From Hygrocybe punicea (lineage: Eukaryota; Basidiomycota; Agaricomycetes; Agaricales; Hygrophoraceae): a stretch of DNA of 64,000 nt. The DNA is taken from NCBI GenBank assembly GCA_963556145.1, contig OY744467.1, positions 6,200,001 to 6,264,000 of the forward strand, written 5' to 3'. The notes below the pieces were generated by a model. That model had not been told where the DNA came from. It worked only from the letters and a program-made list of their open reading frames with translations, and did not search any database. This document shows positions 1-64,000 of this stretch, one piece after another. A program made the position numbers and the translations under genes. Each line of letters starts with the position of its first letter. Position 1 is the stretch's first letter.

Positions 1-302
1 GTTCTTCTCAGTCGGTTTGATCAATGTCTTGTCAGCCAGACCCCTAATAAGATCGTAAGGCAGCTATTCATGATACAGATGCATTTTTGGCCTGTATCAA
101 GGCATGTCACAGGAACATAGAATGGAATAAAAAAAGTAAACACAGATTTCTAAAGATTCAGGCACGCCTTATGGTGTTTTGGGAAAAGCTTACAAATAAT
201 ATAATGTCATATGATCAATCCCATTGTGTTAATTGTTATTCATGATCCGAACCACTTGACTAGTTAAATGGGCGGTGTTTCCTCTTACTGTCACAAATCC
301 TC
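1..302. other. Helitron 5' leader, no gene seen
   Basis: AT-rich sequence ahead of the first open frame. No clear Helitron 5' terminus, promoter or RNA gene is recognisable. It is treated as internal Helitron sequence because the frame starting at 303 is in phase with the Rep frame. Confidence 0.4.
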
Positions 303-779
303 ATGAATCCCCACAACATCATCCGTGTCTGCATTGCATGTTTGACTTATCTATATTTCCTTGCAAATGCAACATTATTTCCACAACTATGCCAAGACAA
401 ACTTATGTATATCTCTCCTGAATCAATTTCCTGTCCTGTGATATCGACCTTGACCCAAGAATTGGATGTTTTTCAAAGAAAACTCATAGAACATGAGTTG
501 GCCCCAGATCAGGGCGATGCAACAATATTGATGCAAATAAATGCAACACTATATGTAAAGATCATTGGAATAACAAAAGAAACAAAAGATAACTTGACAG
601 TCGATCCATTATTCGTTTGGACTACATTTAAAAATAGCGCCTTCAAAATGCGAATACGTTCTATTCAATATGCCAGAACATATTTCTTACCTCCTAAATA
701 TCTCTTTGCTTTGTATTGTCTTCTCAAACCTATCACTGTCCAATGTCGTTGTAAAATGATCAAAGCATTGCTCATGTGA
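303..779 (+). pseudogene. Possible N-terminal part of Helitron Rep frame, closed by TGA
   Basis: A 158-codon frame that ends in TGA at 777-779 and lies in the same phase as the long frame beginning at 786, with only two codons between. The simplest reading is one frame interrupted by a single stop. The segment is rich in Cys, Leu and Ile and has no domain I recognise; Helitron proteins of this type often have a poorly conserved N-terminal extension. It could also be a separate short leader gene. The start at 303 is the first ATG in the frame. Assignment to the Helitron protein is an inference from phase and adjacency. Confidence 0.4.
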
Positions 780-785
780 TCGCTA

Positions 786-3293
786 TTGAGACGACATGAT
801 TTCAAAGCATATTTATTTCATTGTATTACTAGTTCTCTATCACATGCAACGTTGCTGTGGACCACACTATGTTTCATAATACGGCATAGCCGTTCAAACA
901 TAATTGTGTTCAATTTGAATTTATTCGGACACTTGTTTAAATCTTTATATATAAATTTCGTTCATAGATATGACTACATTGGTGGTGGTAAACGAATACC
1001 AACATTCAAGTTTAGCTTTCTTCAATCTTTTATGCTACCGTCTAATAATATCAACCATGATTCTGACATATTATTCGAATATGTGGGGCATATTGATGAA
1101 CAAACAGCCAACACTTTATATGAAGATAGAAAAACATATGCATGTGTTAAAATGCCTTTACATGAACTTCTGCCAAATTTGACAGTGAAGGATATTGGTG
1201 AAATAACAACAATACATGGTATATATTTGTCAAAGACATTACGAAGATTACATGGACAAGATCTATCTGTGGCATTAATGAGGCATAATTGTTCAGCTTG
1301 TGATACTCATGTTTCTATTTTTCATGTGCATGATATTAAATCACATAAAGACCTGTGTAAACAGTGGTACAGAAGACAAAAAATGACAGAAACATATGAG
1401 TGTGGCAAAGAAGAAACTCAGGCTCAAATGAAAGAAGAATTGGACAAGTCAGATGAGCAATTATTTCCTCCTCCTCCTCCATCTATTGAATTGAAGGAAA
1501 CCATAATCAGCAACTGGTGCAGAGATACATCACCTGAATGTTTCCAAGAAAGTGGGTGTGCTGTATGTGGTCAATTGGTTGCATTGAAAAACATGTCTTT
1601 ATTGTCAAAGACGAAGGTTAATCTGAAAATATTAACTAGAGACAATATGGGAATCACAAGATGTGAACGATATCATTGTTCTGATCCAATAGAGGATATC
1701 AAAGGTCCAGTGCTAGATGACACATGTAAATGGATATGCAAACCATGTGTGCTCAGTCTGAATAAAGGCCAAACTCCCAAATATGCTTTGGCGAATGGAC
1801 TTTGGATGGGAAGAATTCCTGCACAACTTCAAAATCTAACATTTGCTGAACAACTTTTGATTGCCCGTGTTCGTCACAACAAATGTATTGTTCGTGTCTC
1901 CTCTGGGATGCATAAAATGAAAGCAAATGCCATCATGTTTCAAAACCCAACACCAAAGATATATCAACGGTTGCCTCCAACAATTAAAGAACTTGATGAA
2001 GTGCTAGCATTTATTTTCACTGGTCCTGCCAGACCAACTCCAGAAGACATGGAGCGAACACCTTTATTGGTTCGCCGAAGGCGAGTTTCTGCAGCTTTAG
2101 AATGGCTGAAATTGAATCACATGGATTACTATGATTTAGATATCTCCTATGAAAATCTAGCACAATATCCAGATCATGGAATTCCTGTTGTGGTTGCATA
2201 TCGACCAGCAGACACAAATAAGGAACCAGAAGCCACTAGTGCATTTGACAATGAAGTGGAAGATGGTGTGGAAGATGGGCCTTGTCCCTTTGTTGTTAGT
2301 GGAGTAACTGGCGAAAATCTAGATATTACAAGTCCAAAGGCATTAATAGCTAGAGCGACCAAGCACTTGATAGATGACCATGGTGGTGTTCTTGCCATAA
2401 GCCATGCTAGAAATCCAGAATCGTTCTTTAATAATCCTCAGTTATATCCTATGATGTTTCCCTGCCTATTTCCATATGGCTTGGGTGGTATTAGCAGCAT
2501 AGACAATGATGTTTTAAGCATCAGTGATATGATGCACAAAAGACATCTCCTGATGTACCATGACAAAAGATTTCAAACCGATCCCTATTTTCCATTGATT
2601 GCATTCAATCAAGAACAAATCAAGGACAGTACAACCGGAGGATATTTGTTGACTAATAAACATAATTTCAACGATATTGCAGATCGCCTGATGAATATCA
2701 ATACAGCTGTTTTGGATGACCTCTCTAAGAGATTATCTAGAGGTGATAGAGTCAAACCAGATACATCGGAAGAGAAAGCATGCTATAAACTCATTTCTGA
2801 TCTGGATCACGTAGCTGGTCAGGTCAAAGGTTCAATTACTAACAAGAAATACATGCGAAATGAGATTTGGTCTCTGATATCCTATATTGGTGCTCCGACT
2901 TGGTTTATCACTTTTGCACCTGCAGACATCAATCACCCACTATGCTTATATTATGCTGACAACAAAGAAAAGTTTTATCCTAAACTACGTCTACCCCAGG
3001 ATTGTTACAAACTAATTGCAAACAATCCAGTTGCTGGAGCCCGCTTTTTTCACTTTACTACTGAAATGTTCATCAAACATATATTAGGAATAAATGAATC
3101 TCATCCTGGCCTGTATGGAAACACATCAGGTTATTATGCAATGGTAGAGGAACAAGGACGTCTTACCTTGCATCTTCATATGCTGTTGTGGATAAAGGGA
3201 TGCCTTACACCTCAGGAAATACGTGACAAAATTATGGGTGAAAATTCTGACTTTGGAAAGTTTGTGTGTAGGACAATTCATGACAGGTTCTAA
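786..3293 (+). pseudogene. Helitron Rep (HUH) domain part, frameshifted at its 3' end
   Basis: Encodes the DUF6570-like region and the Helitron-like N-terminal domain. Cysteine pairs (CSACD near nt 1297, CAVCGQ near 1558, CKPC near 1738) are zinc-ligand-like. The HUH motif reads HLHMLLW (about nt 3172-3192), the metal-binding motif of the nicking domain. The frame runs out of homology after nt about 3240, where the continuing protein sequence moves to the frame of 3223-8025. The 71-base overlap without a recognisable intron indicates a one-base indel. There is no ATG at 786 (TTG); the natural start is upstream, in phase across the TGA at 777-779. Confidence 0.75.
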
Positions 3294-6200
3294 AGATGAG
3301 GTATCACAGAAAATGGAACAGACAATGTCGAAACCTGAATATCAACCACCAACATGTGTCATGCCAGATCCACCATCATATAATTGTTCCATGAATTGTC
3401 AATATCACAACAAAAGATCAACATGGTGGCAAAGGTTTCAAGATGTTGTAGATGATCTTTTATTGCGATTAAATGTACATAACAGGCATGATGGCAAAAA
3501 AAAGCCATACTGTCTTAATTCGAAAGGTGAATGTAAACGACGATTTCCCCGTGATATCTTTCAACAAACTTTTGTAGAACCTAACACTGGTGCTCTCAAC
3601 CTCAAGCATGGTGAACCTTGGATGAACACGGTGACACCTGAAGTTACATATATGCTACGATGCAATTCTGATGTGACCAGCTTATTATCAGGTACTGCTA
3701 TAAAGGCCATAGTTGCATACATAACAGATTATATTACAAAATTCTCCTTGAAGACCTATAGCATTTTTGAAGTGATAAAAAGTATTTTTGATAAGAATTC
3801 CGAAATGATTGGTGGCGACCTAAAAAGAAAAGACAAAGTCAGAAAGCTGTTTACACAAATAGTCAATTCACTCACCTCCAAAATGGAAATTGGTGCTCCA
3901 ATGGCTTCATTATATGTCCTTGGAAATCCTGATCACTACACCAGTCATAAATTCATGCCATTCTTTTGGAGATCTTATGTTAAAGAGGTTATCAGTGCAT
4001 GGTCTGATGAAGAAATTCCTAATATATGTGAAGACCAAAATAATGCACAAAAGGTTGTTATTGGTAAGAATAATGGTGCATACATTGGACTTTCCAAAGT
4101 AAATAATTATATGTTCAGACCCGCCTTGTATGATAATGTATCACTGTATGACTGGATACGTCTTGCCACTATGGAACCAAAGAAAAGACACACCAAAACA
4201 AAGACCAAAAGGGCCAGAAAAGAACCAGTGCAAAACCAAATTTTTGACAATCTAGGCTGTGATGATTTGTCTGACTCTTGCACTGAACCTACTAATGTTG
4301 ACTATTCCAGTGATGACAACTTGTCTGATGTCGTTGATAATGATATACTCATGGAGATAGATGAAATTCCAAAACCTGATAGTTTGAATAGACATGCAGG
4401 CACAGAAATAGCTGATAAAACAAATGAAGTTGATCTTAATAAATTGACAAAATTTGAAAATGATTATACTTTACATTCCAATCATCCACAATATCTTACC
4501 CACCATGCCAAAATGAAAGGGAATGATCCTTTCATAGTTCTTAATTTTATTCCGAACACTTTGCCAAGGGCTGACCGTGGTGATCGAGAATATTATTGTT
4601 GTACAATGTTAACGTTTTTCAAGCCATGGAGAAGTGGCAAAGAACTCAAAAGTAAATTACAAACATGGGATAATGCTTTTATAGACCACGAGTTTTCTAA
4701 AAGAGAACTAGAGATCATGAAATACTTTGGTCTGCGGTATGAATGTTTGGATGCAAGAGATGATTTCTCTGCTAAACGTCAGAAGAATAATACTGCAAAT
4801 ATAAGGTATTCATGGGCGACCTCAAACGGTCTTGATGAACTGGATGACATGCACAATGCTGAATTTGCATTTAATGGCGACGACTTCAACAACAATATTG
4901 ATGAAGACAATAATGACACGGAAATACTCCTGAAACTTGGTCAAAAAGGACAAAAAAGGAAAGATCAAATGCTGATAGCTGAAAGAACTTTGAAAAGGTC
5001 AGGGTGGCTCGATGATTGTATTGATGGTACCCCAGATATAGGACCGTTGATACCTATAGAACCACCTGTAGTACAATCAGCAAAATTGTGGAGAACTGCA
5101 GTCCTTGCAAAGAAAAAGGAAATCATCGATGACAGAAATAAAAATTTACCAACAAACACAGCAACCATAAATAAATTGGGAAATTTTCAATATAATGATG
5201 TCAAGATAGTGGATGCAGCATACATCAACCATATGTTTATTCCTGCAAACAGAGCTGATCGTCATCTTATTGATGTAACTATCAATGATTACAAGTTGAA
5301 CACTGACCAAAAGAGAGCATTTCATATCATTGCGAATCACTCTACCTTGATTAACGGTTCTGATAAGCTACGCATGTATCTTGGTGGGATGGCAGGCACA
5401 GGGAAATCACAAGTCATCAAAGCATTGACTAGTTTTTTTGGTAAACACAATGAAAATCATCGATTTGTGGTTCTTGCACCAACCGGTGGTGCTGCTGCCC
5501 TTGTAAATGGATCCACATATCACTCCATTCTTGGAATTAATCAGGGAGGATCATCTCGTTCCCTTGCACAAGTACGTGCCAATCTTGATGGTGTGGATTA
5601 CATTTTCATTGATGAGGTGTCAATGTTATCTTGCAGAGATATGTATAAAATCAGTGCTCAGTGTGCAAAAGCACGTGGTGTTTATGATGAACCCTTTGGT
5701 GGCATTAATATGATATTTGCAGGAGATTTTGGCCAACTTCCACCAGCTATGAGTGGTGCTCCTTTATACTCTGGAACCGTTGGTGTCCAAATCAATTCCA
5801 GTCAAACTATAGCAAATCAGGAAGCGGCTATAGGCAAAGCTCTTTGGCATCAAATAACAACAGTTGTTATATTACGTGAAAATATGAGACAAACCAATCA
5901 GTCAGAAGAAGATGTCCAACTGAGGCTTGCTTTGGAAAACATGAGATACAAAGCATGTACTCCCAAAGATATTGCATTTCTTCGTACTCGTGTTGCAGGA
6001 AAAGGTCCAAATGATCCAAAATTAGCCCAAAAGAAATTCAGGAATGTGTCAGTTATAACTGCATTGAATGCACAAAAAGACAAAATCAATGAACTTGGTA
6101 TTCAACGTTTTGCTGCTGAAAATAGGAGACCATTAACATCATTCTATTCCATAGACAGATGGAATGATCCTACTAGTTCCAATAGCAAAAGAAAATCTCA

Positions 6201-8025
6201 TCACATGTCAACAATTTTGGATCCTATTCGACACACAAAGATATTGGAACCTTCACTCCAAAAGCTACTTTGGAGCCAACCACATGCATCATCCTCTGAT
6301 CATATACCAGGAAGATTGGACTTATGTGTAGGCATGCCAGTGATGCTGAGGAACAATGATGCAACAGAGTGCTGCATTACCAAAGGAGCAGAGGGCATAG
6401 TTGTGGGTTGGCAGAGTGCAATAGGTCCTGAGCAACAAACTGTACTGGACACTTTATTTGTCAGATTATTGAATCCTCCAAAAAAAATTAACATAGAAGG
6501 ACTTCCTGAAAATGTTGTGCCGATTACAAAACATGTCACTTCCACCATGTGCTCATTACCCAATGATGATGTGATATCTTTGTCAAGAGAACAAGTGTTG
6601 GTACTACCTAATTTTGCAATGACTGATTATGCATGTCAAGGACGTACTCGTCCTAACAATGTAGTCGACCTCAGTAGTTGTAGAAACCACCAATCCTATT
6701 ATACTTGCTTATCAAGAAGTGCTTCTGCAGCAGGAACTATCATCATGCAAGGCTTTGATCCTAAAGTAATTACTGGGGGTGCTTCTGGATATCTCAGGCA
6801 GGAATTCAGAGAATTAGAACTGCTTGATGAGATTACCAAACTGAAATATCAAGGACTCTTACCAGACCATGTCAAGGGAGATCAGCGAAATTCTATCATT
6901 GATCAATTTAGAAAATGGAAAGGAAAGTCATATATTCCAAAAAACATTCATCATGCTATCGCATGGAAAGCCACGGAGCAACTAAATCAATACACAACAC
7001 AGCCCTCTCCATGGCAATTAATTAAACCTATGAACAAAAATCAAAAGGCAGATTTCAGAAACCTCAACTTTGTTCCTGCAAAAGGAACTGTTCCAATCAC
7101 TGTCACTCATAAAAATTCGACGGCCAATGTATTGCAAAATAAAAAACGAAAATTACAACAAGTTGTAAGTTCATCTTCCATAGTGAAAAAAAGACGAAAA
7201 ACAAGTACTATTGAATTAAATGAACCAAAAGGGTTTATATGGGATGCGCAAGATTGGAGCTGTGCTTATGATTCACTCTTTACAATATTACTAGCAATAT
7301 GGAATGAAGATCCATCAAGTTGGAAAAAAAGATTCAATAGCATCAATGAAATATTAAAGATTTTGAGCTTAGGATTCAAACGATCCAAGAATCACACAAC
7401 AGATTTAGAAACAGTTAGAAATACAATCAGACATTTATTGCATCAAGATAAACCCGAAATATTTCCTTATGGTCAAGTTGGCATTGCCATAAGTGATTTG
7501 GCCCATTATATAATGAAAGCAAATGAACCAATGACTTCAACTTGTCTTAAATGTATCAATTGTGAAAACATAACCATTCTGGAAAATGATAGATGTGACG
7601 CCATCTTTCATTGTTCATATTCATTTTCTGGAACAATCTCAACATGTCTTGCTCAAATCATAGTTAATAGACAACGGCACAAATGTCAATTGTGTTGGGG
7701 AGAGATTACTAAATTTATTGCATTTAACAAAATTCCACCTCTAATCATGTTTACAGTTGACTCTATTGAGAATTTAATAATTAGTCAAGTTATAAACTTG
7801 TCAATTGATGACATATCCACTGCTTACACATTGAGAGGAATTGTGTACTTTGGTGATGCACATTTTACTGCCCGCATATTCATCAACAGTATGGTATGGT
7901 TTCATGATGGTATATCAACCAGATCAATTTGTATTAATGAAGGTGATATAGATGACTTTTCAAATATTAATTTATTGTCATGTAATGGTAATAATGCTGT
8001 ACTGTTTATATATGCTCAATCTTAA
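3223..8025 (+). CDS. Helitron Rep C-terminal part, PIF1-type helicase and fused cysteine-protease-like domain
   Basis: Long frame of 1600 codons. In order: the Rep tyrosine motif YITDYITK (residues about 165-172), which supplies the nicking tyrosines; a low-complexity Asp/Asn-rich linker; a PIF1-family helicase with Walker A GGMAGTGKSQ (about 721-730), Walker B FIDEVS (about 794-799), GDFGQLPP (about 834-841) and a C-terminal helicase core ending with NHQSYYTCLSRS; and, after a Lys/Arg-rich linker, a roughly 270-residue tail. The tail has a candidate catalytic Cys in WSCAYDS (about 1345-1351), four zinc-type cysteines (CLKC...CQLC) and a candidate catalytic His in DAHFTAR (about 1545-1551), followed by WFHDG. 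This Cys/finger/His order resembles ubiquitin-specific (C19-like) proteases. The helicase is certain; the protease reading is an inference from motif order. The frame is intact, but its N-terminal partner is broken. Confidence 0.88.
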   Translation: MTKLWVKILTLESLCVGQFMTGSKDEVSQKMEQTMSKPEYQPPTCVMPDPPSYNCSMNCQYHNKRSTWWQRFQDVVDDLLLRLNVHNRHDGKKKPYCLNSKGECKRRFPRDIFQQTFVEPNTGALNLKHGEPWMNTVTPEVTYMLRCNSDVTSLLSGTAIKAIVAYITDYITKFSLKTYSIFEVIKSIFDKNSEMIGGDLKRKDKVRKLFTQIVNSLTSKMEIGAPMASLYVLGNPDHYTSHKFMPFFWRSYVKEVISAWSDEEIPNICEDQNNAQKVVIGKNNGAYIGLSKVNNYMFRPALYDNVSLYDWIRLATMEPKKRHTKTKTKRARKEPVQNQIFDNLGCDDLSDSCTEPTNVDYSSDDNLSDVVDNDILMEIDEIPKPDSLNRHAGTEIADKTNEVDLNKLTKFENDYTLHSNHPQYLTHHAKMKGNDPFIVLNFIPNTLPRADRGDREYYCCTMLTFFKPWRSGKELKSKLQTWDNAFIDHEFSKRELEIMKYFGLRYECLDARDDFSAKRQKNNTANIRYSWATSNGLDELDDMHNAEFAFNGDDFNNNIDEDNNDTEILLKLGQKGQKRKDQMLIAERTLKRSGWLDDCIDGTPDIGPLIPIEPPVVQSAKLWRTAVLAKKKEIIDDRNKNLPTNTATINKLGNFQYNDVKIVDAAYINHMFIPANRADRHLIDVTINDYKLNTDQKRAFHIIANHSTLINGSDKLRMYLGGMAGTGKSQVIKALTSFFGKHNENHRFVVLAPTGGAAALVNGSTYHSILGINQGGSSRSLAQVRANLDGVDYIFIDEVSMLSCRDMYKISAQCAKARGVYDEPFGGINMIFAGDFGQLPPAMSGAPLYSGTVGVQINSSQTIANQEAAIGKALWHQITTVVILRENMRQTNQSEEDVQLRLALENMRYKACTPKDIAFLRTRVAGKGPNDPKLAQKKFRNVSVITALNAQKDKINELGIQRFAAENRRPLTSFYSIDRWNDPTSSNSKRKSHHMSTILDPIRHTKILEPSLQKLLWSQPHASSSDHIPGRLDLCVGMPVMLRNNDATECCITKGAEGIVVGWQSAIGPEQQTVLDTLFVRLLNPPKKINIEGLPENVVPITKHVTSTMCSLPNDDVISLSREQVLVLPNFAMTDYACQGRTRPNNVVDLSSCRNHQSYYTCLSRSASAAGTIIMQGFDPKVITGGASGYLRQEFRELELLDEITKLKYQGLLPDHVKGDQRNSIIDQFRKWKGKSYIPKNIHHAIAWKATEQLNQYTTQPSPWQLIKPMNKNQKADFRNLNFVPAKGTVPITVTHKNSTANVLQNKKRKLQQVVSSSSIVKKRRKTSTIELNEPKGFIWDAQDWSCAYDSLFTILLAIWNEDPSSWKKRFNSINEILKILSLGFKRSKNHTTDLETVRNTIRHLLHQDKPEIFPYGQVGIAISDLAHYIMKANEPMTSTCLKCINCENITILENDRCDAIFHCSYSFSGTISTCLAQIIVNRQRHKCQLCWGEITKFIAFNKIPPLIMFTVDSIENLIISQVINLSIDDISTAYTLRGIVYFGDAHFTARIFINSMVWFHDGISTRSICINEGDIDDFSNINLLSCNGNNAVLFIYAQS

Positions 8026-8062
8026 TATGTGTTCTCTTGCTAAAAGAAGGGACGAGTAACAT

Positions 8063-8095
8063 GCCATGCAAAGCAATGGCCCACACCCCACTAGT
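8063..8095 (+). other. Helitron 3' terminus (hairpin plus CTAG|T)
   Basis: An inverted repeat GCCAT...ATGGC, extended by GC/GC with one bulged base, lies at 8063-8080. It is followed 10 bases later by CTAG and then T, the canonical Helitron 3' end, where the T belongs to the AT target dinucleotide. It lies 66 bases after the helicase stop codon. Confidence 0.75.
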
Positions 8096-8868
8096 ACAGT
8101 GCTAGTAGTACTAATAGTACCATAGTTAAACAGCAATGACTAAGGCTAAAAGTACTAACCCACTCCTTTGCCTTAGCCTTCTCATGCACACAATGAGGGT
8201 CCTGGGCATTCCAAGGTGTAGCATCATCATGAAGGGCAGCAATGGCAATCATAACTCGATTACTGCAATTATGAACTGTACCCACAGAGACACCAGCCCA
8301 ATCGGCAATATCTTCTGTGGTTGCAGCATTGCCATAGTGGCCAGCACAATTCAAAAAAATTGCCAATTGTATCTCGACAGGGAGTTGTCATTCGGATCCA
8401 AAGATAGGATGGTTTTCGACAAGTTCAACTAGTTTGTTGAAGACATCAGGGTTGACCTGGAGTTTTTTTGCGAAAACGACAAGGATTGTTAAGAGCCCAC
8501 TCATCAAGAAGATGGAGCTGAGGGGCATGAGAGGAGCGAGTACGAGTTCTGAGAACACAAGCCTTCTGGACTTCATCTTCAAGGACACCAATAACATTGA
8601 TCATCTCAGAGAAGAGATGATCAGACAGTTGGTCGGAACTGGAGTCAAACATGTCAATTGAACTATAAGAGAGAGGATCAAGAGCAGAGAAGTTGTCAGA
8701 GAAGGAATCAGACATGGTAAGGTCAGAATCAGAATCAGAGTCAGGTATTTCTTTAATAAGTTCTTCAAGCAGATCCCCAACCAGATCATAGTATTTCCTC
8801 CAGGTGAGGTCACTTTTAATCTGATTGAGGGTTTGAAGCAGTTGTTGATGGTGGGATTGACGAGGCAT
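8096..8868 (-). pseudogene. PIF/Harbinger-type transposase, N-terminal fragment
   Basis: Minus-strand frame starting with ATG at 8868. It has a basic/acidic N terminus with a Ser/Asp-rich stretch, then the conserved segment around VNPDVFNKLVELVENHPIF, then a helix-turn-helix region with the signature NCAGHYGNA...WAGVSVGTVHNCSNRV typical of agaricomycete Harbinger (DDE_Tnp_4) transposases. It is broken three ways: a frame change near nt 8470, an in-frame TGA at 8388-8390 where the frame continues well on both sides, and loss of everything after ...EKAKAKEWV near the Helitron 3' end. The catalytic DDE part is missing and, if present, lies left of the window beyond the Helitron. Confidence 0.72.
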
Positions 8869-9160
8869 GAGGGAGACAAATCAAGGAAAGTACTCTGGTT
8901 GTTCACAATCAGCTGTGTATTTATATGACCATCTCTATCTGTCAAAGTGGTGACAGCTACAGCTAGGGTGCAGAGAAAGATACCATATATAGACATAACT
9001 GACTAGAAATGTTATTATATAATATGCACATGCAGTGGTTTTCGACTGATTAACTGATGGTTCTATATATGGCCATATCCACCTAATTCAGCTTCAGGGT
9101 ACCTGACAAGGACTTTCGGCAGGAACCATGTAGGCAAACTTGAGGTCCACTATTCCTCAA
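8869..9160. other. Intergenic, no gene seen
   Basis: Spacer between the Harbinger fragment and the next transposon-derived coding remains. It includes an AT-rich stretch with TATATA (about 9001-9020) that could serve as a promoter for the minus-strand fragment. Nothing specific is supported. Confidence 0.3.
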
Positions 9161-9162
9161 CA

Positions 9163-10650
9163 TTGACTTCAACTCTGGGTTGCTCACCCTTCTCGTGCTC
9201 CTCCTTTGGGCTCCCCACCATGCAGCACAAATGCCCGCAGAGGTGGAGTTATCCACCAAGACGCCAACGCGGAGCCCCAGGAGCAACAGGGATGCGCTCT
9301 GGCCGTTCCCAGGTCGGGTGGGCACAGATGGGCAGCACGAAGTATCTTTTCTCAATCTGTGAGTTTCTCTTTACCTTATTTCTTTTGTTTCTTGTTGATT
9401 TGTATGGTTGCTCCCCCAGAAATGGGCAGACGAAATCCACCCTCAAAGAGTGGTGCTGGGAGTTTTGGCTCCCCATCTCAGGGAACACAAAAACACTACA
9501 TGAATGGCTGAGAAGTTCCAGCGGGGACCGAGATGTGTGGAAATGGTGAGCACTAACCCATCTGCTGTCTAATTCACCCCATGCCCATTTTTTTCTTTTC
9601 TTTTTCAGTCTCATAGCTGGCGCGAAATGGCTGCACAAGGGGCCGAGGCAAGGTGTCCACAAGATGAAGCCCAAGCAGTCTGCTTGGTGCTGAGAGCTAC
9701 TTTTAGGCCATAGCATTTCTGATGGGAAGGGCACCGTTCTCCATGCCCTCCCAACAGAATGATCGAAGGACACCCGAACTGCTCAACAAGTTGAGCAGCT
9801 CCTCCCATAGGTATGTTGCAGGTTTTTGTGGATATTCCTCACTCACAGCATCTTAATCAGGCTGACAATGTTTGTGCAATGTTTCTGTATGAGCCCACTG
9901 TGTATCCTGAGCTGGAAATAGTCCCAGCACTGCATGAAAAACCTCACGAGAGGCTCCCAAATCCAGTAAGTACTATTCTAATTTTGTGAGTGACTTGCTC
10001 ATCAAATACTGCTGCAGTCTTTGTCGGTTAGCACAGCATTGCAGCCACCCAACGATGTACAATCACCATGTGCCCCAGTCCTACCCCAAGTCCACAACAC
10101 AGTAGAGACACTTCCAATTCAGCCCCAGACCGCACTAGCCATGCTCCCTGAGCGTTCACTCATGCTTGGAAATGGGACCACACTCCAGTTCACCCTGGAC
10201 CATCTTCCTGATCCCCCGGTGGTCTCATTTGCCAATGACCTTCCACACCTCAATGGTATGTGGGATTACAAATTGTCACACTGGTCTGGGACATCCTCAT
10301 TGGTTTTCAATGGCCATCCTGTACCTGTTGTGCATTGGCCTGAGCTCTACAAGTATGGGAGAAAAGACCAGTGGAAGGGGATGAAAGCAAGATGGTTTGA
10401 ATGGAAGGTAACCTTTCTTTATTTTCTCTCTGTATCATTTCTTGTTCCCACCTTACTCTTTCAGGTTGTTGTCGAGCGCTATCATGAAGGTACCCCTGAG
10501 GAGTTCTGGAGGACATTTAGCAATGACAATGGTACCCGAATGACCTTCACTGCCATCACTAATCGCCTTTGACAGCAGTGTTTGATAGAGGACAAGAATG
10601 TTGCAGAGCTGGCCAAAACTGAGTATGGTGCGAGTTTCTCTAAACAATTT
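9163..10650 (+). pseudogene. Unrecognised transposon-associated gene, several exons, interrupted
   Basis: Plus-strand exons separated by short introns. One exon runs from about 9853 (after a CAG acceptor) to 9966, an intron follows (GTAAGT...CTGCAG, about 9967-10018), then an exon to about 10408, an intron with donor GTAACC and acceptor TTTCAG (about 10409-10464), and a last exon. The spliced frame contains PHLNGMWDYKLSHWSG, then WPELYKYGRKDQW, then VVERYHEGTPEEFWRTF, a Trp-rich composition I associate with agaricomycete mobile elements but cannot name. An in-frame TGA at 10570-10572 interrupts a frame that otherwise continues. Upstream, MGRRNPPSKSGAGSFG (about 9423-9470) is probably another exon. 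It lies next to the divergent tyrosine recombinase remains and may belong to the same element. Confidence 0.5.
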
Positions 10651-10793
10651 ACTTATTGTCGGGGAAGTCAGATACTTGTTATGAGTGACCCCACATCCAT
10701 TGCCAAATGTTACCGTAGTTTACATATGGCTAGCTAGTTTACATGTACAAATTTACATAACTGGATCATTCAATTGTTGATTTAGGCTTTTGT

Positions 10794-12498
10794 CTGATCA
10801 GGCACAACCACAGGTTCTACCACAAGTAGGGCACTTGACAGTTGGTGCACAGTTTGGATCAAAAAAGTCCTCTTGCCTCTCTGTGGGATCATCATTTGAT
10901 GAGATGAGGTACTTGACAATTGTCAAGTGTGTGAAATCAGTACTCCATCCACCCCATTCACAGATGCGACATATTGGCCACCTGCGTTCTGATGAGAGGT
11001 ATTGACATCCACCATTCCATAGGGATAAGGGTCAACACCAATATCAAGTAGGTTGTTCCTGAACAATTCTAGGAACTGTTCTGAGGTCTGTTCATCCAGA
11101 ATTTGAGCAGTTAAACATGACTATTACAGTGAATATTGCATACCATTGGAGTGTTTGTATCTGAAATGCGATCACCTGAAGCCATCTTTTGAAAGAGATA
11201 ACCTTTGTTGATCCTGGATACTTTCAACCACTCTGTAAGGGCATGAACAGGGCAAAGATGTGCTTCTGCTTCAGATAATGCATGCAGAACAAATGGTTGA
11301 ATTTCTGAAATGTAGCAGGGGTAAGCAAAATGACATTCTTATCCACAAACATAACTGTACCTCCAAATTGGTCAGTCTTGCGAAAAGGTAAAGTGAGCTT
11401 ATAACATGTTGCAGGGAGGATCTCAATGTCATGTGCCTGGATCTTCAGCACTTCATCAACACACAATAATCATAGAAATGCAACTGTGTAGGCAGCTTGT
11501 AATAAACGGCGGGTTCGTCCACCGCCTCATTCATGAATACTAGAAGGGTTTTGTTTCTGGGAGTGAGAGCCTGCATAATTCTTGATAGCCCAGATATTGC
11601 TTTGGTGATTGAAAACATATAATTTCTTGAGCATTGCCTGAAAGAAAGCAAATAAATCAGTGCTTGAATTATCCCAGAGAAAATCCAACTCACTGATGTG
11701 ACAGCACATGCACTCATGGATGTCTCTCCTGCTTGAACCTTAGTTGTGTAATTCAACACTTGTATACCAACATAAATAATTATCTTGACTCACCTTTCTT
11801 CTTCGCAGGCCTACTACATTGGACACAGATGGGTTTCCAACCATTCTGCCAGAACTTCCACTTTCATGCCATGACATTGTTCCAAGCCCATGAAGACGAC
11901 CAAAAACATATGTCATAGCTGCATGCATTTTCTGAGCATATGAATATGTGTTGCGTTCATCTGTGGCTGGCCTTCTTGATCCATCAAGGAGAATCTCATC
12001 ACACCTAGATATAAGAAATACAGGCACATGATCAGTATGCACAATTAATCTTATTTAATTGCATCTCACTGGTTCATAATCCAGGATGCAATGAACCATG
12101 GAGCATCTTGGCTTGGTTGTGAGGAGAAAAATGACTCATCCTCCTTGAAAAAGCCATTGAAACTTTCACATTGTTTCATAAGCCTGTACCATTATATAGC
12201 CTGCTCAGCCCACTGAAACAAAAGAACAATCATGTAATTGGATCCTCCCACCTCTGATACTCGCTATCAGTCTTCTCCATCACACCTTTAGAAGCTTGGA
12301 GGAGGGCATCCCACATATCTGACATGTGGGTGTCACCATCTTCATCTGCAAGAGTGGTGTCAAGCTGGGTCTCTTGTTCCCCTTCCAAGTCATCAGTGAT
12401 TTCCAGTTCTTCTGGTCTATCTTGTGCATTTGGAGGATTGAGAGCCTAGTAGACTCCAGGAAACTTTGATCTTGAAAGCATAGACTGGTGAGAGACAA
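10794..12498 (-). pseudogene. Crypton-like tyrosine recombinase, degenerate
   Basis: Minus-strand exons of an agaricomycete tyrosine-recombinase-like protein. Readable blocks in order: an acidic N-terminal stretch (about 12280-12460); YAQKMHAAMTYVFGRLHGLG with GRMVGNPSVS and LRRRKV (about 11790-11980); FDEVLKIQ-type block read as VDEVLKIQAHDIEIL and LPFRKTDQFGG (about 11360-11466); SEQFLELFRNNLLDIGVDPYPYG (about 11030-11095); then ICRICEWGGWSTDFTHLTIVKYL (about 10910-10985) and a CPTCGRTCGCA tail (about 10794-10830). These enzymes cut and rejoin DNA at specific sites. Between YPYG and GGCQYL the reading frame changes and the expected HxxR catalytic box is not readable, so this copy should be inactive. 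The introns are typical of the family. Confidence is high for the family and moderate for the exact borders. Confidence 0.65.
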
Positions 12499-12589
12499 AG
12501 AACAAGTTTGTCACAGTCACATGTTACCACAACCCTTGACCCTTGACCGCAGCAAATGTTTATTGTATTATTATGAGTTACAATACAGG

Positions 12590-12850
12590 AAGAGTCGTGT
12601 GAGCTTGTGGATTCAATAACGAGCGCGAATCATCCTTTGTCACCGTATATGGTTTGTTATGGGGATCTGAGCTGCCGACAGTGTCAGAACCACACTGGTA
12701 TTTATGTCCACCTCACCTTTGAGTGATATGATCAGCCAACTCCACCTGCCCTGTGATACCATCGCCTATCTGCTCATGTTGCACCAAATTGGGGACCTTG
12801 AAATGGATAGCTTCCAGATAACATAAAGCTGTCTGTAGGACGACATTCAG
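12590..12850. repeat. Left copy of a ~260-bp direct duplication flanking E1
   Basis: This stretch is repeated at 14395-14660 with roughly 75-80% identity by eye. Shared blocks include CGAATCATCCTTT, GGTCTGAGCTGCC/GGATCTGAGCTGCC, GATACCATCGCC and CCAAATTGGGGACCTTG followed by TAACATAAAGCTGTCTG. On the minus strand both copies encode PTDSFML then GSYPFQGPQFG, so they may be duplicated exons of a lost gene. Confidence 0.6.
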
Positions 12851-12985
12851 TGTTGATGTGGAGGCCACCGGCAATGGTAGTGGTGTTTTTCCAACCCAAA
12901 GCTGCCACTGGAGAGCATTGCCTGGGGCCCACTCGCATCGTCCAATTTTGCGGGGAGGAAGACCGGACAGTTTCGCTCATGCTCA

Positions 12986-12993
12986 ATTTGAAT
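12986..12993. repeat. Target-site duplication of E1, left (ATTTGAAT)
   Basis: Identical 8-mer at 14261-14268 on the other side of E1. Confidence 0.85.
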
Positions 12994-13319
12994 TAGTGTT
13001 GCCATAGTCCAGTTTGGAACCAATCTGAACCCAGTTCAAACCCAGTTCAAACCCCGAAGTGAACCCTAAGTTCAGTCTAAAGTTCAGCCAAGTGCTGAAC
13101 TGGACTGCAGGTTCAGTTTGCAGTTCCGGCGAGGCACAGACTTTCAAACCGGATTCAAACACAGTTCAAACTGCGAACCGTAATGTCTATATACCTATAT
13201 AGATACTCATTTAGATACTCATTTTTTGTATGAAGCCACATGAACTGGGGTCATGTGACCTTACAATTCACGTGAATTCGACTCAACAACAACAGCAATG
13301 AACAACAACAGCAAGACAG

Positions 13320-13368
13320 GTAAGTAATTAGTTTATTTCTTACTTTACTGACATTTTCTTACACAAAG
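13320..13368 (+). other. E1 intron 1 (49 bp, spliceosomal type)
   Basis: GTAAGT donor, branch-like TTACTGAC, AAAG acceptor. About 80% identical to E4 intron 1 at 42420-42466, although the surrounding exons are far less alike. Confidence 0.6.
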
Positions 13369-13484
13369 AAGCCCCTCACGGCCCATGCCCACACCCACAC
13401 CCACGCCTGGCCATGCCCATGCCCATGCCAAAACCATGCCAACGCCCACAACGGGAACCACGGACAATAGCGACAAAAGGATGC

Positions 13485-13512
13485 AGTGAGGAGTGGTGCG
13501 GCCACCCCCACT
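13485..13512 (+). other. E1 splice-donor hairpin
   Basis: AGTGAGGAGTGG and CCACCCCCACT can pair around a TGCGG-type loop. It sits 6 bases before the intron 2 donor. The same structure precedes a donor in E3, E4 and E6. Confidence 0.6.
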
Positions 13513-13518
13513 GATAAG

Positions 13519-13569
13519 GTATGTCATCTTTATTATATTTCATTGTTTATCTATACTTACCCCCCACAG
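13519..13569 (+). other. E1 intron 2 (51 bp)
   Basis: Donor GTATGT, pyrimidine/AT-rich middle, acceptor CCCCCCACAG. Corresponds in position to E4 intron 2. Confidence 0.55.
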
Positions 13570-13776
13570 CTCCATGATGCCCATGAGCGTGGACATGGCA
13601 GCAGCCGCATGGCAACCCCAACAGCAGTGGCAGCAGCCACAGCTGCAACAAAAATGGTGGCACCAACAACGGCAGCACCAACGGCAGCAGCAGCAGCAGC
13701 ATTGACAGCAGCAGCAGCAGCAGCGTCAACAGCAGCAGCAGCAGCAGTGTCGACAGCAGCAGCAGCAGCAGCATTG

Positions 13777-13813
<37 letters not shown>

Positions 13814-14028
13814 CAAATGGCGACAACAACAGCAGCAGCGCCAACAGCAGCAGTAGCAGCAGCAACAGCAACAGCAGCAGCAGCAGCAATGGTGACAGCA
13901 GCAGCAGCAGTGACAGTGGCAATGGCAGCAGTAGCAACAACAGCGCTGGCAGCGATGCAGCACCAACACAGCAACAGCAGCGACACAGCAAAACAAAGGT
14001 CCCCCCTTCCTCCCCACCCCTCCCAACT

Positions 14029-14079
14029 CCTTGCAACCCCAGGCCCACATCAATTGACATGGTGCTGTGGCTTGCGAGG
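14029..14079. repeat. CAATTG-centred palindrome, copy P1 (in E1)
   Basis: Imperfect palindrome with outer arms CCTTGCAA and TTGCGAGG and centre CAATTG at 14051-14056. Same layout as the other copies P2-P8. Confidence 0.75.
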
Positions 14080-14260
14080 AAATTTGAGGGTGGAGGAGGA
14101 CAGTTCACAGTCCAAACTGTATCCAGATGCAGACCGAACTGCATGGAATGGTCCCACGCGGTCCTGGTTCCAGTTCAGCAGAAGGGCTGAACTGAGGGTC
14201 CGGTTTTGAGTTCAGCCAAAAAGGCCAAAAACCAGACCAAACCGGACTTGGGCAACACTA

Positions 14261-16560
14261 ATTTGAATAGCACTTGACGTGCATAAATTTTGATGCAAGG
14301 GTGAGATAAGCTAAGAAGGCCAGCACAAAAGAGGTAAGGGTAATGGAGGGAGTGGTGGTAGTGGTGGACTACGCACTTTAGGTCACCTGGAAGAGTCTTG
14401 CAAGGTCGGGTGAGTTTGTAGATTCGTCGACAAGCGTGAATCATCCTTTTCTGCCACATATGGTTCATCATGGGGGTCTGAGCTGGGGGTCTGAGCTGCC
14501 AACAGCATCAAGAAACATGTCAACCTCACCCTGAGCAATACGATCAGCCCACTGAAGCTCTCCCTTGATACCATCGCCCATCTGCTTGCGTCAGACCAAA
14601 TTGGGGACCTTGGAATGGATAGCTTCCAGGTAACATAAAGCTGTCTGTAGGGTGCTTCCAGATGTGTGTGAGCGCTGGAGCACCTTGTGCACAAAGCCCT
14701 TGATCGGGACCAGATTACTGCAAGATTGGTTGCTTGATGCACTCTGGTCGCTGTTTGGTCAACTGGATAGGGATGTGGTGGGGGAGGTGAGAGATGGAGG
14801 TGAGACAGGAGAGCACTGTGTCAGTGGAGAGATCGGAGAAGGGAGTTGAGTATTTTGTGGGTGACAGAAACCATATGGGCAATACTGCATCGCCGGCCAA
14901 GGTGATGGTCTCCAAATCCTGGGATGACAGTAAGAAGACATTTGGGATATCTTGGGCAGGCCATATTTCGCATAGTGATTTGACTGTTTGATCTGCAACA
15001 TTGCCATTGAAATTAGCAAATTGCGTTGGGGCGGATATTTCGTGGATTGCAGAAATTGGACAAGAAAAGAAAAGAAAACTCACCAACCAATCCGAGGACA
15101 TTTATTCTTTTGAGAGTTGTGGAGTTGACTACATTTTGGTGTGGAAGAAAGAAGAACTTGCATTGGGGGATCAATTTCACATAGAGATGTGGTAGAGAGG
15201 GGTGAGGAGGAGGCAGAAGATGCTGGGGTATTCAAGTAAGACACCAGAAGCAACTGAGAGGGGAGAGGAAGGCAGAGTAGGGTGATTGCGAGGGGAGAGA
15301 TCGAGGGAGAGGGAGACGGATGAGACATACGGCAGAGGTAGAAGAACTCGGATGGCTGCAGGAAGGGTGGTCAATTTGGGACATCTTGTGGCTCGACTGG
15401 ATCGTTGTTTTTTCACCCTGCGGGGCCTGCGCTCAAGTTTTTGCTGGGAATTTTCATGAGTTCAACAAGGGATTTCGCTGGGGACAAGACACTCACAAGA
15501 CAGTCCTGGCAGCTCTCAGAACAATTGGTTGCCTAAATTGATCAAATTCGAAGCATGTTAGCGTTGTCAGGGATCCTCAGAATTCTCACCGCTCACTCCC
15601 GATTGTCATGCCGTTGTCCCAAGTTCCTGCTCTCTCTCTCTCTCTCTCTCTCTCTCCCCTCCTTCTCACACAGAAATTTTCAGCTCCAACCACCTCCTGT
15701 TGAGGTGGACAGGATCAAATAATGGTCAGGGGTGACTCTGAAGGCCATGACAGGTGAGTTTGTGTACCTTTCCCAATTAGAAGCCCTGTCATGGTGCAGG
15801 ACTTTGTTTGGCTGCTCTGAGTGTACACCCCCAAGGCGTGGGCCAGTGGGCCAGTCCTTTTTTTCCAGTCTCGCTCCCCCAGCTTGGTTTTGGGGGGGGA
15901 AGGAGAGTTTTTGTTATCCTGACTCGTGTTGTTGTTGAGTTGGTGCCTGTGTTGGGGCCTGTGCATGTGCGTTTAATGTGGGGGAGATCAACGAGATCCA
16001 CGATTGTAGGGTGTCTGGGGTCTCTGGTCGAGTTCGAGCCCTGACACTGGGTGCATAACCAAATATTATGCACAAAGATATTGAAATAATATTGATATAT
16101 TACTCTAAATAATATCATCATAACTGTCTGTCAAATATTGTGGGGACATTTAGAGTGTCTTCAATAATAATATGGGCGAAAAGAAGGTGAAAATACTTGA
16201 ATGACATTTGAAATAACAATCAAGATATCTTTTACATACAATTACAATAATATTTCAATAGTGCAATGAAGAATATTTTAAATTGGGCAGATGTGTGTGG
16301 AAGGGTGACATATGTGCAATTGACAAGAATTGAGACGTGATGTTTTTAAATGTTTTTATTATGATATGACATGGAAGATGTGATATATATTTACAGTATT
16401 GTGCACAAAAATGTTTATCATATTTGTTGGCAAAATATTTTAATTAAATGAAATGGATAGGACAGTGATCGGAAGAGTAGGCTAAATATGAGATGAGTCA
16501 AATGGAAGTATGCATATTAGGCAAGGGAAAATGTTAGAGAAGGCAACATCACAGAAGTGA
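14261..16560. other. Gene-poor stretch with right duplication copy and a CT microsatellite
   Basis: 14395-14660 is the right copy of the duplication listed at 12590. 15631-15653 is a (CT)n run. 14790-15320 has open frames on both strands but none with a domain I recognise or a convincing exon pattern. 16020-16040 contains a word resembling a tRNA B box, without a supporting A box or cloverleaf. 16050-16500 is AT-rich and featureless. Confidence 0.35.
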
Positions 16561-16599
16561 TCAACAGGTGGGAAAATATGAAAGACGCTGAAGAGGGAT

Positions 16600-17151
16600 A
16601 TAAGATGTCACGGAAGCAAGAGAGACATGTGGGAGATGACAAATATACACAAAAGACATGTGGGAGGTGCTGAAGATATATTTTGCAAGATGTATGAAGG
16701 ATGCAAAAGATGCATGAAATATGTGTGGAAGTCGCTAAAAATGTATGAAAGATGCCTGGAAGATGGAAGAAAAGCATGAGATATGCATGCGAGTTGCCAA
16801 AAGATGTACAAAAGATGCAAAAGATGCATGAACGATGTGCAGGAGGTGCCAAAGATGTACGAAAGATGCAAAAGATGAATGAAAGATGCGCGTGATGTGC
16901 CAAAGATCTACGAAAGATGCAAAAGATGCATGAAAAATGCACCAAAAATGCAAAAGATGCATGAAAGATGCGCGGGACGTGCCAAAGATGTACGAAAGAT
17001 GCAAAAGATGCATGAAAGATGCGTGGGAGGTGCCAAAGACGTATGAAAGATGCAACAGATGCATGAAAGATGCGCAAAAGATGCAAAAGATGCATGAAAG
17101 ATGCGTGGGACGTGCCAAAGATGTATGAAAGATGCAAAAGATGACTGAAAG
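16600..17151. repeat. 51-bp minisatellite, left block
   Basis: Tandem units of about 51 bases built from AAAGATGCATGAAAGATGCG and GTGCCAAAGATGTACG words, diverging towards the left end. Because 51 is a multiple of 3 and the unit lacks stops on the minus strand, every minus frame stays open (a 17-residue period such as SFMHLLHLSYIFGTS). These frames are taken as by-products. The array continues at 18508 on the far side of E2. Confidence 0.8.
17144..17151. repeat. Target-site duplication of E2 (ACTGAAAG)
   Basis: Identical 8-mer at 18500-18507. Confidence 0.85.
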
Positions 17152-18499
17152 TAGTGTTGCCATAGTTCGGTTCCGAACCTAGCCGAACCTGGTTCAAACC
17201 CCGAACCGAACCCAAGGTTCAGTCTAAGTTCAGCCAAGTGCTGAACCGGACCGCGGGTTCAGTTCCGGGTTTCAAGGCCCGCCGGATTTCCTGAACGGCT
17301 CCAAACCGCGTCCAAACTGCGAATGCAGCTATTTTTATGGTATTTATTTCATTTGTTTTTCGTATTTCTTGACTTACTATTTCGTGTTAAATGGTATCAT
17401 GTGACCGGCCGTGACCGTGTAGCTTTCACGCAACACAACATCAACACTCAACGCGAAGGCCAGTTTCAAGCTTTTCTTAACTTTACTAATGTCATTTGTG
17501 ACAGGGAACTCGACTGCGACCACATCGCGGCCACACCCATCTTGGCACAAGATGGATGCCAACGCCAACCCAATGCCAACGGACGCGCGACAGCTGCAAC
17601 ACCACCACCGCCACCACCACCACCACCAGCGGCGGCAACAGAAATGGGAACGGCTATGGCAACCAGGCAACGACGATGGCAACGGCCAGCAGCAGCAGCA
17701 ACAGCAGAAGCAGCAGCAGCAGCAATAGAAGCAGCAGCACTGGCAGCAACGGCAGCAGCAACAGAAGCAGCAGCGCCGGCAGCAACGGATGCGCGACAGC
17801 TGCAACACCACCACCACCACCACCACCACCACCACCAGCGGCGGCAACAACAATGGCAACGACAACCACGATGGCCAGCAGCAGCAGCAGCAGCAACGGC
17901 AATGGCAACAGCAGCGGCAGCAGCAACGGCCACAACAGCAGCGGCAGCAGTGGCAGCAGCAACGGCGACAGCAGCAGGAGCAGCGCCGGCAGCAGCAGCA
18001 ACGACAGCAGCAACGACGGCAGCAGTGATGGCAGCAGCAGCAACAGTGGCAACAGCGGCAACGGCGGCAACAGCAGCAATGCCACGGCAATGGCAGCAAC
18101 GCCACGGCAATGGCAGCAGCAGCAACAGCAGCAACAGCAGCAACGGCAGCAGCAGCAGCAGCAGCAGCAACAACGCCAACGGCCGCAGCAACAGCAGCAA
18201 CGCGACGGCAGCAGCAGCAGCAGCAGCACCGGACGGCTCCCCCGCAGCCCAACTACCTTGCGAAGTGTAGCGCCGTATCAATTGATACGTGCCTGCCATT
18301 CGCGAGGAGAACGGAGCTCACGGGGTGAGCCAACCTCGGTCTGGGTTCAGACGCGGTCTGAACCCAGACCGAACGCGGCGAGATGGTTCAGTGCCGTCCG
18401 GGTCCAGGTTTGGCCATGCACCAAACCGGACCCGAAGTTCAGTTTGCGATTCCGCCAAAAAGGCTCAGAACCGGACCGAACTGAACTTCGGCAACACTA
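17152..18499 (+). mobile_element. E2: hAT-like non-autonomous element (1348 bp) inside the minisatellite
   Basis: Begins TAGTGTTGCC, ends GGCAACACTA, flanked by ACTGAAAG on both sides. Subterminal GGTTC/GAACC words are like those of E1. The interior has CATGTGACC (about 17399), an intron acceptor-like end near 17504, about 650 bases of CAN/GCN trinucleotides, and palindrome P2 at 18256-18307. The insertion splits the 51-bp minisatellite, so it is younger than the array. Long frames on both strands are poly-Ala/Ser/Gln artefacts of the trinucleotides. Confidence 0.88.
18256..18307. repeat. CAATTG-centred palindrome, copy P2 (in E2)
   Basis: Outer arms CCTTGCGAA and TTCGCGAGG, inner GTATCAATTGATAC, centre 18279-18284. 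52 bp, symmetric about the centre. Confidence 0.8.
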
Positions 18500-18507
18500 A
18501 CTGAAAG

Positions 18508-18960
18508 ATGCGCGGGACATGCCAAAGATGTACGAAAGATGCAAAAGATGAATGAAAGATGCGCAGGACATGCCAAAGATGTACGAAAGATGCAAAAGAT
18601 GCATGAAAGATGCGCGGGATGTGTCAAAGATGTACGAAAGATGCAAAAGGTGAATTAAAGATGCTTGGGACGTGTCAAAGATGTACGAAAGATGCAAAAG
18701 ATGCATGAAAGATGTCGGAAATATGCAAAGGATGCATGACAGATGCGTTTGAGATCTTTGGCATCTTCCACTCATTTTTCATGCATGATCAATGGAAGAG
18801 GTGCATGCAAGCTGCATGGGCAACACCAAAGATGCACCACAGATGCAAAAGATGCACAGCAGATGCATGGGAGATGCCAAACATGTGCAAAAGATGTGTG
18901 TGCGAGATGCCAAAGATGTACATACAATGCCAAAGATGCATGAAAGATGGCATGCATGTT
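18508..18960. repeat. 51-bp minisatellite, right block
   Basis: Continuation of the array at 16600-17151 after the E2 insertion. Units become irregular beyond 18720. Confidence 0.75.
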
Positions 18961-19462
18961 GGACCTTGGGTACACCCTGGGGAGCCAAACAGAATAATTC
19001 TTTTTGAATAATCCATGAAATATTCAAACTTGCCATTGCATCAAAGCCACATCATTGTAGAAGCACACCCCATCATTCAAAAGGTTTGTATAGTGCTGGG
19101 AAGTAACTACATACATTGCTGGCCCCAGACCCAGATCAGACTAGGTTTCTCATAGAGTAATCTTTTGCTTTGCTTTGTCCCAACTGCACCTGCCTTCGAA
19201 ATCGTGCACTATCTAGGGCATCCCCACCCATAACTGGGGGCATCCCCCAAAATATCATCACCATAACAATGAAAAAGACTAAAAGTGTTCCATAAAACAT
19301 ACACTTTAACATGGATAACTGTTGCAATACTAACTGGATGTGTTGCCCAGGTATCAATTGCTTGTGTAAAAACGAGACAATCATGGATTATAAAATGACT
19401 AACATTATCACAAGCCAGAATAAATTTCACAGGGGCCTTCAAAAGTAAATATCAATTCACTA
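18961..19462. other. No gene recognised
   Basis: A minus-strand stretch at 19136-19442 could encode hydrophobic segments (FYGTLLVFFIVMVMIFWG), but frames do not join into a credible exon set. No repeat or RNA gene is seen. Confidence 0.3.
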
Positions 19463-20320
19463 GTGTGCAGAGGGACAATAAGATTTCCGCACTTGAAGAG
19501 GCACCAGTGACTCTTCAGCCAATGTTTGGGCCCTGGTCAGGCTCAGGGCTCCACAAGCATCCAGCTGTGGATTCTCTCCATCACCTTTATCTTCATCATG
19601 GGAGTCCGAGAGAAGTTTATTGTCAAAAAGCTATCACTATGTCAGCATTCTGCAAACTGGACATGGGGACACGTAGATGACAGACATTGCCACCGGGTGA
19701 AATACTTTGCATGATTTCCTTCAAAAATAAATATCAGATTGCGAGTGTAGTGCAAGACAGTCAGATTATACCTGTGCACAGAGGGACAATGGGCTTTCCG
19801 TTGCTTGAACAGCCACCGCTAACTCATCAGCCAACATGCAGCCCATGGTCTGGCTCGGGGCGCATGCATTCTGTGGATTTTCCTCATCGCCATTATCTTT
19901 GTCATGGAAGTCCAAGAGGAGTGTATCGTCCGAAATCTGTTGCTATATTAGTGATCTGTGGACATGAGACAGTGAGATATGGTGTGACAAACATTACCAC
20001 CCGAAATGCTTTCCATAAATTCCTCCGTGAGAGTCGTGCAAGAAAGAGTGTCAGATTGTACCTGTGCACAGAGGGATGATGGGCTTTCCAGTACTCGAAC
20101 AGGCGCCGATGACGCATCATCCAACGTTTGGACCGTGGTGGGGCTCGGGGCTCCATGAGGATTCTCTGGATTGTCTCCATCGCCTTTATCTCCGCCGTCA
20201 GTGTCTGAGAAGATTGTATCGTCTGAAGGCTATCAATATATTAGCAATGCGCAGACGCAGCGTGGTGATATATAGTGTGACAGACATTGCTATCGGCTGA
20301 GATCCTGTACATATATTCAC
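19463..20320 (-). repeat. Three degenerate tandem units of ~290 bp
   Basis: Units begin near 19463, 19775 and 20055. Each has GTGCA(C/G)AGAGGGA..., then a block near GGCTC(A/G)GGG, then TCTGTGGAT/TCTCTGGAT with CATC(A/G)CC(T/A)TTATCTT. Read on the minus strand, each unit offers an exon-like frame ending in variants of ESPSSLCTG, followed by a GTACAATCTGA word after CACAG. They may be duplicated exons of a minus-strand gene or a decayed tandem repeat. Confidence 0.55.
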
Positions 20321-20433
20321 CCTCACACGATTGGCGGTTCAAGCAAACTTCGGGAACCAGTGCTGTAAGCTGTCGGGAATGATAATGACGTATCCACTGC
20401 CGTTCACGACGGACATCTGTTGGTGCTCCATTC

Positions 20434-20806
20434 TTAAGACGCAGTATCAGGAATAGTGCAGAAGTTCAACTGACTGTCCATGAGCGTCCGCGTTGCGTCC
20501 AATTGTTCCTGAAAGTCTGCGAGAACAGCCTCCATGTGTACCTCACAGTCTGCCAGTCGATTATCCGTTGAAGTCTTTACAACAGGTAAGAATATTCACG
20601 CATATATATGTTATTGGTGTACATGCCTGCAGAAGTTGCATCGAGTGTATCTTCCTTTGGAAAGAATACAATTCATCCCGGACATCTTGCACCTCTTTTG
20701 TACTTTTGGCCCTGTCCTCTTCCAGCTGGTCTTGTACCTGAGTGAGGGTGGATTGGAAGCGGTCCACACATGTGCAGAAGTCGGTTAACAATTTCTCATG
20801 TTCCAT
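20434..20806 (-). CDS. Small coiled-coil protein, two exons (GC-AG intron)
   Basis: Minus-strand exon 20806-20627 begins MEHEKLLTDFCTCVDRFQ and contains heptad-like LTQVQDQLEED...VQDVRDELYSFQRKIHSMQLLQ. If the intron uses a GC donor (CAG|GCATGT) and the acceptor at 20575-20576, the frame continues in exon 20574-20434 with LADCEVHMEAVLADFQEQLD, giving about 106 residues and a TAA stop. A GT donor two bases on gives an immediate stop. No known domain. More upstream exons are possible, because an acceptor-like CAG lies just before the ATG. Confidence 0.5.
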
Positions 20807-21275
20807 TGGGAATCTGGAAATGCGTTGACTAGGTTATAGATGATCACGTTGCTACTCACATGTACTCACAGGAAACACTGGCGGGACAAAGGAAGTGAGC
20901 TGATTTAAATTTGGTTTGATTTTTCGTCCTTTAAATCGTCACATAGAAGAAGAGGTGTCGCTCAAATTCTCAGCTGCGGGTGCTTGTTGCATCCACTCGT
21001 CGGCTTCTTCGCTGCCTTCCATTTCCCACATAGGCATGTCCTAATGTTGGTGTTTTGTTGTAGTCGGTAAACCGTATCGGACTCGAGAGCTGGCGATAGA
21101 CGTGACTTACATAATCATACCGTCTGTCGTAGCACATAGCCAACTCTATCATGATAATTTCTCTAGTACTGGAAATTTAAACCTACTACGACGTACGCAT
21201 ATCCTCTTTCAGAGGTAATGTTACTGGCGCATTGGTCACAGCGCCGCTAAGGATCTCCTTTGTCGTGCGTCCTTT
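20807..21275. other. Intergenic, no gene seen
   Basis: Spacer between the minus-strand coiled-coil gene and the plus-strand gene starting at 21342, probably a shared upstream region. No motif is strong enough to name. Confidence 0.3.
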
Positions 21276-21341
21276 GTGATTTTTTTATATGTATACCACA
21301 CTTGCCGGTGCGTTTTGCATCATACGCCCCCATTTCTCACT

Positions 21342-23505
21342 ATGCTGACTAGATCCCGCAAACCGCGACACACCCTGAAGCAGCGCACGGCATATACCGG
21401 TAACCTCGAAGTTGTCCCCTCAGTTAGCATCGCAGCCGAAGCCAGCGGCAACGGTGATACTGTCCATCCCTCGCATCAACCCCCTCTCTGTAAGCCATTT
21501 CATCCAACTTCCATCATTTCACTCCTGACGGCTGCCTTTGAGCAGCTGTTGGACAGACACCTCTCACCGGTGCTTTAGCCGCCAACCCAACTTCAAGCCC
21601 ACATGAAAACCCAGGCGAATCCCACGGATACGACTGCAACCCAAAAGTTATCCCCTTAGCTTTGGCTGGCGTCGCAGCAAGTGAACCCAACAATGGGTAT
21701 CAACGCCTCGATTGTGACCCGGATATGATTTCCTCGGCCTCAGATAGAATGGCAGCCGAGGCCAGTGGCTCACATCTCACAGCAATTCATACTTTCATCA
21801 CTCAAGATGCACCTCATATTAATGCAGGTGATACCCTCCCCCTCTCGTATAAACCCCTGTGTATGCCATTCTATCCAATTCCTATAACTTCATGACTGAC
21901 GACCATTGAGCAGTTGCTGGACGGACAAATCTTACAAGTGCCGAAGACGTTCGCGCCCCTTTACCCGCTTTGGTACCCCCCATGACTCCCCGCGTAGGTG
22001 ACGAGCACATAGTGCACCGCCCGGCCTCTCCATTGAGGCAAAACATTGTATTTCCTTCTCCACATGCCAGGCAACCATATACACCAACTTCTTTTCGCTT
22101 TCGCTTCCCGCCACCTTCGACTCCAACCCCAGGTTCAAGACAACGTACGATGCTGATGCCCGACGAAGACTTAGAAGGAGCCAGTCTCTGGTGGGATGCA
22201 GCATACTCAACGCCATCAGGTACACCGCCCGCTACTCCGCTTGTGACAGGCGAGCCAGATCCAACCATTGTTCCTGCCCCGCCAGCGTCTTTGCACACAA
22301 TCAGAGGAGCACTGTGGGATGGGTTGTCTCACTGTGTCTCAGTTGCCGTGCGGTATTGCTTTGAAGTCATTTCTCGTGTTGCAAATCTCTTCCAAGCCCC
22401 CCTCTCATACTTCATCTTTATCATTGTTGTCTTCATCCTCTTCTGGCTTCTCGGCAATTTCATGTCATCTTCATTCCTCGAAATATTTTCATGGTTATGC
22501 ATCATTCCAGGAGCATCCAAATTACCTCTATGCCCCTCCGGGGTAAATGCTCACTCTGGAGGAATTGGACGGAACACTGTGGCTGGGACAAGGATGGATG
22601 GATTCTCGTCATCAAAGTGTCACCACCAGCCTGTCAATGTGCCTGATGTAACGTTTGGACAATTATTGGACCAGATCAGGACCACCGAGGAACGGGAATT
22701 GTTATTAGGCATTTGGAAGGTGGAAATAGAGATAGAACACTTGATGGGGTTTGTGCGCGTGAGCGATTTGCGCGCCTGAGATACTTTGGAGGAGCTGCTG
22801 ACGCAATTCACGGAAGACGCAGGGAAGACCGAATGGGTGTTGTGGGACTTGAACTCAAAGATTGCTGGCGCGTTAGACAGGTATGTGGAACTGATATTTC
22901 TTCCTTGCACAATAATTTGACACATTTTGCGTAGTGTTTTACCTATGAACCACTTTGCATTATGCACCATCAAAGAAGCATTATCGAGGTCATCTCCAAC
23001 ATCGTATAATTCTCTCTCGCTCATCCAGTCATGGTGGACACGTGGAGCAGCCGCTACGGTATTCACAGAATCTGTGATCCTCATTGATCATGAAATGCAA
23101 CAACTCATCCTCTCGACGACAACCTTGTTCGGCCGACTCGACACTCTCAAGGAACATCTCAAGACACTCCATCTGAAAATCATATTGGAGAATGCATCGG
23201 TTTCCACAGCAAGAACAGATCTGCTTGCGAAGTTATGGACCGCTCTTGGTGGAAACAAGCGCCAATTGCATGCATTGGAAGACCATATCGAACTCTTGCA
23301 AGATTTGGCCCAGTTTCACCAATGGGCGCTTGTACACGTTGGTGGTGCATTGCTGGAGCTGCGCGTAATCAGCGCTGACATGGACAACTTGAGGGAGTGG
23401 GTGACGGCGGCAACATTGACATCTGAGACGATACCTTTGGAAGTACATGTGCAGAGCATGCTGGCCGGTCTAGAGAGGCTGCAGAAGCGGCGGATAATGG
23501 TGTGA
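21342..23505 (+). pseudogene. Single-pass membrane, coiled-coil protein with one in-frame TGA
   Basis: Four exons join in phase: 21342-21489, 21546-21860, 21914-22880 and 22935-23505, with GTAAGC, GTATGC and GTATGT donors. The start is MLTRSRKPRHTLKQR. The N-terminal third is Pro/Thr/Ser rich. One transmembrane segment, PLSYFIFIIVVFILFWLLG, is encoded about 22400-22460. The C-terminal half is helical with amphipathic stretches (LFGRLDTLKEHLKTLHLKI). An in-frame TGA at 22777-22779 separates VSDLRA from DTLEELLTQF, yet the frame continues unbroken for about 200 codons including a clean intron. Introns 1 and 2 with their flanks look duplicated. Function unknown. Layout resembles the neighbouring minus-strand membrane proteins, suggesting a local family. 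Confidence 0.6.
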
Positions 23506-23524
23506 GCGGAACGGAATCTGTAAA

Positions 23525-25084
23525 TTAAAATGGAATCAACCGGCGCTCACGATCGCTTTCAACATCCATGTTATAATTAATTGTGAATATTATGGCAACA
23601 TAGCTACTGGTAGCTCCCGTTCTTGTAGTCAAATTTTTTAGTGAACTCTGCCCGAATGCCGATGACATCATCTTGGACTTGGAATCCTCTGGTCCCTGTG
23701 CCCTACTTGTAGTACTTCCATGTTCTCGCAACCCCATCCACCTTTCCCCTCCCACGACGCCATCGCAGCTGCTCTTGTCAGGGACGTCCCCCCAACCACG
23801 CTCATCCAACTCGCTTTCACGGCGCCATAAACGTCGTTGCAGCAATTGATACACATGCTTAGCCTGAGATGACCATCAGTCATAGCAAACTGAAACCAAC
23901 ATGATTACAAACCGAAGTTTTTGAGGTTCTGAACACGTATTCATCGCTCAAACCCCTCATCAACGTCGAATATGTCAATCCTGATGCTGGACCTGGCCAG
24001 CGGGACGTCCTTGCTTGAGAGCTATTGGAAGTCAACATGAGATGAAATGCAGTGGACTTGGGGTTGTCCATGTATACCTGAGAACTGGGTAGGTTTTCGA
24101 AGACAACTGAAATACCAGTGATGAAACAAAGTTATTGGTCAAGGCAGCAGACTTACGCCTCCCGCAACATCACTGAAAATGTGGTACCTTGACATGAGAT
24201 CCATGTCAAAGTTGTCATCTCCAGCTGTTGACGATCTAGCTCCTCACTTTATTCCATATTGAAAAATCCCGGTGCCCAGACTGAAAGATGTCAGTTTCAA
24301 GCTCAACCGTAGGCTCGACCGTGGGTTCCACTGACAAGTTCTCTCCTTGATCTTGTGGAGTTGGTTCTGGCCAATATGCAGGCTATATTGCCGTTGACGT
24401 GGTTATCTGCAAGTGGGCAGGGAATGTTGCATGACACTCACTTCAAATTGCCTGTCCTCGTTGACATCATACGTTGTCCTAGCCCTCGTGTGACTATCAC
24501 CAGGTCGAAAAGTAAACCTATCGCACAATAATTAATCATAATAAAATAGGTAAAAGATTGTTCGGGGAAGGGGATTGTTAAGGAGAAGTTTAAATGCTGA
24601 ATCTAACAACATTATTCTAATTTCCATCCTGTAGGTCGTAAAAGTCAAGAAAAATTGAACCGGGGATCTCAACAACAGTACTTACCACCATAGAGTAATT
24701 TCGGCTGGCTTTAAGTCAAGCGAATCCTCCGGTGATCAAAATCTCGCAGCACACACTATGTTTTTGTGAGCTTTTCGCAGCTAAGAAAGATGGAACCACA
24801 TACCGAGCAACCAAACCCACGAAAATTGTGATCCAGACCAGCAAAATAACATTCCAGACATCGTCGTACCAACGGTCGCAGTAATAGTGATAGTGGTGAC
24901 AATAATAGATGTGGAGATCACCATTCACAGTATACGTAGTATTGTGTTGGTCGGCGCCAACGTTGTTGGCAGAGCTGTTATGGAAGACAACGTCTGTAGC
25001 CTCAAACATAGGCATGTTGTGGTGGTGTACGAGAAGTGGCGGAATGTAAGGAAGAGGCCTAGGTGCAAGTATAAGTGCGTACAC
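23525..25084 (-). pseudogene. NVGxDQ-motif membrane protein, multi-exon, one in-frame TGA
   Basis: Minus-strand gene. The first exon (from ATG at 25084 or more likely 25015) encodes MPMFEATDVVFHNSSANNVG then ADQHNTTYTVNGD, a motif common at the N terminus of agaricomycete membrane and NLR-like proteins, followed by a transmembrane helix VWNVILLVWITIFVGLVARY. Later exons give FTFRPGDSHTRARTTYDVNE (about 24450-24515), FDMDLMSRYHIFSDVAG (about 24165-24215), VVFENLPSS (about 24080), then DVPLARSSIRIDIFDVDEGFE, a TGA at 23941-23943, IRVQNLKNFG, and a last exon AKHVYQLLQRRLWRRESELD to the stop at 23525. The introns have usual borders. No enzyme domain recognised. Confidence 0.5.
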
Positions 25085-25930
25085 AAGTTACGCGTCTAAA
25101 ATATGCAAGTGGTTGGATAAAATCGAAAACAAACAAACAATTATTTAGCCCAGGTGACAGTGATCTACATGCGCAGTAAAAAACAACTTATCTTGCTTTC
25201 GTGTGGAGTTGTTGTTGTTCCATGGGATCCTCTTTACATTGTTTGAATTTTGGGTCAGATATCGCCCCCCTGCCCTTGTTTAAATTTATGTTTGCATCCT
25301 TGTCCCGTGGGCGGCCGATTTGGCTGCACTCTAGATTTTTGCCTCCTCGTCTGTCTGGGTGTTCCATCAGCGTTGACCTCTTGGCAGCACCTTCATTAAT
25401 TGCCAACACACCTACTTCAGATGGAGTACGCATGCTGTCGCCTTCCAACCAAAGACTCTGGAACAATCCATGTTTAAGGTCGCTCCTGGAAAACGAAATG
25501 ATTAAGCTGTAGGTTGTTCAACTACGATTTCACGTGATTTCAATATCGACAGTAAACATTCCTGGCATCAGTAGAACGTAACGATAACAGAGAAAGCAAA
25601 AAATCATATTTGTGAACTCAGGAGGAAATCTTTCCTCCTCGGTACCGTTCCCGCCCTGGTTGCTGTTCATCGTTGTTTCTGTTGGCCCCGTCGTCATCGT
25701 TGTTGCTCTGTTGCTCCGGCTACCATTGCCGTTGCTCCCATCCCTGTGGTTGACGCTTAGACTGCTTCCTTGTCTGCGTTGAGGTTGTCACCGCCGTTTT
25801 TGGCCATATTCAATCGTGATGGTGATCATGGTGCATTTCAGCGTTGTCCCTATGCTTGGCGCTCTAAAGGGTGGGAAGGAAGGAGACCGCGAGAAGCAGT
25901 CGGTCGTGCAGTGGGACCGATGGATTTCAG
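25085..25930. other. Spacer with weak open frames
   Basis: A minus-strand frame at 25188-25466 (92 codons, hydrophilic) has no recognisable domain. 25620-25800 is rich in GTTGTT/CCGTTG words. No gene can be supported. Confidence 0.3.
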
Positions 25931-25934
25931 TAGC

Positions 25935-26888
25935 CGAATTTCCCACATGTACAGCGTCATCAACCAAACCCCAGAGGATTAGAGATTGTGGTGCACGCAG
26001 GCATTCAGATCAGGAAAGGAGGACCGGATCAGCATAACCGATTGTGATGTCCGAAATAAAAACCCATTCAGCTAAGGAAATGCCAATGTTTCCAGTGGAG
26101 CCTGCAAACGCCCAGCAACTACCGACACGGATATCGTCTTCGAGAACAACAATGGGAGGATTGATATCAACACTGGCAACGTCGTAACCTCTCAGCAATT
26201 CCCAGGCTTCATTCCAGTATTGTGAGATTTGAGAGTTTCGTTGTGGTCGATATGTTGGAGAAGTGAGACCGAGTAAGACACTGCTGCCACCAGCACGCAA
26301 CGCAAAGTCCCGATGTTGGTGAAGAAGCGAGAGATTCTTTTCGTGTATGTGGGAGTTGAGAGCGCTGATCCGAGTAATGAGATCATTTAATTGGGCGGGA
26401 GGAATGGAATCGTATGGTGTGTGGAGAGAGACGCCATCAATACGGGCTTCGCAAGTAAACGAGAAATGGAATGGGGGCACGAGGGGGAACCCCAAACTGC
26501 ATTTGACTCCTAACAAATGAGCGACGAAAACTGTGGAAGACCATGCCCAAGTTGTCAGATTACGCCCGAAAACTACTATTGCAACAAAGGCGATGAGAAG
26601 GACGCAGGAGAGAACGAGGCCTAGATACTTGGCGATCAGTAGAAGGAGAAAGGAGCAAATTGGGACTGTACGTCTGCCGATTTTGTTCGCCGCTACACCG
26701 CTTGCCTGCAAGGTTGAGATTTCATCAAATAATGCATACATAAATGCGGTGTGCCTGACCAAGACTGGTACGACTGAATTCCCCTGCACTGGAAGCTGTT
26801 GCTCAACGAAGAATCGATTGCGATTGAATTCATCATCACCACACGGTGCCTGGGCTGAAGAATACTGCCGTGACCGCGGCATTGTCAA
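25935..26888 (-). pseudogene. SUN-domain membrane protein, in-frame TGA near the end
   Basis: Frame begins MTMPRSRQYSSAQAPCGDDE at 26888. One long hydrophobic segment (SFLLLLIAKYLGLVLSCVLL... about residues 77-105) is followed by a short coiled stretch (LNDLITRISALNSHIHEKN) and then a SUN-type domain: FALRAGGSSVLLG, PPIVVLEDDIRVGSCWAFAG, STGNIGISLAEWVFISDITI. This order (one membrane pass, coiled coil, C-terminal SUN) is that of nuclear-envelope SUN proteins, which anchor the nucleus to the cytoskeleton through KASH partners. A TGA at 26010-26012 cuts the frame after GYADPVLLS, but the next codons SECLRAPQSLILWGLVD continue the SUN pattern. The gene is therefore either a recent pseudogene or makes a slightly short SUN domain. 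Confidence 0.65.
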
Positions 26889-27248
26889 CAGTATGATTTG
26901 GCGGTCGTAAAAATAGGAAACCGCAGAGGCACAGTCTGTGATCCTTTATATATACCAGCTGGATTAGTGGCACTACCCCCTTTTTTTTTTTTGTTCTCAT
27001 TCAACAGTCAGAGAGACTTCCGAAATCGCCACTTGAACATGTGCCTGCAACCTTGCTATGTTATCTGGCGTCCGCAAAGAAATATTGCAGTTCTGGCTGG
27101 TTTCATTGCAGCGCAGGTGAGCTCAAAGCAACGCTTCCTTCCACGATAAAGCATCTAAACACGCATGCCTTCAGTACTTTGTCTGTGCTATTCTTTCAAA
27201 ATGTCTTTGTGTCATAGAAACTATTCAAAAAGCTAAGGAGCCAAGAAT
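26889..27248. other. Divergent spacer between SUN gene and 27-kb gene
   Basis: Contains TTTATATATAC near 26946 and a poly-T tract at 26982-26992, candidate promoter elements. The plus-strand frame from about 27010 may be an early exon of the next gene. Confidence 0.35.
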
Positions 27249-28323
27249 CCTCAACCACGCTGTAGTTCATGATCATGATTGCCACAATCCTCAGCACATT
27301 CACAGAAAAGTCGAAAGCAGTTTCCCCCACACTCAACTTCGAGGACGAGGTGATTTTTGTTGTTAAGGTGGAAGGCCCAGGAGAACCTGAGGGCAAATCA
27401 TCTGCCACTCATATGGGCAATCTGACCACTAGCGGAATTATGGGTGCCGTTGAACTATTACCTGGGAAAGAACGATCGGTATGTTGATCGCGCCATATAC
27501 TGGTACACTCCACATTTTGGTTCCACTAACACGTCATTGGAACAGGCAGACGCTGCCCACCTCGCAGATTGCCTCTGGGAGGTAAATACAACATTACAGC
27601 ATTTTGGAAAGGCGACTGACATAAATCTAGATTGTGTACATCGTTGAAAATGCATTAGCCTGCACTGTTTGTCAGGGGACATCGTATATGCCATGTCGGT
27701 TTGTTTGCTGCCTACATTGTTTGTTTGCAGTGATTCATATCTTCGCAGCTTATCAAGCCAAGTACAAAGCACTCGTTGGTCAGGCCCAGTGCTGGGCTGG
27801 TGGAAGGTCTGTCTGTCGTCACAGTAATTCTACATCATCAATGATCAATTTTTTCAGAATCGTGCATCTGACTTTCCATTGCTCTCTGAAGCTGTTGCAA
27901 CTCACTTGAATCTGCTTATGGACACGTCCACCAATGTCCTTTTAGTGCATTCACAGAATGCATATGCACTAAATGTTCTCACTGACCAGCCGTTCTGGAG
28001 AGGTCTCGTCGACTTCTTGACTATCTGCATTCTTGTGAGTATTTGGGCCATTGTATGTCAGTGTTCCAAGTCTATGAACATTCATCTAGTTTGAGTCGAC
28101 GCACCAGAACTATGTCATTTCAGACAATGCTGGTGCTTCCAGGGTCTGGCTGGATGAGGCTCTTCAGCATCTCGGGGGTCACATGTATGTACTAATTCAT
28201 TTAACGAATCTATGCCGGGATCATCTGACAACAATATCCAGGCCAACGTCTCCTGTTGAAGCTGGCCTGGATGGGGATTTTGATGAAGTTGACGAAGATG
28301 AGCTGCCGGAATTAGTTTATTAA
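27249..28323 (+). CDS. Unrecognised multi-exon gene with acidic C terminus
   Basis: Plus-strand exons: MIATILSTFTEKSKAVSPTL with FEDEVIFVVKVEGPGEPEG (about 27275-27410); a block YLGKNDRYVDRAIYWYTPHF then LEQADAAHLADCLWEV (about 27450-27580); AYQAKYKALVGQAQCWAG (about 27750-27805); an exon NRASDFPLLSEAVATHLNLL to PFWRGLVDFLTICIL (about 27857-28034); YVISDNAGASRVWLDEALQH (about 28110-28180); and, after an intron with donor GTATGT and acceptor CCAG (28183-28241), PTSPVEAGLDGDFDEVDEDE ending LPELVY and TAA at about 28323. No family recognised. Exon borders at the 5' end are uncertain. Confidence 0.5.
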
Positions 28324-28382
28324 TTGAGGCAGTTTGCAAAGATCAGCTGCCAAGTGAATCGACAGAGATTTATTGATTGGTC

Positions 28383-28597
28383 TAGGCTCGGTCTGAACCG
28401 GTTTCAACTGGTTTAGCAACCGGTTAATGTAAGGACCAGTTAAATCTGGTTGGAAGACAGCAACTGAACTGCAAGAGACCGGTTCTGAGCGGTTAAGTCC
28501 GGTTTAGGCCATCTTGTGGTGTTATGGCAACCAGTTCCGGTTGCGGTCTTTTGGAAATTGGTCAAAAAACCGGACTGGACCGGACTTTCAAACCCTA
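28383..28597. repeat. GGTTT/AACCGG-rich repeat relic
   Basis: About 215 bases of alternating CCGGTT, AACCGG and GGTTTAG words, beginning TAGGCTCGGTCTGAACC and ending near TTTCAAACCCTA. The composition resembles the subterminal arrays of the hAT-like elements, but the ends match poorly and the flanking 8-mers differ. Probably an old decayed element. Confidence 0.4.
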
Positions 28598-29270
28598 TGC
28601 ATCAAGCCAATTGATATGATTATCAAAAAGATCCAACAGTGAGACCATGGTACCATCGACAGCTCACACTGTCACGCTGGATTACTATCTCATCCATATT
28701 TTCGCTTTGAATTCAATGCCCAAATAACCGTGTTCAAGTTGGGATGAGCCAGCTATATATTCTGCATCTAGATCAGCTTGCCTTGCATGTCAACGGTGTC
28801 ATCCATGTAGGAGAAACGCATGTCGACTTTTCTGTCTCCGGATACTAATCAAATATGTTCCCAACGTCTACCAGACTTGTACTACAATTTACCCCTAGCA
28901 GGTCTTCAGGCCTTCTCCATAGACAACATCACAAGTGTCGCCCAAATAACGAGCAAGGCTGCAAGTAGTCTACTTTTCCAAAAGATTTTTGACTGTTGGC
29001 GGGATTCCTTCAGTCCGGGAGGATCTGTTTGCACTGTTCCTTGTATGTTAATTTCATGAAATCAATTACAGATCATGATACTCATATATCTCATACATTT
29101 GCCAGAGTGTAATTTCTATCGGCGTTGCCTGGGCGGTTGCGATCTGAAAAGTATCAGTAGGTTGATTGTAGTGGGCCTACAGCAATGGTTAAAACAGTGT
29201 ACGTCATGCGCAAACAGTTCCTTACTGCAGCACAGGATATAGACCCTTCACCTGAAAGTTGGCTAAGAGT
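28598..29270. other. Low-information stretch, possible 3' end of the WD40 gene
   Basis: The minus strand may contain the last exon(s) of the WD40 gene, but I cannot follow the reading frame beyond 29301. A plus-strand frame at 28820-29059 has no recognisable domain. Confidence 0.3.
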
Positions 29271-30356
29271 CATCACCAATGCACCAAATTGATTACACAC
29301 TTGCATGCTCCAATGTTTGCATCTTTGTTCCGCTTTTGAAATCCCAGATGAGCGCCTTTCCATTAGCAGACATTCCTAGCAGCGCTTCCCCGCCATGAAT
29401 AAATTGTGCCGGCGATTTAGTGGCATCTTGTGAGTGTTCGACAGTGAGATAAAGTATGGGAAGGTTCAAACGTAAATCATAAACATCGATATTGCCTTGG
29501 TTATTTGAAAGAACCAGATAGTGGCCGTTCAGGGAAAGGCTGGTCGAGCCTCTGGAATGTGATGTCAGAGATATATTATGACGTCAAACATCATTTACAA
29601 TGTGCCTGCAATGTTCATCACATACAGCGGAGTCTTGGTCTCATAGTCCCATGATCTACAGAATTCAAGCATTCAAATTGCCGCCAATAAGGCACTGGCA
29701 CCTACACCACACCATGATTTAGGTAAGAGACCAATAGAGCTTCAGGGCTTTGCCAATGCAAGGAAGTCACGACAACATCACGATCCCGACTAGTTGATGA
29801 AAGGGGTGGTGCTGGTAGATCACCCAAGAACGAGCAATTACCGACATCTCAAAGCAAAAATCAGCCGAGGGAAGGGGTCAAACAGAGAGGCAAACCTCTG
29901 CTAGATCCGCTGCCCTTGACTCTTTTCCAGAATCAAACTTCATGATTCCCTCCGGTTGCCAGTAAAAGCCCAGTGCTATCTGTGGCTAGAAACTTTATTG
30001 GGTTTTCGGAGGCCTGCATACTGTTGACTACAGATTGCTGGGATGATGGCTGAAATCTCGTCAACGTGTCATAAATAAACTGTACGAACCTTCAGGGAAT
30101 CATCCAAGACCACAGTAACTAGATATCCGTCCTCAAACCCCCCATGTAGAATACGATTGCGTTGAGTCCATGTAACAGATAGTGCGGGCGAGCTACCCTG
30201 CACATGATGGAATAACTGCGTCGTGTCTGTGTTCCAGAGCTGAATTTCGCCAGCAGAATCACAACATGCCAGGAGATGACCGTCTGGGCTGAATGCCAGA
30301 GCAAGGACTAGGTGAGAGCTCGAAAATGAACATTTTACTTTGTACTTGAGAGGCAT
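29271..30356 (-). pseudogene. WD40-repeat protein, multi-exon, one in-frame TGA
   Basis: First exon 30356-30090 begins MPLKYKVKCSF and carries WD-type blades: LALAFSPDGHLLACCDSAGE then IQLWN, and VTWTQRNRILHGGFEDGYLV. The next exon (from about 30039) gives IKFLATDSTGLLLATGGNHE, then V, a stop (TGA at 29933-29935), then FWKRVKG; a WD blade would normally read VRFW or VRIW here. Further exons give VVVTSLHWQSPEALLVSYL (about 29710-29780) and LNGHYLVLSNNQGNIDVYDL, GEALLGMSANGKALIWDFKS (29301-29555). WD40 propellers are scaffolds for protein complexes. The partner cannot be told from sequence. The 3' end is not resolved. Confidence 0.65.
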
Positions 30357-30395
30357 ATGAAGAACAACGTTAACGAATACTACAAGCAATGCCAC

Positions 30396-31113
30396 TCAAC
30401 TCAAAGAACTTGAAAGGTATAAAGGCTTAATGACCAGCCCCGAGTGTAGGTTTCGCCGAGATGAGGCTATCCTCTTTGTGCTTAAGTTATCTTGCCCCTT
30501 CTTGGCATCCATGTTGGGCTTATAAATCCAATATAGGGCAAAGATCGGCTTCAAGAGAACCCACAGACTTTTATCTTAGCTTTACAAAAGTAAGTATCAT
30601 TGAGATTGGTAATATGATGTTGACGCTGACTAGAGCCATGTTGAAGCTGGGCAACATCCCTGGGAATGCCTTTGGGTTCAGATTTGGTTACGCTTTTCCA
30701 AAACATGAGTTCTGCAAAGGCCATTCTCTTGAGAATGGTCAATCTGTTCCATCTTGCGGTCTCCATCTCTCCCATCATTGCTCTCCTTCCCCAACAGTTC
30801 AACAACGAGCAGATTCGCAGGGATCATTTGATCACAGTGAGCACCGTTTTATGGTTTCCTGAGTTGTTAAGCTTCATGAAATGCAGATGAAAATATTGCT
30901 CAGTAATCATAAGCCGTCCTGCCTGATACAAACAGAATGCTGTCTTTGGCAAATGTTGCTCTGAATGTCGACCGGTTCCAATGCAAAGTCAGAACTCCAA
31001 TTGTTCCTATGAGAATTTGAGCAGCTCTCCCTCTGTTATGAGGATGAGAACATGCACTTGGATTGGTTTTCTAAATGTATGTATTCCATTGTGTTTTCCC
31101 ATTCCTTGACCCA
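30396..31113. other. No gene recognised
   Basis: Open frames on both strands at 30461-30890 lack domains and a coherent exon pattern. Confidence 0.3.
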
Positions 31114-31451
31114 GGATTTAACTCCAACACAGGGCCCGTTATCTCAGTCCCTAAACATCACCAAGCAAATCAGAACAGAGCATCCATGAGCAGATCTGAG
31201 GAACCTGTCATCATCATTGATGATGACAGTGAGTCAGAATTGGACAACAGCACCAGGTGGCGACATGAGAAAAAGCAAGAGCAGCCAGCCGAGCGGGAGC
31301 CCAAGGGGAAAGAGAAGGAGCAGGGGAGCAAGGAAGATGTTGACATGGACGTGGAGGACCTAACGGGAGTGGATGTCGATGTCGACATGGATATCGATGT
31401 GGATATTGACATGGGTGCAGAGCAGCAGCAGGGGGAGAAGAAGCAGCGCCA

Positions 31452-31492
31452 GAAGGAGGAGGAGGAGGAGGAGGAGGAGGAGGAGGAGGAGG
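31452..31492 (+). repeat. GGA/GAG triplet run coding poly-Glu
   Basis: Uninterrupted GAG/GAA-type triplets within the acidic N-terminal region. Confidence 0.8.
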
Positions 31493-31904
31493 ATGACCCG
31501 CGGCCAGGGCGGACACATTGGTCTGATTACCAAGACAAGCCTTGGCAGAGGACGAACTCTGCGGGGCTGCGGCCATGGTGGATGGAGGTGGAGGTGGAGG
31601 TGGAGGACCTTTTGCACCCACCAGGAGAGGAAGAGCAAATGAGCAGTGAGCCGCCACAGCCTCAAGGGGACGACCAGCGGAGGGGGGAACAGCTGCAACA
31701 CGATGAAGGGGAAGCTCATGAACAGGACAGGGAGCAGCTGCAACCGGTTGGGGAGGAAGAGCAAATGAACAATGAGCCACTACAGCCTCAAGGGGAGGCC
31801 CAGCAGAGTGAGGGGAAGCCCCAACCAGCACAAGGGCAGGATCAGCAGGGGCGGGGGGACAAACCACAGCCAGGGGGGGAGGGCCAACGTGGAGAGTGCG
31901 ATGG

Positions 31905-32301
31905 ACCACCGCTGGCTTTGGAGGGTGATAGACCACAACCAGCAGTGGAGGGCGATGGATCATGGGCGGAGGAGGAGGGGGATAGACCACCACCAGCGGT
32001 GGAGGGCAATAGACCACCACCAGCAGCGGAGGGGGGTGGACCACCACCAGCTGTGGAGGGCGATGGTTCACTGGCGGTGGAGGGAGCAGGACCACCACCA
32101 GCAGGGGAAGGAGAAGGACCTCCGCCAGCCATGGAAGGAGAAGGACCACCACCAGCAGTGGAGGGAGCAGGACCTCTGCCAGCAGTGGCAGGAGAAGGAC
32201 CTCCGCCAATGGTGGAGGGAGATGGACCACCACCAGCGGTGGGAGGAGAACGACCACCGCCAGCAGTGGAGGAAGCAGGACCACTGCCAGCAGTGGAGGG
32301 C
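31905..32301 (+). repeat. 30-bp coding minisatellite (PPPAVEGxGP repeats)
   Basis: About thirteen units of roughly 30 bases encode variants of the ten-residue motif (R/G)PPPAVEG(D/E/A)G. The last unit ends at the TAA of 32302-32304. Confidence 0.75.
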
Positions 32302-34741
32302 TAACAGGGTGAAGGTGCTGGACCACAACCAGAGGGGGAAGGCCAAGAGGAGGAGGAGGAGGAATCAGAGGAAAGTGAAACTGAGCTGGGCACCCATCTC
32401 TGCCCAGTGACGCGCTCACAAACCAATGCTCTGAAAGGGAAGATGACAAAACCCGGACCTCCTTCTGGGTACCAGACCTACTTCAGTGCGACAAAGAAAT
32501 GTCGTGCACCAGCTTCAAAATGGAACAGCTGCAAGAAAAGAATGCTCATGGATAGAAGTCAGATGATTTCTTCAGACCTGCCTGGTGAAGTGAGTATGAG
32601 TTTATGAACAATCTTTCAATGCACATGTATTAATGATGAAAATTAGTCATTCAACGGAACTCCAGTCAAGAACCTTGAACTTCCTGAAGTAAGTTCATCT
32701 CATAATACTCTAGCTGTTGACTGAGCAGAGGAACAGATGTCTGAGGATAATGTGCCTCTCAGGGTTTTTGGAGCTGACCAAAATGTAGAAGCATCTCATT
32801 TCACATTTCAAAGTAATTTGGGCTCGGTTAGTCCTATTTCTAGTTGTTGGTTTGATTTATTTACATGGTCAACATAGGATGAATGTGAATATTGGTGTTT
32901 GTGAACCATCCAAGAGGAAGTGGAGTCTTTATACAAAGATGGAAGACCTCTTCATCACCTACCATCCGCCAGTGCCCCAGAATTTGAACCAGATGGTTCG
33001 AGTATTTTTGTAGTGGCATATGATCAGTACCTCCAAATGGATACCTCGACGATCCAGGAGATCTTTGAACAAAGACATATCCTGGTCCATGGAGTCCCAC
33101 AGCAGGAACGTCTCCAGTTTGACCTGGAAGGTCTCTCCAGACTTGGGAGTCTCAAACATGAGCGTAATGTGCAGGGTTTGTCTTGTCCTTTTACTGATCC
33201 TTGCTGTTACTCACCAAATGACAAAGTTGGTTCCTTTCGCACCCGGAAAAGTCATGGAAAGATGCTGCATGTTGGGACTCTGCAAGATTTGTATAATGCA
33301 TCTCTGTTAGAAGGACGAAGACACATCTGGAACATGCTGGACTTTCCCATGGGTCACCTCACGGTTCATCCACCGCCCATGTACCGGTATGATGCGAAAT
33401 TATCTATCCTCAGTTTTCATTTGACAAAGATGCTCTCCTCCAGCTCACTGGCATCCCATGAGCAGGCCATGTCGGAAACCCAGGGACAACCAGGTTATAT
33501 TCCAGGCAAAACATTCACGGACGAACTCTCTTGGGGGACTGCGGCATTGCGGGGTGCAACTTCTTGGCCGCATGCTGATGATGATGGTTTTGCGACAGTT
33601 GTAAGGGTAATGACAGGCAGCAAGTATTGGGTTGTCATGTGCCGTAACAGAGAGACACCTCCCTGGAATAACAATGGAGACATGACAACTCATCATGCGT
33701 TTGGAAAGGGTTGGGGTCCCCTCAGTCCATCCAAAGGCATCTGGGAGAAATAGGGGGTGCTGTTGATGCCAAATGATGTCTTGTGAGCGTTATTCATTCC
33801 ATCGCAGACTTATCTAACAAATGATGCCAGTTTCCAAAGGCCGAACACAGTCCATTATGTAGTCACCCTGCAGGACTCCATCGTATATGGAAATCACTTC
33901 TATGCCAGATCATCGATCAAGGACACCTGTTTTGGAATCATCCACACCTTCGTCATGTCCTACAGGACTCCTACTCCATCACAAATACTCAACATAATAC
34001 CACCCAGACCATTCTGAGAAGAATGATGGGTATGTGGCATGAACATTTGTGTGTCAATGGGGCTTCATCTGTCGGTATGTCATTGCTATTCATATTCTCA
34101 TCCCTCTACCTAAATCATGATCCTCAACAGGTGTAGATCGTGAGCATCACATTCCTGATGTGTCGACCCCTGCCGGTCTCTTTGATGTGGTGATTGTGGG
34201 CAATCTTCTGGAGATGGTGGGGGTGATCAATCGAAACCATTACAGTGGTGAGATGGATGACTTGGAAGAGGAGGAAGAGACCTTCGCCCAATTGCGATAC
34301 CACCGATTCTACACCTGGTTTGCAGGAGAATATGTGACAATTTTGGGTGGGATATGGGTGCATCCTTCCTACATCTTCAAACGTGCTCTGCTTCAGTTTT
34401 GCCTCTGCCTCATATTTTACAAACGCGAGAGGCAGGCACAATTGGTGAACGTGCCGTTGACAACTGGTTGCACCTCCCTCACACTAGAAAGGTTGATCCT
34501 GGTGCATTTCGAGACTCAATGGCCTGAATTGATGCCCTTGATAGAAACCCTGCTGGATGATGAGGCTCCAATAACTGGCGACACTTGGAGTTTCAATTGG
34601 ACCGGTCCAATGTTCAAGATTGAGCGTAGGAATTCTGATGTGGCAAAGGAATTAGCTTTAACATCCACAGAAAAGAGGGATTTCCCAAGGGAGCCGATTT
34701 ACAGCCCTGATGGCGATATGGATGTTGCCACTGAGTCCTGA

Positions 34742-35192
34742 CAAAAGTATGTGTTCTGCTGTTCATGATGTAGAATATCGGCTCATGCTTGATCAATCAT
34801 TCACCAGTCATGTCGACTTCTCAATATTTATCAATAGATTTTCCGCCGTAGTTTTCCATCTGCATATATCATCATTGTCCCAATTGTTGTCAGCTGTCTA
34901 TTCTGCACATTGTTGTATTTTTGTCTCGTCACATACATTGCATTACTGTATTCTTAGTAGTTGTCCAAATGTATCCAGTCTTTGTGGAAACTGAAAAGCT
35001 AAGCCTCTCCACAACATGTGATGTGACATGTCGCAGCAGGTGAATCGGCTGTGACGGGTCACATTGTTCACATGACCATGATCCAAGCCTGCATCACATG
35101 ATTGTGGTTCATTGGTTGAAAATTTGTAACCCCCTTACTCATTCCCCTTACCACCACCTCAAAAAATTATCTGCAATATCATCCCCTCCACC
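34742..35192. other. Intergenic, no gene seen
   Basis: AT-rich 3' flank of the JmjC-like gene and 5' flank of the gene at 35193. No RNA gene or repeat seen. Confidence 0.35.
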
Positions 35193-35670
35193 ATGACCTG
35201 GGTTGTCCCTGAATATCTTGAAATCCTGCAAAGCCATCAACAGGATTACCAAAATGCCCCCAACAGGGACAGCAAAAAAGAGATTGTTAAAACAATTCGT
35301 TCGGCCATAACGAAGAAGAGCAAGGAAGTTGTTAAGGACAGTCACATTGACGGCTTGGCCCAAGTAATTGAACTTCGTCTTATAAGCTGCTCGCATATAG
35401 GCTGACATCACATTCTATGTAGAAAATAATAATTTGGTTGAAAAATCACAAGGCTGATGCAAAAGAGGAGGCTTTGAAGAAGAAAACACGAGCGAAATTC
35501 ATCAAAACGTGGGACTTACATGCCGTCATTGTGGAGAAGATGAGGGGGTAAATAAAGGAGAGAATCAAGGAGCAATCAGGCGAGAACCCTGGAAGCGCGG
35601 AGTTCATCAGCACATATAAAGCCGCTTGTAGCTGGGTCATGGAAAAACTGTCACCAGAAAAAAAGGCAGA

Positions 35671-35678
35671 GTTTGAGG
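35671..35678. repeat. Target-site duplication of E3 (GTTTGAGG)
   Basis: Identical 8-mer at 36878-36885. Confidence 0.85.
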
Positions 35679-35872
35679 TAGTGATGGGGAAGTTCAGTTC
35701 GGTCCGGTTTTCGGCCTTTTTGTCCCAAACCGAAACCGAACGGTTCGGTTCCTACCAAAAAATCCCAAACCGAAACCGAAACCGACGTAAACGGTTTACG
35801 TCAGTTTGGTTTCGGTCCAGACGCGGTCTGAACCACGAACCGCGTGGGCTGGGGGCCCTCCCTCCCATCTGA

Positions 35873-35924
35873 CCTCGCAAGAGTGCTGCACACGTCAATC
35901 GACGTGGCTAGCCTCATTACGAGG
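35873..35924. repeat. CAATTG-type palindrome, copy P3 (in E3)
   Basis: Arms CCTCGCAA and TTACGAGG; centre CAATCG (one base off) at 35896-35901; 52 bp. Confidence 0.7.
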
Positions 35925-36289
35925 TGGGATTGGGGGTTGGTGGGCTGCACGGCCCTGTCCTAGCGAAACACACGCGTCAAACGCATGTGTTCCGCCTCGG
36001 CTGTTGTCGATTGGGTGTGGTGGTGGTGGTGGTGATGCCCCGACGCGTCAGACACGTTGTGCACGCGACAATGGGTGTGTTGGCCCTGCGTTGGTCCTGC
36101 GTTGGTTGTTTTCGGCGAGCGCGTGGTGGTGGCGTATGGGCCTCTCTGCATGGGTGTCCCGACGCGTCATGCGTGTTGACCCCGCGTTGGCCGCATTGGT
36201 GTTGCATGGTGGTGGTGGTGTTGTGCCGCGTTCCGTTATATACAAATAAAATCAATAAAAGAAAGAATAAAAATAACATACCACGAAGG

Positions 36290-36320
36290 AGCGGGGGTGG
36301 ATGCACCACCCCCCGCCGCT
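36290..36320 (-). other. E3 splice-donor hairpin
   Basis: AGCGGGGGTGG and CCACCCCCCG pair around ATGCA. A minus-strand donor GGTATGT follows 7 bases away at 36276-36282. Confidence 0.6.
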
Positions 36321-38427
36321 CATTCCACCTCTCTGACTCCCACTCCACCCTGTTCACGTTCGTTTGCGTGCACGTGTGTCTTGGACACGTTGTTGTTGGC
36401 GTCTGACGTGGCGGTCCTGGTGGTTGTAGCGGTCCTGGTGGTTGCGGCCATCGTGGTGGCAATCGTCGTCGTCGTCGTAGTGGTGGTGGTGGTGGCCGTG
36501 GTGGTAGTGGTGGTGATGGCCGTGGTGGCTGTTGACTGTAACTTGCTACTGTTAGTGTCGAATAAAAAAAATGAAAAAATAAACAAAGCATAGGTGGGCG
36601 GCAGGGAGTACCCTGCCACGTTTGGTCCACCTCGGGTGCTCCGTCGTCCTCGTTTGGCGTACGTTGTGGGCGTTCTTGGTGGTTGCAGAAGTGTCTTGGT
36701 GACTTTGGAAGTCAGCCAAGTGGCCGACTTGCGAATATCGGTTTGCGGTTCAAACTCAGTTTGAAACCGTTTCGGCCCGCGGCCAAATCTCCAAACCGGA
36801 GACCGAACCGTTCGGTCTCAGCCGAAATTTCCCAAACTGGGTTTGGGTCGGTCTGAGACCGAACTTCCCCAACACTAGTTTGAGGGCCTCGCTGCTGATT
36901 GGAATAGTGGGAAACTGACAGATGAAGTGCGGAGTAGGTAAGTGAAACATTGTTCTCGTATCAGTGTCTTCTGCTGAAGCCTCTTTGGTAGCAACGCGGA
37001 AAATTCAATGAGCAAGGTGGTGCAGAAGTTTGTCAAGGAATTGGAGGTGCAGATGGGGGCGAAGGGGCTTGTCTTGGTGGGTTGGAAAGATAGGACAGGC
37101 AATGCTCAAACCATGAAGTAATATTTCACCTACCACACAATATTTGAACTCACCCATCATTGTGGGTAGATTTGAATCCCAAAATGTTCAAGGGGATATT
37201 TTTTCGAGGAGCAAAACTTTCCAGGACGAAGTGATGAAACCTTGGAATGAGTGGGTGTTTGACGAATATGGTATGTTAAAAGTACCATCAACCATGACAT
37301 CTCTGAACATATATTAGATGAGCACAGTGATGGAGCAGAAACCAATGTCGACAAGGGCAAGGGTCCCTGCCTGCCCAGGAAGGAAAACGATAAGAGTGTA
37401 CCATTGGTCCTGCAAGTCGACGAATTTGGTGCACCTGTCCTCCCTGACACAAAGGGGATATCACTGCTGAAGAAGAAGGATGTGTTTAGGTCATTTGTGA
37501 CAATGTCCTACCGTAAGTTGAACAGAATGAATGGAATAAAACAAGACTCACCGTATGTTTGCAGGCCAATTTACGAACAACCAGAATGCGACAGTTCCTT
37601 GGTTGAGGATAAGAGACTCCCTGGGGGAATTCATAGATGCTGAATATCTCCCCGATGGACAGCAGATGATGGAGCCCACAAAGATGAAGAAGGACCAGCT
37701 GAAGCTGGTCTTCGACCAATGGGAGAACCGGCAGGCATCAGGGTTGGTGGCCCTCAAATTCAAGTCTGCGAGGGCTTCAGATGCGGAGAATCTGCTGAAG
37801 AACAAAAAGGCCAAGAAAAGGAGATATGTGGATGTTTCCGATGATGACAACAACTCGGACAACGAGGCTGGACCTTCAAAACGGATTGAGTATGGGGCCA
37901 CAGGCAAATTGCCGAATCGAGCATAAGTGACATGCATGATCTGCCTGATGTTCATTTTCATTTGTTTATCCAGTTGTTTAGTCCAGCTGCAGTCAGCCCA
38001 GACAAGGAGGCAAGGTTTTGAATTTTTGCAAACCTTGTCCACGAGCCCAGAATACCTGAGTTTGGTGAAATTTTGCTATGAGCATTATGTGAGTAAAACA
38101 TGTCAAGAATATGTGTGGAAATGAATAACAAGGGACAGGAATGGGAGGTCAATAGTCCTGACAATGCCTGGATGTCATGGAGTTACCCCGGCCAATTTCT
38201 GCCCCCTGCTTTCCATGATGGCAATTCCTTGGAAGAGATCATGTTATGGATGGAGACCTTGCGATATCCTGATGATATTTCGATTGTTCTCTTGGTCATT
38301 GGACTGGCTTTACGAGAATTTGCAGCATCTCACTTCAACAAAGGTAACTTTGACTCTACCCAGGGGATTCCGGAATATGTGTGGGGATCTTCATACATGA
38401 CGAAACATGCTGACCAGTTGGTGGCGC

Positions 38428-38564
38428 TGGAGAGGTACTGAGGTACCTCTCCGGGGGCTCACGCAGGACTCGAGGTGGAAGTCGACTGGATAGGAAGGAT
38501 GAACTGACTACTACATCAGGAACTGCTACTGACTAAGGGACTGGTCACGTGATCTACTACTACA
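38428..38564. repeat. 5' LTR
   Basis: 137 bp. It differs from the 3' LTR by only a few bases, including a 3-base CTA addition near the end, so the insertion is recent. Confidence 0.75.
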
Positions 38565-39962
38565 AGTGCCCCTCCTCCTCATGGCAACGCCCCCGTCGCC
38601 AACAGCTACTGAAAGAAAACAAAAACCAAACAGGACTGACCAAAACAATCTCCAAATCACAACTCCCAGTCCCTCAGAATGCCCCAAGTCGCAGTCGACG
38701 CCTTATATCGTGAAGCGGGACAATATTGTCCTCCGAAACCAATCACAGTGCAGGGTGTGGGTTCTCATAGTCCATGAATAAGCTGGGTGGTTGCGCATAG
38801 GTAATAGATACGGGATGATGTCGTGGGGCAGCATAGAGACAGCGTTCGTGTGGGGTGAAACAAAACCATGTCGAGGGAGAGCAATGAGAAGCCAAGAAAA
38901 CAGAGACTGAGGGAACAAAAGAGAATATGTACTGGGCGCTAGAGCAGGCGCCGGCATCGAGAGATCTCTTCGCGTGAGCTCTGGGAAGCAGTTGCGAGGC
39001 CACGGGGGGCCTCGCGAAGCTGCAAGGGCCGGGGGTGCAGAATGCGGGGGCCACGAAGTAGCGGTGTGGCAAAGGGCGGTGGGGCCTGGAAAGCGGTGGC
39101 CCGGGTGAGCTGGGTGCTCCATTGCATCAGGCGCGGATGCGGCGAGCTACACGAGCAGGTGCGTGGCCGTTTACGCTGGAAAACGGGGCCGTTTATGCTG
39201 GGAAGCGGGGCGCGTCTCAGTGACATGGCACGATGCTGGGGTGCTCAAAAAGGACAGCGAGGGCTCGTCTGGGGCAACGGGTGGCCCTGGTGGGTGGAAC
39301 GAGGGCGAGGGGGGTTGAACGAACGTGGGTTGGGGCCGGGACATACGAAAAGCGGGGGGTTGAAGGTGGTGACGTGGCAGGCGCTTGGGCATCCAAAATG
39401 GATGACGACGGGTTCGTTTGGGGCAGAACGGGGTGTTGGGTCGTCGAGCGTGCGTCCTGGGGCTTGGATGGATACGCGTGGGTTGGGGTACACAAAGAAG
39501 CGGGGTTCCAACGTTGGTGACATGGTGGATCCGTGTGTAACCAAAAAGGTCTGCGACCGTGGATTCGGGGTGGCGTAGGGGAGCGCGCGGCTCCGGTACG
39601 TCAAACGGGGGTCTGTGGGGTCGGATGAGCCTGCCTGGGGCTAGGAATGATGAAAGAAAACAACAATGAAATGAAAAAACGGGGGGGTCGCAAATGTGAC
39701 GTGGCCTGCCGCTTGGGTGTTGAGAAGGGTCGCGGGCGCATTTTTGGGTCAACAGGGGGCGACGCGGGGCCCTATTGGGCTGAACACGAGTGCCGGGGGG
39801 TAACTGGAGTGTTGTACGGCCGTGAATGAAGTAAAAATCCGCGGTTGCGCAGCAGTGGGTGGTGAGGCCAAAAAAGGTCGTCTAGCGAGAAAAAGCATAA
39901 AAAATGGTAAGGAACTGAAGAAAAAAGGGATCCGCGAGTCGATCACACTCTCATCACCACGA

Positions 39963-40096
39963 TGGAGAGGTACCGAGGTACCTCTCCGGGGGCTCACGCA
40001 GGACTCGAGGTGGAAGTCGACTGGATAGGAAGGATGAACTGACTACTACATCAGGAACTGCTACTGACTAAGGGACTGGTCACGTGATCTACTACA
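39963..40096. repeat. 3' LTR
   Basis: 134 bp, matched to 38428-38564. The word GAGGTACCTCTCC within it is part of a small palindrome near the LTR start. Confidence 0.75.
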
Positions 40097-40306
40097 GCGC
40101 GAGCAGATATGTGGAGGATATTCTTGGAAGAGAAAGAGCATGAGCATGAGCATGACGATGAACCTGCACCGGCAGGTGGGAACAAGGGTAAGGAAGTGAA
40201 ACGGCCTCGCGGCGAAAATGCAGGAGGAACATCATCGCAGAAAAAACCTGAATACAGAAAACCCAAGACTGGACGAGTGAGGTCCAGTAGCAGGTTGAAG
40301 AAGTGA

Positions 40307-40664
40307 TGATGTTAATTGCATTCTGTGTTCAGGCTGTAAGCTTTGTCTTCATATCTGCAGTGCTCCGGAGTCAGTCAGGTAATGTGTCATTGTTCCCTTG
40401 TCCTCTCTGCAAAATGTCTTTATTATACTTTGCTATGTTGAAATATACAATGTTTGGATATATATATGTAAAAGTGAGGTCCAACAAGAGGTGGAATAAG
40501 TAGAAGAAAATGTGTTTAGTAAAGTTCTGTGATGAGGCTAGAATATATTGCTTGATATCTGCATTGCTGCTGAATCTCCATGTTCCCCTGGCATTTGTTC
40601 AGAATCTTGTAAGTACGTAGAATGTAAGGGAAGGCATGTGAATATCCCCCAGATGTTGGTGCAA
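40307..40664. other. 3' flank of the split gene, nothing recognised
   Basis: AT-rich, no gene or RNA signal. Leads into the 46-bp minisatellite. Confidence 0.35.
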
Positions 40665-41090
40665 GTAATAAATAAACATCCCACCCCATCTCGGCCCATC
40701 CAATGCCAGTGGGAAAGAAATATCCCCCCCCATCTAGGCCCATCCAATGCAATCGGGGAATAAATATCCCACCCCATCTTGGCCCATCCAATGCCAGTGG
40801 AAAATCAATATCTCACCCCATGTCGGCCTATCCACTGCTATGGGTCCAAAAATATCTCACCCCATTTGGGCCCACCCAATGCTCTTGGGAAATCAATAGC
40901 CTACCTAAACTCGGCCCATCTAATTCTAGTGGGAAATCATTATTTCTAACTTTCTGGGCCCATGCAATGTGAAGGGAAAAGAATATCTCAGCTCATCTCG
41001 ACCCATCCAATCCAATAGGTCTGGATATTATCTTGGCCCATCTCGGCCCATCCACTGGGATTGGACCTTTAGCACATGGGCTCCCCCACT
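40665..41090. repeat. ~46-bp minisatellite (GGCCCATCCAATGC units)
   Basis: Eight to nine units with the core CATCTCGGCCCATCCAATGC followed by AGTGGGAAA and AATATC(C/T)CACCC, increasingly diverged to the right. Confidence 0.75.
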
Positions 41091-41123
41091 GTTACTGGAC
41101 AAGATATGCTGCAAGGGCTCTAG

Positions 41124-41155
41124 GAGTGGGGGTGGATGCACCACCCCCCGCTGCT
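41124..41155 (-). other. Splice-donor hairpin of the 41-kb copy
   Basis: Same structure as in E3, but the donor that should follow has been lost. Confidence 0.55.
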
Positions 41156-41342
41156 TGTTCCATCATGTAGACTCCCACTCCACCCCATTTGCACACATCT
41201 TGGACATGTTTGATGTGGCCATTGTTGGCATCCGAAGTGGCTGTCCTGGTGGTTGTGGCCATCGTGGTGGCGATCATCATCATTGTAGTGGTAGTGGTGG
41301 TGGTGGTGGTGATGGTGGTGATGGTGGTGGTGGTGCATCAAC

Positions 41343-41397
41343 CTGTAATTTGTTAAAGTGTTAGTTAAGTTTGAATAAATAAAAATGAAACACATAC
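41343..41397 (-). other. Intron 1 of the 41-kb copy (55 bp)
   Basis: Minus strand: donor GTATGTG, branch-like CTTAACTAAC, acceptor ATTACAG. Corresponds to the E3 segment whose donor has decayed. Confidence 0.6.
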
Positions 41398-41683
41398 GTG
41401 GGTGGCAGGGAGTACCCCACCACCCATTTTGTCGACCTCAGGTGCTCCATTGTCCTCATTTGGCATACCTCAGGGTTGTTGTTGGTGGGGGTTGGTGACT
41501 TTGGGTGACTTTCGAAGTCAGCCAAGTAACCAATTTGGGACTGTCGGTTTGCGGTTCAAACTGAGTTTGAAACCATTTCGGCCTGCGGCCAAATCTCCCA
41601 AACTGAGACCAAACGGTTCAGTCTCCGCTAGAAATTCCCAAACCAGGTTTGGGTCAGTCTGAGACTAAACTTCCCCAACACTA

Positions 41684-41719
41684 GCCACGTCAATTGATGT
41701 GTGCAGCTGTCTCGCGAGG
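41684..41719. repeat. CAATTG-centred palindrome, half copy P4
   Basis: Right arm and centre are intact (CAATTG at 41691-41696, CGAGG at 41715-41719). The left arm is cut after GCCACGT by the preceding element terminus. Confidence 0.75.
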
Positions 41720-41893
41720 TGGATACCCGACAGTCTTGATTTAGACCAAGTTTGGACCAAACCAAACCGATGTAAACGATTTACATTGGTTTTGGTTTTG
41801 GTTCCAGGATTTTTGGCAGGAACTGAACAGTTCGGTCTCAGTTTGGGGCAAAAAGACCCAAAACCAGACCGAACCGAACTTCCCCAACACTAA

Positions 41894-42119
41894 CAAGCAC
41901 CGTCACAGAAGTATTGTCATTCAGGGCACATTGCAGGTGGCTGTCAAAGAAATTAGTAAATTTTGAATGTGAAGTCAGTATGATGTAAAGGAAATTTTGA
42001 ATATGAGCAAACCTTAGTCAAGCTCAAAATGAGTGAGATGGTGAGGACGTGAAGCAGCCGAGTGAAAGTCAAGCAAGTGTCTTTTATGACTGAGGAAATG
42101 GAACGCCAAGTGATCATTG
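41894..42119. other. Spacer between elements, no gene seen
   Basis: About 225 bases between the 41-kb rearranged element and E4, without recognisable signals. Confidence 0.4.
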
Positions 42120-42127
42120 CCATATCT
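42120..42127. repeat. Target-site duplication of E4 (CCATATCT)
   Basis: Identical 8-mer at 44808-44815. Confidence 0.85.
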
Positions 42128-42419
42128 TAGTGATGCCGAAGTTCGGTTCAGAACCAATCCGAACCCGGTTTGAACCACGAACCGAACCAGAATTTCGGTT
42201 CAGTTTGCGGTTCTGGCACTGACATGCGGTTCAAACTGCGTTCAAACGTGGTTCAAACCGCAAACCATAATATATATTTACCTACGTAGATACTCCTTTA
42301 GATACTCAAATTTTCACATTTTTTTGTATGCAGTCACGTGAACTTAGGTCATGTGACCTTAAACATACACACGCAACTCTTCAATTTCGACTCAACACTA
42401 ATGTTACTCAACAACCATA

Positions 42420-42466
42420 GTAAGTAATGACTTTATTTCATATTTTACTGACATTTTCTTACATAG
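42420..42466 (+). other. E4 intron 1 (47 bp)
   Basis: GTAAGT donor, TTTTACTGAC branch region, ACATAG acceptor. Aligns closely with E1 intron 1. Confidence 0.6.
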
Positions 42467-42700
42467 AACAGCCCCACGGGGCCCACCTTGACCACATAAA
42501 TAAGGCGCCCGCGGTCAACTTCACCCAACAACCTCCCTCGCATTCCAACGCGAGTCGGAGTGAATCAATTGCAGCAGCGGCAGCAGCAACAGCAGTGGCA
42601 ACACCACCACCACCACCAATGCCACCACCCCAACGACAACGACAACGATGGCCAAATGACCCCCAGCAACCGCAACTGCAACCACAGCAGCAGCAACCGC

Positions 42701-44107
42701 TGTCATGACCCCAAGTGTTTTTGGGTGTAATGTCATGGGTTTACCATCGGACCACGGACTTAGATATTTAAGTGCAACACTATGGATGCACACCTACACT
42801 CATTAGTACCCATTCTATGCCTTTCCACATTACGCATGCTAGTGAACAGACACAAATAGCATATATGCTTACCTTTATATCATTTATTATGGCTTCACTA
42901 GTAATGCCCAGACCTAGCCGTTTATATATGGTGCACAGAGGCACATCCCCCACTCATTAGTATTTACTATATATTTCTCTGTATTGCGCGTGCAAGGAGA
43001 CAAGCCCAACTAGCATTGTTACCTATATTAGCAGTAATGGATTGATTACAAATCTTGTTTACTTGTATTGATCAAAAGCGGCTCAGCTAGATAATGGGAA
43101 GTGATTAGATAAGATGTGAACAAGAGGATGATAAGATAATGATAAGATAGGATGCATCAGAGAGTGATTGTGATATTCTGCTTACATAAAGACAATGGTC
43201 TATTGTTCTGAGCAGTCTATTGTTCTAAACAGTCCAAATGGAGATAGAGCCCATTGTTCACAGCCTCTTTGATGCCATCCATTGTTCTCATGACTCAGTC
43301 CTATTGTTCTCACTTTCCCATTGTTCTCAGTCCCCCATTGTTCTCCAACAGTATAAATAGGGCCCCCAAATTCCAGTAGTCAGTAGGATTTCCCCCCTCA
43401 CCACTCAGTAGTCACTCTCAGTTGGGTTCACACAGTGTGATCCCCCATTCTCTTAGTACTAGTAGTTACTCATTGTAGTAGCTAGTGCTTGCAATCCAGT
43501 CTAGTTCACTCTTATTCTATCATTCTCTGAGTTCCCCTTGTCATCAAGGAGAATTCACCCAGTTCACTCAGTTCAATCAATTCATTAGTCAGCATTAGTC
43601 AGCTAGATACATTTCTAAGGTTAAGGTTTCATCCTAAATAGATACACTTCTAAGGTTAAGGTTTCAATCCTAAACAAAACAGAGTATTCAAAAGGTATTA
43701 AAGATATCCCTGAACTAGTAGCCAATGTGCGTTTGAAGCTTCGGATTTAAGTCAGATATTATAATACCCAGAGATACTCTTGATTGAATAGGCCCTGTAG
43801 CCAAAACCATCCATATTCAACTGGTGAATATTGTTATCAGTATTCATTAGTTCATATTTTTATATTCCAGTAGTGAATATTCTTGTTTTCAGTACATCAC
43901 ACACCCAATTGCTATTCATACCTACTCAAAGTCTCAATTCTTAATTGAAGAGACCTCACTATTACATTCTATTGATTCATATAGTACATATACCCACAAA
44001 CCCCTTCCTGATAGGTTATTTAGATATTAAAAACCCACGAACAACAAGAAGGTACCTGAACAAAGTCAACTCCGGTAATTCTTGGTGAAACAAACATTCA
44101 CATAACA
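42701..44107. mobile_element. Long solo LTR (1407 bp) inside E4
   Basis: Starts TGTCATGACCCC and ends ACATAACA, with CCGC directly on both sides (42697-42700 and 44108-44111). Removing it restores an uninterrupted CAACCGCAACGAC repeat of the host element. It contains a promoter-like GTATAAATAGG near 43350 and short internal duplications (CACTCATTAGTA words at about 42795 and 42952; AAGGTTAAGGTTTCA twice near 43618-43665). No coding capacity. 1.4 kb is long for a fungal LTR, so a different kind of non-coding insert remains possible. Confidence 0.6.
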
Positions 44108-44225
44108 CCGCAACGACAACAACAGCGACAACCGCAATGACAATGACAACGGCAGCAGCAACGGCAACGGCAATGGCAATGGCAACAACCACGCACAACA
44201 AAAACGCGGAAAGCGAGAGAACTGG

Positions 44226-44253
44226 CCGGGAGAGTGGTGTGCCCACCCCCGGT
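44226..44253 (+). other. E4 splice-donor hairpin
   Basis: CCGGGAGAGTGG and CCACCCCCGG pair. The donor GTAAGT follows 6 bases later. Confidence 0.6.
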
Positions 44254-44259
44254 CGCCAG

Positions 44260-44304
44260 GTAAGTCTTTTTTCGTTTGCTGTCGAATTTTCCCCACCACC
44301 GCAG
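44260..44304 (+). other. E4 intron 2 (45 bp)
   Basis: Donor CAG|GTAAGT, T-rich middle, acceptor CACCGCAG. Confidence 0.55.
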
Positions 44305-44426
44305 ATAGGCACCGTCCACATGTTCGACCATCCCACCTCCATTCGCCCGCCAATGCACCATACCAGGCCCGAAGACGCCCCAGCCTGAGGATGCCCCAGC
44401 CCAAAGACGCCCCCAACCCCATTCCA

Positions 44427-44478
44427 CCTCACAAACACACGGTGACGCGTCAATTGACGTGCGTCCGGTATCGCAAGG
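44427..44478. repeat. CAATTG-centred palindrome, copy P5 (in E4)
   Basis: Centre GCGTCAATTGACGTGC; outer arms CCTCACAA and TCGCAAGG, less perfect. Confidence 0.65.
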
Positions 44479-44579
44479 TCAAATAGGTGGTGAGGGGGTG
44501 AGGGGGCTAGCAGCATCCCCATCTCCTCTCCTCCCCGAGTTCCTACAACCACCCCACCTCCCATCCCACCTCCTGCTTC

Positions 44580-44631
44580 CCTCGTGAAACCCAGCGCCAC
44601 ATCAATTGATGTGTGCCTGGTCTTCACGAGG
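44580..44631. repeat. CAATTG-centred palindrome, copy P6 (in E4)
   Basis: Outer arms CCTCGTGAA and TTCACGAGG are perfect complements; inner CACATCAATTGATGTG; centre 44603-44608; 52 bp. Confidence 0.8.
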
Positions 44632-44889
44632 AGATTTGGAGGTTGGTTCGCGGTTCGAACCGCGTTGGAACGCAGACCGAATGCGTTGAAACCGTTCGAC
44701 GTGGTTCCAGTTCCAGTTCGGCATTTGGCTGAACCAAACCAACGGTTTCGGTTCCGGTTTTCCAAAAAAGGTGAAAAACCAGACCGAACCGAACTTCGGC
44801 AACACTACCATATCTAACTAGTTACAAATTGATATAAAAGGAAATATATTATTCAAATCTTTTTTAAACTTGCAACTTTTCACTGGGCC

Positions 44890-45709
44890 TTTACAGCCAT
44901 TTGTATAAATGATGGCACATTTTGAAAATTTTTGAATCAATTTAATAATATGGACTTGGACAAATTTTCTGTGCTCAATCTTGTATCTCATGAAATACTG
45001 CATGGATTGACATCATTACAGAGGGAAAGTTGTACCATTTTCTAAGGGCTATCAGCTCCTATAATTACATTTGGACTATATTTAGTGTATGATGAATGGT
45101 GGATGAAATAAAGAGGTAAAGTAGTATTTTTGACACCCAATATGATATTGTAAAATTATGGTGTCAAAAGAGCTCCTATGAAGAAGATTGTAGGGAGAAA
45201 ATTGTTCAGTTTTTCAAGGGCTAGAAGCTCATATACCATATTTTTCTTCATCTTTGTTTTTTGATCCCATAATTATGATTCATATGATATTTCAAGCCCA
45301 ATACAAACAAATATGATACAGAGTAATAGTTGACTCAAAGGACAAAAGTGAAGAAGAATACGGTATATGAGCTTCTAGCCCTTGAAAAACTGAACAATTT
45401 TCTCCCTACAATCTTCTTCATAGGAGCTCTTTTGACACCATAATTTTACAATATCATATTGGGCGTCAAAAATACTACTTTACCTCTTTATTTCATCCAC
45501 CATTCATCATACACTAAATATAGTCCAAATGTAATTACAGGAGCTGATAGCCCTTAGAAAATGGTACAACTTTCCCTCTGTAACCATGTCAATCCATGCA
45601 GTATTTCATGAGATACAAGATTGAGCACAGAAAATTTGTCAAAGTCCATATTATTCAATTGATTCAAAATTTTTCAAAATGTGCCATCATTTATACAAAC
45701 GGCTGTAAA
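44890..45709. mobile_element. Foldback element: 361-bp inverted arms, 98-bp spacer
   Basis: 44890-45250 and 45349-45709 are inverted copies with roughly 90% or better identity by eye. The outer ends read TTTACAGCC and GGCTGTAAA. The spacer is AT-rich. No coding capacity and no obvious target duplication. As RNA it would form a very long hairpin, a possible substrate for Dicer. Confidence 0.8.
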
Positions 45710-45917
45710 AATCCTATTTTTATAGTTAGCTGCCGTACAACTCTTGCCAAGAGACTTTTCGGCGAGCCACAATCGCAATGTACAATATAACCCGTCTCTC
45801 CTCATCACTTGATGATTGGAGGATTCTGTTCTTTGTATGTAGTCTCCTCTTGTGCGAATCTTCCACCTCGGCTTCCACAAGCCCAGACCACATCAACATG
45901 CTCCCACCAACGCGGCC

Positions 45918-47540
45918 TCAACCTCTTTGAACGATCTCCCAGCCATGGTACGTTCTCCACAAAACATCCTGGACAAACCTGCTAAACGTACTCCCTTCAG
46001 TCCCAACAACAGCCCATGCCTTCCCCACAACTATTGCATCTAAAAACGGAAGGAAGAATTCCTTCAACACAACGCCATCCTCCTCGTTTCTCATCTTGCC
46101 AAGAGGCGCCGTCAGGTTAGGGAAATCGGACAGAAAGAAAGCACAGGGGAAGGTGCTGGTAAATAAGGCTATCGTGGAATCCTTGAATGGATGTTTGGAA
46201 TCTGTGGATATGAACAGCGGCGTGTTGAGTGGTTGTAGTGACGGAGAAGTGTGCTTAGCACCGCGGCAAGATAGCAAAAGCGAAGGGATGGCAGGAAGAG
46301 GTGGCGGTGGCGGATGGGATACGGCGAGAGCCGTAGTATCTTCGGATATATCAGGGGGCTGTAACAAGACGCCCGGGGACTTGATCTTTCGTAAACGATG
46401 TTCCAGGGCCAATGTGTCTTTTATGCTGAGGTTCAGGACACGACTGACGAGTTTCCACCAGACTAGTCGTGCGTTCGCGTGACGATCAAGTTTAAAGCGT
46501 CCGTCACCAAGTCTAAGGTGCACGCCCAGGTAAGCATAGCCCAGATTTTTGGCAATCATGTTGGCAGATTGTAGGAGTTGGGAATCGGCAAATGCCATAC
46601 TTCTACGAATTTCTCCCCGTATGCGAATATTTTCGGCGTGCCTGAGACGTAATCGAGAAGTGCCAAATAAAGTGCCAAGCTGGAGGAGACGTTTGGGACA
46701 GGTAGCGAGGTGCGGGATATATATTTTCTCCTGATATTTGTGCTTCGTGGGAAGAGTGTCTGTGATTGAATCAAGAAAACGATACTGGTACGGGTGGGTG
46801 TCTGCAAGGGTATACACATCCGTTTCAGTTATCCGAAATCGATGCGAAATCCATTCATGCGTCATGTTTCCGCGCTGAAGGAACCGTTGTCGCGACCTGA
46901 CCTCTGAAAGGTCGACCAGCCGCTCCCAGTGTATATTGGTCCAGTCGAGGCATTCCGGCGGAATGGGCATATTCACACGCGATGTAGAACAGTGTTGTAA
47001 ATCCTCTTTTCCGATAGCAAGCCACCGGCGCAACACATCAAATCTGGCATAGGGAAAAGGTTTCTGGCCCAGACGGATGGGAGGGGCAAGTAAGGTTCGA
47101 TTAAGTAGGCGAGAGAGCACAAGTGCGTTCTCAAACGCGATACGTTGATTATGGAAGCCACTGTGAGGCAAATACGACAAAAACTTTTCGCGTTGATCAT
47201 TGTCGGAGACGTTCAGCTTGGAGGAATTGTGCTCAAAGTGAATGGCTTGAATTTCTTGGTCAGCTCCGGAACTGAGAACGAGAGGGATAGCTCGAGTATC
47301 CCACCTGGTTGACAACAGGTAATACGCCGCCCCAAAGGAAGCGAGAGCAGCCGTCGTTAAGAACACGACAAGCAAAGCAGTGCAGGCTGTGACCCCCCCA
47401 GGATTTCTTGGTCGAGTTATGAGTGGCGGAGCGTCAGCACGGGTTCTAGGCGCCCGCATGCGATACGCTCCTTTTTCCATCGACAAGGAAGGAGAAGCCA
47501 TAGCGTCACGACTGGCTGTAGAGAGACGGTAGGGCAGCAT
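45918..47540 (-). CDS. O-fucosyltransferase-like type II membrane protein
   Basis: Single 540-codon exon, intact. The N-terminal cytosolic part (about 45 residues) is followed by one transmembrane anchor TALLVVFLTTAALASFGAAY (about residues 52-71), then a lumenal region. The catalytic region matches fungal O-fucosyltransferase-like proteins: FLSYLPHSGFHNQRIAFENA near the donor-binding start, LLNRTLLAPPIRLG, an HLRLGDGRFK motif with Arg and Asp, and a C-terminal PLFISTDSKHPFKDS and VGTEGSTFSRFVQDV. These enzymes transfer fucose from GDP-fucose in the Golgi or ER; the protein acceptor in fungi is unknown. The TGA stop shows UGA ends translation here. Start at 47540; an in-frame ATG at 47504 gives a slightly shorter tail. 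The neighbouring repeats do not disturb it. Confidence 0.8.
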   Translation of the reverse strand: MLPYRLSTASRDAMASPSLSMEKGAYRMRAPRTRADAPPLITRPRNPGGVTACTALLVVFLTTAALASFGAAYYLLSTRWDTRAIPLVLSSGADQEIQAIHFEHNSSKLNVSDNDQREKFLSYLPHSGFHNQRIAFENALVLSRLLNRTLLAPPIRLGQKPFPYARFDVLRRWLAIGKEDLQHCSTSRVNMPIPPECLDWTNIHWERLVDLSEVRSRQRFLQRGNMTHEWISHRFRITETDVYTLADTHPYQYRFLDSITDTLPTKHKYQEKIYIPHLATCPKRLLQLGTLFGTSRLRLRHAENIRIRGEIRRSMAFADSQLLQSANMIAKNLGYAYLGVHLRLGDGRFKLDRHANARLVWWKLVSRVLNLSIKDTLALEHRLRKIKSPGVLLQPPDISEDTTALAVSHPPPPPLPAIPSLLLSCRGAKHTSPSLQPLNTPLFISTDSKHPFKDSTIALFTSTFPCAFFLSDFPNLTAPLGKMRNEEDGVVLKEFFLPFLDAIVVGKAWAVVGTEGSTFSRFVQDVLWRTYHGWEIVQRG

Positions 47541-47705
47541 AGCGGCGGGTCAGAAGCAAAGACGGTTATCCACAAAGTTCCCACACTTTGGAAATGATTA
47601 GTAATCACAATCTAGCTCAGTGACTTTTCAATGAGAACCACATTACCTACCGTACGGTAGTACATGTTTGCGTTTGGGCTTGGCCAATATTAAATAATGG
47701 CAGTT

Positions 47706-50654
47706 TCACACAGAATACTGTACATTGATAGCACGTATGTTTTTGCCCTCATCTTTATTGTGCCTGTCTGTGCCCGCCGTCGTAAGCACTAAATGACCCC
47801 TCACAGTTATCGGTTGCTCGTACTCCGTCTCTTTCCATTTTCTGTTTTGATCATCCTTGGAAGTACCCCACGAAGCACAGGATACTCCACACATTCGTTG
47901 TTTCGAAGAAGTCGCGCATACGCACTCTTTGGATTTTACTTTTCCTAGCATGAAGCTAATGGGCCGGCTCGACAGTGGACGTTTTGTGGAAAATTCCTCG
48001 GCCTGTCCATCGACTAGGATCTCCTTCAATAACAACAACTCTTTAGACGAGGTGTTCGTTGTCTGCAAATACACAGCACTTGTGAACATCGCTGCCACTC
48101 CCAGAGAGATGTGAACAACCGCAAAGACCCCAACTGTGAATTCGAATCTTGTAGTTCCGTCGTCCATTCAAGGAAGCCAGAGGAAATGTTGACTGCAATG
48201 GTGAGCATCCCATTCGCAACAGTGCGTTCAAAGGAGTCGGCGGCGCCGGTTCTGGTGTTTAACCTTTCGAGCCTCTGTGCTGATTCGACGTTTCTCAACG
48301 CGTTCTTCATGCTTTCCAGGTCGTGCAGTTGGCCCTGTGGTACTGCCTTCGACAAGAAGGTCATCATTCCCAGCGGTGACGTGTTGAGCATGTGCATCAT
48401 GCGCAAGCTCCGCCTCAAAATACTCTTGCACCTGCTTGATTGATTGCCCTGAACTTCAGAGTTCTGTATTCGCTATGGCAGCCAAGCGGGCCCTGTTGGG
48501 CATGCTCCATGAAGCCTCCGCAACGACATTTGCGAGCCACGTAGTGCAGGACCACCGCGAGTCGCAGGAAGCCATCCGGTCCGATGAAGTTACCACCACA
48601 AGGTGGCGATGAACATCCACAAGCCCACCCACACAAACTCCCACTCCCACACCATGACCTCCATGTTCGATGTCGACGAGGACCGCTAGTCAGCCAGAGG
48701 CGAGGCGTATGGAGCCGCTTGTCAGGATTTGCCTCGCATTGCGGGATTCCTCTGACAATGCGGCCCTTTCCGACATTCTGATCCATGCTACCACAATACA
48801 ATAAGCCGATTGCATCAGGTTGGGTACTATCGGGAACTAGACGTTGCGTGGAAAAGCTGGTGTCAGGCTTCAAGAATCGCTACGACGTTTTTCCTGATGC
48901 ACTCCATGAGGCTTGCTGGTGTTCGACAAGCGACGGGTATAGGTAAGGGTAATGAAGGCAACCGATAGGAGTGCGAGAATCGTCTCGACAATGTTGGCGC
49001 TGATCGCTCTGGCCTAATCTCGACTGCGGCTTAGTTTTGCAAATGCTGGGAATAGCAGCGTCAGAAACATGAGGCTACGAATGATCCTGTTGTTGCCCGG
49101 ATGGTTCCATGTTCCATTCGCTCTCGTCAATACGGAATCCAGCAACCTTGCTATCCCAAATGGAACGCAGGAACATTTGGGCCTCGTTCTTCAATAGTAT
49201 CGGCGCACTCGCCGCTACCGAAATCTGTGTCGTTTGAGGAAGTACAGACATCTGGGCGATTAGCTGGTTTTCTAAGGCACCAAAAGTTTGCCTTGCCTTC
49301 ACAACGAAGTGTAGAAACTTGCTGACGCGGACACTTCGTCAGATCAGGCAGACAGGCCTCATCAATGCCCATTGGTTCGTGACAAAAGAGAGGCTTGTCG
49401 AAATTTCGCTGTAACAGCCGGAGTCTCATGAAAGGCAATACATAGTTCCATAGTTCTTTGACTAAACTGAGCAGTGAGGATGCGAAGAGGAGTCAGGACT
49501 TTGTTACGCAGTCAAACATAGGTTAGGCGAGTCATTGCATACAGGCCCCACACTATGAGGCTCTTATTAGTAACAGCGCCCAAAAAACGCGCGTTCAGCT
49601 TTCAGCAACATCTGAGAGCCCTTTTCGGAGTATTCCGTCCTGTCATGATCACAGGAGACGTGGGAAGAGTCGATGTTGATTTTCCCGATGGACTCGGAAG
49701 CCCAACAACGAATTGCCGAACGTTGGGGGTTTCACGGGCTTCATACGTTTAGCAGTAAAAATAGCCTGTTTGTTGAACTCGGGAGCGATTAACTCGAGAA
49801 CAACGAAAAGGAGGGTAATTCACCGTGAGGGTATAGAGCGGCGAGCTGATTGACGACCTTCACACCCTTGATGAGTCGCCGGCGGGGGGGATGTTCTGAC
49901 GAGCGTCGTTGTCCGCGATAACACCTTCAAGAGAGGTCGGATTTCCGTGTTTCCAGAACACGTAAAGAGTTATTCCACCGTATTGCTCGTTGCTCGTATC
50001 GGGCATCGGAACGTCTCGGGGAGAAGGGCTAAGTCTTCGGCTCCTCCGCGGTTGACCTTGACAACTTTACCAGATTGGAAGTGAAAGAATGCCGGACCCT
50101 GTTGCGCAGGGTAGGTTCCGTGATTGCCATCTTGGAAATGAAGTTGGTCGCAAACGTCTTTCCGCAGCCTGGAGTGGAGCCGTCACTGACAGGCGGCGAG
50201 AATGAACTTTGAGAGCCACTCGGATGAAGATGACGTCAAATGAGTCAAAGTCGGACATCGATAGCATCTGAGACGTTGAGCCGAAGGACGGAGCCAGAGA
50301 CCCGGAACTTGAGACCAGTAGGGTCAGCAGGGCTGACGTCTCCAGACGAATACTTCAACGCAATGCACTAGCTAGCGCATAATTGTGGGATTGATTTATC
50401 ACGGACGGATTCTGGTCGAAAATGAACGAACCAGGGCTTGATGACGGTGCAGCAATTGGGATTGAGAGGAAAAGAATAAGAAGAAATGGAGACATGGGCG
50501 ACATGAGCTCACCGGTAGCCGGGAGCATTACGACGATGTGGAGATCAATTTCAGCGGGTTGTTGCGCAAGATATCTGACACTCATCGGCAAAATCGGCAA
50601 GCAATTGAATGCGAGAGTACGTGAGGGGGTTAACGTTTGATATTTAATGGCCAC
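47706..50654 (-). pseudogene. Unrecognised multi-exon minus-strand gene or gene remains
   Basis: Coding-like blocks on the minus strand: a start MAIKYQTLTPSRTLAFNCLP at 50654 with a hydrophobic stretch FLLILFLSIPIAAPSSS; HLHSRLRKDVCDQLHFQDGN (about 50100-50170); FCHEPMGIDEACLPDLTKCP (about 49330-49390); LIAQMSVLPQTTQISVAASA and ILLKNEAQMFLRSIWDSKVA (49110-49270); FVETILALLSVAFI-type hydrophobic segment (about 48940-49000); and a last exon MDDGTTRFEFTVGVFAVVHI (48167) to the stop at 47706 with another hydrophobic stretch. It looks like a membrane-associated extracellular protein, but several blocks need frame changes and I cannot name the family. There may be more than one gene. Confidence 0.35.
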
Positions 50655-50997
50655 GGAACCTTTGTGGCAACGTAAGCCGTAATCTGGGAGGGTCTGACCT
50701 TATATAGGATGTATTCACCTGCCCAAAGAATCAGGTCATAGGCATTGCTATCAATGCAGAATATTTTTGAAGGTCGTCGACTCACCTTGGACGAAGCAAC
50801 GGAGTCGTCAAACGATATAATTGGCGGTTGGGATCGAATGTCTTTCTAGGTCGTCAGTACAGTACAAGAAAAAATTGCAAGCAAACACAAAAGTCCAGAA
50901 CCACGTCATCAATCTAGATACTTGGAGCATGACCTGAGCCTGAGTGAAAATGAAGGGGATATCGGGCTCGATACTGATGTCTGTTGAGGAAAAAATA

Positions 50998-50998
50998 A

Positions 50999-51033
<35 letters not shown>

Positions 51034-51047
51034 AATAAAATAAAATT
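50998..51047. repeat. (TAAA)n microsatellite
   Basis: About eleven TAAA units followed by TAAAA variants. Confidence 0.85.
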
Positions 51048-51091
51048 GAATTGGATAAAATCGGTATCTGTACATCAGCAAATAACATTGG

Positions 51092-51742
51092 CTAGTCAAC
51101 ATCCCAGCAAGGCTTATTGGGTCTCTTTGAGTCCCTACCACTCTTGCCACAATCCCTATACTGATCCAAACACAACCTTACCTCCTTTCTTTTGTTACAT
51201 GATTCTTTTCCACATTTTTTGCATGTTTGGATCTTTCTTTTTTGGGATTTGGCTGTGCTGGGGTAGGAAGGGAAGCCAATGTCTGCTTGTGTGATAGGGA
51301 GTTGAGTTGGCTGTGAATTTTTGGGAGACAGACATGGCTTGGTGTTGTGGCAACACTGAGTGAGAGGATGAGTTTCCAGTTGCACTATCAGCAGAAATTT
51401 CCAGAAGTCCTTTTCCAACAAAATGCTGTCTGAGTGGTTGCTGTGGGGCATTTGGAACCTCCAGAACATGACATGGATCAAGAATTGCAATGTGAAGTGA
51501 TGCACAAGCATCTGAGGACATTGAGAGGGATTGTCAAATATTAATGCTTGTCTTCCACTCTCCATAGAGGTGTGGTGCTGTTCTGTCAGCTGATAGGCAG
51601 TGTCAGTATCATACAATGAGGTTATGAATGCAGAAATGCAGACACACCTTATATGATATATGCTGATGATTCCATACCCATACTGCTTCACTGCAGTTTG
51701 GCTGGGCAGTGGGGTTAAAGGTGAGATTGGTGAACATCAGCT
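51092..51742 (-). pseudogene. Transposon-derived gene, 3' part with Cys-rich tail, split by E5
   Basis: Minus-strand frame 51691-51092 ends with a cysteine-rich basic tail (KIQTCKKCGKESCNKRKEV, LCLDQYRDCGKSG, RPNKPCWDVD) of the kind found at the C terminus of agaricomycete transposase-like proteins. Upstream, across element E5, the frame continues from about 54475: joining 54450 to 51742 puts LEEQALSCQLMFTNLTFNPT in one phase. An intron with donor GTATGG lies near 51680. Family not named; no catalytic motif visible. Confidence 0.45.
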
Positions 51743-51750
51743 GACAAGAC
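51743..51750. repeat. Target-site duplication of E5 (GACAAGAC)
   Basis: Identical 8-mer at 54442-54449. Confidence 0.85.
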
Positions 51751-52705
51751 TAGTGATGGTCAGGTTCGGTTCAGTTCAGTTCAGGCCAAAAAAATCTGAA
51801 CCTTGAACTGAACCTGAGGTTCGGTTCAGCTCATATGCTGAACCTTGAACTGAACCTTTGGTTCAGGTTCAGATAGGTTCAGTTCAGGTTCAGGCCAGGC
51901 TGAACCTGAACTGAACCTGTGAAAATACAAGTATACTAGCTAATCAATTTTCTCAATCCAAATTTTTCCTTTATTTGCTACCACTCTACATTGTTGTTGT
52001 GCTAATGGTTTGACTCTTCAATTACATGTACTGTGTCCATGTTCACTGTGAATGAATCAATAGAATCTTGTGTTAGATGTGTCTGAAGCACAGTAAGCAT
52101 GAAATATCCTGGACAACTGTTCAGATGGTCATTGCAAATGTTTTGCAGTATTTTAACAGGAAGGAAAGACCTTGCAATCAGTATAACTGAATCACACAAC
52201 ATGGCATCCTAGGCTGAATTTCAACTTTACATTTTAAAATATATTTAAGTTTGCAAATATTCATGTTACAGAAGCACTAATTGCAACCGTATAAACTCTA
52301 ACTAATCTAGATTCTGTTATTAATGGTGCTGAAATTTCAAGTCAGTAAATAGTTGGACCAAAACTAAGTCTCTACTCAGCAGAAATTAGACTAATATGTG
52401 AAAGATTAGGTTCAGGTTTGAACCAGTTTGAACCAGGTTCACAAGATTCCGTCCTTGACTGAACCTTGAACTGAACCTAAGGTTCAGTGTGACGGTGAGT
52501 GTGGTTGTAGATCCGAAAGGGAATCTACTGTGCAGGGTGATCAGCTAAGAAGTGATCAGAGGAGTTTAGTGTCTATGTAGTCTAGTCAATCCAACCCGAA
52601 TGCAGGGTTCCGGATCAGATGGGAAGTGAAGGGAGTGGAGTACAAAGACTAATATGGAGACGATACGAAGCGAGGACTAAAAGTGTAGAACTGAATCGGG
52701 ATAAT

Positions 52706-52713
52706 AAGATGTA
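52706..52713. repeat. Target-site duplication of E6 (AAGATGTA)
   Basis: Identical 8-mer at 53924-53931. Confidence 0.85.
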
Positions 52714-52906
52714 TAGTGATGTGCACGGCCCGGCTTGGCCCAAAAGCCCCGGCTTTGGCCCGGCCCAAGAGGGCTCCGGCTTTCTGGAAGCTCAAGCCAA
52801 GCCGTGGCTGACGGCTCCGGCCTGGCCCCGGCTTGGCTTGGCCCAGGCCGCGGCTCTTGCATATGGTCGTACCAGGTCTGCAAGCTCCACTCACAACCTC
52901 ACCATC

Positions 52907-52959
52907 CCTCGTGAACATTGCATGTCCGTCAATTGGTGTGACGGTGTGTGTTCACGAGG
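52907..52959. repeat. CAATTG-centred palindrome, copy P7 (in E6)
   Basis: Outer arms CCTCGTGAAC and GTTCACGAGG pair perfectly; centre CAATTG at 52930-52935. Confidence 0.8.
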
Positions 52960-53023
52960 CAAAATGGAGGCGCAGGTAAAGTATGCAGGTAAAGTACCCG
53001 CGCAGGTTCCAACCTCGAATTCA

Positions 53024-53076
53024 CCTCGCGTGGATCGCGCCAACATCAATTGACGTTGCGGTGTCCACACGCGAGG
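53024..53076. repeat. CAATTG-centred palindrome, copy P8 (in E6)
   Basis: Outer arms CCTCGCGTG and CACGCGAGG; inner AACATCAATTGACGTT; centre 53047-53052. Confidence 0.8.
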
Positions 53077-53569
53077 TGTTTGACTCCTCCTCGCCGGCCC
53101 TGACGCATGGTCCTCGTCGTCCTCGTCATCCTCTGATCCCACGACCTCGTTGCCCTCATCTGCCGCCCCTTCCACCACAGTTCTGTTTTTCCTTGACTGA
53201 AAGGATGGTCCTGATTATTCATGATGAGATCCACTGAAAGCCCTTGCCACCCTGCAGCCTGTCATGGTTTTCTGACAGCTGATCGCGAAAGTGTTGTCGG
53301 CGTTACTGCCACAGCCTGCCGCCGGCACTGCAGCAAGTTCGCGATGAACACGCTCTCGTAACGTTTACGGGCGGCAGGCGGCACCGAGTGTTTGTGCGTG
53401 AGCGCAGGAGCGCTGCTCATGCTCGTCCATGATGTGGTGGCCATGCTGATGCTGAACATGGAGGAATGGTCGGAAGTGGTTGCGGAAATGAGTGACGTTC
53501 GCACAGAATGTAGAGTCGTAGGTTTTAGAAACATAGAAACATATGAAAAAATAACTACATACCTAGCGC

Positions 53570-53600
53570 AGCGGGGGTGGATGCACCACTCCCCTGCTGC
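53570..53600 (-). other. E6 splice-donor hairpin
   Basis: AGCGGGGGTGG and CCACTCCCCTGCT pair around ATGCA. A minus-strand GGTATGT donor lies just to the left. Confidence 0.6.
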
Positions 53601-54449
53601 TCTCCTTTCGTCCTCTGTTGGCCGTTGTTGCAGTTGTGTCAGCGTGACCGTGACGGCAGCATGTATAAAGACATCAATAACAAAAAGAAAAAGAAAAAGG
53701 GTCGAGAATGGCATACCTGCAATTGCCGATGCTGGTTGACCCACTGTAGGTATAATTTACCTTATATCAAAAGCCCCGGCCTGAGGGCCCGGCTCCGGCT
53801 TTTCAGGACTCAAGCCGGGCCAAAAGCCGTCACAGGCCGTCACCATTGGCCCGGCTTGGCCCGGCCCATTCGGGGCCGGCTTTGGCTGGCCCACGGCTTG
53901 AAGCCGGGCCTTGCACATCACTAAAGATGTAATATGATGGGATGCAATGTGATACGGTGTAATATGATATGGTGGGATATGATATGGTGTAGTATAAGGG
54001 TACATCTTTTATACTACTGGGAGTGATCCTGTGCTGTAGTAACTATGTACTACAAGCGAAGGCTGTAACTGATAGGAGTGGAGTGGAGCGGAGTATAGGA
54101 GGAATGGTGCTATGTACTAAGTAACGGGAAACGAAGATATATCATATGTAACTATATACGTAGTGATTCCGGGTCGTTAGAGACATTGCATCTTGAGTAT
54201 GAACGATTCCGGAGCGGAATCCGGAGCGGAATCGATGGAAAGGACCGGAATCGGGCAGAATCGATGATACCTGAATGGGAATGGATGGGGACGAAGTGTG
54301 ATATGAAGAGGATTCGGGTCCAGACGGCCCGGAGCCTCTACATCGGTTCAGGCATTACCCTGAACCTTGAACTGAACTTAGGTTCGGTTCATGTAGGTTC
54401 AGGTTCGAACCCAGGTTCAGAACCGAACTGTACCATCACTAGACAAGAC

Positions 54450-55340
54450 AGTGCCTGCTCCTCCAGATTGTGAACAGGCAGGATTGCTTTTCAAGTTCCT
54501 TGTAATTTGGCAAGGAAATGGTGAGGTTGCTTGGCATCTATGTAGTTAACATGCCACATTGTAAAGGCTGATGAGCAAGCTGTAGTATATTGACTTTGAC
54601 ATAAGGGCAGCTTCATATTTCATATTTTGAAAATATTTAATGTTTTCTCTAGGTCCTATACTACTTCAAAGAGATTAGACTAAATCTCTGCACAAGAAAA
54701 ATCAAATACCAAAACTTAGTATTCTGTTTGAAGTAATTCACAGTGCTGGCAAGGCAGGATACAGAAGTTAGAATACAGCAGCACAACTGGAAGGTAAAGA
54801 AGAGTCATAAATGGTTAATTTTGGAATGGGTAAGTTAAAAAAGCATATTTTTGTGTGGTATTTTTCTCCAAATGACCAGAAACTTCAGTTTTCTTCATTA
54901 AATAAAGTACTGAAAACTTGTTGTATACTTAAAATCAGACATTTTACAACACTTGGCTAAGGAATAAGTAGAATAACAATTCACAAGGCTCTAAGTGCCA
55001 AAGAAAGTGCAGATTTAAATGATTCTATTAATATTGACTCTATTTCTGCCTCAAAAGCCTTGACATTGCAGTGTCATTTGTAGTGTAACATGCCAACAGC
55101 ATCTGACAATTTTTCTGGTATTTATTTAGTTGGGCATTGTAGCAAAACAATGAAAACAATGCCAGCATCACCAAAAGCAGCACCTGAGTTGCTTAGTCAT
55201 CGCTTAGTCAGTATCAGTATCAGTATCCGCAACAGACATCAGTATCGAGCCGGATATCGTGAAGGAAAGCCGCTCTGGTTTGAGAGTATTTGTTATATCT
55301 GAATTAAATTTTGTTGCCGCCCATCCAGAAATGTTCTAAT
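54450..55340. other. AT-rich remains of the gene split by E5, then spacer
   Basis: 54450-54620 on the minus strand continues the split transposon-derived gene. 54640-55340 shows no credible gene; 55205-55230 holds a short CAGTAT repeat. Confidence 0.35.
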
Positions 55341-55345
55341 TCGTA

Positions 55346-55819
55346 ATGCACAGAATTACCTCCTGCGTCCCAACTGTATTCCGCACCGACACATGTCAGA
55401 GGGAGACAACACCCACACAAACAGGTCAATCAGATCATTGCCTTCTTGGAGCTGCCCTCTCCAGTGCCATCAACGAACGTATCTGTCTCCTGCAACACGA
55501 CGATGCCACCCCGGCCCTAGCAAAGCCGGCCCGCACACATAATGTCACCGACGATCAGAAGCGGATACTACCCACACGCATGTATAGGAGATGTAGAACA
55601 CGCACATTGTAATACGGCATGGAGTCGTTGGCCCTATGGGATGCGTTGGAGGCGTCAATTGATGCAAAGTTCGACATGTGCACCGAAGTGGGGGCATCAG
55701 TTTGCAGGGTGTCTCGTGCGTTCAGCCTGCGCGAATCAGCATCGTACGCGCATGATAGTTGTCGACCTACACGGCAAGGTATGAGTTCATGTACACTGGC
55801 GGACCGTGAACATGGTTAA
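55346..55819 (+). other. Weak coding-like fragments
   Basis: Two plus-strand stretches (GAALSSAINERICLLQHDD, about 55448-55505, and MESLALWDALEASIDAKFDM, about 55619-55678) look coding in composition, but no family, start or splice pattern can be assigned. Confidence 0.25.
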
Positions 55820-56360
55820 TGACGGGGAGTGATACCTGTGATGCAAACCGACGTACTATTTCCCTCTATAAAATATAACATGGAGCTCCAGGTGATGGTT
55901 GGGTTGATGTAGAACTGAGCGGAGTTGAGTCATTTCGATACCACAAGATTTGACGTCAGGCTCACGATGATCTGACTAGTCAATGGAACGAAGCTGCATG
56001 GACGGAACTTCAGTGCACGAAAATACTCTCTCTCCGCACGGCTTACATGGCGAGCAAGCCTGATCCGACCAACGTCAGCCGGATCCTGTATTCTGAACGT
56101 GAATGTCTGACCTGTAGTTATGGCATACTTTATTAGAATATTGATTAATGTATTGGTCCTGTCAAAGATACTATCATCAAGCGTTCTGGAAAATCAGACA
56201 CAAAGCAGCGCACTTTTTAAAACCGGTCTTCGAGTTGTACAGAAGATAGCACATCGTAAACGATATGCACATTTCCGATAGGGTGGCACAAATGAACGCA
56301 ACACGGCTCACCCACTCGTAAATGATAACATTTGAGTAATTAGTTCATGGACAACAGCCA
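55820..56360. other. Intergenic, no gene seen
   Basis: No open frame, RNA gene or repeat that I can support. Confidence 0.35.
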
Positions 56361-57488
56361 CTAGAAAAGCGGACGTACGTGGAACGTCTTGTAAATGCCA
56401 CCTCCCGTGCGGATCAATGAAAAGTCAGGTATGAAATAACTATGGATAGGTTCGCGTGAGTGAGGCAGATGGTAGTTGGCATTCAAAGCACACACAGCAG
56501 AGCAGAAGTAGCAATGGCCAAAACCAGCGCGGGGATGGAGAAACCCAACTACACAAGGACGTAGGTTATTGAATATCAAGTGTAACCGGTGTACTTACGA
56601 TTGTACCAACTATCCATTTGTTACCTTTGCTGACTGTTCGAAAAATGAGTTAGGGAAAGCAATTGGAAATGAACAACCACTAACGCAGCCAAAGACGGCG
56701 AGCATATAGGCTATCACGGATCCGTGAGCGGTAGATGCATAAAAAAACGTGGCCAAAAGATGATGCATACCCCCGTATTGTAAAGGTCATGATTTCCTGT
56801 CGGTGGTATTTTGAACCCAATGCTCATATTACCAATTGAAACGCACTGTAACGAAATTCGACGCCTGGAGCCAGACAGAAGTGGAATCAAACTACTATTC
56901 TGGCTCAACAAGGGAATAAAAGGCGTACCGTCTCACTCCTGTGATACAGCATGAAAATAAAGGAAGTCAAGGACGTAAAAGCCACGATACACCTCCACGT
57001 ACCACACGATGTGAAAGGCGCTTGTTGGGTCGCCGTACTGGACGATCAGATCGTAGTAGATGACATGTGTGACCAGGATTGTGTGGACCGTGTTCAAAAT
57101 CCTGATCCCAGTAAATTCCAATGACTCCGTCGGGAGAGCCAAGGACATACGTGAGGAAAGCCACCTGTCGAACCAGAATGATATTCCAATGCCAACAGCA
57201 CTAGGGCAAGAGAAAGCTCACGGTATACTTCAACAGGAGACGATCTCTGGCGAAATTGGTGAAGTAGGCGTAGACCTGGATACAAGCCATACCCCACAGT
57301 CTAAGTGCCGCCCAATCAGAGTCACGGCATAGCAGCGACAACGACTAGTGTGCCTGCTCACGCAGAAGACCAAATGACTAGCAGTCGTTGGCAACACCAG
57401 ACGGGTAGGCAATATTCGGGTACTCACCACCGATCAACGTTCCTCCGAAACTATCATCCGCAAGGTGCATAGGAAGAGTACTTGGCAT
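56361..57488 (-). CDS. DUF6534-like multi-pass membrane protein, possibly degenerate
   Basis: First exon 57488-57428 encodes MPSTLPMHLADDSFGGTLIG, the usual opening of this basidiomycete family. Later exons give WGMACIQVYAYFTNFARDRL (about 57240-57300), a transmembrane block RILNTVHTILVTHVIYYDLI, VQYGDPTSAFHIVWYVE (about 56990-57110), and near 56480-56570 a final helix FSIPALVLAIATSALL with nearby LNANYHLPHS, though these two are in different frames. The family has about seven membrane helices and unknown function. The frame change near 56500 may be an unresolved intron or real decay. Confidence 0.5.
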
Positions 57489-57994
57489 TTTGACGACTAC
57501 CGGCAGTTTTTCATGGCCTTGCCAGTCTTTTAACTGGATTGTCCTGCCATTTGTAGATGAGCGTGAAACCCGGGTCAAACCTTGTTTTTTGACCACAGTG
57601 ACTCGACGCAAAGCGTAATGTAACGGTTGGAATGGAACAATTCAAGCCGGTGGGGTGACTTGAAGGGCGGTTCAAGGTAATGCAGTCCAATGGGATATCA
57701 AACCCGACTGCGCAACGGTTGGGTCAGAACAAGCTACATAATCAGGTACAATAAACAGCAATAATTACTATAGTACACGATAGATTATTTGAATCTGAAT
57801 GCCCACAAGGCGCTCTAGTTTGTTATTTCCTCTCGCCTGGGCTACTCTAACGAAACTATAGAACAAGTAATAACTACAGTAACTGGGTATCATGAACGTT
57901 CCTCGGGCTGGGGTAGGGCTGCCCGAAGTCGTGTGACTTTCTCGGTCAATTGCTCGGTCACAAGAAACTAAGGCTACTGAGAAACTATACCCAA

Positions 57995-59798
57995 ATGCGA
58001 TTATCAAATAACACTGCCAGACTACTGCCGAGGAAATTCTACCGTTCAGTTTCTCCCACCTCAAGATGTAGACAAGGTGTGAGAGTCTTGTGCTACCGAG
58101 GGTTTTTTTTTCGTATGCTGAAACTGAGTTGCAACTTGAAGTTGCCCCGGGCCATGCTTCCAGCGCGTGCACACTGGCACCTCTCGCCTTTGTTCTTGAT
58201 ATCGTATGTAATAATATCGTCGTGCTTGGTGTGCGTTATCGATCTGTTACGTTGTTTTTAGGATGGTGTTCTGCTACGTGGTCCCAACGTGTTGCCAGCT
58301 GCAAAGCGTGCGTTGGCCATGCTCGAGGGGAATAATCCATTCAGAACGTGTGTCTTCTTCCTCATTTCCTACACTGCTGTACCTATTTACGACTGGGTTG
58401 GAAAGTAAGATACCATTCATTCTGGTGCGTGTCGTTGGTATGTCGTGTAACCATGTACTGATTGTGTGTACAGTTAACCAACGGTGGGGGAGTCAGCGAG
58501 GAGGAGCGCTCTCAGAAACTCACTGAACAACTCGGCGTGGAGGTAGTTCGATTTTTATGTTACCAGGGTCTCATTATCAGCTGTTCTGCAGATTAAATCA
58601 AATCGATATATTCAGGCGCATACCATTCTGAAGAGCTTGGCAAGCAAATACGCCAACTCTCCCGTTCTGTTGCTAGGAGGAAAAAATGACGCTTTGCGCC
58701 CAGTAGCTGAAGGGTAAATAAACACTTGCAGATTCCGTATACCTGCAAAGAAAAAAAAGACTCAATGCGCACTTGAAGTTACGGTTTCAAGAATGCATAC
58801 ACTCCTTTGGACGTCTTGGCATGGAATCCTTCGTGTGTTTCATAAATATGTTCCACTTTGCACCGTCCTGAAGGATCTTAGCATCTGGCCCTTTCACCAA
58901 CTCACCGCAATCGAGCAAGCCACTGTAAAGGTGAATACTTTTTTCCCCAATCAATTTCGCCAGCTCAGCGCTCATCTCCCAAGAGGAAGCAGATTTTTCC
59001 CAAACGCCCATTTCGGCCATTTTGGCTTTACATGATTCACGCAACTGGGGTCTCGACATCCAAGTCATGTGTGACGTGATTCAGTCGGGTGGGGTCATCG
59101 GCCCTTACCAACACTCGAATAAACCAATAGAACTCGTATTCTGTAATCCAGACCTACTCTGGCGGTCTGATTTTGACCAACCGAGGCTCGGCCAAGGAGC
59201 ATTTATAGCAGCTTTTCAAGCTGTGTTCAAGGTACGCTTTCATGATAATTGATTGAACCTACACAGGCAGATGATAATCCAACCGGCTGTCGCTGCAGGC
59301 GCTGACTGGATTGGCGTACCCATATGTTCAATATGGTAAACCTACTGAAGCAACATATAAATTTACCGAGAGCGTCTTGCTTGACTGTGTAGAGGAAACG
59401 CAAGGTCATAGATATTTACCACAAGTGTGAGCTTCTTGGTCGCCCGAAATTTCAGCTTTTGCTTACTTCCCTATGGATCTTAGATATATGATTGGGGGTA
59501 AGCAGACTCACTTTATCTTGAGATATCTGGGGTTCTAAAGTGTGATACCCTAGATAACCCTGAATCTGGTATGCATTACGCGTCCCCGTATTCTTGCTTA
59601 TCGCTAAGGTCGGATAAAGATATAGCTGGCGCGAATGCGGCAAAGTGGTCCTCGATTCTGGTACGTACTGGGATTTTCAATCCGCGACATGGGCCACCAA
59701 AACATCAACCGACACACGAAGCAGAAGACGTGGAAGAAGCCGTTCGGTGGGCGATTAATCGAGAACTGAAGAAGGCTGATCTGATCAAGAAACCTTGA
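57995..59798 (+). CDS. HAD-superfamily hydrolase, HDHD5/CECR5-like
   Basis: Thirteen short exons join in phase: 57995-58076, 58142-58203, 58262-58347, 58406-58424, 58474-58542, 58592-58713, 58779-58832, 58882-58930, 58986-59231, 59299-59404, 59456-59497, 59554-59568 and 59620-59798. Motif I reads FVLDIDGVLLRGP across the exon 2/3 junction (nucleophile-type Asp and general acid Asp); motif II is ILLTNGGGVSEEERS; the middle has LVFCNPDLLW and GQGAFIAAFQAVFK; motif IV is MIGDNPESDIAGANAAKW. This set is characteristic of the eukaryotic CECR5/HDHD5 family (TIGR01456), probably mitochondrial phosphatases of unknown substrate. The basic N terminus MRLSNNTARLLPRKF fits a mitochondrial targeting signal. 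Exons 4 (19 nt) and 12 (15 nt) are microexons. The product is intact, about 370 residues. Confidence 0.85.
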
Positions 59799-60290
59799 CC
59801 AAATCTCAGTGATGCCTCGCCATTTGCGATAAATAACACACCATGTAGACATTCTTACACTGTCCCTTGACCATAGACATGCAATTATGCGTGAGACACT
59901 GCTGAACCTCGTTGCAAATCGATAGTGGTATCCTGTGATTGCTAGTCCCCTACTGATGTCAACACTATTCTCTGCGAGTGAACGATATCATTCGCTGGCT
60001 CAACTGGGACACAGATAATTTTCGAGAACGTATCACGTTACGACATACAAGTCAAGAAAAAGATCCAAAGCAATCCAACACAGTCGTGAACGTTTACTAT
60101 GATATTGACGTTACTGGCAGTTGTCCTCCAGACATCACATGAGGTCGCAGACTTTTTCATGGTTCCGTGGGGCCAATTGTTGCAATTGGCGTCCAGTCCT
60201 TGGCCAACTTTCATTTATTGGTAAATGTTCTTTGCGCTTGAGACGACGATAAGTCGCCATTTGACGAAAAGAATGTTTAGCAATGCTTAC
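59799..60290. other. Convergent spacer, no gene seen
   Basis: 3' flanks of the HDHD5-like gene (plus) and the aldo/keto reductase (minus). No terminator or RNA gene is recognisable. Confidence 0.4.
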
Positions 60291-61640
60291 TTAGTCGACT
60301 TCAACAGGATTCCAACTGATTGCGCCGTCCTTGCCGCGGTCCAGCGCATCAAGCTTACTCATATCTTCGTCGTCAAGGGTAAAGTCGTATAGATGGGTAT
60401 TAGATTGGATGCGTGAAGGTGTTGCACTCTTCGGGAGGGGGATGAAGCTAAAGGAGAGTAGCAAGTAATTATCCATACTACATTAGAAAGCAGGATGAAA
60501 ACAAAGGCACCCGTTTTGGAGAGACCAGCGAAGCAAGATCTGTGCCGGGTCTCTGATATACTAGCGAAATGCATCAGTCCAAGTTGGCAGCGCGAGACCT
60601 GGATTGTTGGAAAAGATACGCGCTTTGTTGGCAATCTCTGTTATGACCTCATGGTCCATCATACCCCTGACAAGCGGGCAATAGGCTTGTACGACAATAG
60701 AGTGTTCACGACAGTAGGTGACGATGGGGCGTTGTTGGCAAAAGGGGTGGATCTGTCCGATCATCATTTGGAGCAAACGAAAAAAAAGATGACGGCAACG
60801 CCAGAATGTTGAGGCTGAGCGTCATACATTGTCAGAAACATACCTCAATTTGGTTGACGGTCGGCATTTCCAAACCAGCGCTTTCGATCTCTTCCAAATG
60901 CTTCACTCCACTAGACACGGAGTATTGTCCGAGCAGCTCAAATGGGGTAACAAAACTTACTAGTTTGAAACCCCAACACTCCTAACCTTTCCCGCACTTT
61001 TCGCGTCCTGAAGAGCCCTGTACGTTGCGAGCCGGAGTTCAGTCCCATGAAAAGGTGCATGAATCAGAAAGAGATCGATGTATTCTACCAAAGCACTCAG
61101 GTCGTAGATAAAAAAAGGCTAGTAATCGGGCGCACCGACTTGTAACTGCTCCAGGGATTCGTCAACGCCTCTCAGTGTACTCTCGTACCCAATGTTTTTG
61201 ATGGAACACTTAGTGGCTGAATAGTGATGATTGCCATAGATGTCAACAGTGTGGGTATAATTGGGGCTTGGGAACCTACTTATAAAGACATCCAATCGGG
61301 CCAAGTTACACTCACGAAGTGCGGTGCCAACTGCGGCCTCGTTTTTGTACATCTGAGCGGTGTCAATGTGCCTCAATGTCAATCACAGGTATCCAGGGGA
61401 AGGCGGTTAATTTTTAGGCCGATCATCAGAAAATAGATCACGGTGGAGAACCTACCGGTACCCAGCTCGAAAAGCTTCCAGGACGGAGTCCCTGGCCGAA
61501 TAATTTTGATACACACCAAAGCCAAGGAGTGGCATAACATGTCCTGTGAATGACTTAGCAATCACACACAGTCGCTGAAATAGTTGGCACGTACCAGAAG
61601 AGAGACGAACCGTTGAATTTATGGTCAAGTTTGTTGACAT
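60291..61640 (-). CDS. Aldo/keto reductase
   Basis: Minus-strand gene, ATG at 61640, TAA at 60291-60293, with eight or so exons that join in phase. Readable order: [54 protein letters not shown] (catalytic Asp and Tyr); FIS|TKCSIKN-type strand with the catalytic Lys region; [20 protein letters not shown] (catalytic His); [27 protein letters not shown] then [40 protein letters not shown] (cofactor phosphate site); [20 protein letters not shown]. This is the complete AKR fold, an NADPH-dependent carbonyl reductase; substrate unknown. It lies 101 bases downstream of the UCHL5-like gene on the same strand. Confidence 0.85.
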
Positions 61641-61741
61641 CGATGTCCTTTCCAGTGAGCGCCACTAAGGATCGACGACGCAGAACACTTATTGGTTTAT
61701 TGTCACGTGATGAGTCGACTGTGTCGCAAGAAATATACTAC

Positions 61742-63037
61742 TTAGTTCTCATCCATTTCGTCAAGCTCTTCCTTCTTTCGCTTTTCAATTCGCTCCTCCA
61801 TGACCTTTTTTGCGCTTTCTTTTGCGGGTTCTAACTGTCCAGATTTGGCCAGTGCAACTAGGAGTGCGTGCACGAGGCCGACATGGTTGTGCCGTCGAAT
61901 ACTGTTTTCAAACTGCAGATAAAAATCACGGATTCAATCACGTTGAAAAACCGAGGGTGATGATGGTTCGCTTACGGCCCAGCGTTCACGCTTGGATTTT
62001 TCCGCATGGAGTCTGATGGCGAGTTCCGCGGCTTCGGGTTCCCTACCGGCTTCCTGTAACTGCGCAAGGTGATATTCAAGTGTCGGGAGAGGGTCGTCTC
62101 GTAACGCAAGGAGGCTAAATTCGAGCTAACCGAGAATTTTTGATCAGCCGTAGCGAGAGCCAGCAGCCTGAGAGTTCACAGTGAAAGAATACACACCGCA
62201 CCCATTGGGTATGTAGCTATTCGAGCTTCGATCACGTCCCTACAGTGTTACAGTGAGTAAAGTTGCGAGGCGGATCTGCGCCGAGTCAACAAGAATCGTA
62301 AACTGAGCACCTTGCCAGTTTGAGCCAACCCTCGCCCGTGTGCTCGAATGCCCCATGACTGACAGGATGCTCTTTTAACCCGTCCAACTCGTACAAGCAT
62401 CCGAGTACTGGTAAATAAACCACAAAATGATAGGCATCTTGAGTGGTCTTGGGCAATCCCAAACCATCCAAGGATATGACGGTAGGGGGTGAAAGAGAGT
62501 TGTGGGCCTCCCTAAGCCAATCCGAGCTCGTAATGGCCATACCACGCATTTGGGGGTCCATTCCCACAGTGAAATTCATGAGCTCGGCGAGTTGGGGTCC
62601 CGTGCGGAGAGTGGGGATATTGCCAAGTCCATTCATAACAGCGAGTGTTGCGCAAGCATTGTTGACAACCTGACGTGCAAAAAAGCCAGGAAATTCTGGG
62701 TCTGGATGACCTGCAAGTACGTTAGGTGAACTGGAGGCAGCGGTAGGGAGCCATTTGAAGAGAAAAATGAGGGCGTGAAGGGGCTATGTCGGTGAATGAA
62801 TAATAAATACACAAATATATAAGTAAGATAAGCTTTTGTACCTGGAGAGAAGCCAGTGGCTCCGGGTCCAGAGAGTAAAGGTCGTCCACTATAAATGGTA
62901 CACCGAGGGTCTTCAGGAGCTCGCTGAAGAGATAGTCATTCCTTGCGTTGTGATATAAAAATAAGGTCATACGTGAATACACCAGGATCAGATTCTGTCA
63001 TCTGCCATCCACTGGAATCGTCCTCACCAGACATCAT
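61742..63037 (-). CDS. UCHL5: Ubiquitin C-terminal hydrolase, UCHL5/UCH37 type
   Basis: Minus-strand gene of six exons, ATG at 63037 (or 63034), TAA at 61742-61744. Start [20 protein letters not shown] matches the conserved [11 protein letters not shown] opening. Then [32 protein letters not shown] with the catalytic Cys in NACAT; a proline-rich crossover loop; [20 protein letters not shown] with catalytic His and Asp; and a C-terminal helical region [20 protein letters not shown] that in the family binds the proteasome (RPN13) or INO80. It removes ubiquitin from the distal end of chains. All catalytic residues are present. The upstream neighbour MED31 is divergent, the two ATGs being 78 bases apart. 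Confidence 0.88.
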
Positions 63038-63115
63038 GAACTACTAGTAATAGAACAGAATCCGGATTGTTTCAACTTGTTTGTCAACGTCCTTAAAGCC
63101 AAACAAACCCATGCA
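63038..63115. promoter_or_regulatory. Short bidirectional promoter region between UCHL5 and MED31
   Basis: Only 78 bases separate the two start codons on opposite strands, so 5' leaders and promoter elements must be shared or overlap. No TATA box is evident. Confidence 0.55.
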
Positions 63116-63587
63116 ATGGAAGGTCCCTTACCACCAACACCGAATTCTGATCCAAAGGCAGCTAATCGCGCCCGTTTTGAGCTAGAGCTTGAATTCGTGC
63201 AATGTCTTGCTAATCCATTTTATCTTCACTCGCTAGCCCAACAAAATATCCTGGATCAACCAGCATTCATCAATTTCCTGGAGTACCTGCTTTATTGGAA
63301 GGAGAAAGACTACGCTCGGTTTATTCAGTGAAAATTTTTGCACAAGTCTGGCGCGTGTGGTCGAATCACTGATTCCGGTCCTTGTTGGTAGTTACCCGCA
63401 CGCTCTTCACCATTTGGAGCTTCTCCAGCATGCCCAGTTCAGGTCTGAAATGAAAAAGGACGATTGGCGGGAATACCTCAACCAGCAGCAGTTCCATCAC
63501 TGGCGGACTTGGTTAGTCCCGAATACACCCTTCGATGATGATTGCAATTCCTCAAGTCTTTCGACAGGCGCGAACCAAGTCGTGTGA
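63116..63587 (+). CDS. MED31: Mediator complex subunit 31 (SOH1)
   Basis: Two exons, 63116-63327 and 63392-63587, joined in phase, give about 135 residues, the normal size. Start [20 protein letters not shown]; the conserved core is [20 protein letters not shown], then [20 protein letters not shown], and after the intron [23 protein letters not shown]31 is a small helical subunit of the Mediator middle module, contacting MED7, and bridges activators to RNA polymerase II. The TGA stop is intact. A natural start at the ATG of 63116 keeps the core in the usual position. Confidence 0.9.
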
Positions 63588-63814
63588 TTGACATTGATGC
63601 CCCCGCCCAAGCGTCCTGATTAGCAAGACCATCCTGGCGGACACCGAGAGATAAGCACCGCGAGCATTAACTACTTGGTAGTTGGGTCTGACATTGAAAG
63701 TCGCCAACGAAGTCGTGAAATGCAGGGAAACAATTTTGATAATTCTCTTGAAGTGCACTGGATTGTTTACATTCCCACGCATAATGTACTGATCGGTAAC
63801 CATATTTCTGAGTC
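63588..63814. promoter_or_regulatory. Spacer upstream of the transporter gene
   Basis: 227 bases between the MED31 stop and the next ATG. Must hold the MED31 3' end and the transporter promoter; no specific element is visible. Confidence 0.4.
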
Positions 63815-64000
63815 ATGGCTGAAGTTCATCCTGGTCCCAACGAATATGCCCCGGAGGACCACGTAACATATTCAGCTCGCCAGCGTTTCACAGAGGATGC
63901 TGCCGCCCATGACTCGGACATTCATCTCGCATCTCTTACGGAGAAAAAACGGCTGTGGTGGAAAAACGCAGTCATAAACGGCTTCTTCATTGCTTCATGG
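63815..64000 (+). CDS. SLC35C2/YMD8-type nucleotide-sugar transporter, N-terminal part
   Basis: 62 codons from ATG 63815 to the window edge. A hydrophilic N terminus (MAEVHPGPNEYAPEDHV) leads to LTEKKRLWWKNAVINGFFIA, which matches the start of the first membrane helix in the triose-phosphate/nucleotide-sugar transporter family close to SLC35C2 and yeast YMD8. Members move nucleotide sugars or phosphorylated sugars across Golgi membranes; SLC35C2 is linked to fucose metabolism in animals. The identification rests on this one segment, so substrate is open. The fucosyltransferase-like gene at 45.9 kb may be a coincidental neighbour. Confidence 0.65.
   Translation, partial: MAEVHPGPNEYAPEDHVTYSARQRFTEDAAAHDSDIHLASLTEKKRLWWKNAVINGFFIASW

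Follow-up and report, generated by a model that had tools for sequence, protein, structure and literature searches.

A common interior of hAT-like MITEs with different ends in Hygrocybe punicea may be a spliced, non-coding cassette

Elements with at least eight kinds of ends, all hAT-like MITEs, share the same interior in the fungus Hygrocybe punicea, and we give roughly even odds (a probability of about 0.5) to the reading that this interior is a host-facing, probably spliced, non-coding cassette. The elements would be non-autonomous members of the hAT superfamily, about 0.9-1.4 kb long, and an autonomous hAT with ends of the same kind would be able to move each end family in trans. Their common interior would be one cassette that does not descend from those transposases. 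It would be a non-coding transcription unit, poor in T and probably spliced, made up of intron 1, a T-poor exon, a hairpin at the intron-2 donor, the second intron and at least one palindrome of ~52 nt near the right end. The stretch analysed in detail, called here the window, comprises 64,000 nt (assembly GCA_963556145.1, OY744467.1, 6,200,001-6,264,000, forward strand).

The window contains six elements with TAGTG...CACTA ends, each flanked by a perfect 8-bp target duplication of hAT type (6/6 bounded elements; the duplication was the search criterion by which the six were found). They have the traits of MITEs, being short (0.86-1.42 kb without the insert in E4), free of a transposase and present in many copies; the first 201 bases of E2, for example, have at least 40 scored genome matches, itself included, at 96-100% identity. 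No tRNA genes were found in the 64-kb window. Donor hairpin and palindrome occur together in four of the six bounded elements and in a rearranged copy near 41 kb, while E2 has the palindrome only and E5 has neither. E4 is interrupted by a ~1.4-kb insert with TG...CA ends (42701 to about 44107). The 41-kb copy consists of the 5' part of the cassette up to 41683, followed by its own 3' end piece in inverted orientation (41684-41892), which matches the left end of E3 in reverse complement; a bounded pair of ends was not found for this copy. The features are as follows.

12994..14260, +, E1, hAT-like non-autonomous element with cassette, target duplication ATTTGAAT
13320..13368, +, E1 putative intron 1, GTAAGT...TACTGAC...AAAG, similar to an intron in E4 (repeat D18)
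13479..13518, +, E1 donor hairpin, ending at the splice donor
13519..13569, +, E1 putative intron 2, GTATGT...CACAG
13667..13981, +, E1 CAG/CAN-rich stretch downstream of intron 2
14029..14079, +, E1 palindrome hairpin
17152..18499, +, E2, abundant subfamily without donor hairpin, target duplication ACTGAAAG
18256..18307, +, E2 palindrome hairpin
35679..36877, -, E3, target duplication GTTTGAGG
35873..35924, -, E3 palindrome hairpin with TCGATTGA core
36276..36321, -, E3 donor hairpin with GTATGT donor
41050..41892, -, rearranged 41-kb copy, outer limit approximate
41123..41156, -, donor hairpin core of the 41-kb copy
41343..41397, -, putative intron 1 of the 41-kb copy, GTATGT...CTAAC...TTACAG
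42128..44807, +, E4, with nested insert, target duplication CCATATCT
42420..42466, +, E4 putative intron 1
44224..44259, +, E4 donor hairpin
44260..44304, +, E4 putative intron 2
44427..44478, +, E4 palindrome 1, a weak hairpin
44580..44631, +, E4 palindrome 2
51751..54441, E5, ends of the same type as the others, neither motif, target duplication GACAAGAC
52714..53923, -, E6, nested in E5, target duplication AAGATGTA
52907..52959, -, E6 palindrome b
53024..53076, -, E6 palindrome a
53557..53601, -, E6 donor hairpin and GTATGT donor

The eight palindromes and five donor hairpins described in the initial annotation were located in the window (palindromes: one each in E1, E2, E3 and the 41-kb copy, two each in E4 and E6; hairpins: E1, E3, E4, E6 and the 41-kb copy). 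CAATTG stands at the center of seven of the eight palindromes, the core in E3 being CGATTG. A half-site pattern for the palindrome, which misses those of E1 and E3, had seven matches in the window (E2, E4, E6 and the 41-kb copy), and a hairpin pattern had five; neither matched in 100 shuffles. The annotation was also right that E2 has a palindrome but no donor hairpin and that the CAN block of E1 follows intron 2. Its GGTTC-type arrays do not extend to E6, which carries GGCCCGGCTT arrays instead, and its TAGTG...CACTA ends apply to the six bounded elements but do not bound the 41-kb copy. The single order and orientation that it proposed stands, running from intron 1 through the exon, which is T-poor, to the donor hairpin, intron 2 and the palindrome, although not all copies are complete, and splice sites are not found in every copy. 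E1 and E4 have predicted sites for both introns; no CTRAY-type branch motif was found in intron 2 of either. E3 has lost the intron-1 donor (CTATGC, compared with GTATGT in the 41-kb copy) and the intron-2 acceptor (AACGG, compared with AACAG in a sister copy), E6 has a donor-like GTATGC for intron 1 and no clear acceptor, and the 41-kb copy has no GTRNGT donor at its hairpin. The window copy of E2 has GCCAGT at a site that reads GTCAGT in five of the seven others compared, so that most E2 copies have a possible intron-1 donor; the remaining two are L008, with GTTAGT, and L074, which differs. In L010 and L074 a branch motif is present, with no clear acceptor AG close behind.

A scan of the 92-Mb genome found 2484 palindrome half-sites and 384 hairpins with their donor, against 0 matches for the reversed patterns. 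Ends of the TA[AG]NG type with short terminal inverted repeats are characteristic of hAT elements, and the cassette-bearing elements have them: TAGTG, TAAGG, TAGGG and TAGGC, with TAGTT at one end of L034. The TAGTG...CACTA family of the initial annotation holds for the window, but the plan is broader. Ends with an 8-bp duplication (one matching at 7/8) enclose 13 of 23 palindromes fetched from the genome; at the other ten places no recognizable pair of ends with a duplication was found. The bulk sequence is nearly unrelated between subfamilies, as had been claimed and as comparison of copies bore out, and pieces of the cassette are nevertheless common to different end families (L013 and L021, 85% over 390 bp; E2 and L010, 83% over 151 bp; L030 and L074, 78% over 386 bp). 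A strict palindrome lies within 1.3 kb of 18 of 37 donor hairpins, downstream in all 18, and is absent from that range in the other 19. The distance from palindrome to right end is 136-194 nt in the 13 elements measured.

The hAT-like, non-autonomous identity first assigned from the window is upheld by the 8-bp duplications, the hAT-type ends and the presence, for three end types, of autonomous hATs with similar ends. Four autonomous copies have MITE-like ends and an 8-bp duplication: L072 (hAT dimerization domain PF05699, E 2e-16), L071, and two picked at hAT-domain matches, L085 and L086, whose end match to the MITEs is short. The transposase ORFs of autonomous copies appear to be interrupted by introns. 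Low-complexity stretches aside, the left-hand match of L071 and L072 to the MITEs is confined to roughly the outermost 130 bp, plus array matches of 21-29 bp as far as base 174; on the right it covers 24-160 bp. Common ends might suggest that the cassette comes from the autonomous transposon itself, as a leftover of its gene or untranslated regions, but the interiors do not match, and neither palindrome nor donor hairpin core is present inside any of the four copies, which represent three end types. These copies contradict a remnant origin, which we rejected as hardly credible.

Between families, an arm of either module pairs more stably with its own partner than with a swapped one, in the donor hairpin (-19.5 versus -16.5 kcal/mol, 59 sequences) and in the palindrome (-30.9 versus -26.2 kcal/mol, 39 sequences), with 0/5000 swaps reaching the observed value in either. 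Within the young E2 family, the comparison of modules with the rest of the element, which had been set beforehand as a refuting test, speaks against constraint. Rates were 0.82% in the palindrome, 0.73% in the 5' flank and 0.85% in the exon among seven copies, and 0.96%, 0.71% and 0.29% among eight, and no module is visibly constrained, the palindrome changing as fast as the rest. An earlier appearance of constraint was an artefact of an ill-fitting copy (L060) and misaligned repeats, and it was gone with clean columns in both sets. Module conservation across six close pairs was mixed.

The two modules differ in their mispairs. Outside CpG, the donor stem has 16 G.U and 4 A.C mispairs, a G.U share of 0.80 compared with 0.46 (sd 0.06) for swapped arms, which shows an RNA-like bias against A.C. 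The palindromes have 19 A.C and 7 G.U on the sense strand outside CpG, and equal counts at CpG sites and in the outer stem, giving no sign of RNA selection. This absence of G.U bias, a half length that is nearly fixed (25-29 nt) and the symmetry of the conserved blocks CCTCGCGAA and TCAATTGA would suit a module working as DNA, in which palindromes and hairpin bind dimeric host proteins such as transcription or chromatin factors and RNA is a by-product. We regard that account as a serious contender that is nonetheless unlikely, since the spacers between the blocks are complementary beyond swapped controls although a dimer needs no pairing there, the G.U-biased donor hairpin has its core ending 7-14 nt upstream of the splice donor, and order and orientation with the introns are strict wherever testable. 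Less probable still is an interior without function, old and spread between MITEs by ectopic recombination or gap repair, with palindromes renewed by template switching, which would itself yield complementary arms. Interior pieces common to different end families, the lack of constraint inside E2, and a perfect palindrome at C1:2374776 that has one half in common with an asymmetric one at C1:1052498, the outcome expected of half-duplication, are consistent with it. Against it, size is constant among 14 donor-stem types and 22 palindrome types of differing sequence, the order is kept in 18/18 testable cases, the right-end distance is narrow, the four autonomous copies do not show the interior, and template switching would not be expected to produce the G.U bias of the donor stem.

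A captured host gene (Pack-hAT), with the cassette a decayed exon-intron piece of a protein gene, would account for the intron signals and long open frames, and a GEWCxH-like reading of the hairpin is stop-free up to the donor in 16 of 17 donor-bearing copies. Nearly all three frames are open, however, as expected of T-poor sequence, the distance from hairpin core start to donor varies among copies from 22 to 29 nt, and the ATG-initiated frame that crosses the core is not the same from copy to copy, all three being represented. We dropped a protein-coding exon with a GEWCxH motif because of these differing frames, and we consider gene capture very improbable. A known RNA family was also rejected: Rfam scans gave no covariance match at the gathering cut-off in the window, and six loci yielded none with E as high as 1. 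Counting against the cassette role that we favor are the abundance of E2, which lacks the donor hairpin, and the existence of E5 and of a 737-bp element in L049 with similar ends, both without the cassette.

Searches of open-licence PMC papers listed nothing that we recognized as this cassette. SINE central domains (CORE, Deu, V), whose function is unknown, are common to elements with different heads and tails; the shared center is alike, but SINEs are retroelements and the elements described here are DNA transposons. Introners and introner-like elements are non-autonomous and carry splice sites, but there the element itself is the intron, whereas here introns and exons both lie inside the element, the E1 donors being 326 and 525 bases from the left end rather than at the element's own ends. 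megB1, a basidiomycete repeat, was considered and set aside. It is described as an Alu-like element, located in many fungi in rDNA spacers (PMC10627285). The initial annotation knew of no family with this plan, which holds for the details in the papers searched; the general idea is known from coral CMITEs, the closest precedent found, where MITE families are reported to differ in their ends yet to have a common interior that surpasses those ends in conservation, is absent from the autonomous partner and is of unknown origin (PMC2872659). Those elements are piggyBac-like, about 100 bp long with a 75-bp interior, TTAA duplications and CC[C/T]T ends, and the sections consulted mention no introns or palindrome arrays (PMC2872659); the Hygrocybe elements are hAT-like and ~1 kb long, with 8-bp duplications, TA...TA ends, splice signals and structured modules. 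Among mushroom hATs, MarorhAT-4, -10, -11 and -12 of Marasmius oreades likewise comprise an autonomous copy and short non-autonomous relatives with common ends, but those relatives are 597-631 bp long without the long internal section, and the part of the source that describes them does not mention a spliced or hairpin cassette (PMC9674265).

Because the ends differ, the MITE families are probably moved by different enzymes. The host is then all that such end families have in common, and we infer that the cassette works host-side and in cis. Transcription and splicing may keep the DNA of a copy active and accessible, so that any hAT transposase could reach it; the donor hairpin would do its work in the RNA, at the splice site, and the palindromes would serve as sites in the DNA, close to the 3' end. 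The broadest form of this reading is tentative, with the odds somewhat against it: at least eight hAT end families of a single fungus would have acquired one non-coding, twice-spliced, structured RNA unit and retained it as helping any copy in this host regardless of transposase, a DNA-transposon counterpart of SINE central domains. MITE interiors are usually regarded as filler. If our reading is true, a module associated with probably different transposases and absent from the four autonomous copies would show that a host-facing function can be common to non-autonomous elements, and the long-standing puzzle of the success of a few MITE families would become directly testable through the module.

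A search of the window (G000:C33:6200001-6264000; the genome comprises 92.2 Mb on 42 contigs) for TAGTG...CACTA pairs yielded six hAT-like elements (E1-E6), all bearing perfect 8-bp target duplications (6/6; the duplication was a requirement of the search). E1, E3, E4 and E6 contain both a donor hairpin, which is a G/C hairpin at the splice donor of intron 2, and at least one palindrome, as does, in a disturbed arrangement and together with a predicted intron 1, a rearranged relative lacking bounded ends (the 41-kb copy). E2 has a palindrome but no donor hairpin, as the initial annotation noted. E5, the host of the inserted E6, has neither. Shuffled versions of the window gave 0 chance matches to the motifs. 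Introns and element types have a basidiomycete appearance.

Features of the window and similar sequences elsewhere in the genome.
51751-54441: E5, TAGTG/CACTA ends, GGTTCAG arrays, perfect 8-bp duplication, cassette absent
2297-3033 of locus L049: 737-bp element with ends similar to those of E5, palindrome absent
41684-41892: inverted 3' end piece in the 41-kb copy, the join cutting one palindrome arm
36590-36620 (E3) and 41395-41425 (41-kb copy): second GC-rich hairpin-like stretch (GGGTACTCCCTGCC type), directly before the intron-1 donor position
42701-44107: ~1.4-kb TG...CA insert in E4, solo-LTR-like; its start recurs in L078
16690-18867: insertion site of E2, made up of tandem AAAGATGCATG-type units (periods 31, 51 and 133)
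38425-40095: TRIM-like, ~1.4 kb between 136-bp direct repeats, 99% identical; kin sequence in L010 and L081 (by eye)
44850-45720: long inverted repeat just 3' of E4, arms of a few hundred bases; a similar one starts L034 (by eye)

On the sense strand, the order from left to right is terminal inverted repeat (TIR) and array, intron 1, T-poor exon, hairpin, splice donor, intron 2, palindrome(s), and array and TIR; we call the interior part of this plan the cassette. Predicted intron 1 is 47-55 nt long (E4, E1 and the 41-kb copy), and the 80 nt ahead of the hairpin contain 3-16% T in 19 copies, compared with 26-28% on the two strands of the window and 38-47% in the predicted introns of E1 and E4 (GTACGTCCCC-type introns are not T-rich by eye). 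The donor hairpin consists of a core, GGTGG-TGCRY-CCACC, and an outer stem, with the splice donor 22-29 nt past the start of the core, a spread that places the intron in every phase. A CTRAY-type branch motif is present in predicted intron 2 in 17 of 20 rows (19 places), and at least three further hairpins (41-kb copy, L075 and L083) lack a GTRNGT donor. Palindromes are ~52 nt long and number one to several per element. In 13 measured elements the last of them and the right end are 136-194 nt apart; by eye, this distance is about 320 nt for L009. A listing of donor hairpins over the initial 4.43 Mb of one contig (C1) has 37 entries, of which 18 have a strict palindrome within 1.3 kb, downstream in 18/18 and upstream in 0 (binomial p about 8e-6, with related copies non-independent), and 19 have none, in line with the single order and orientation described initially. 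ATG frames of different copies cross the hairpin core in all three frames, and open frames are to be expected in sequence as T-poor as this; no conserved protein was seen in the cassette, reading frame and intron phase differing among copies.

The modules are abundant in the genome. The palindrome half-site TCAATTGA followed 10-18 nt on by CGCGAGG has 2484 matches, two strands summed; full palindromes (CCTCGYGA...TCAATTGA...CGAGGT) give 1489 strand matches, many being counted on each strand; and the hairpin core with AGGTRYGT no more than 30 nt behind has 384 (backwards-read or corresponding controls, 0 in each case). The left end of E2 as query gave at least 40 scored matches at 96-100% out of 780 candidates.

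We took 23 palindrome places along C1 (L009, L010, L011, L013, L019, L020, L021, L026, L030, L034, L036 and L073-L084), a non-random set from which places with palindromes resembling E2, L013, L021 or L078 relatives were left out. In 13/23 the palindrome is enclosed by hAT-like ends and an 8-bp duplication whose copies match (at 7/8 positions in L083), and recognisable ends with a duplication are absent from 10/23. L075, L078 and L081 of these seem truncated by eye; L077 contains a large inverted duplication (840-2260) in which two donor hairpins occur along with four TCAATTGA palindromes and no hAT ends are recognisable; the others are L011, L019, L020, L076, L082 and L084. By eye, L019 and L084 are repetitive, longer than the other elements, and have a single palindrome each and end sequences of other kinds; L020 has the same palindrome half-site. 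Cassette elements comprise at least eight end families.

End families of cassette elements.
TAGTG[AT]TGCC, with the near relative TAGTGCTRCC in L079 and L080
TAGTGNTGGG: E3
TAGTGATGTG: E6
TA[AG]GGCATGTCAC: L010
TA[AG]GGCACNGCACGGG: L013, L036
TAAGGCCCTCCACGGG: L030
TAGTGTATTGCACGGG: L034, L083
TAGGGTNTAGCACGGG: L071 MITE, L073
TAGGCAATGGCACGGATAC: L074

Subterminal repeats also vary among end families (GGTTC, GGCCCGGCTT, GGGTACGGG, GGATAC). In BLAST comparisons, families whose arrays are of one kind are also alike near their ends, and those with different arrays have little common sequence outside the cassette, within which pieces of 31-390 bp are shared at about 77-97%; the initial view that bulk sequence is nearly unrelated between subfamilies agrees with this.

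Searched with PF05699, the dimerisation domain of hAT transposases, the genome yielded 152 matches, and we delimited four autonomous copies.

Autonomous hATs.
L071, 3753-7078: TAGTGTTGCC ends, GGTTC arrays like E1/E2/E4, duplication GTCTGACG
L072, 3662-6928: TAGTGTTGCC ends, GGTTC arrays like E1/E2/E4, duplication GTACGCTA
L085, 139-3497: TAGGGTATAACACGGG ends, duplication AAAGACGC
L086, 129-3430: TAGGCAATGACACGGG ends, duplication GTTGCGAT

TCAATTGA and the hairpin core are absent from all four (0/4), L086 having a single isolated GCACCAC. Similarity of L071 and L072 to MITEs is confined to the ends, low-complexity stretches aside (BLAST); three MITEs resemble the ends of L085 (73-77% over 75-136 bp); and for those of L086 BLAST found nothing in the MITE set, the likeness being in the first ~16 bases only. 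L069 and L070 belong to another hAT type, whose ends are different and whose interior has no cassette motif. A putative transposase source without the cassette is thus present for three kinds of ends, and hAT membership is supported, at the level of sequence, by ends and duplications and, for these three end types, by a partner transposase.

The cassette persists, its order retained, across end families that otherwise share little, and its arms covary with their own partners, which speaks for selection. Simple clustering sorts the outer stems of donor hairpins into 14 types; own arms fold at a mean of -19.5 kcal/mol versus -16.5 for swapped arms (sd 0.36; 0/5000 as low), and one sequence per type gives -19.5 versus -16.1 (sd 0.78; 0/5000). 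For 39 palindromes the values are -30.9 and -26.2 (sd 0.70; 0/5000), and for 22 type representatives -29.4 and -25.4 (sd 0.81; 0/5000); since conserved blocks were made equal before swapping, the variable spacers too match their own partners. Part of this complementarity may be mutational, because a perfect palindrome has one half in common with an asymmetric one, which suggests that halves can be copied. Against selection stand the abundance of E2 despite its absent donor hairpin, E5, which bears hAT-type ends yet no cassette, and mixed module conservation in close pairs. Nor did the expected slower substitution of modules appear: in clean columns of eight E2 copies the palindrome rate is not below that of the rest, and changes are mostly CpG-type.

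RNA tolerates G.U pairs but not A.C, and on DNA the two are equivalent. Outside CpG, donor stems have 16 G.U and 4 A.C mispairs (share 0.80, versus 0.46 with swapped arms, sd 0.06), small numbers from non-independent related copies; the G.U excess argues for an RNA stem on the splice-donor strand and points to an RNA-like donor hairpin. CpG sites in 67 type-1 donor stems have 18 of each. The 34 sense-oriented palindromes, likewise outside CpG, deviate in the opposite direction (7 G.U versus 19 A.C; 0.27 versus 0.41 swapped, sd 0.045), and the outer stems of 24 palindromes have 7 and 6 of the two kinds in all contexts. A DNA role appears more likely than an RNA role for the palindromes, judging from these pairing patterns.

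A literature search found no recognisable match to the cassette plan, as the initial annotation had supposed. SINE central domains and introners offer parallels. The nearest published one found is that of coral CMITEs, in which a conserved interior likewise lies behind variable ends, but superfamily, size and content differ from those of the cassette MITEs (PMC2872659).

Different ends imply probably different transposases, and a module common to elements that differ in both is most simply host-facing. In our preferred but unproven account, the cassette is a cis-acting transcription unit: a promoter would sit in the left end, the T-poor exons would be spliced, the donor hairpin marking the second of the two donors, and the palindromes would be placed near the 3' end. 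Such a unit would keep copies transcribed and accessible; we infer transcription, splicing and a benefit of the cassette.
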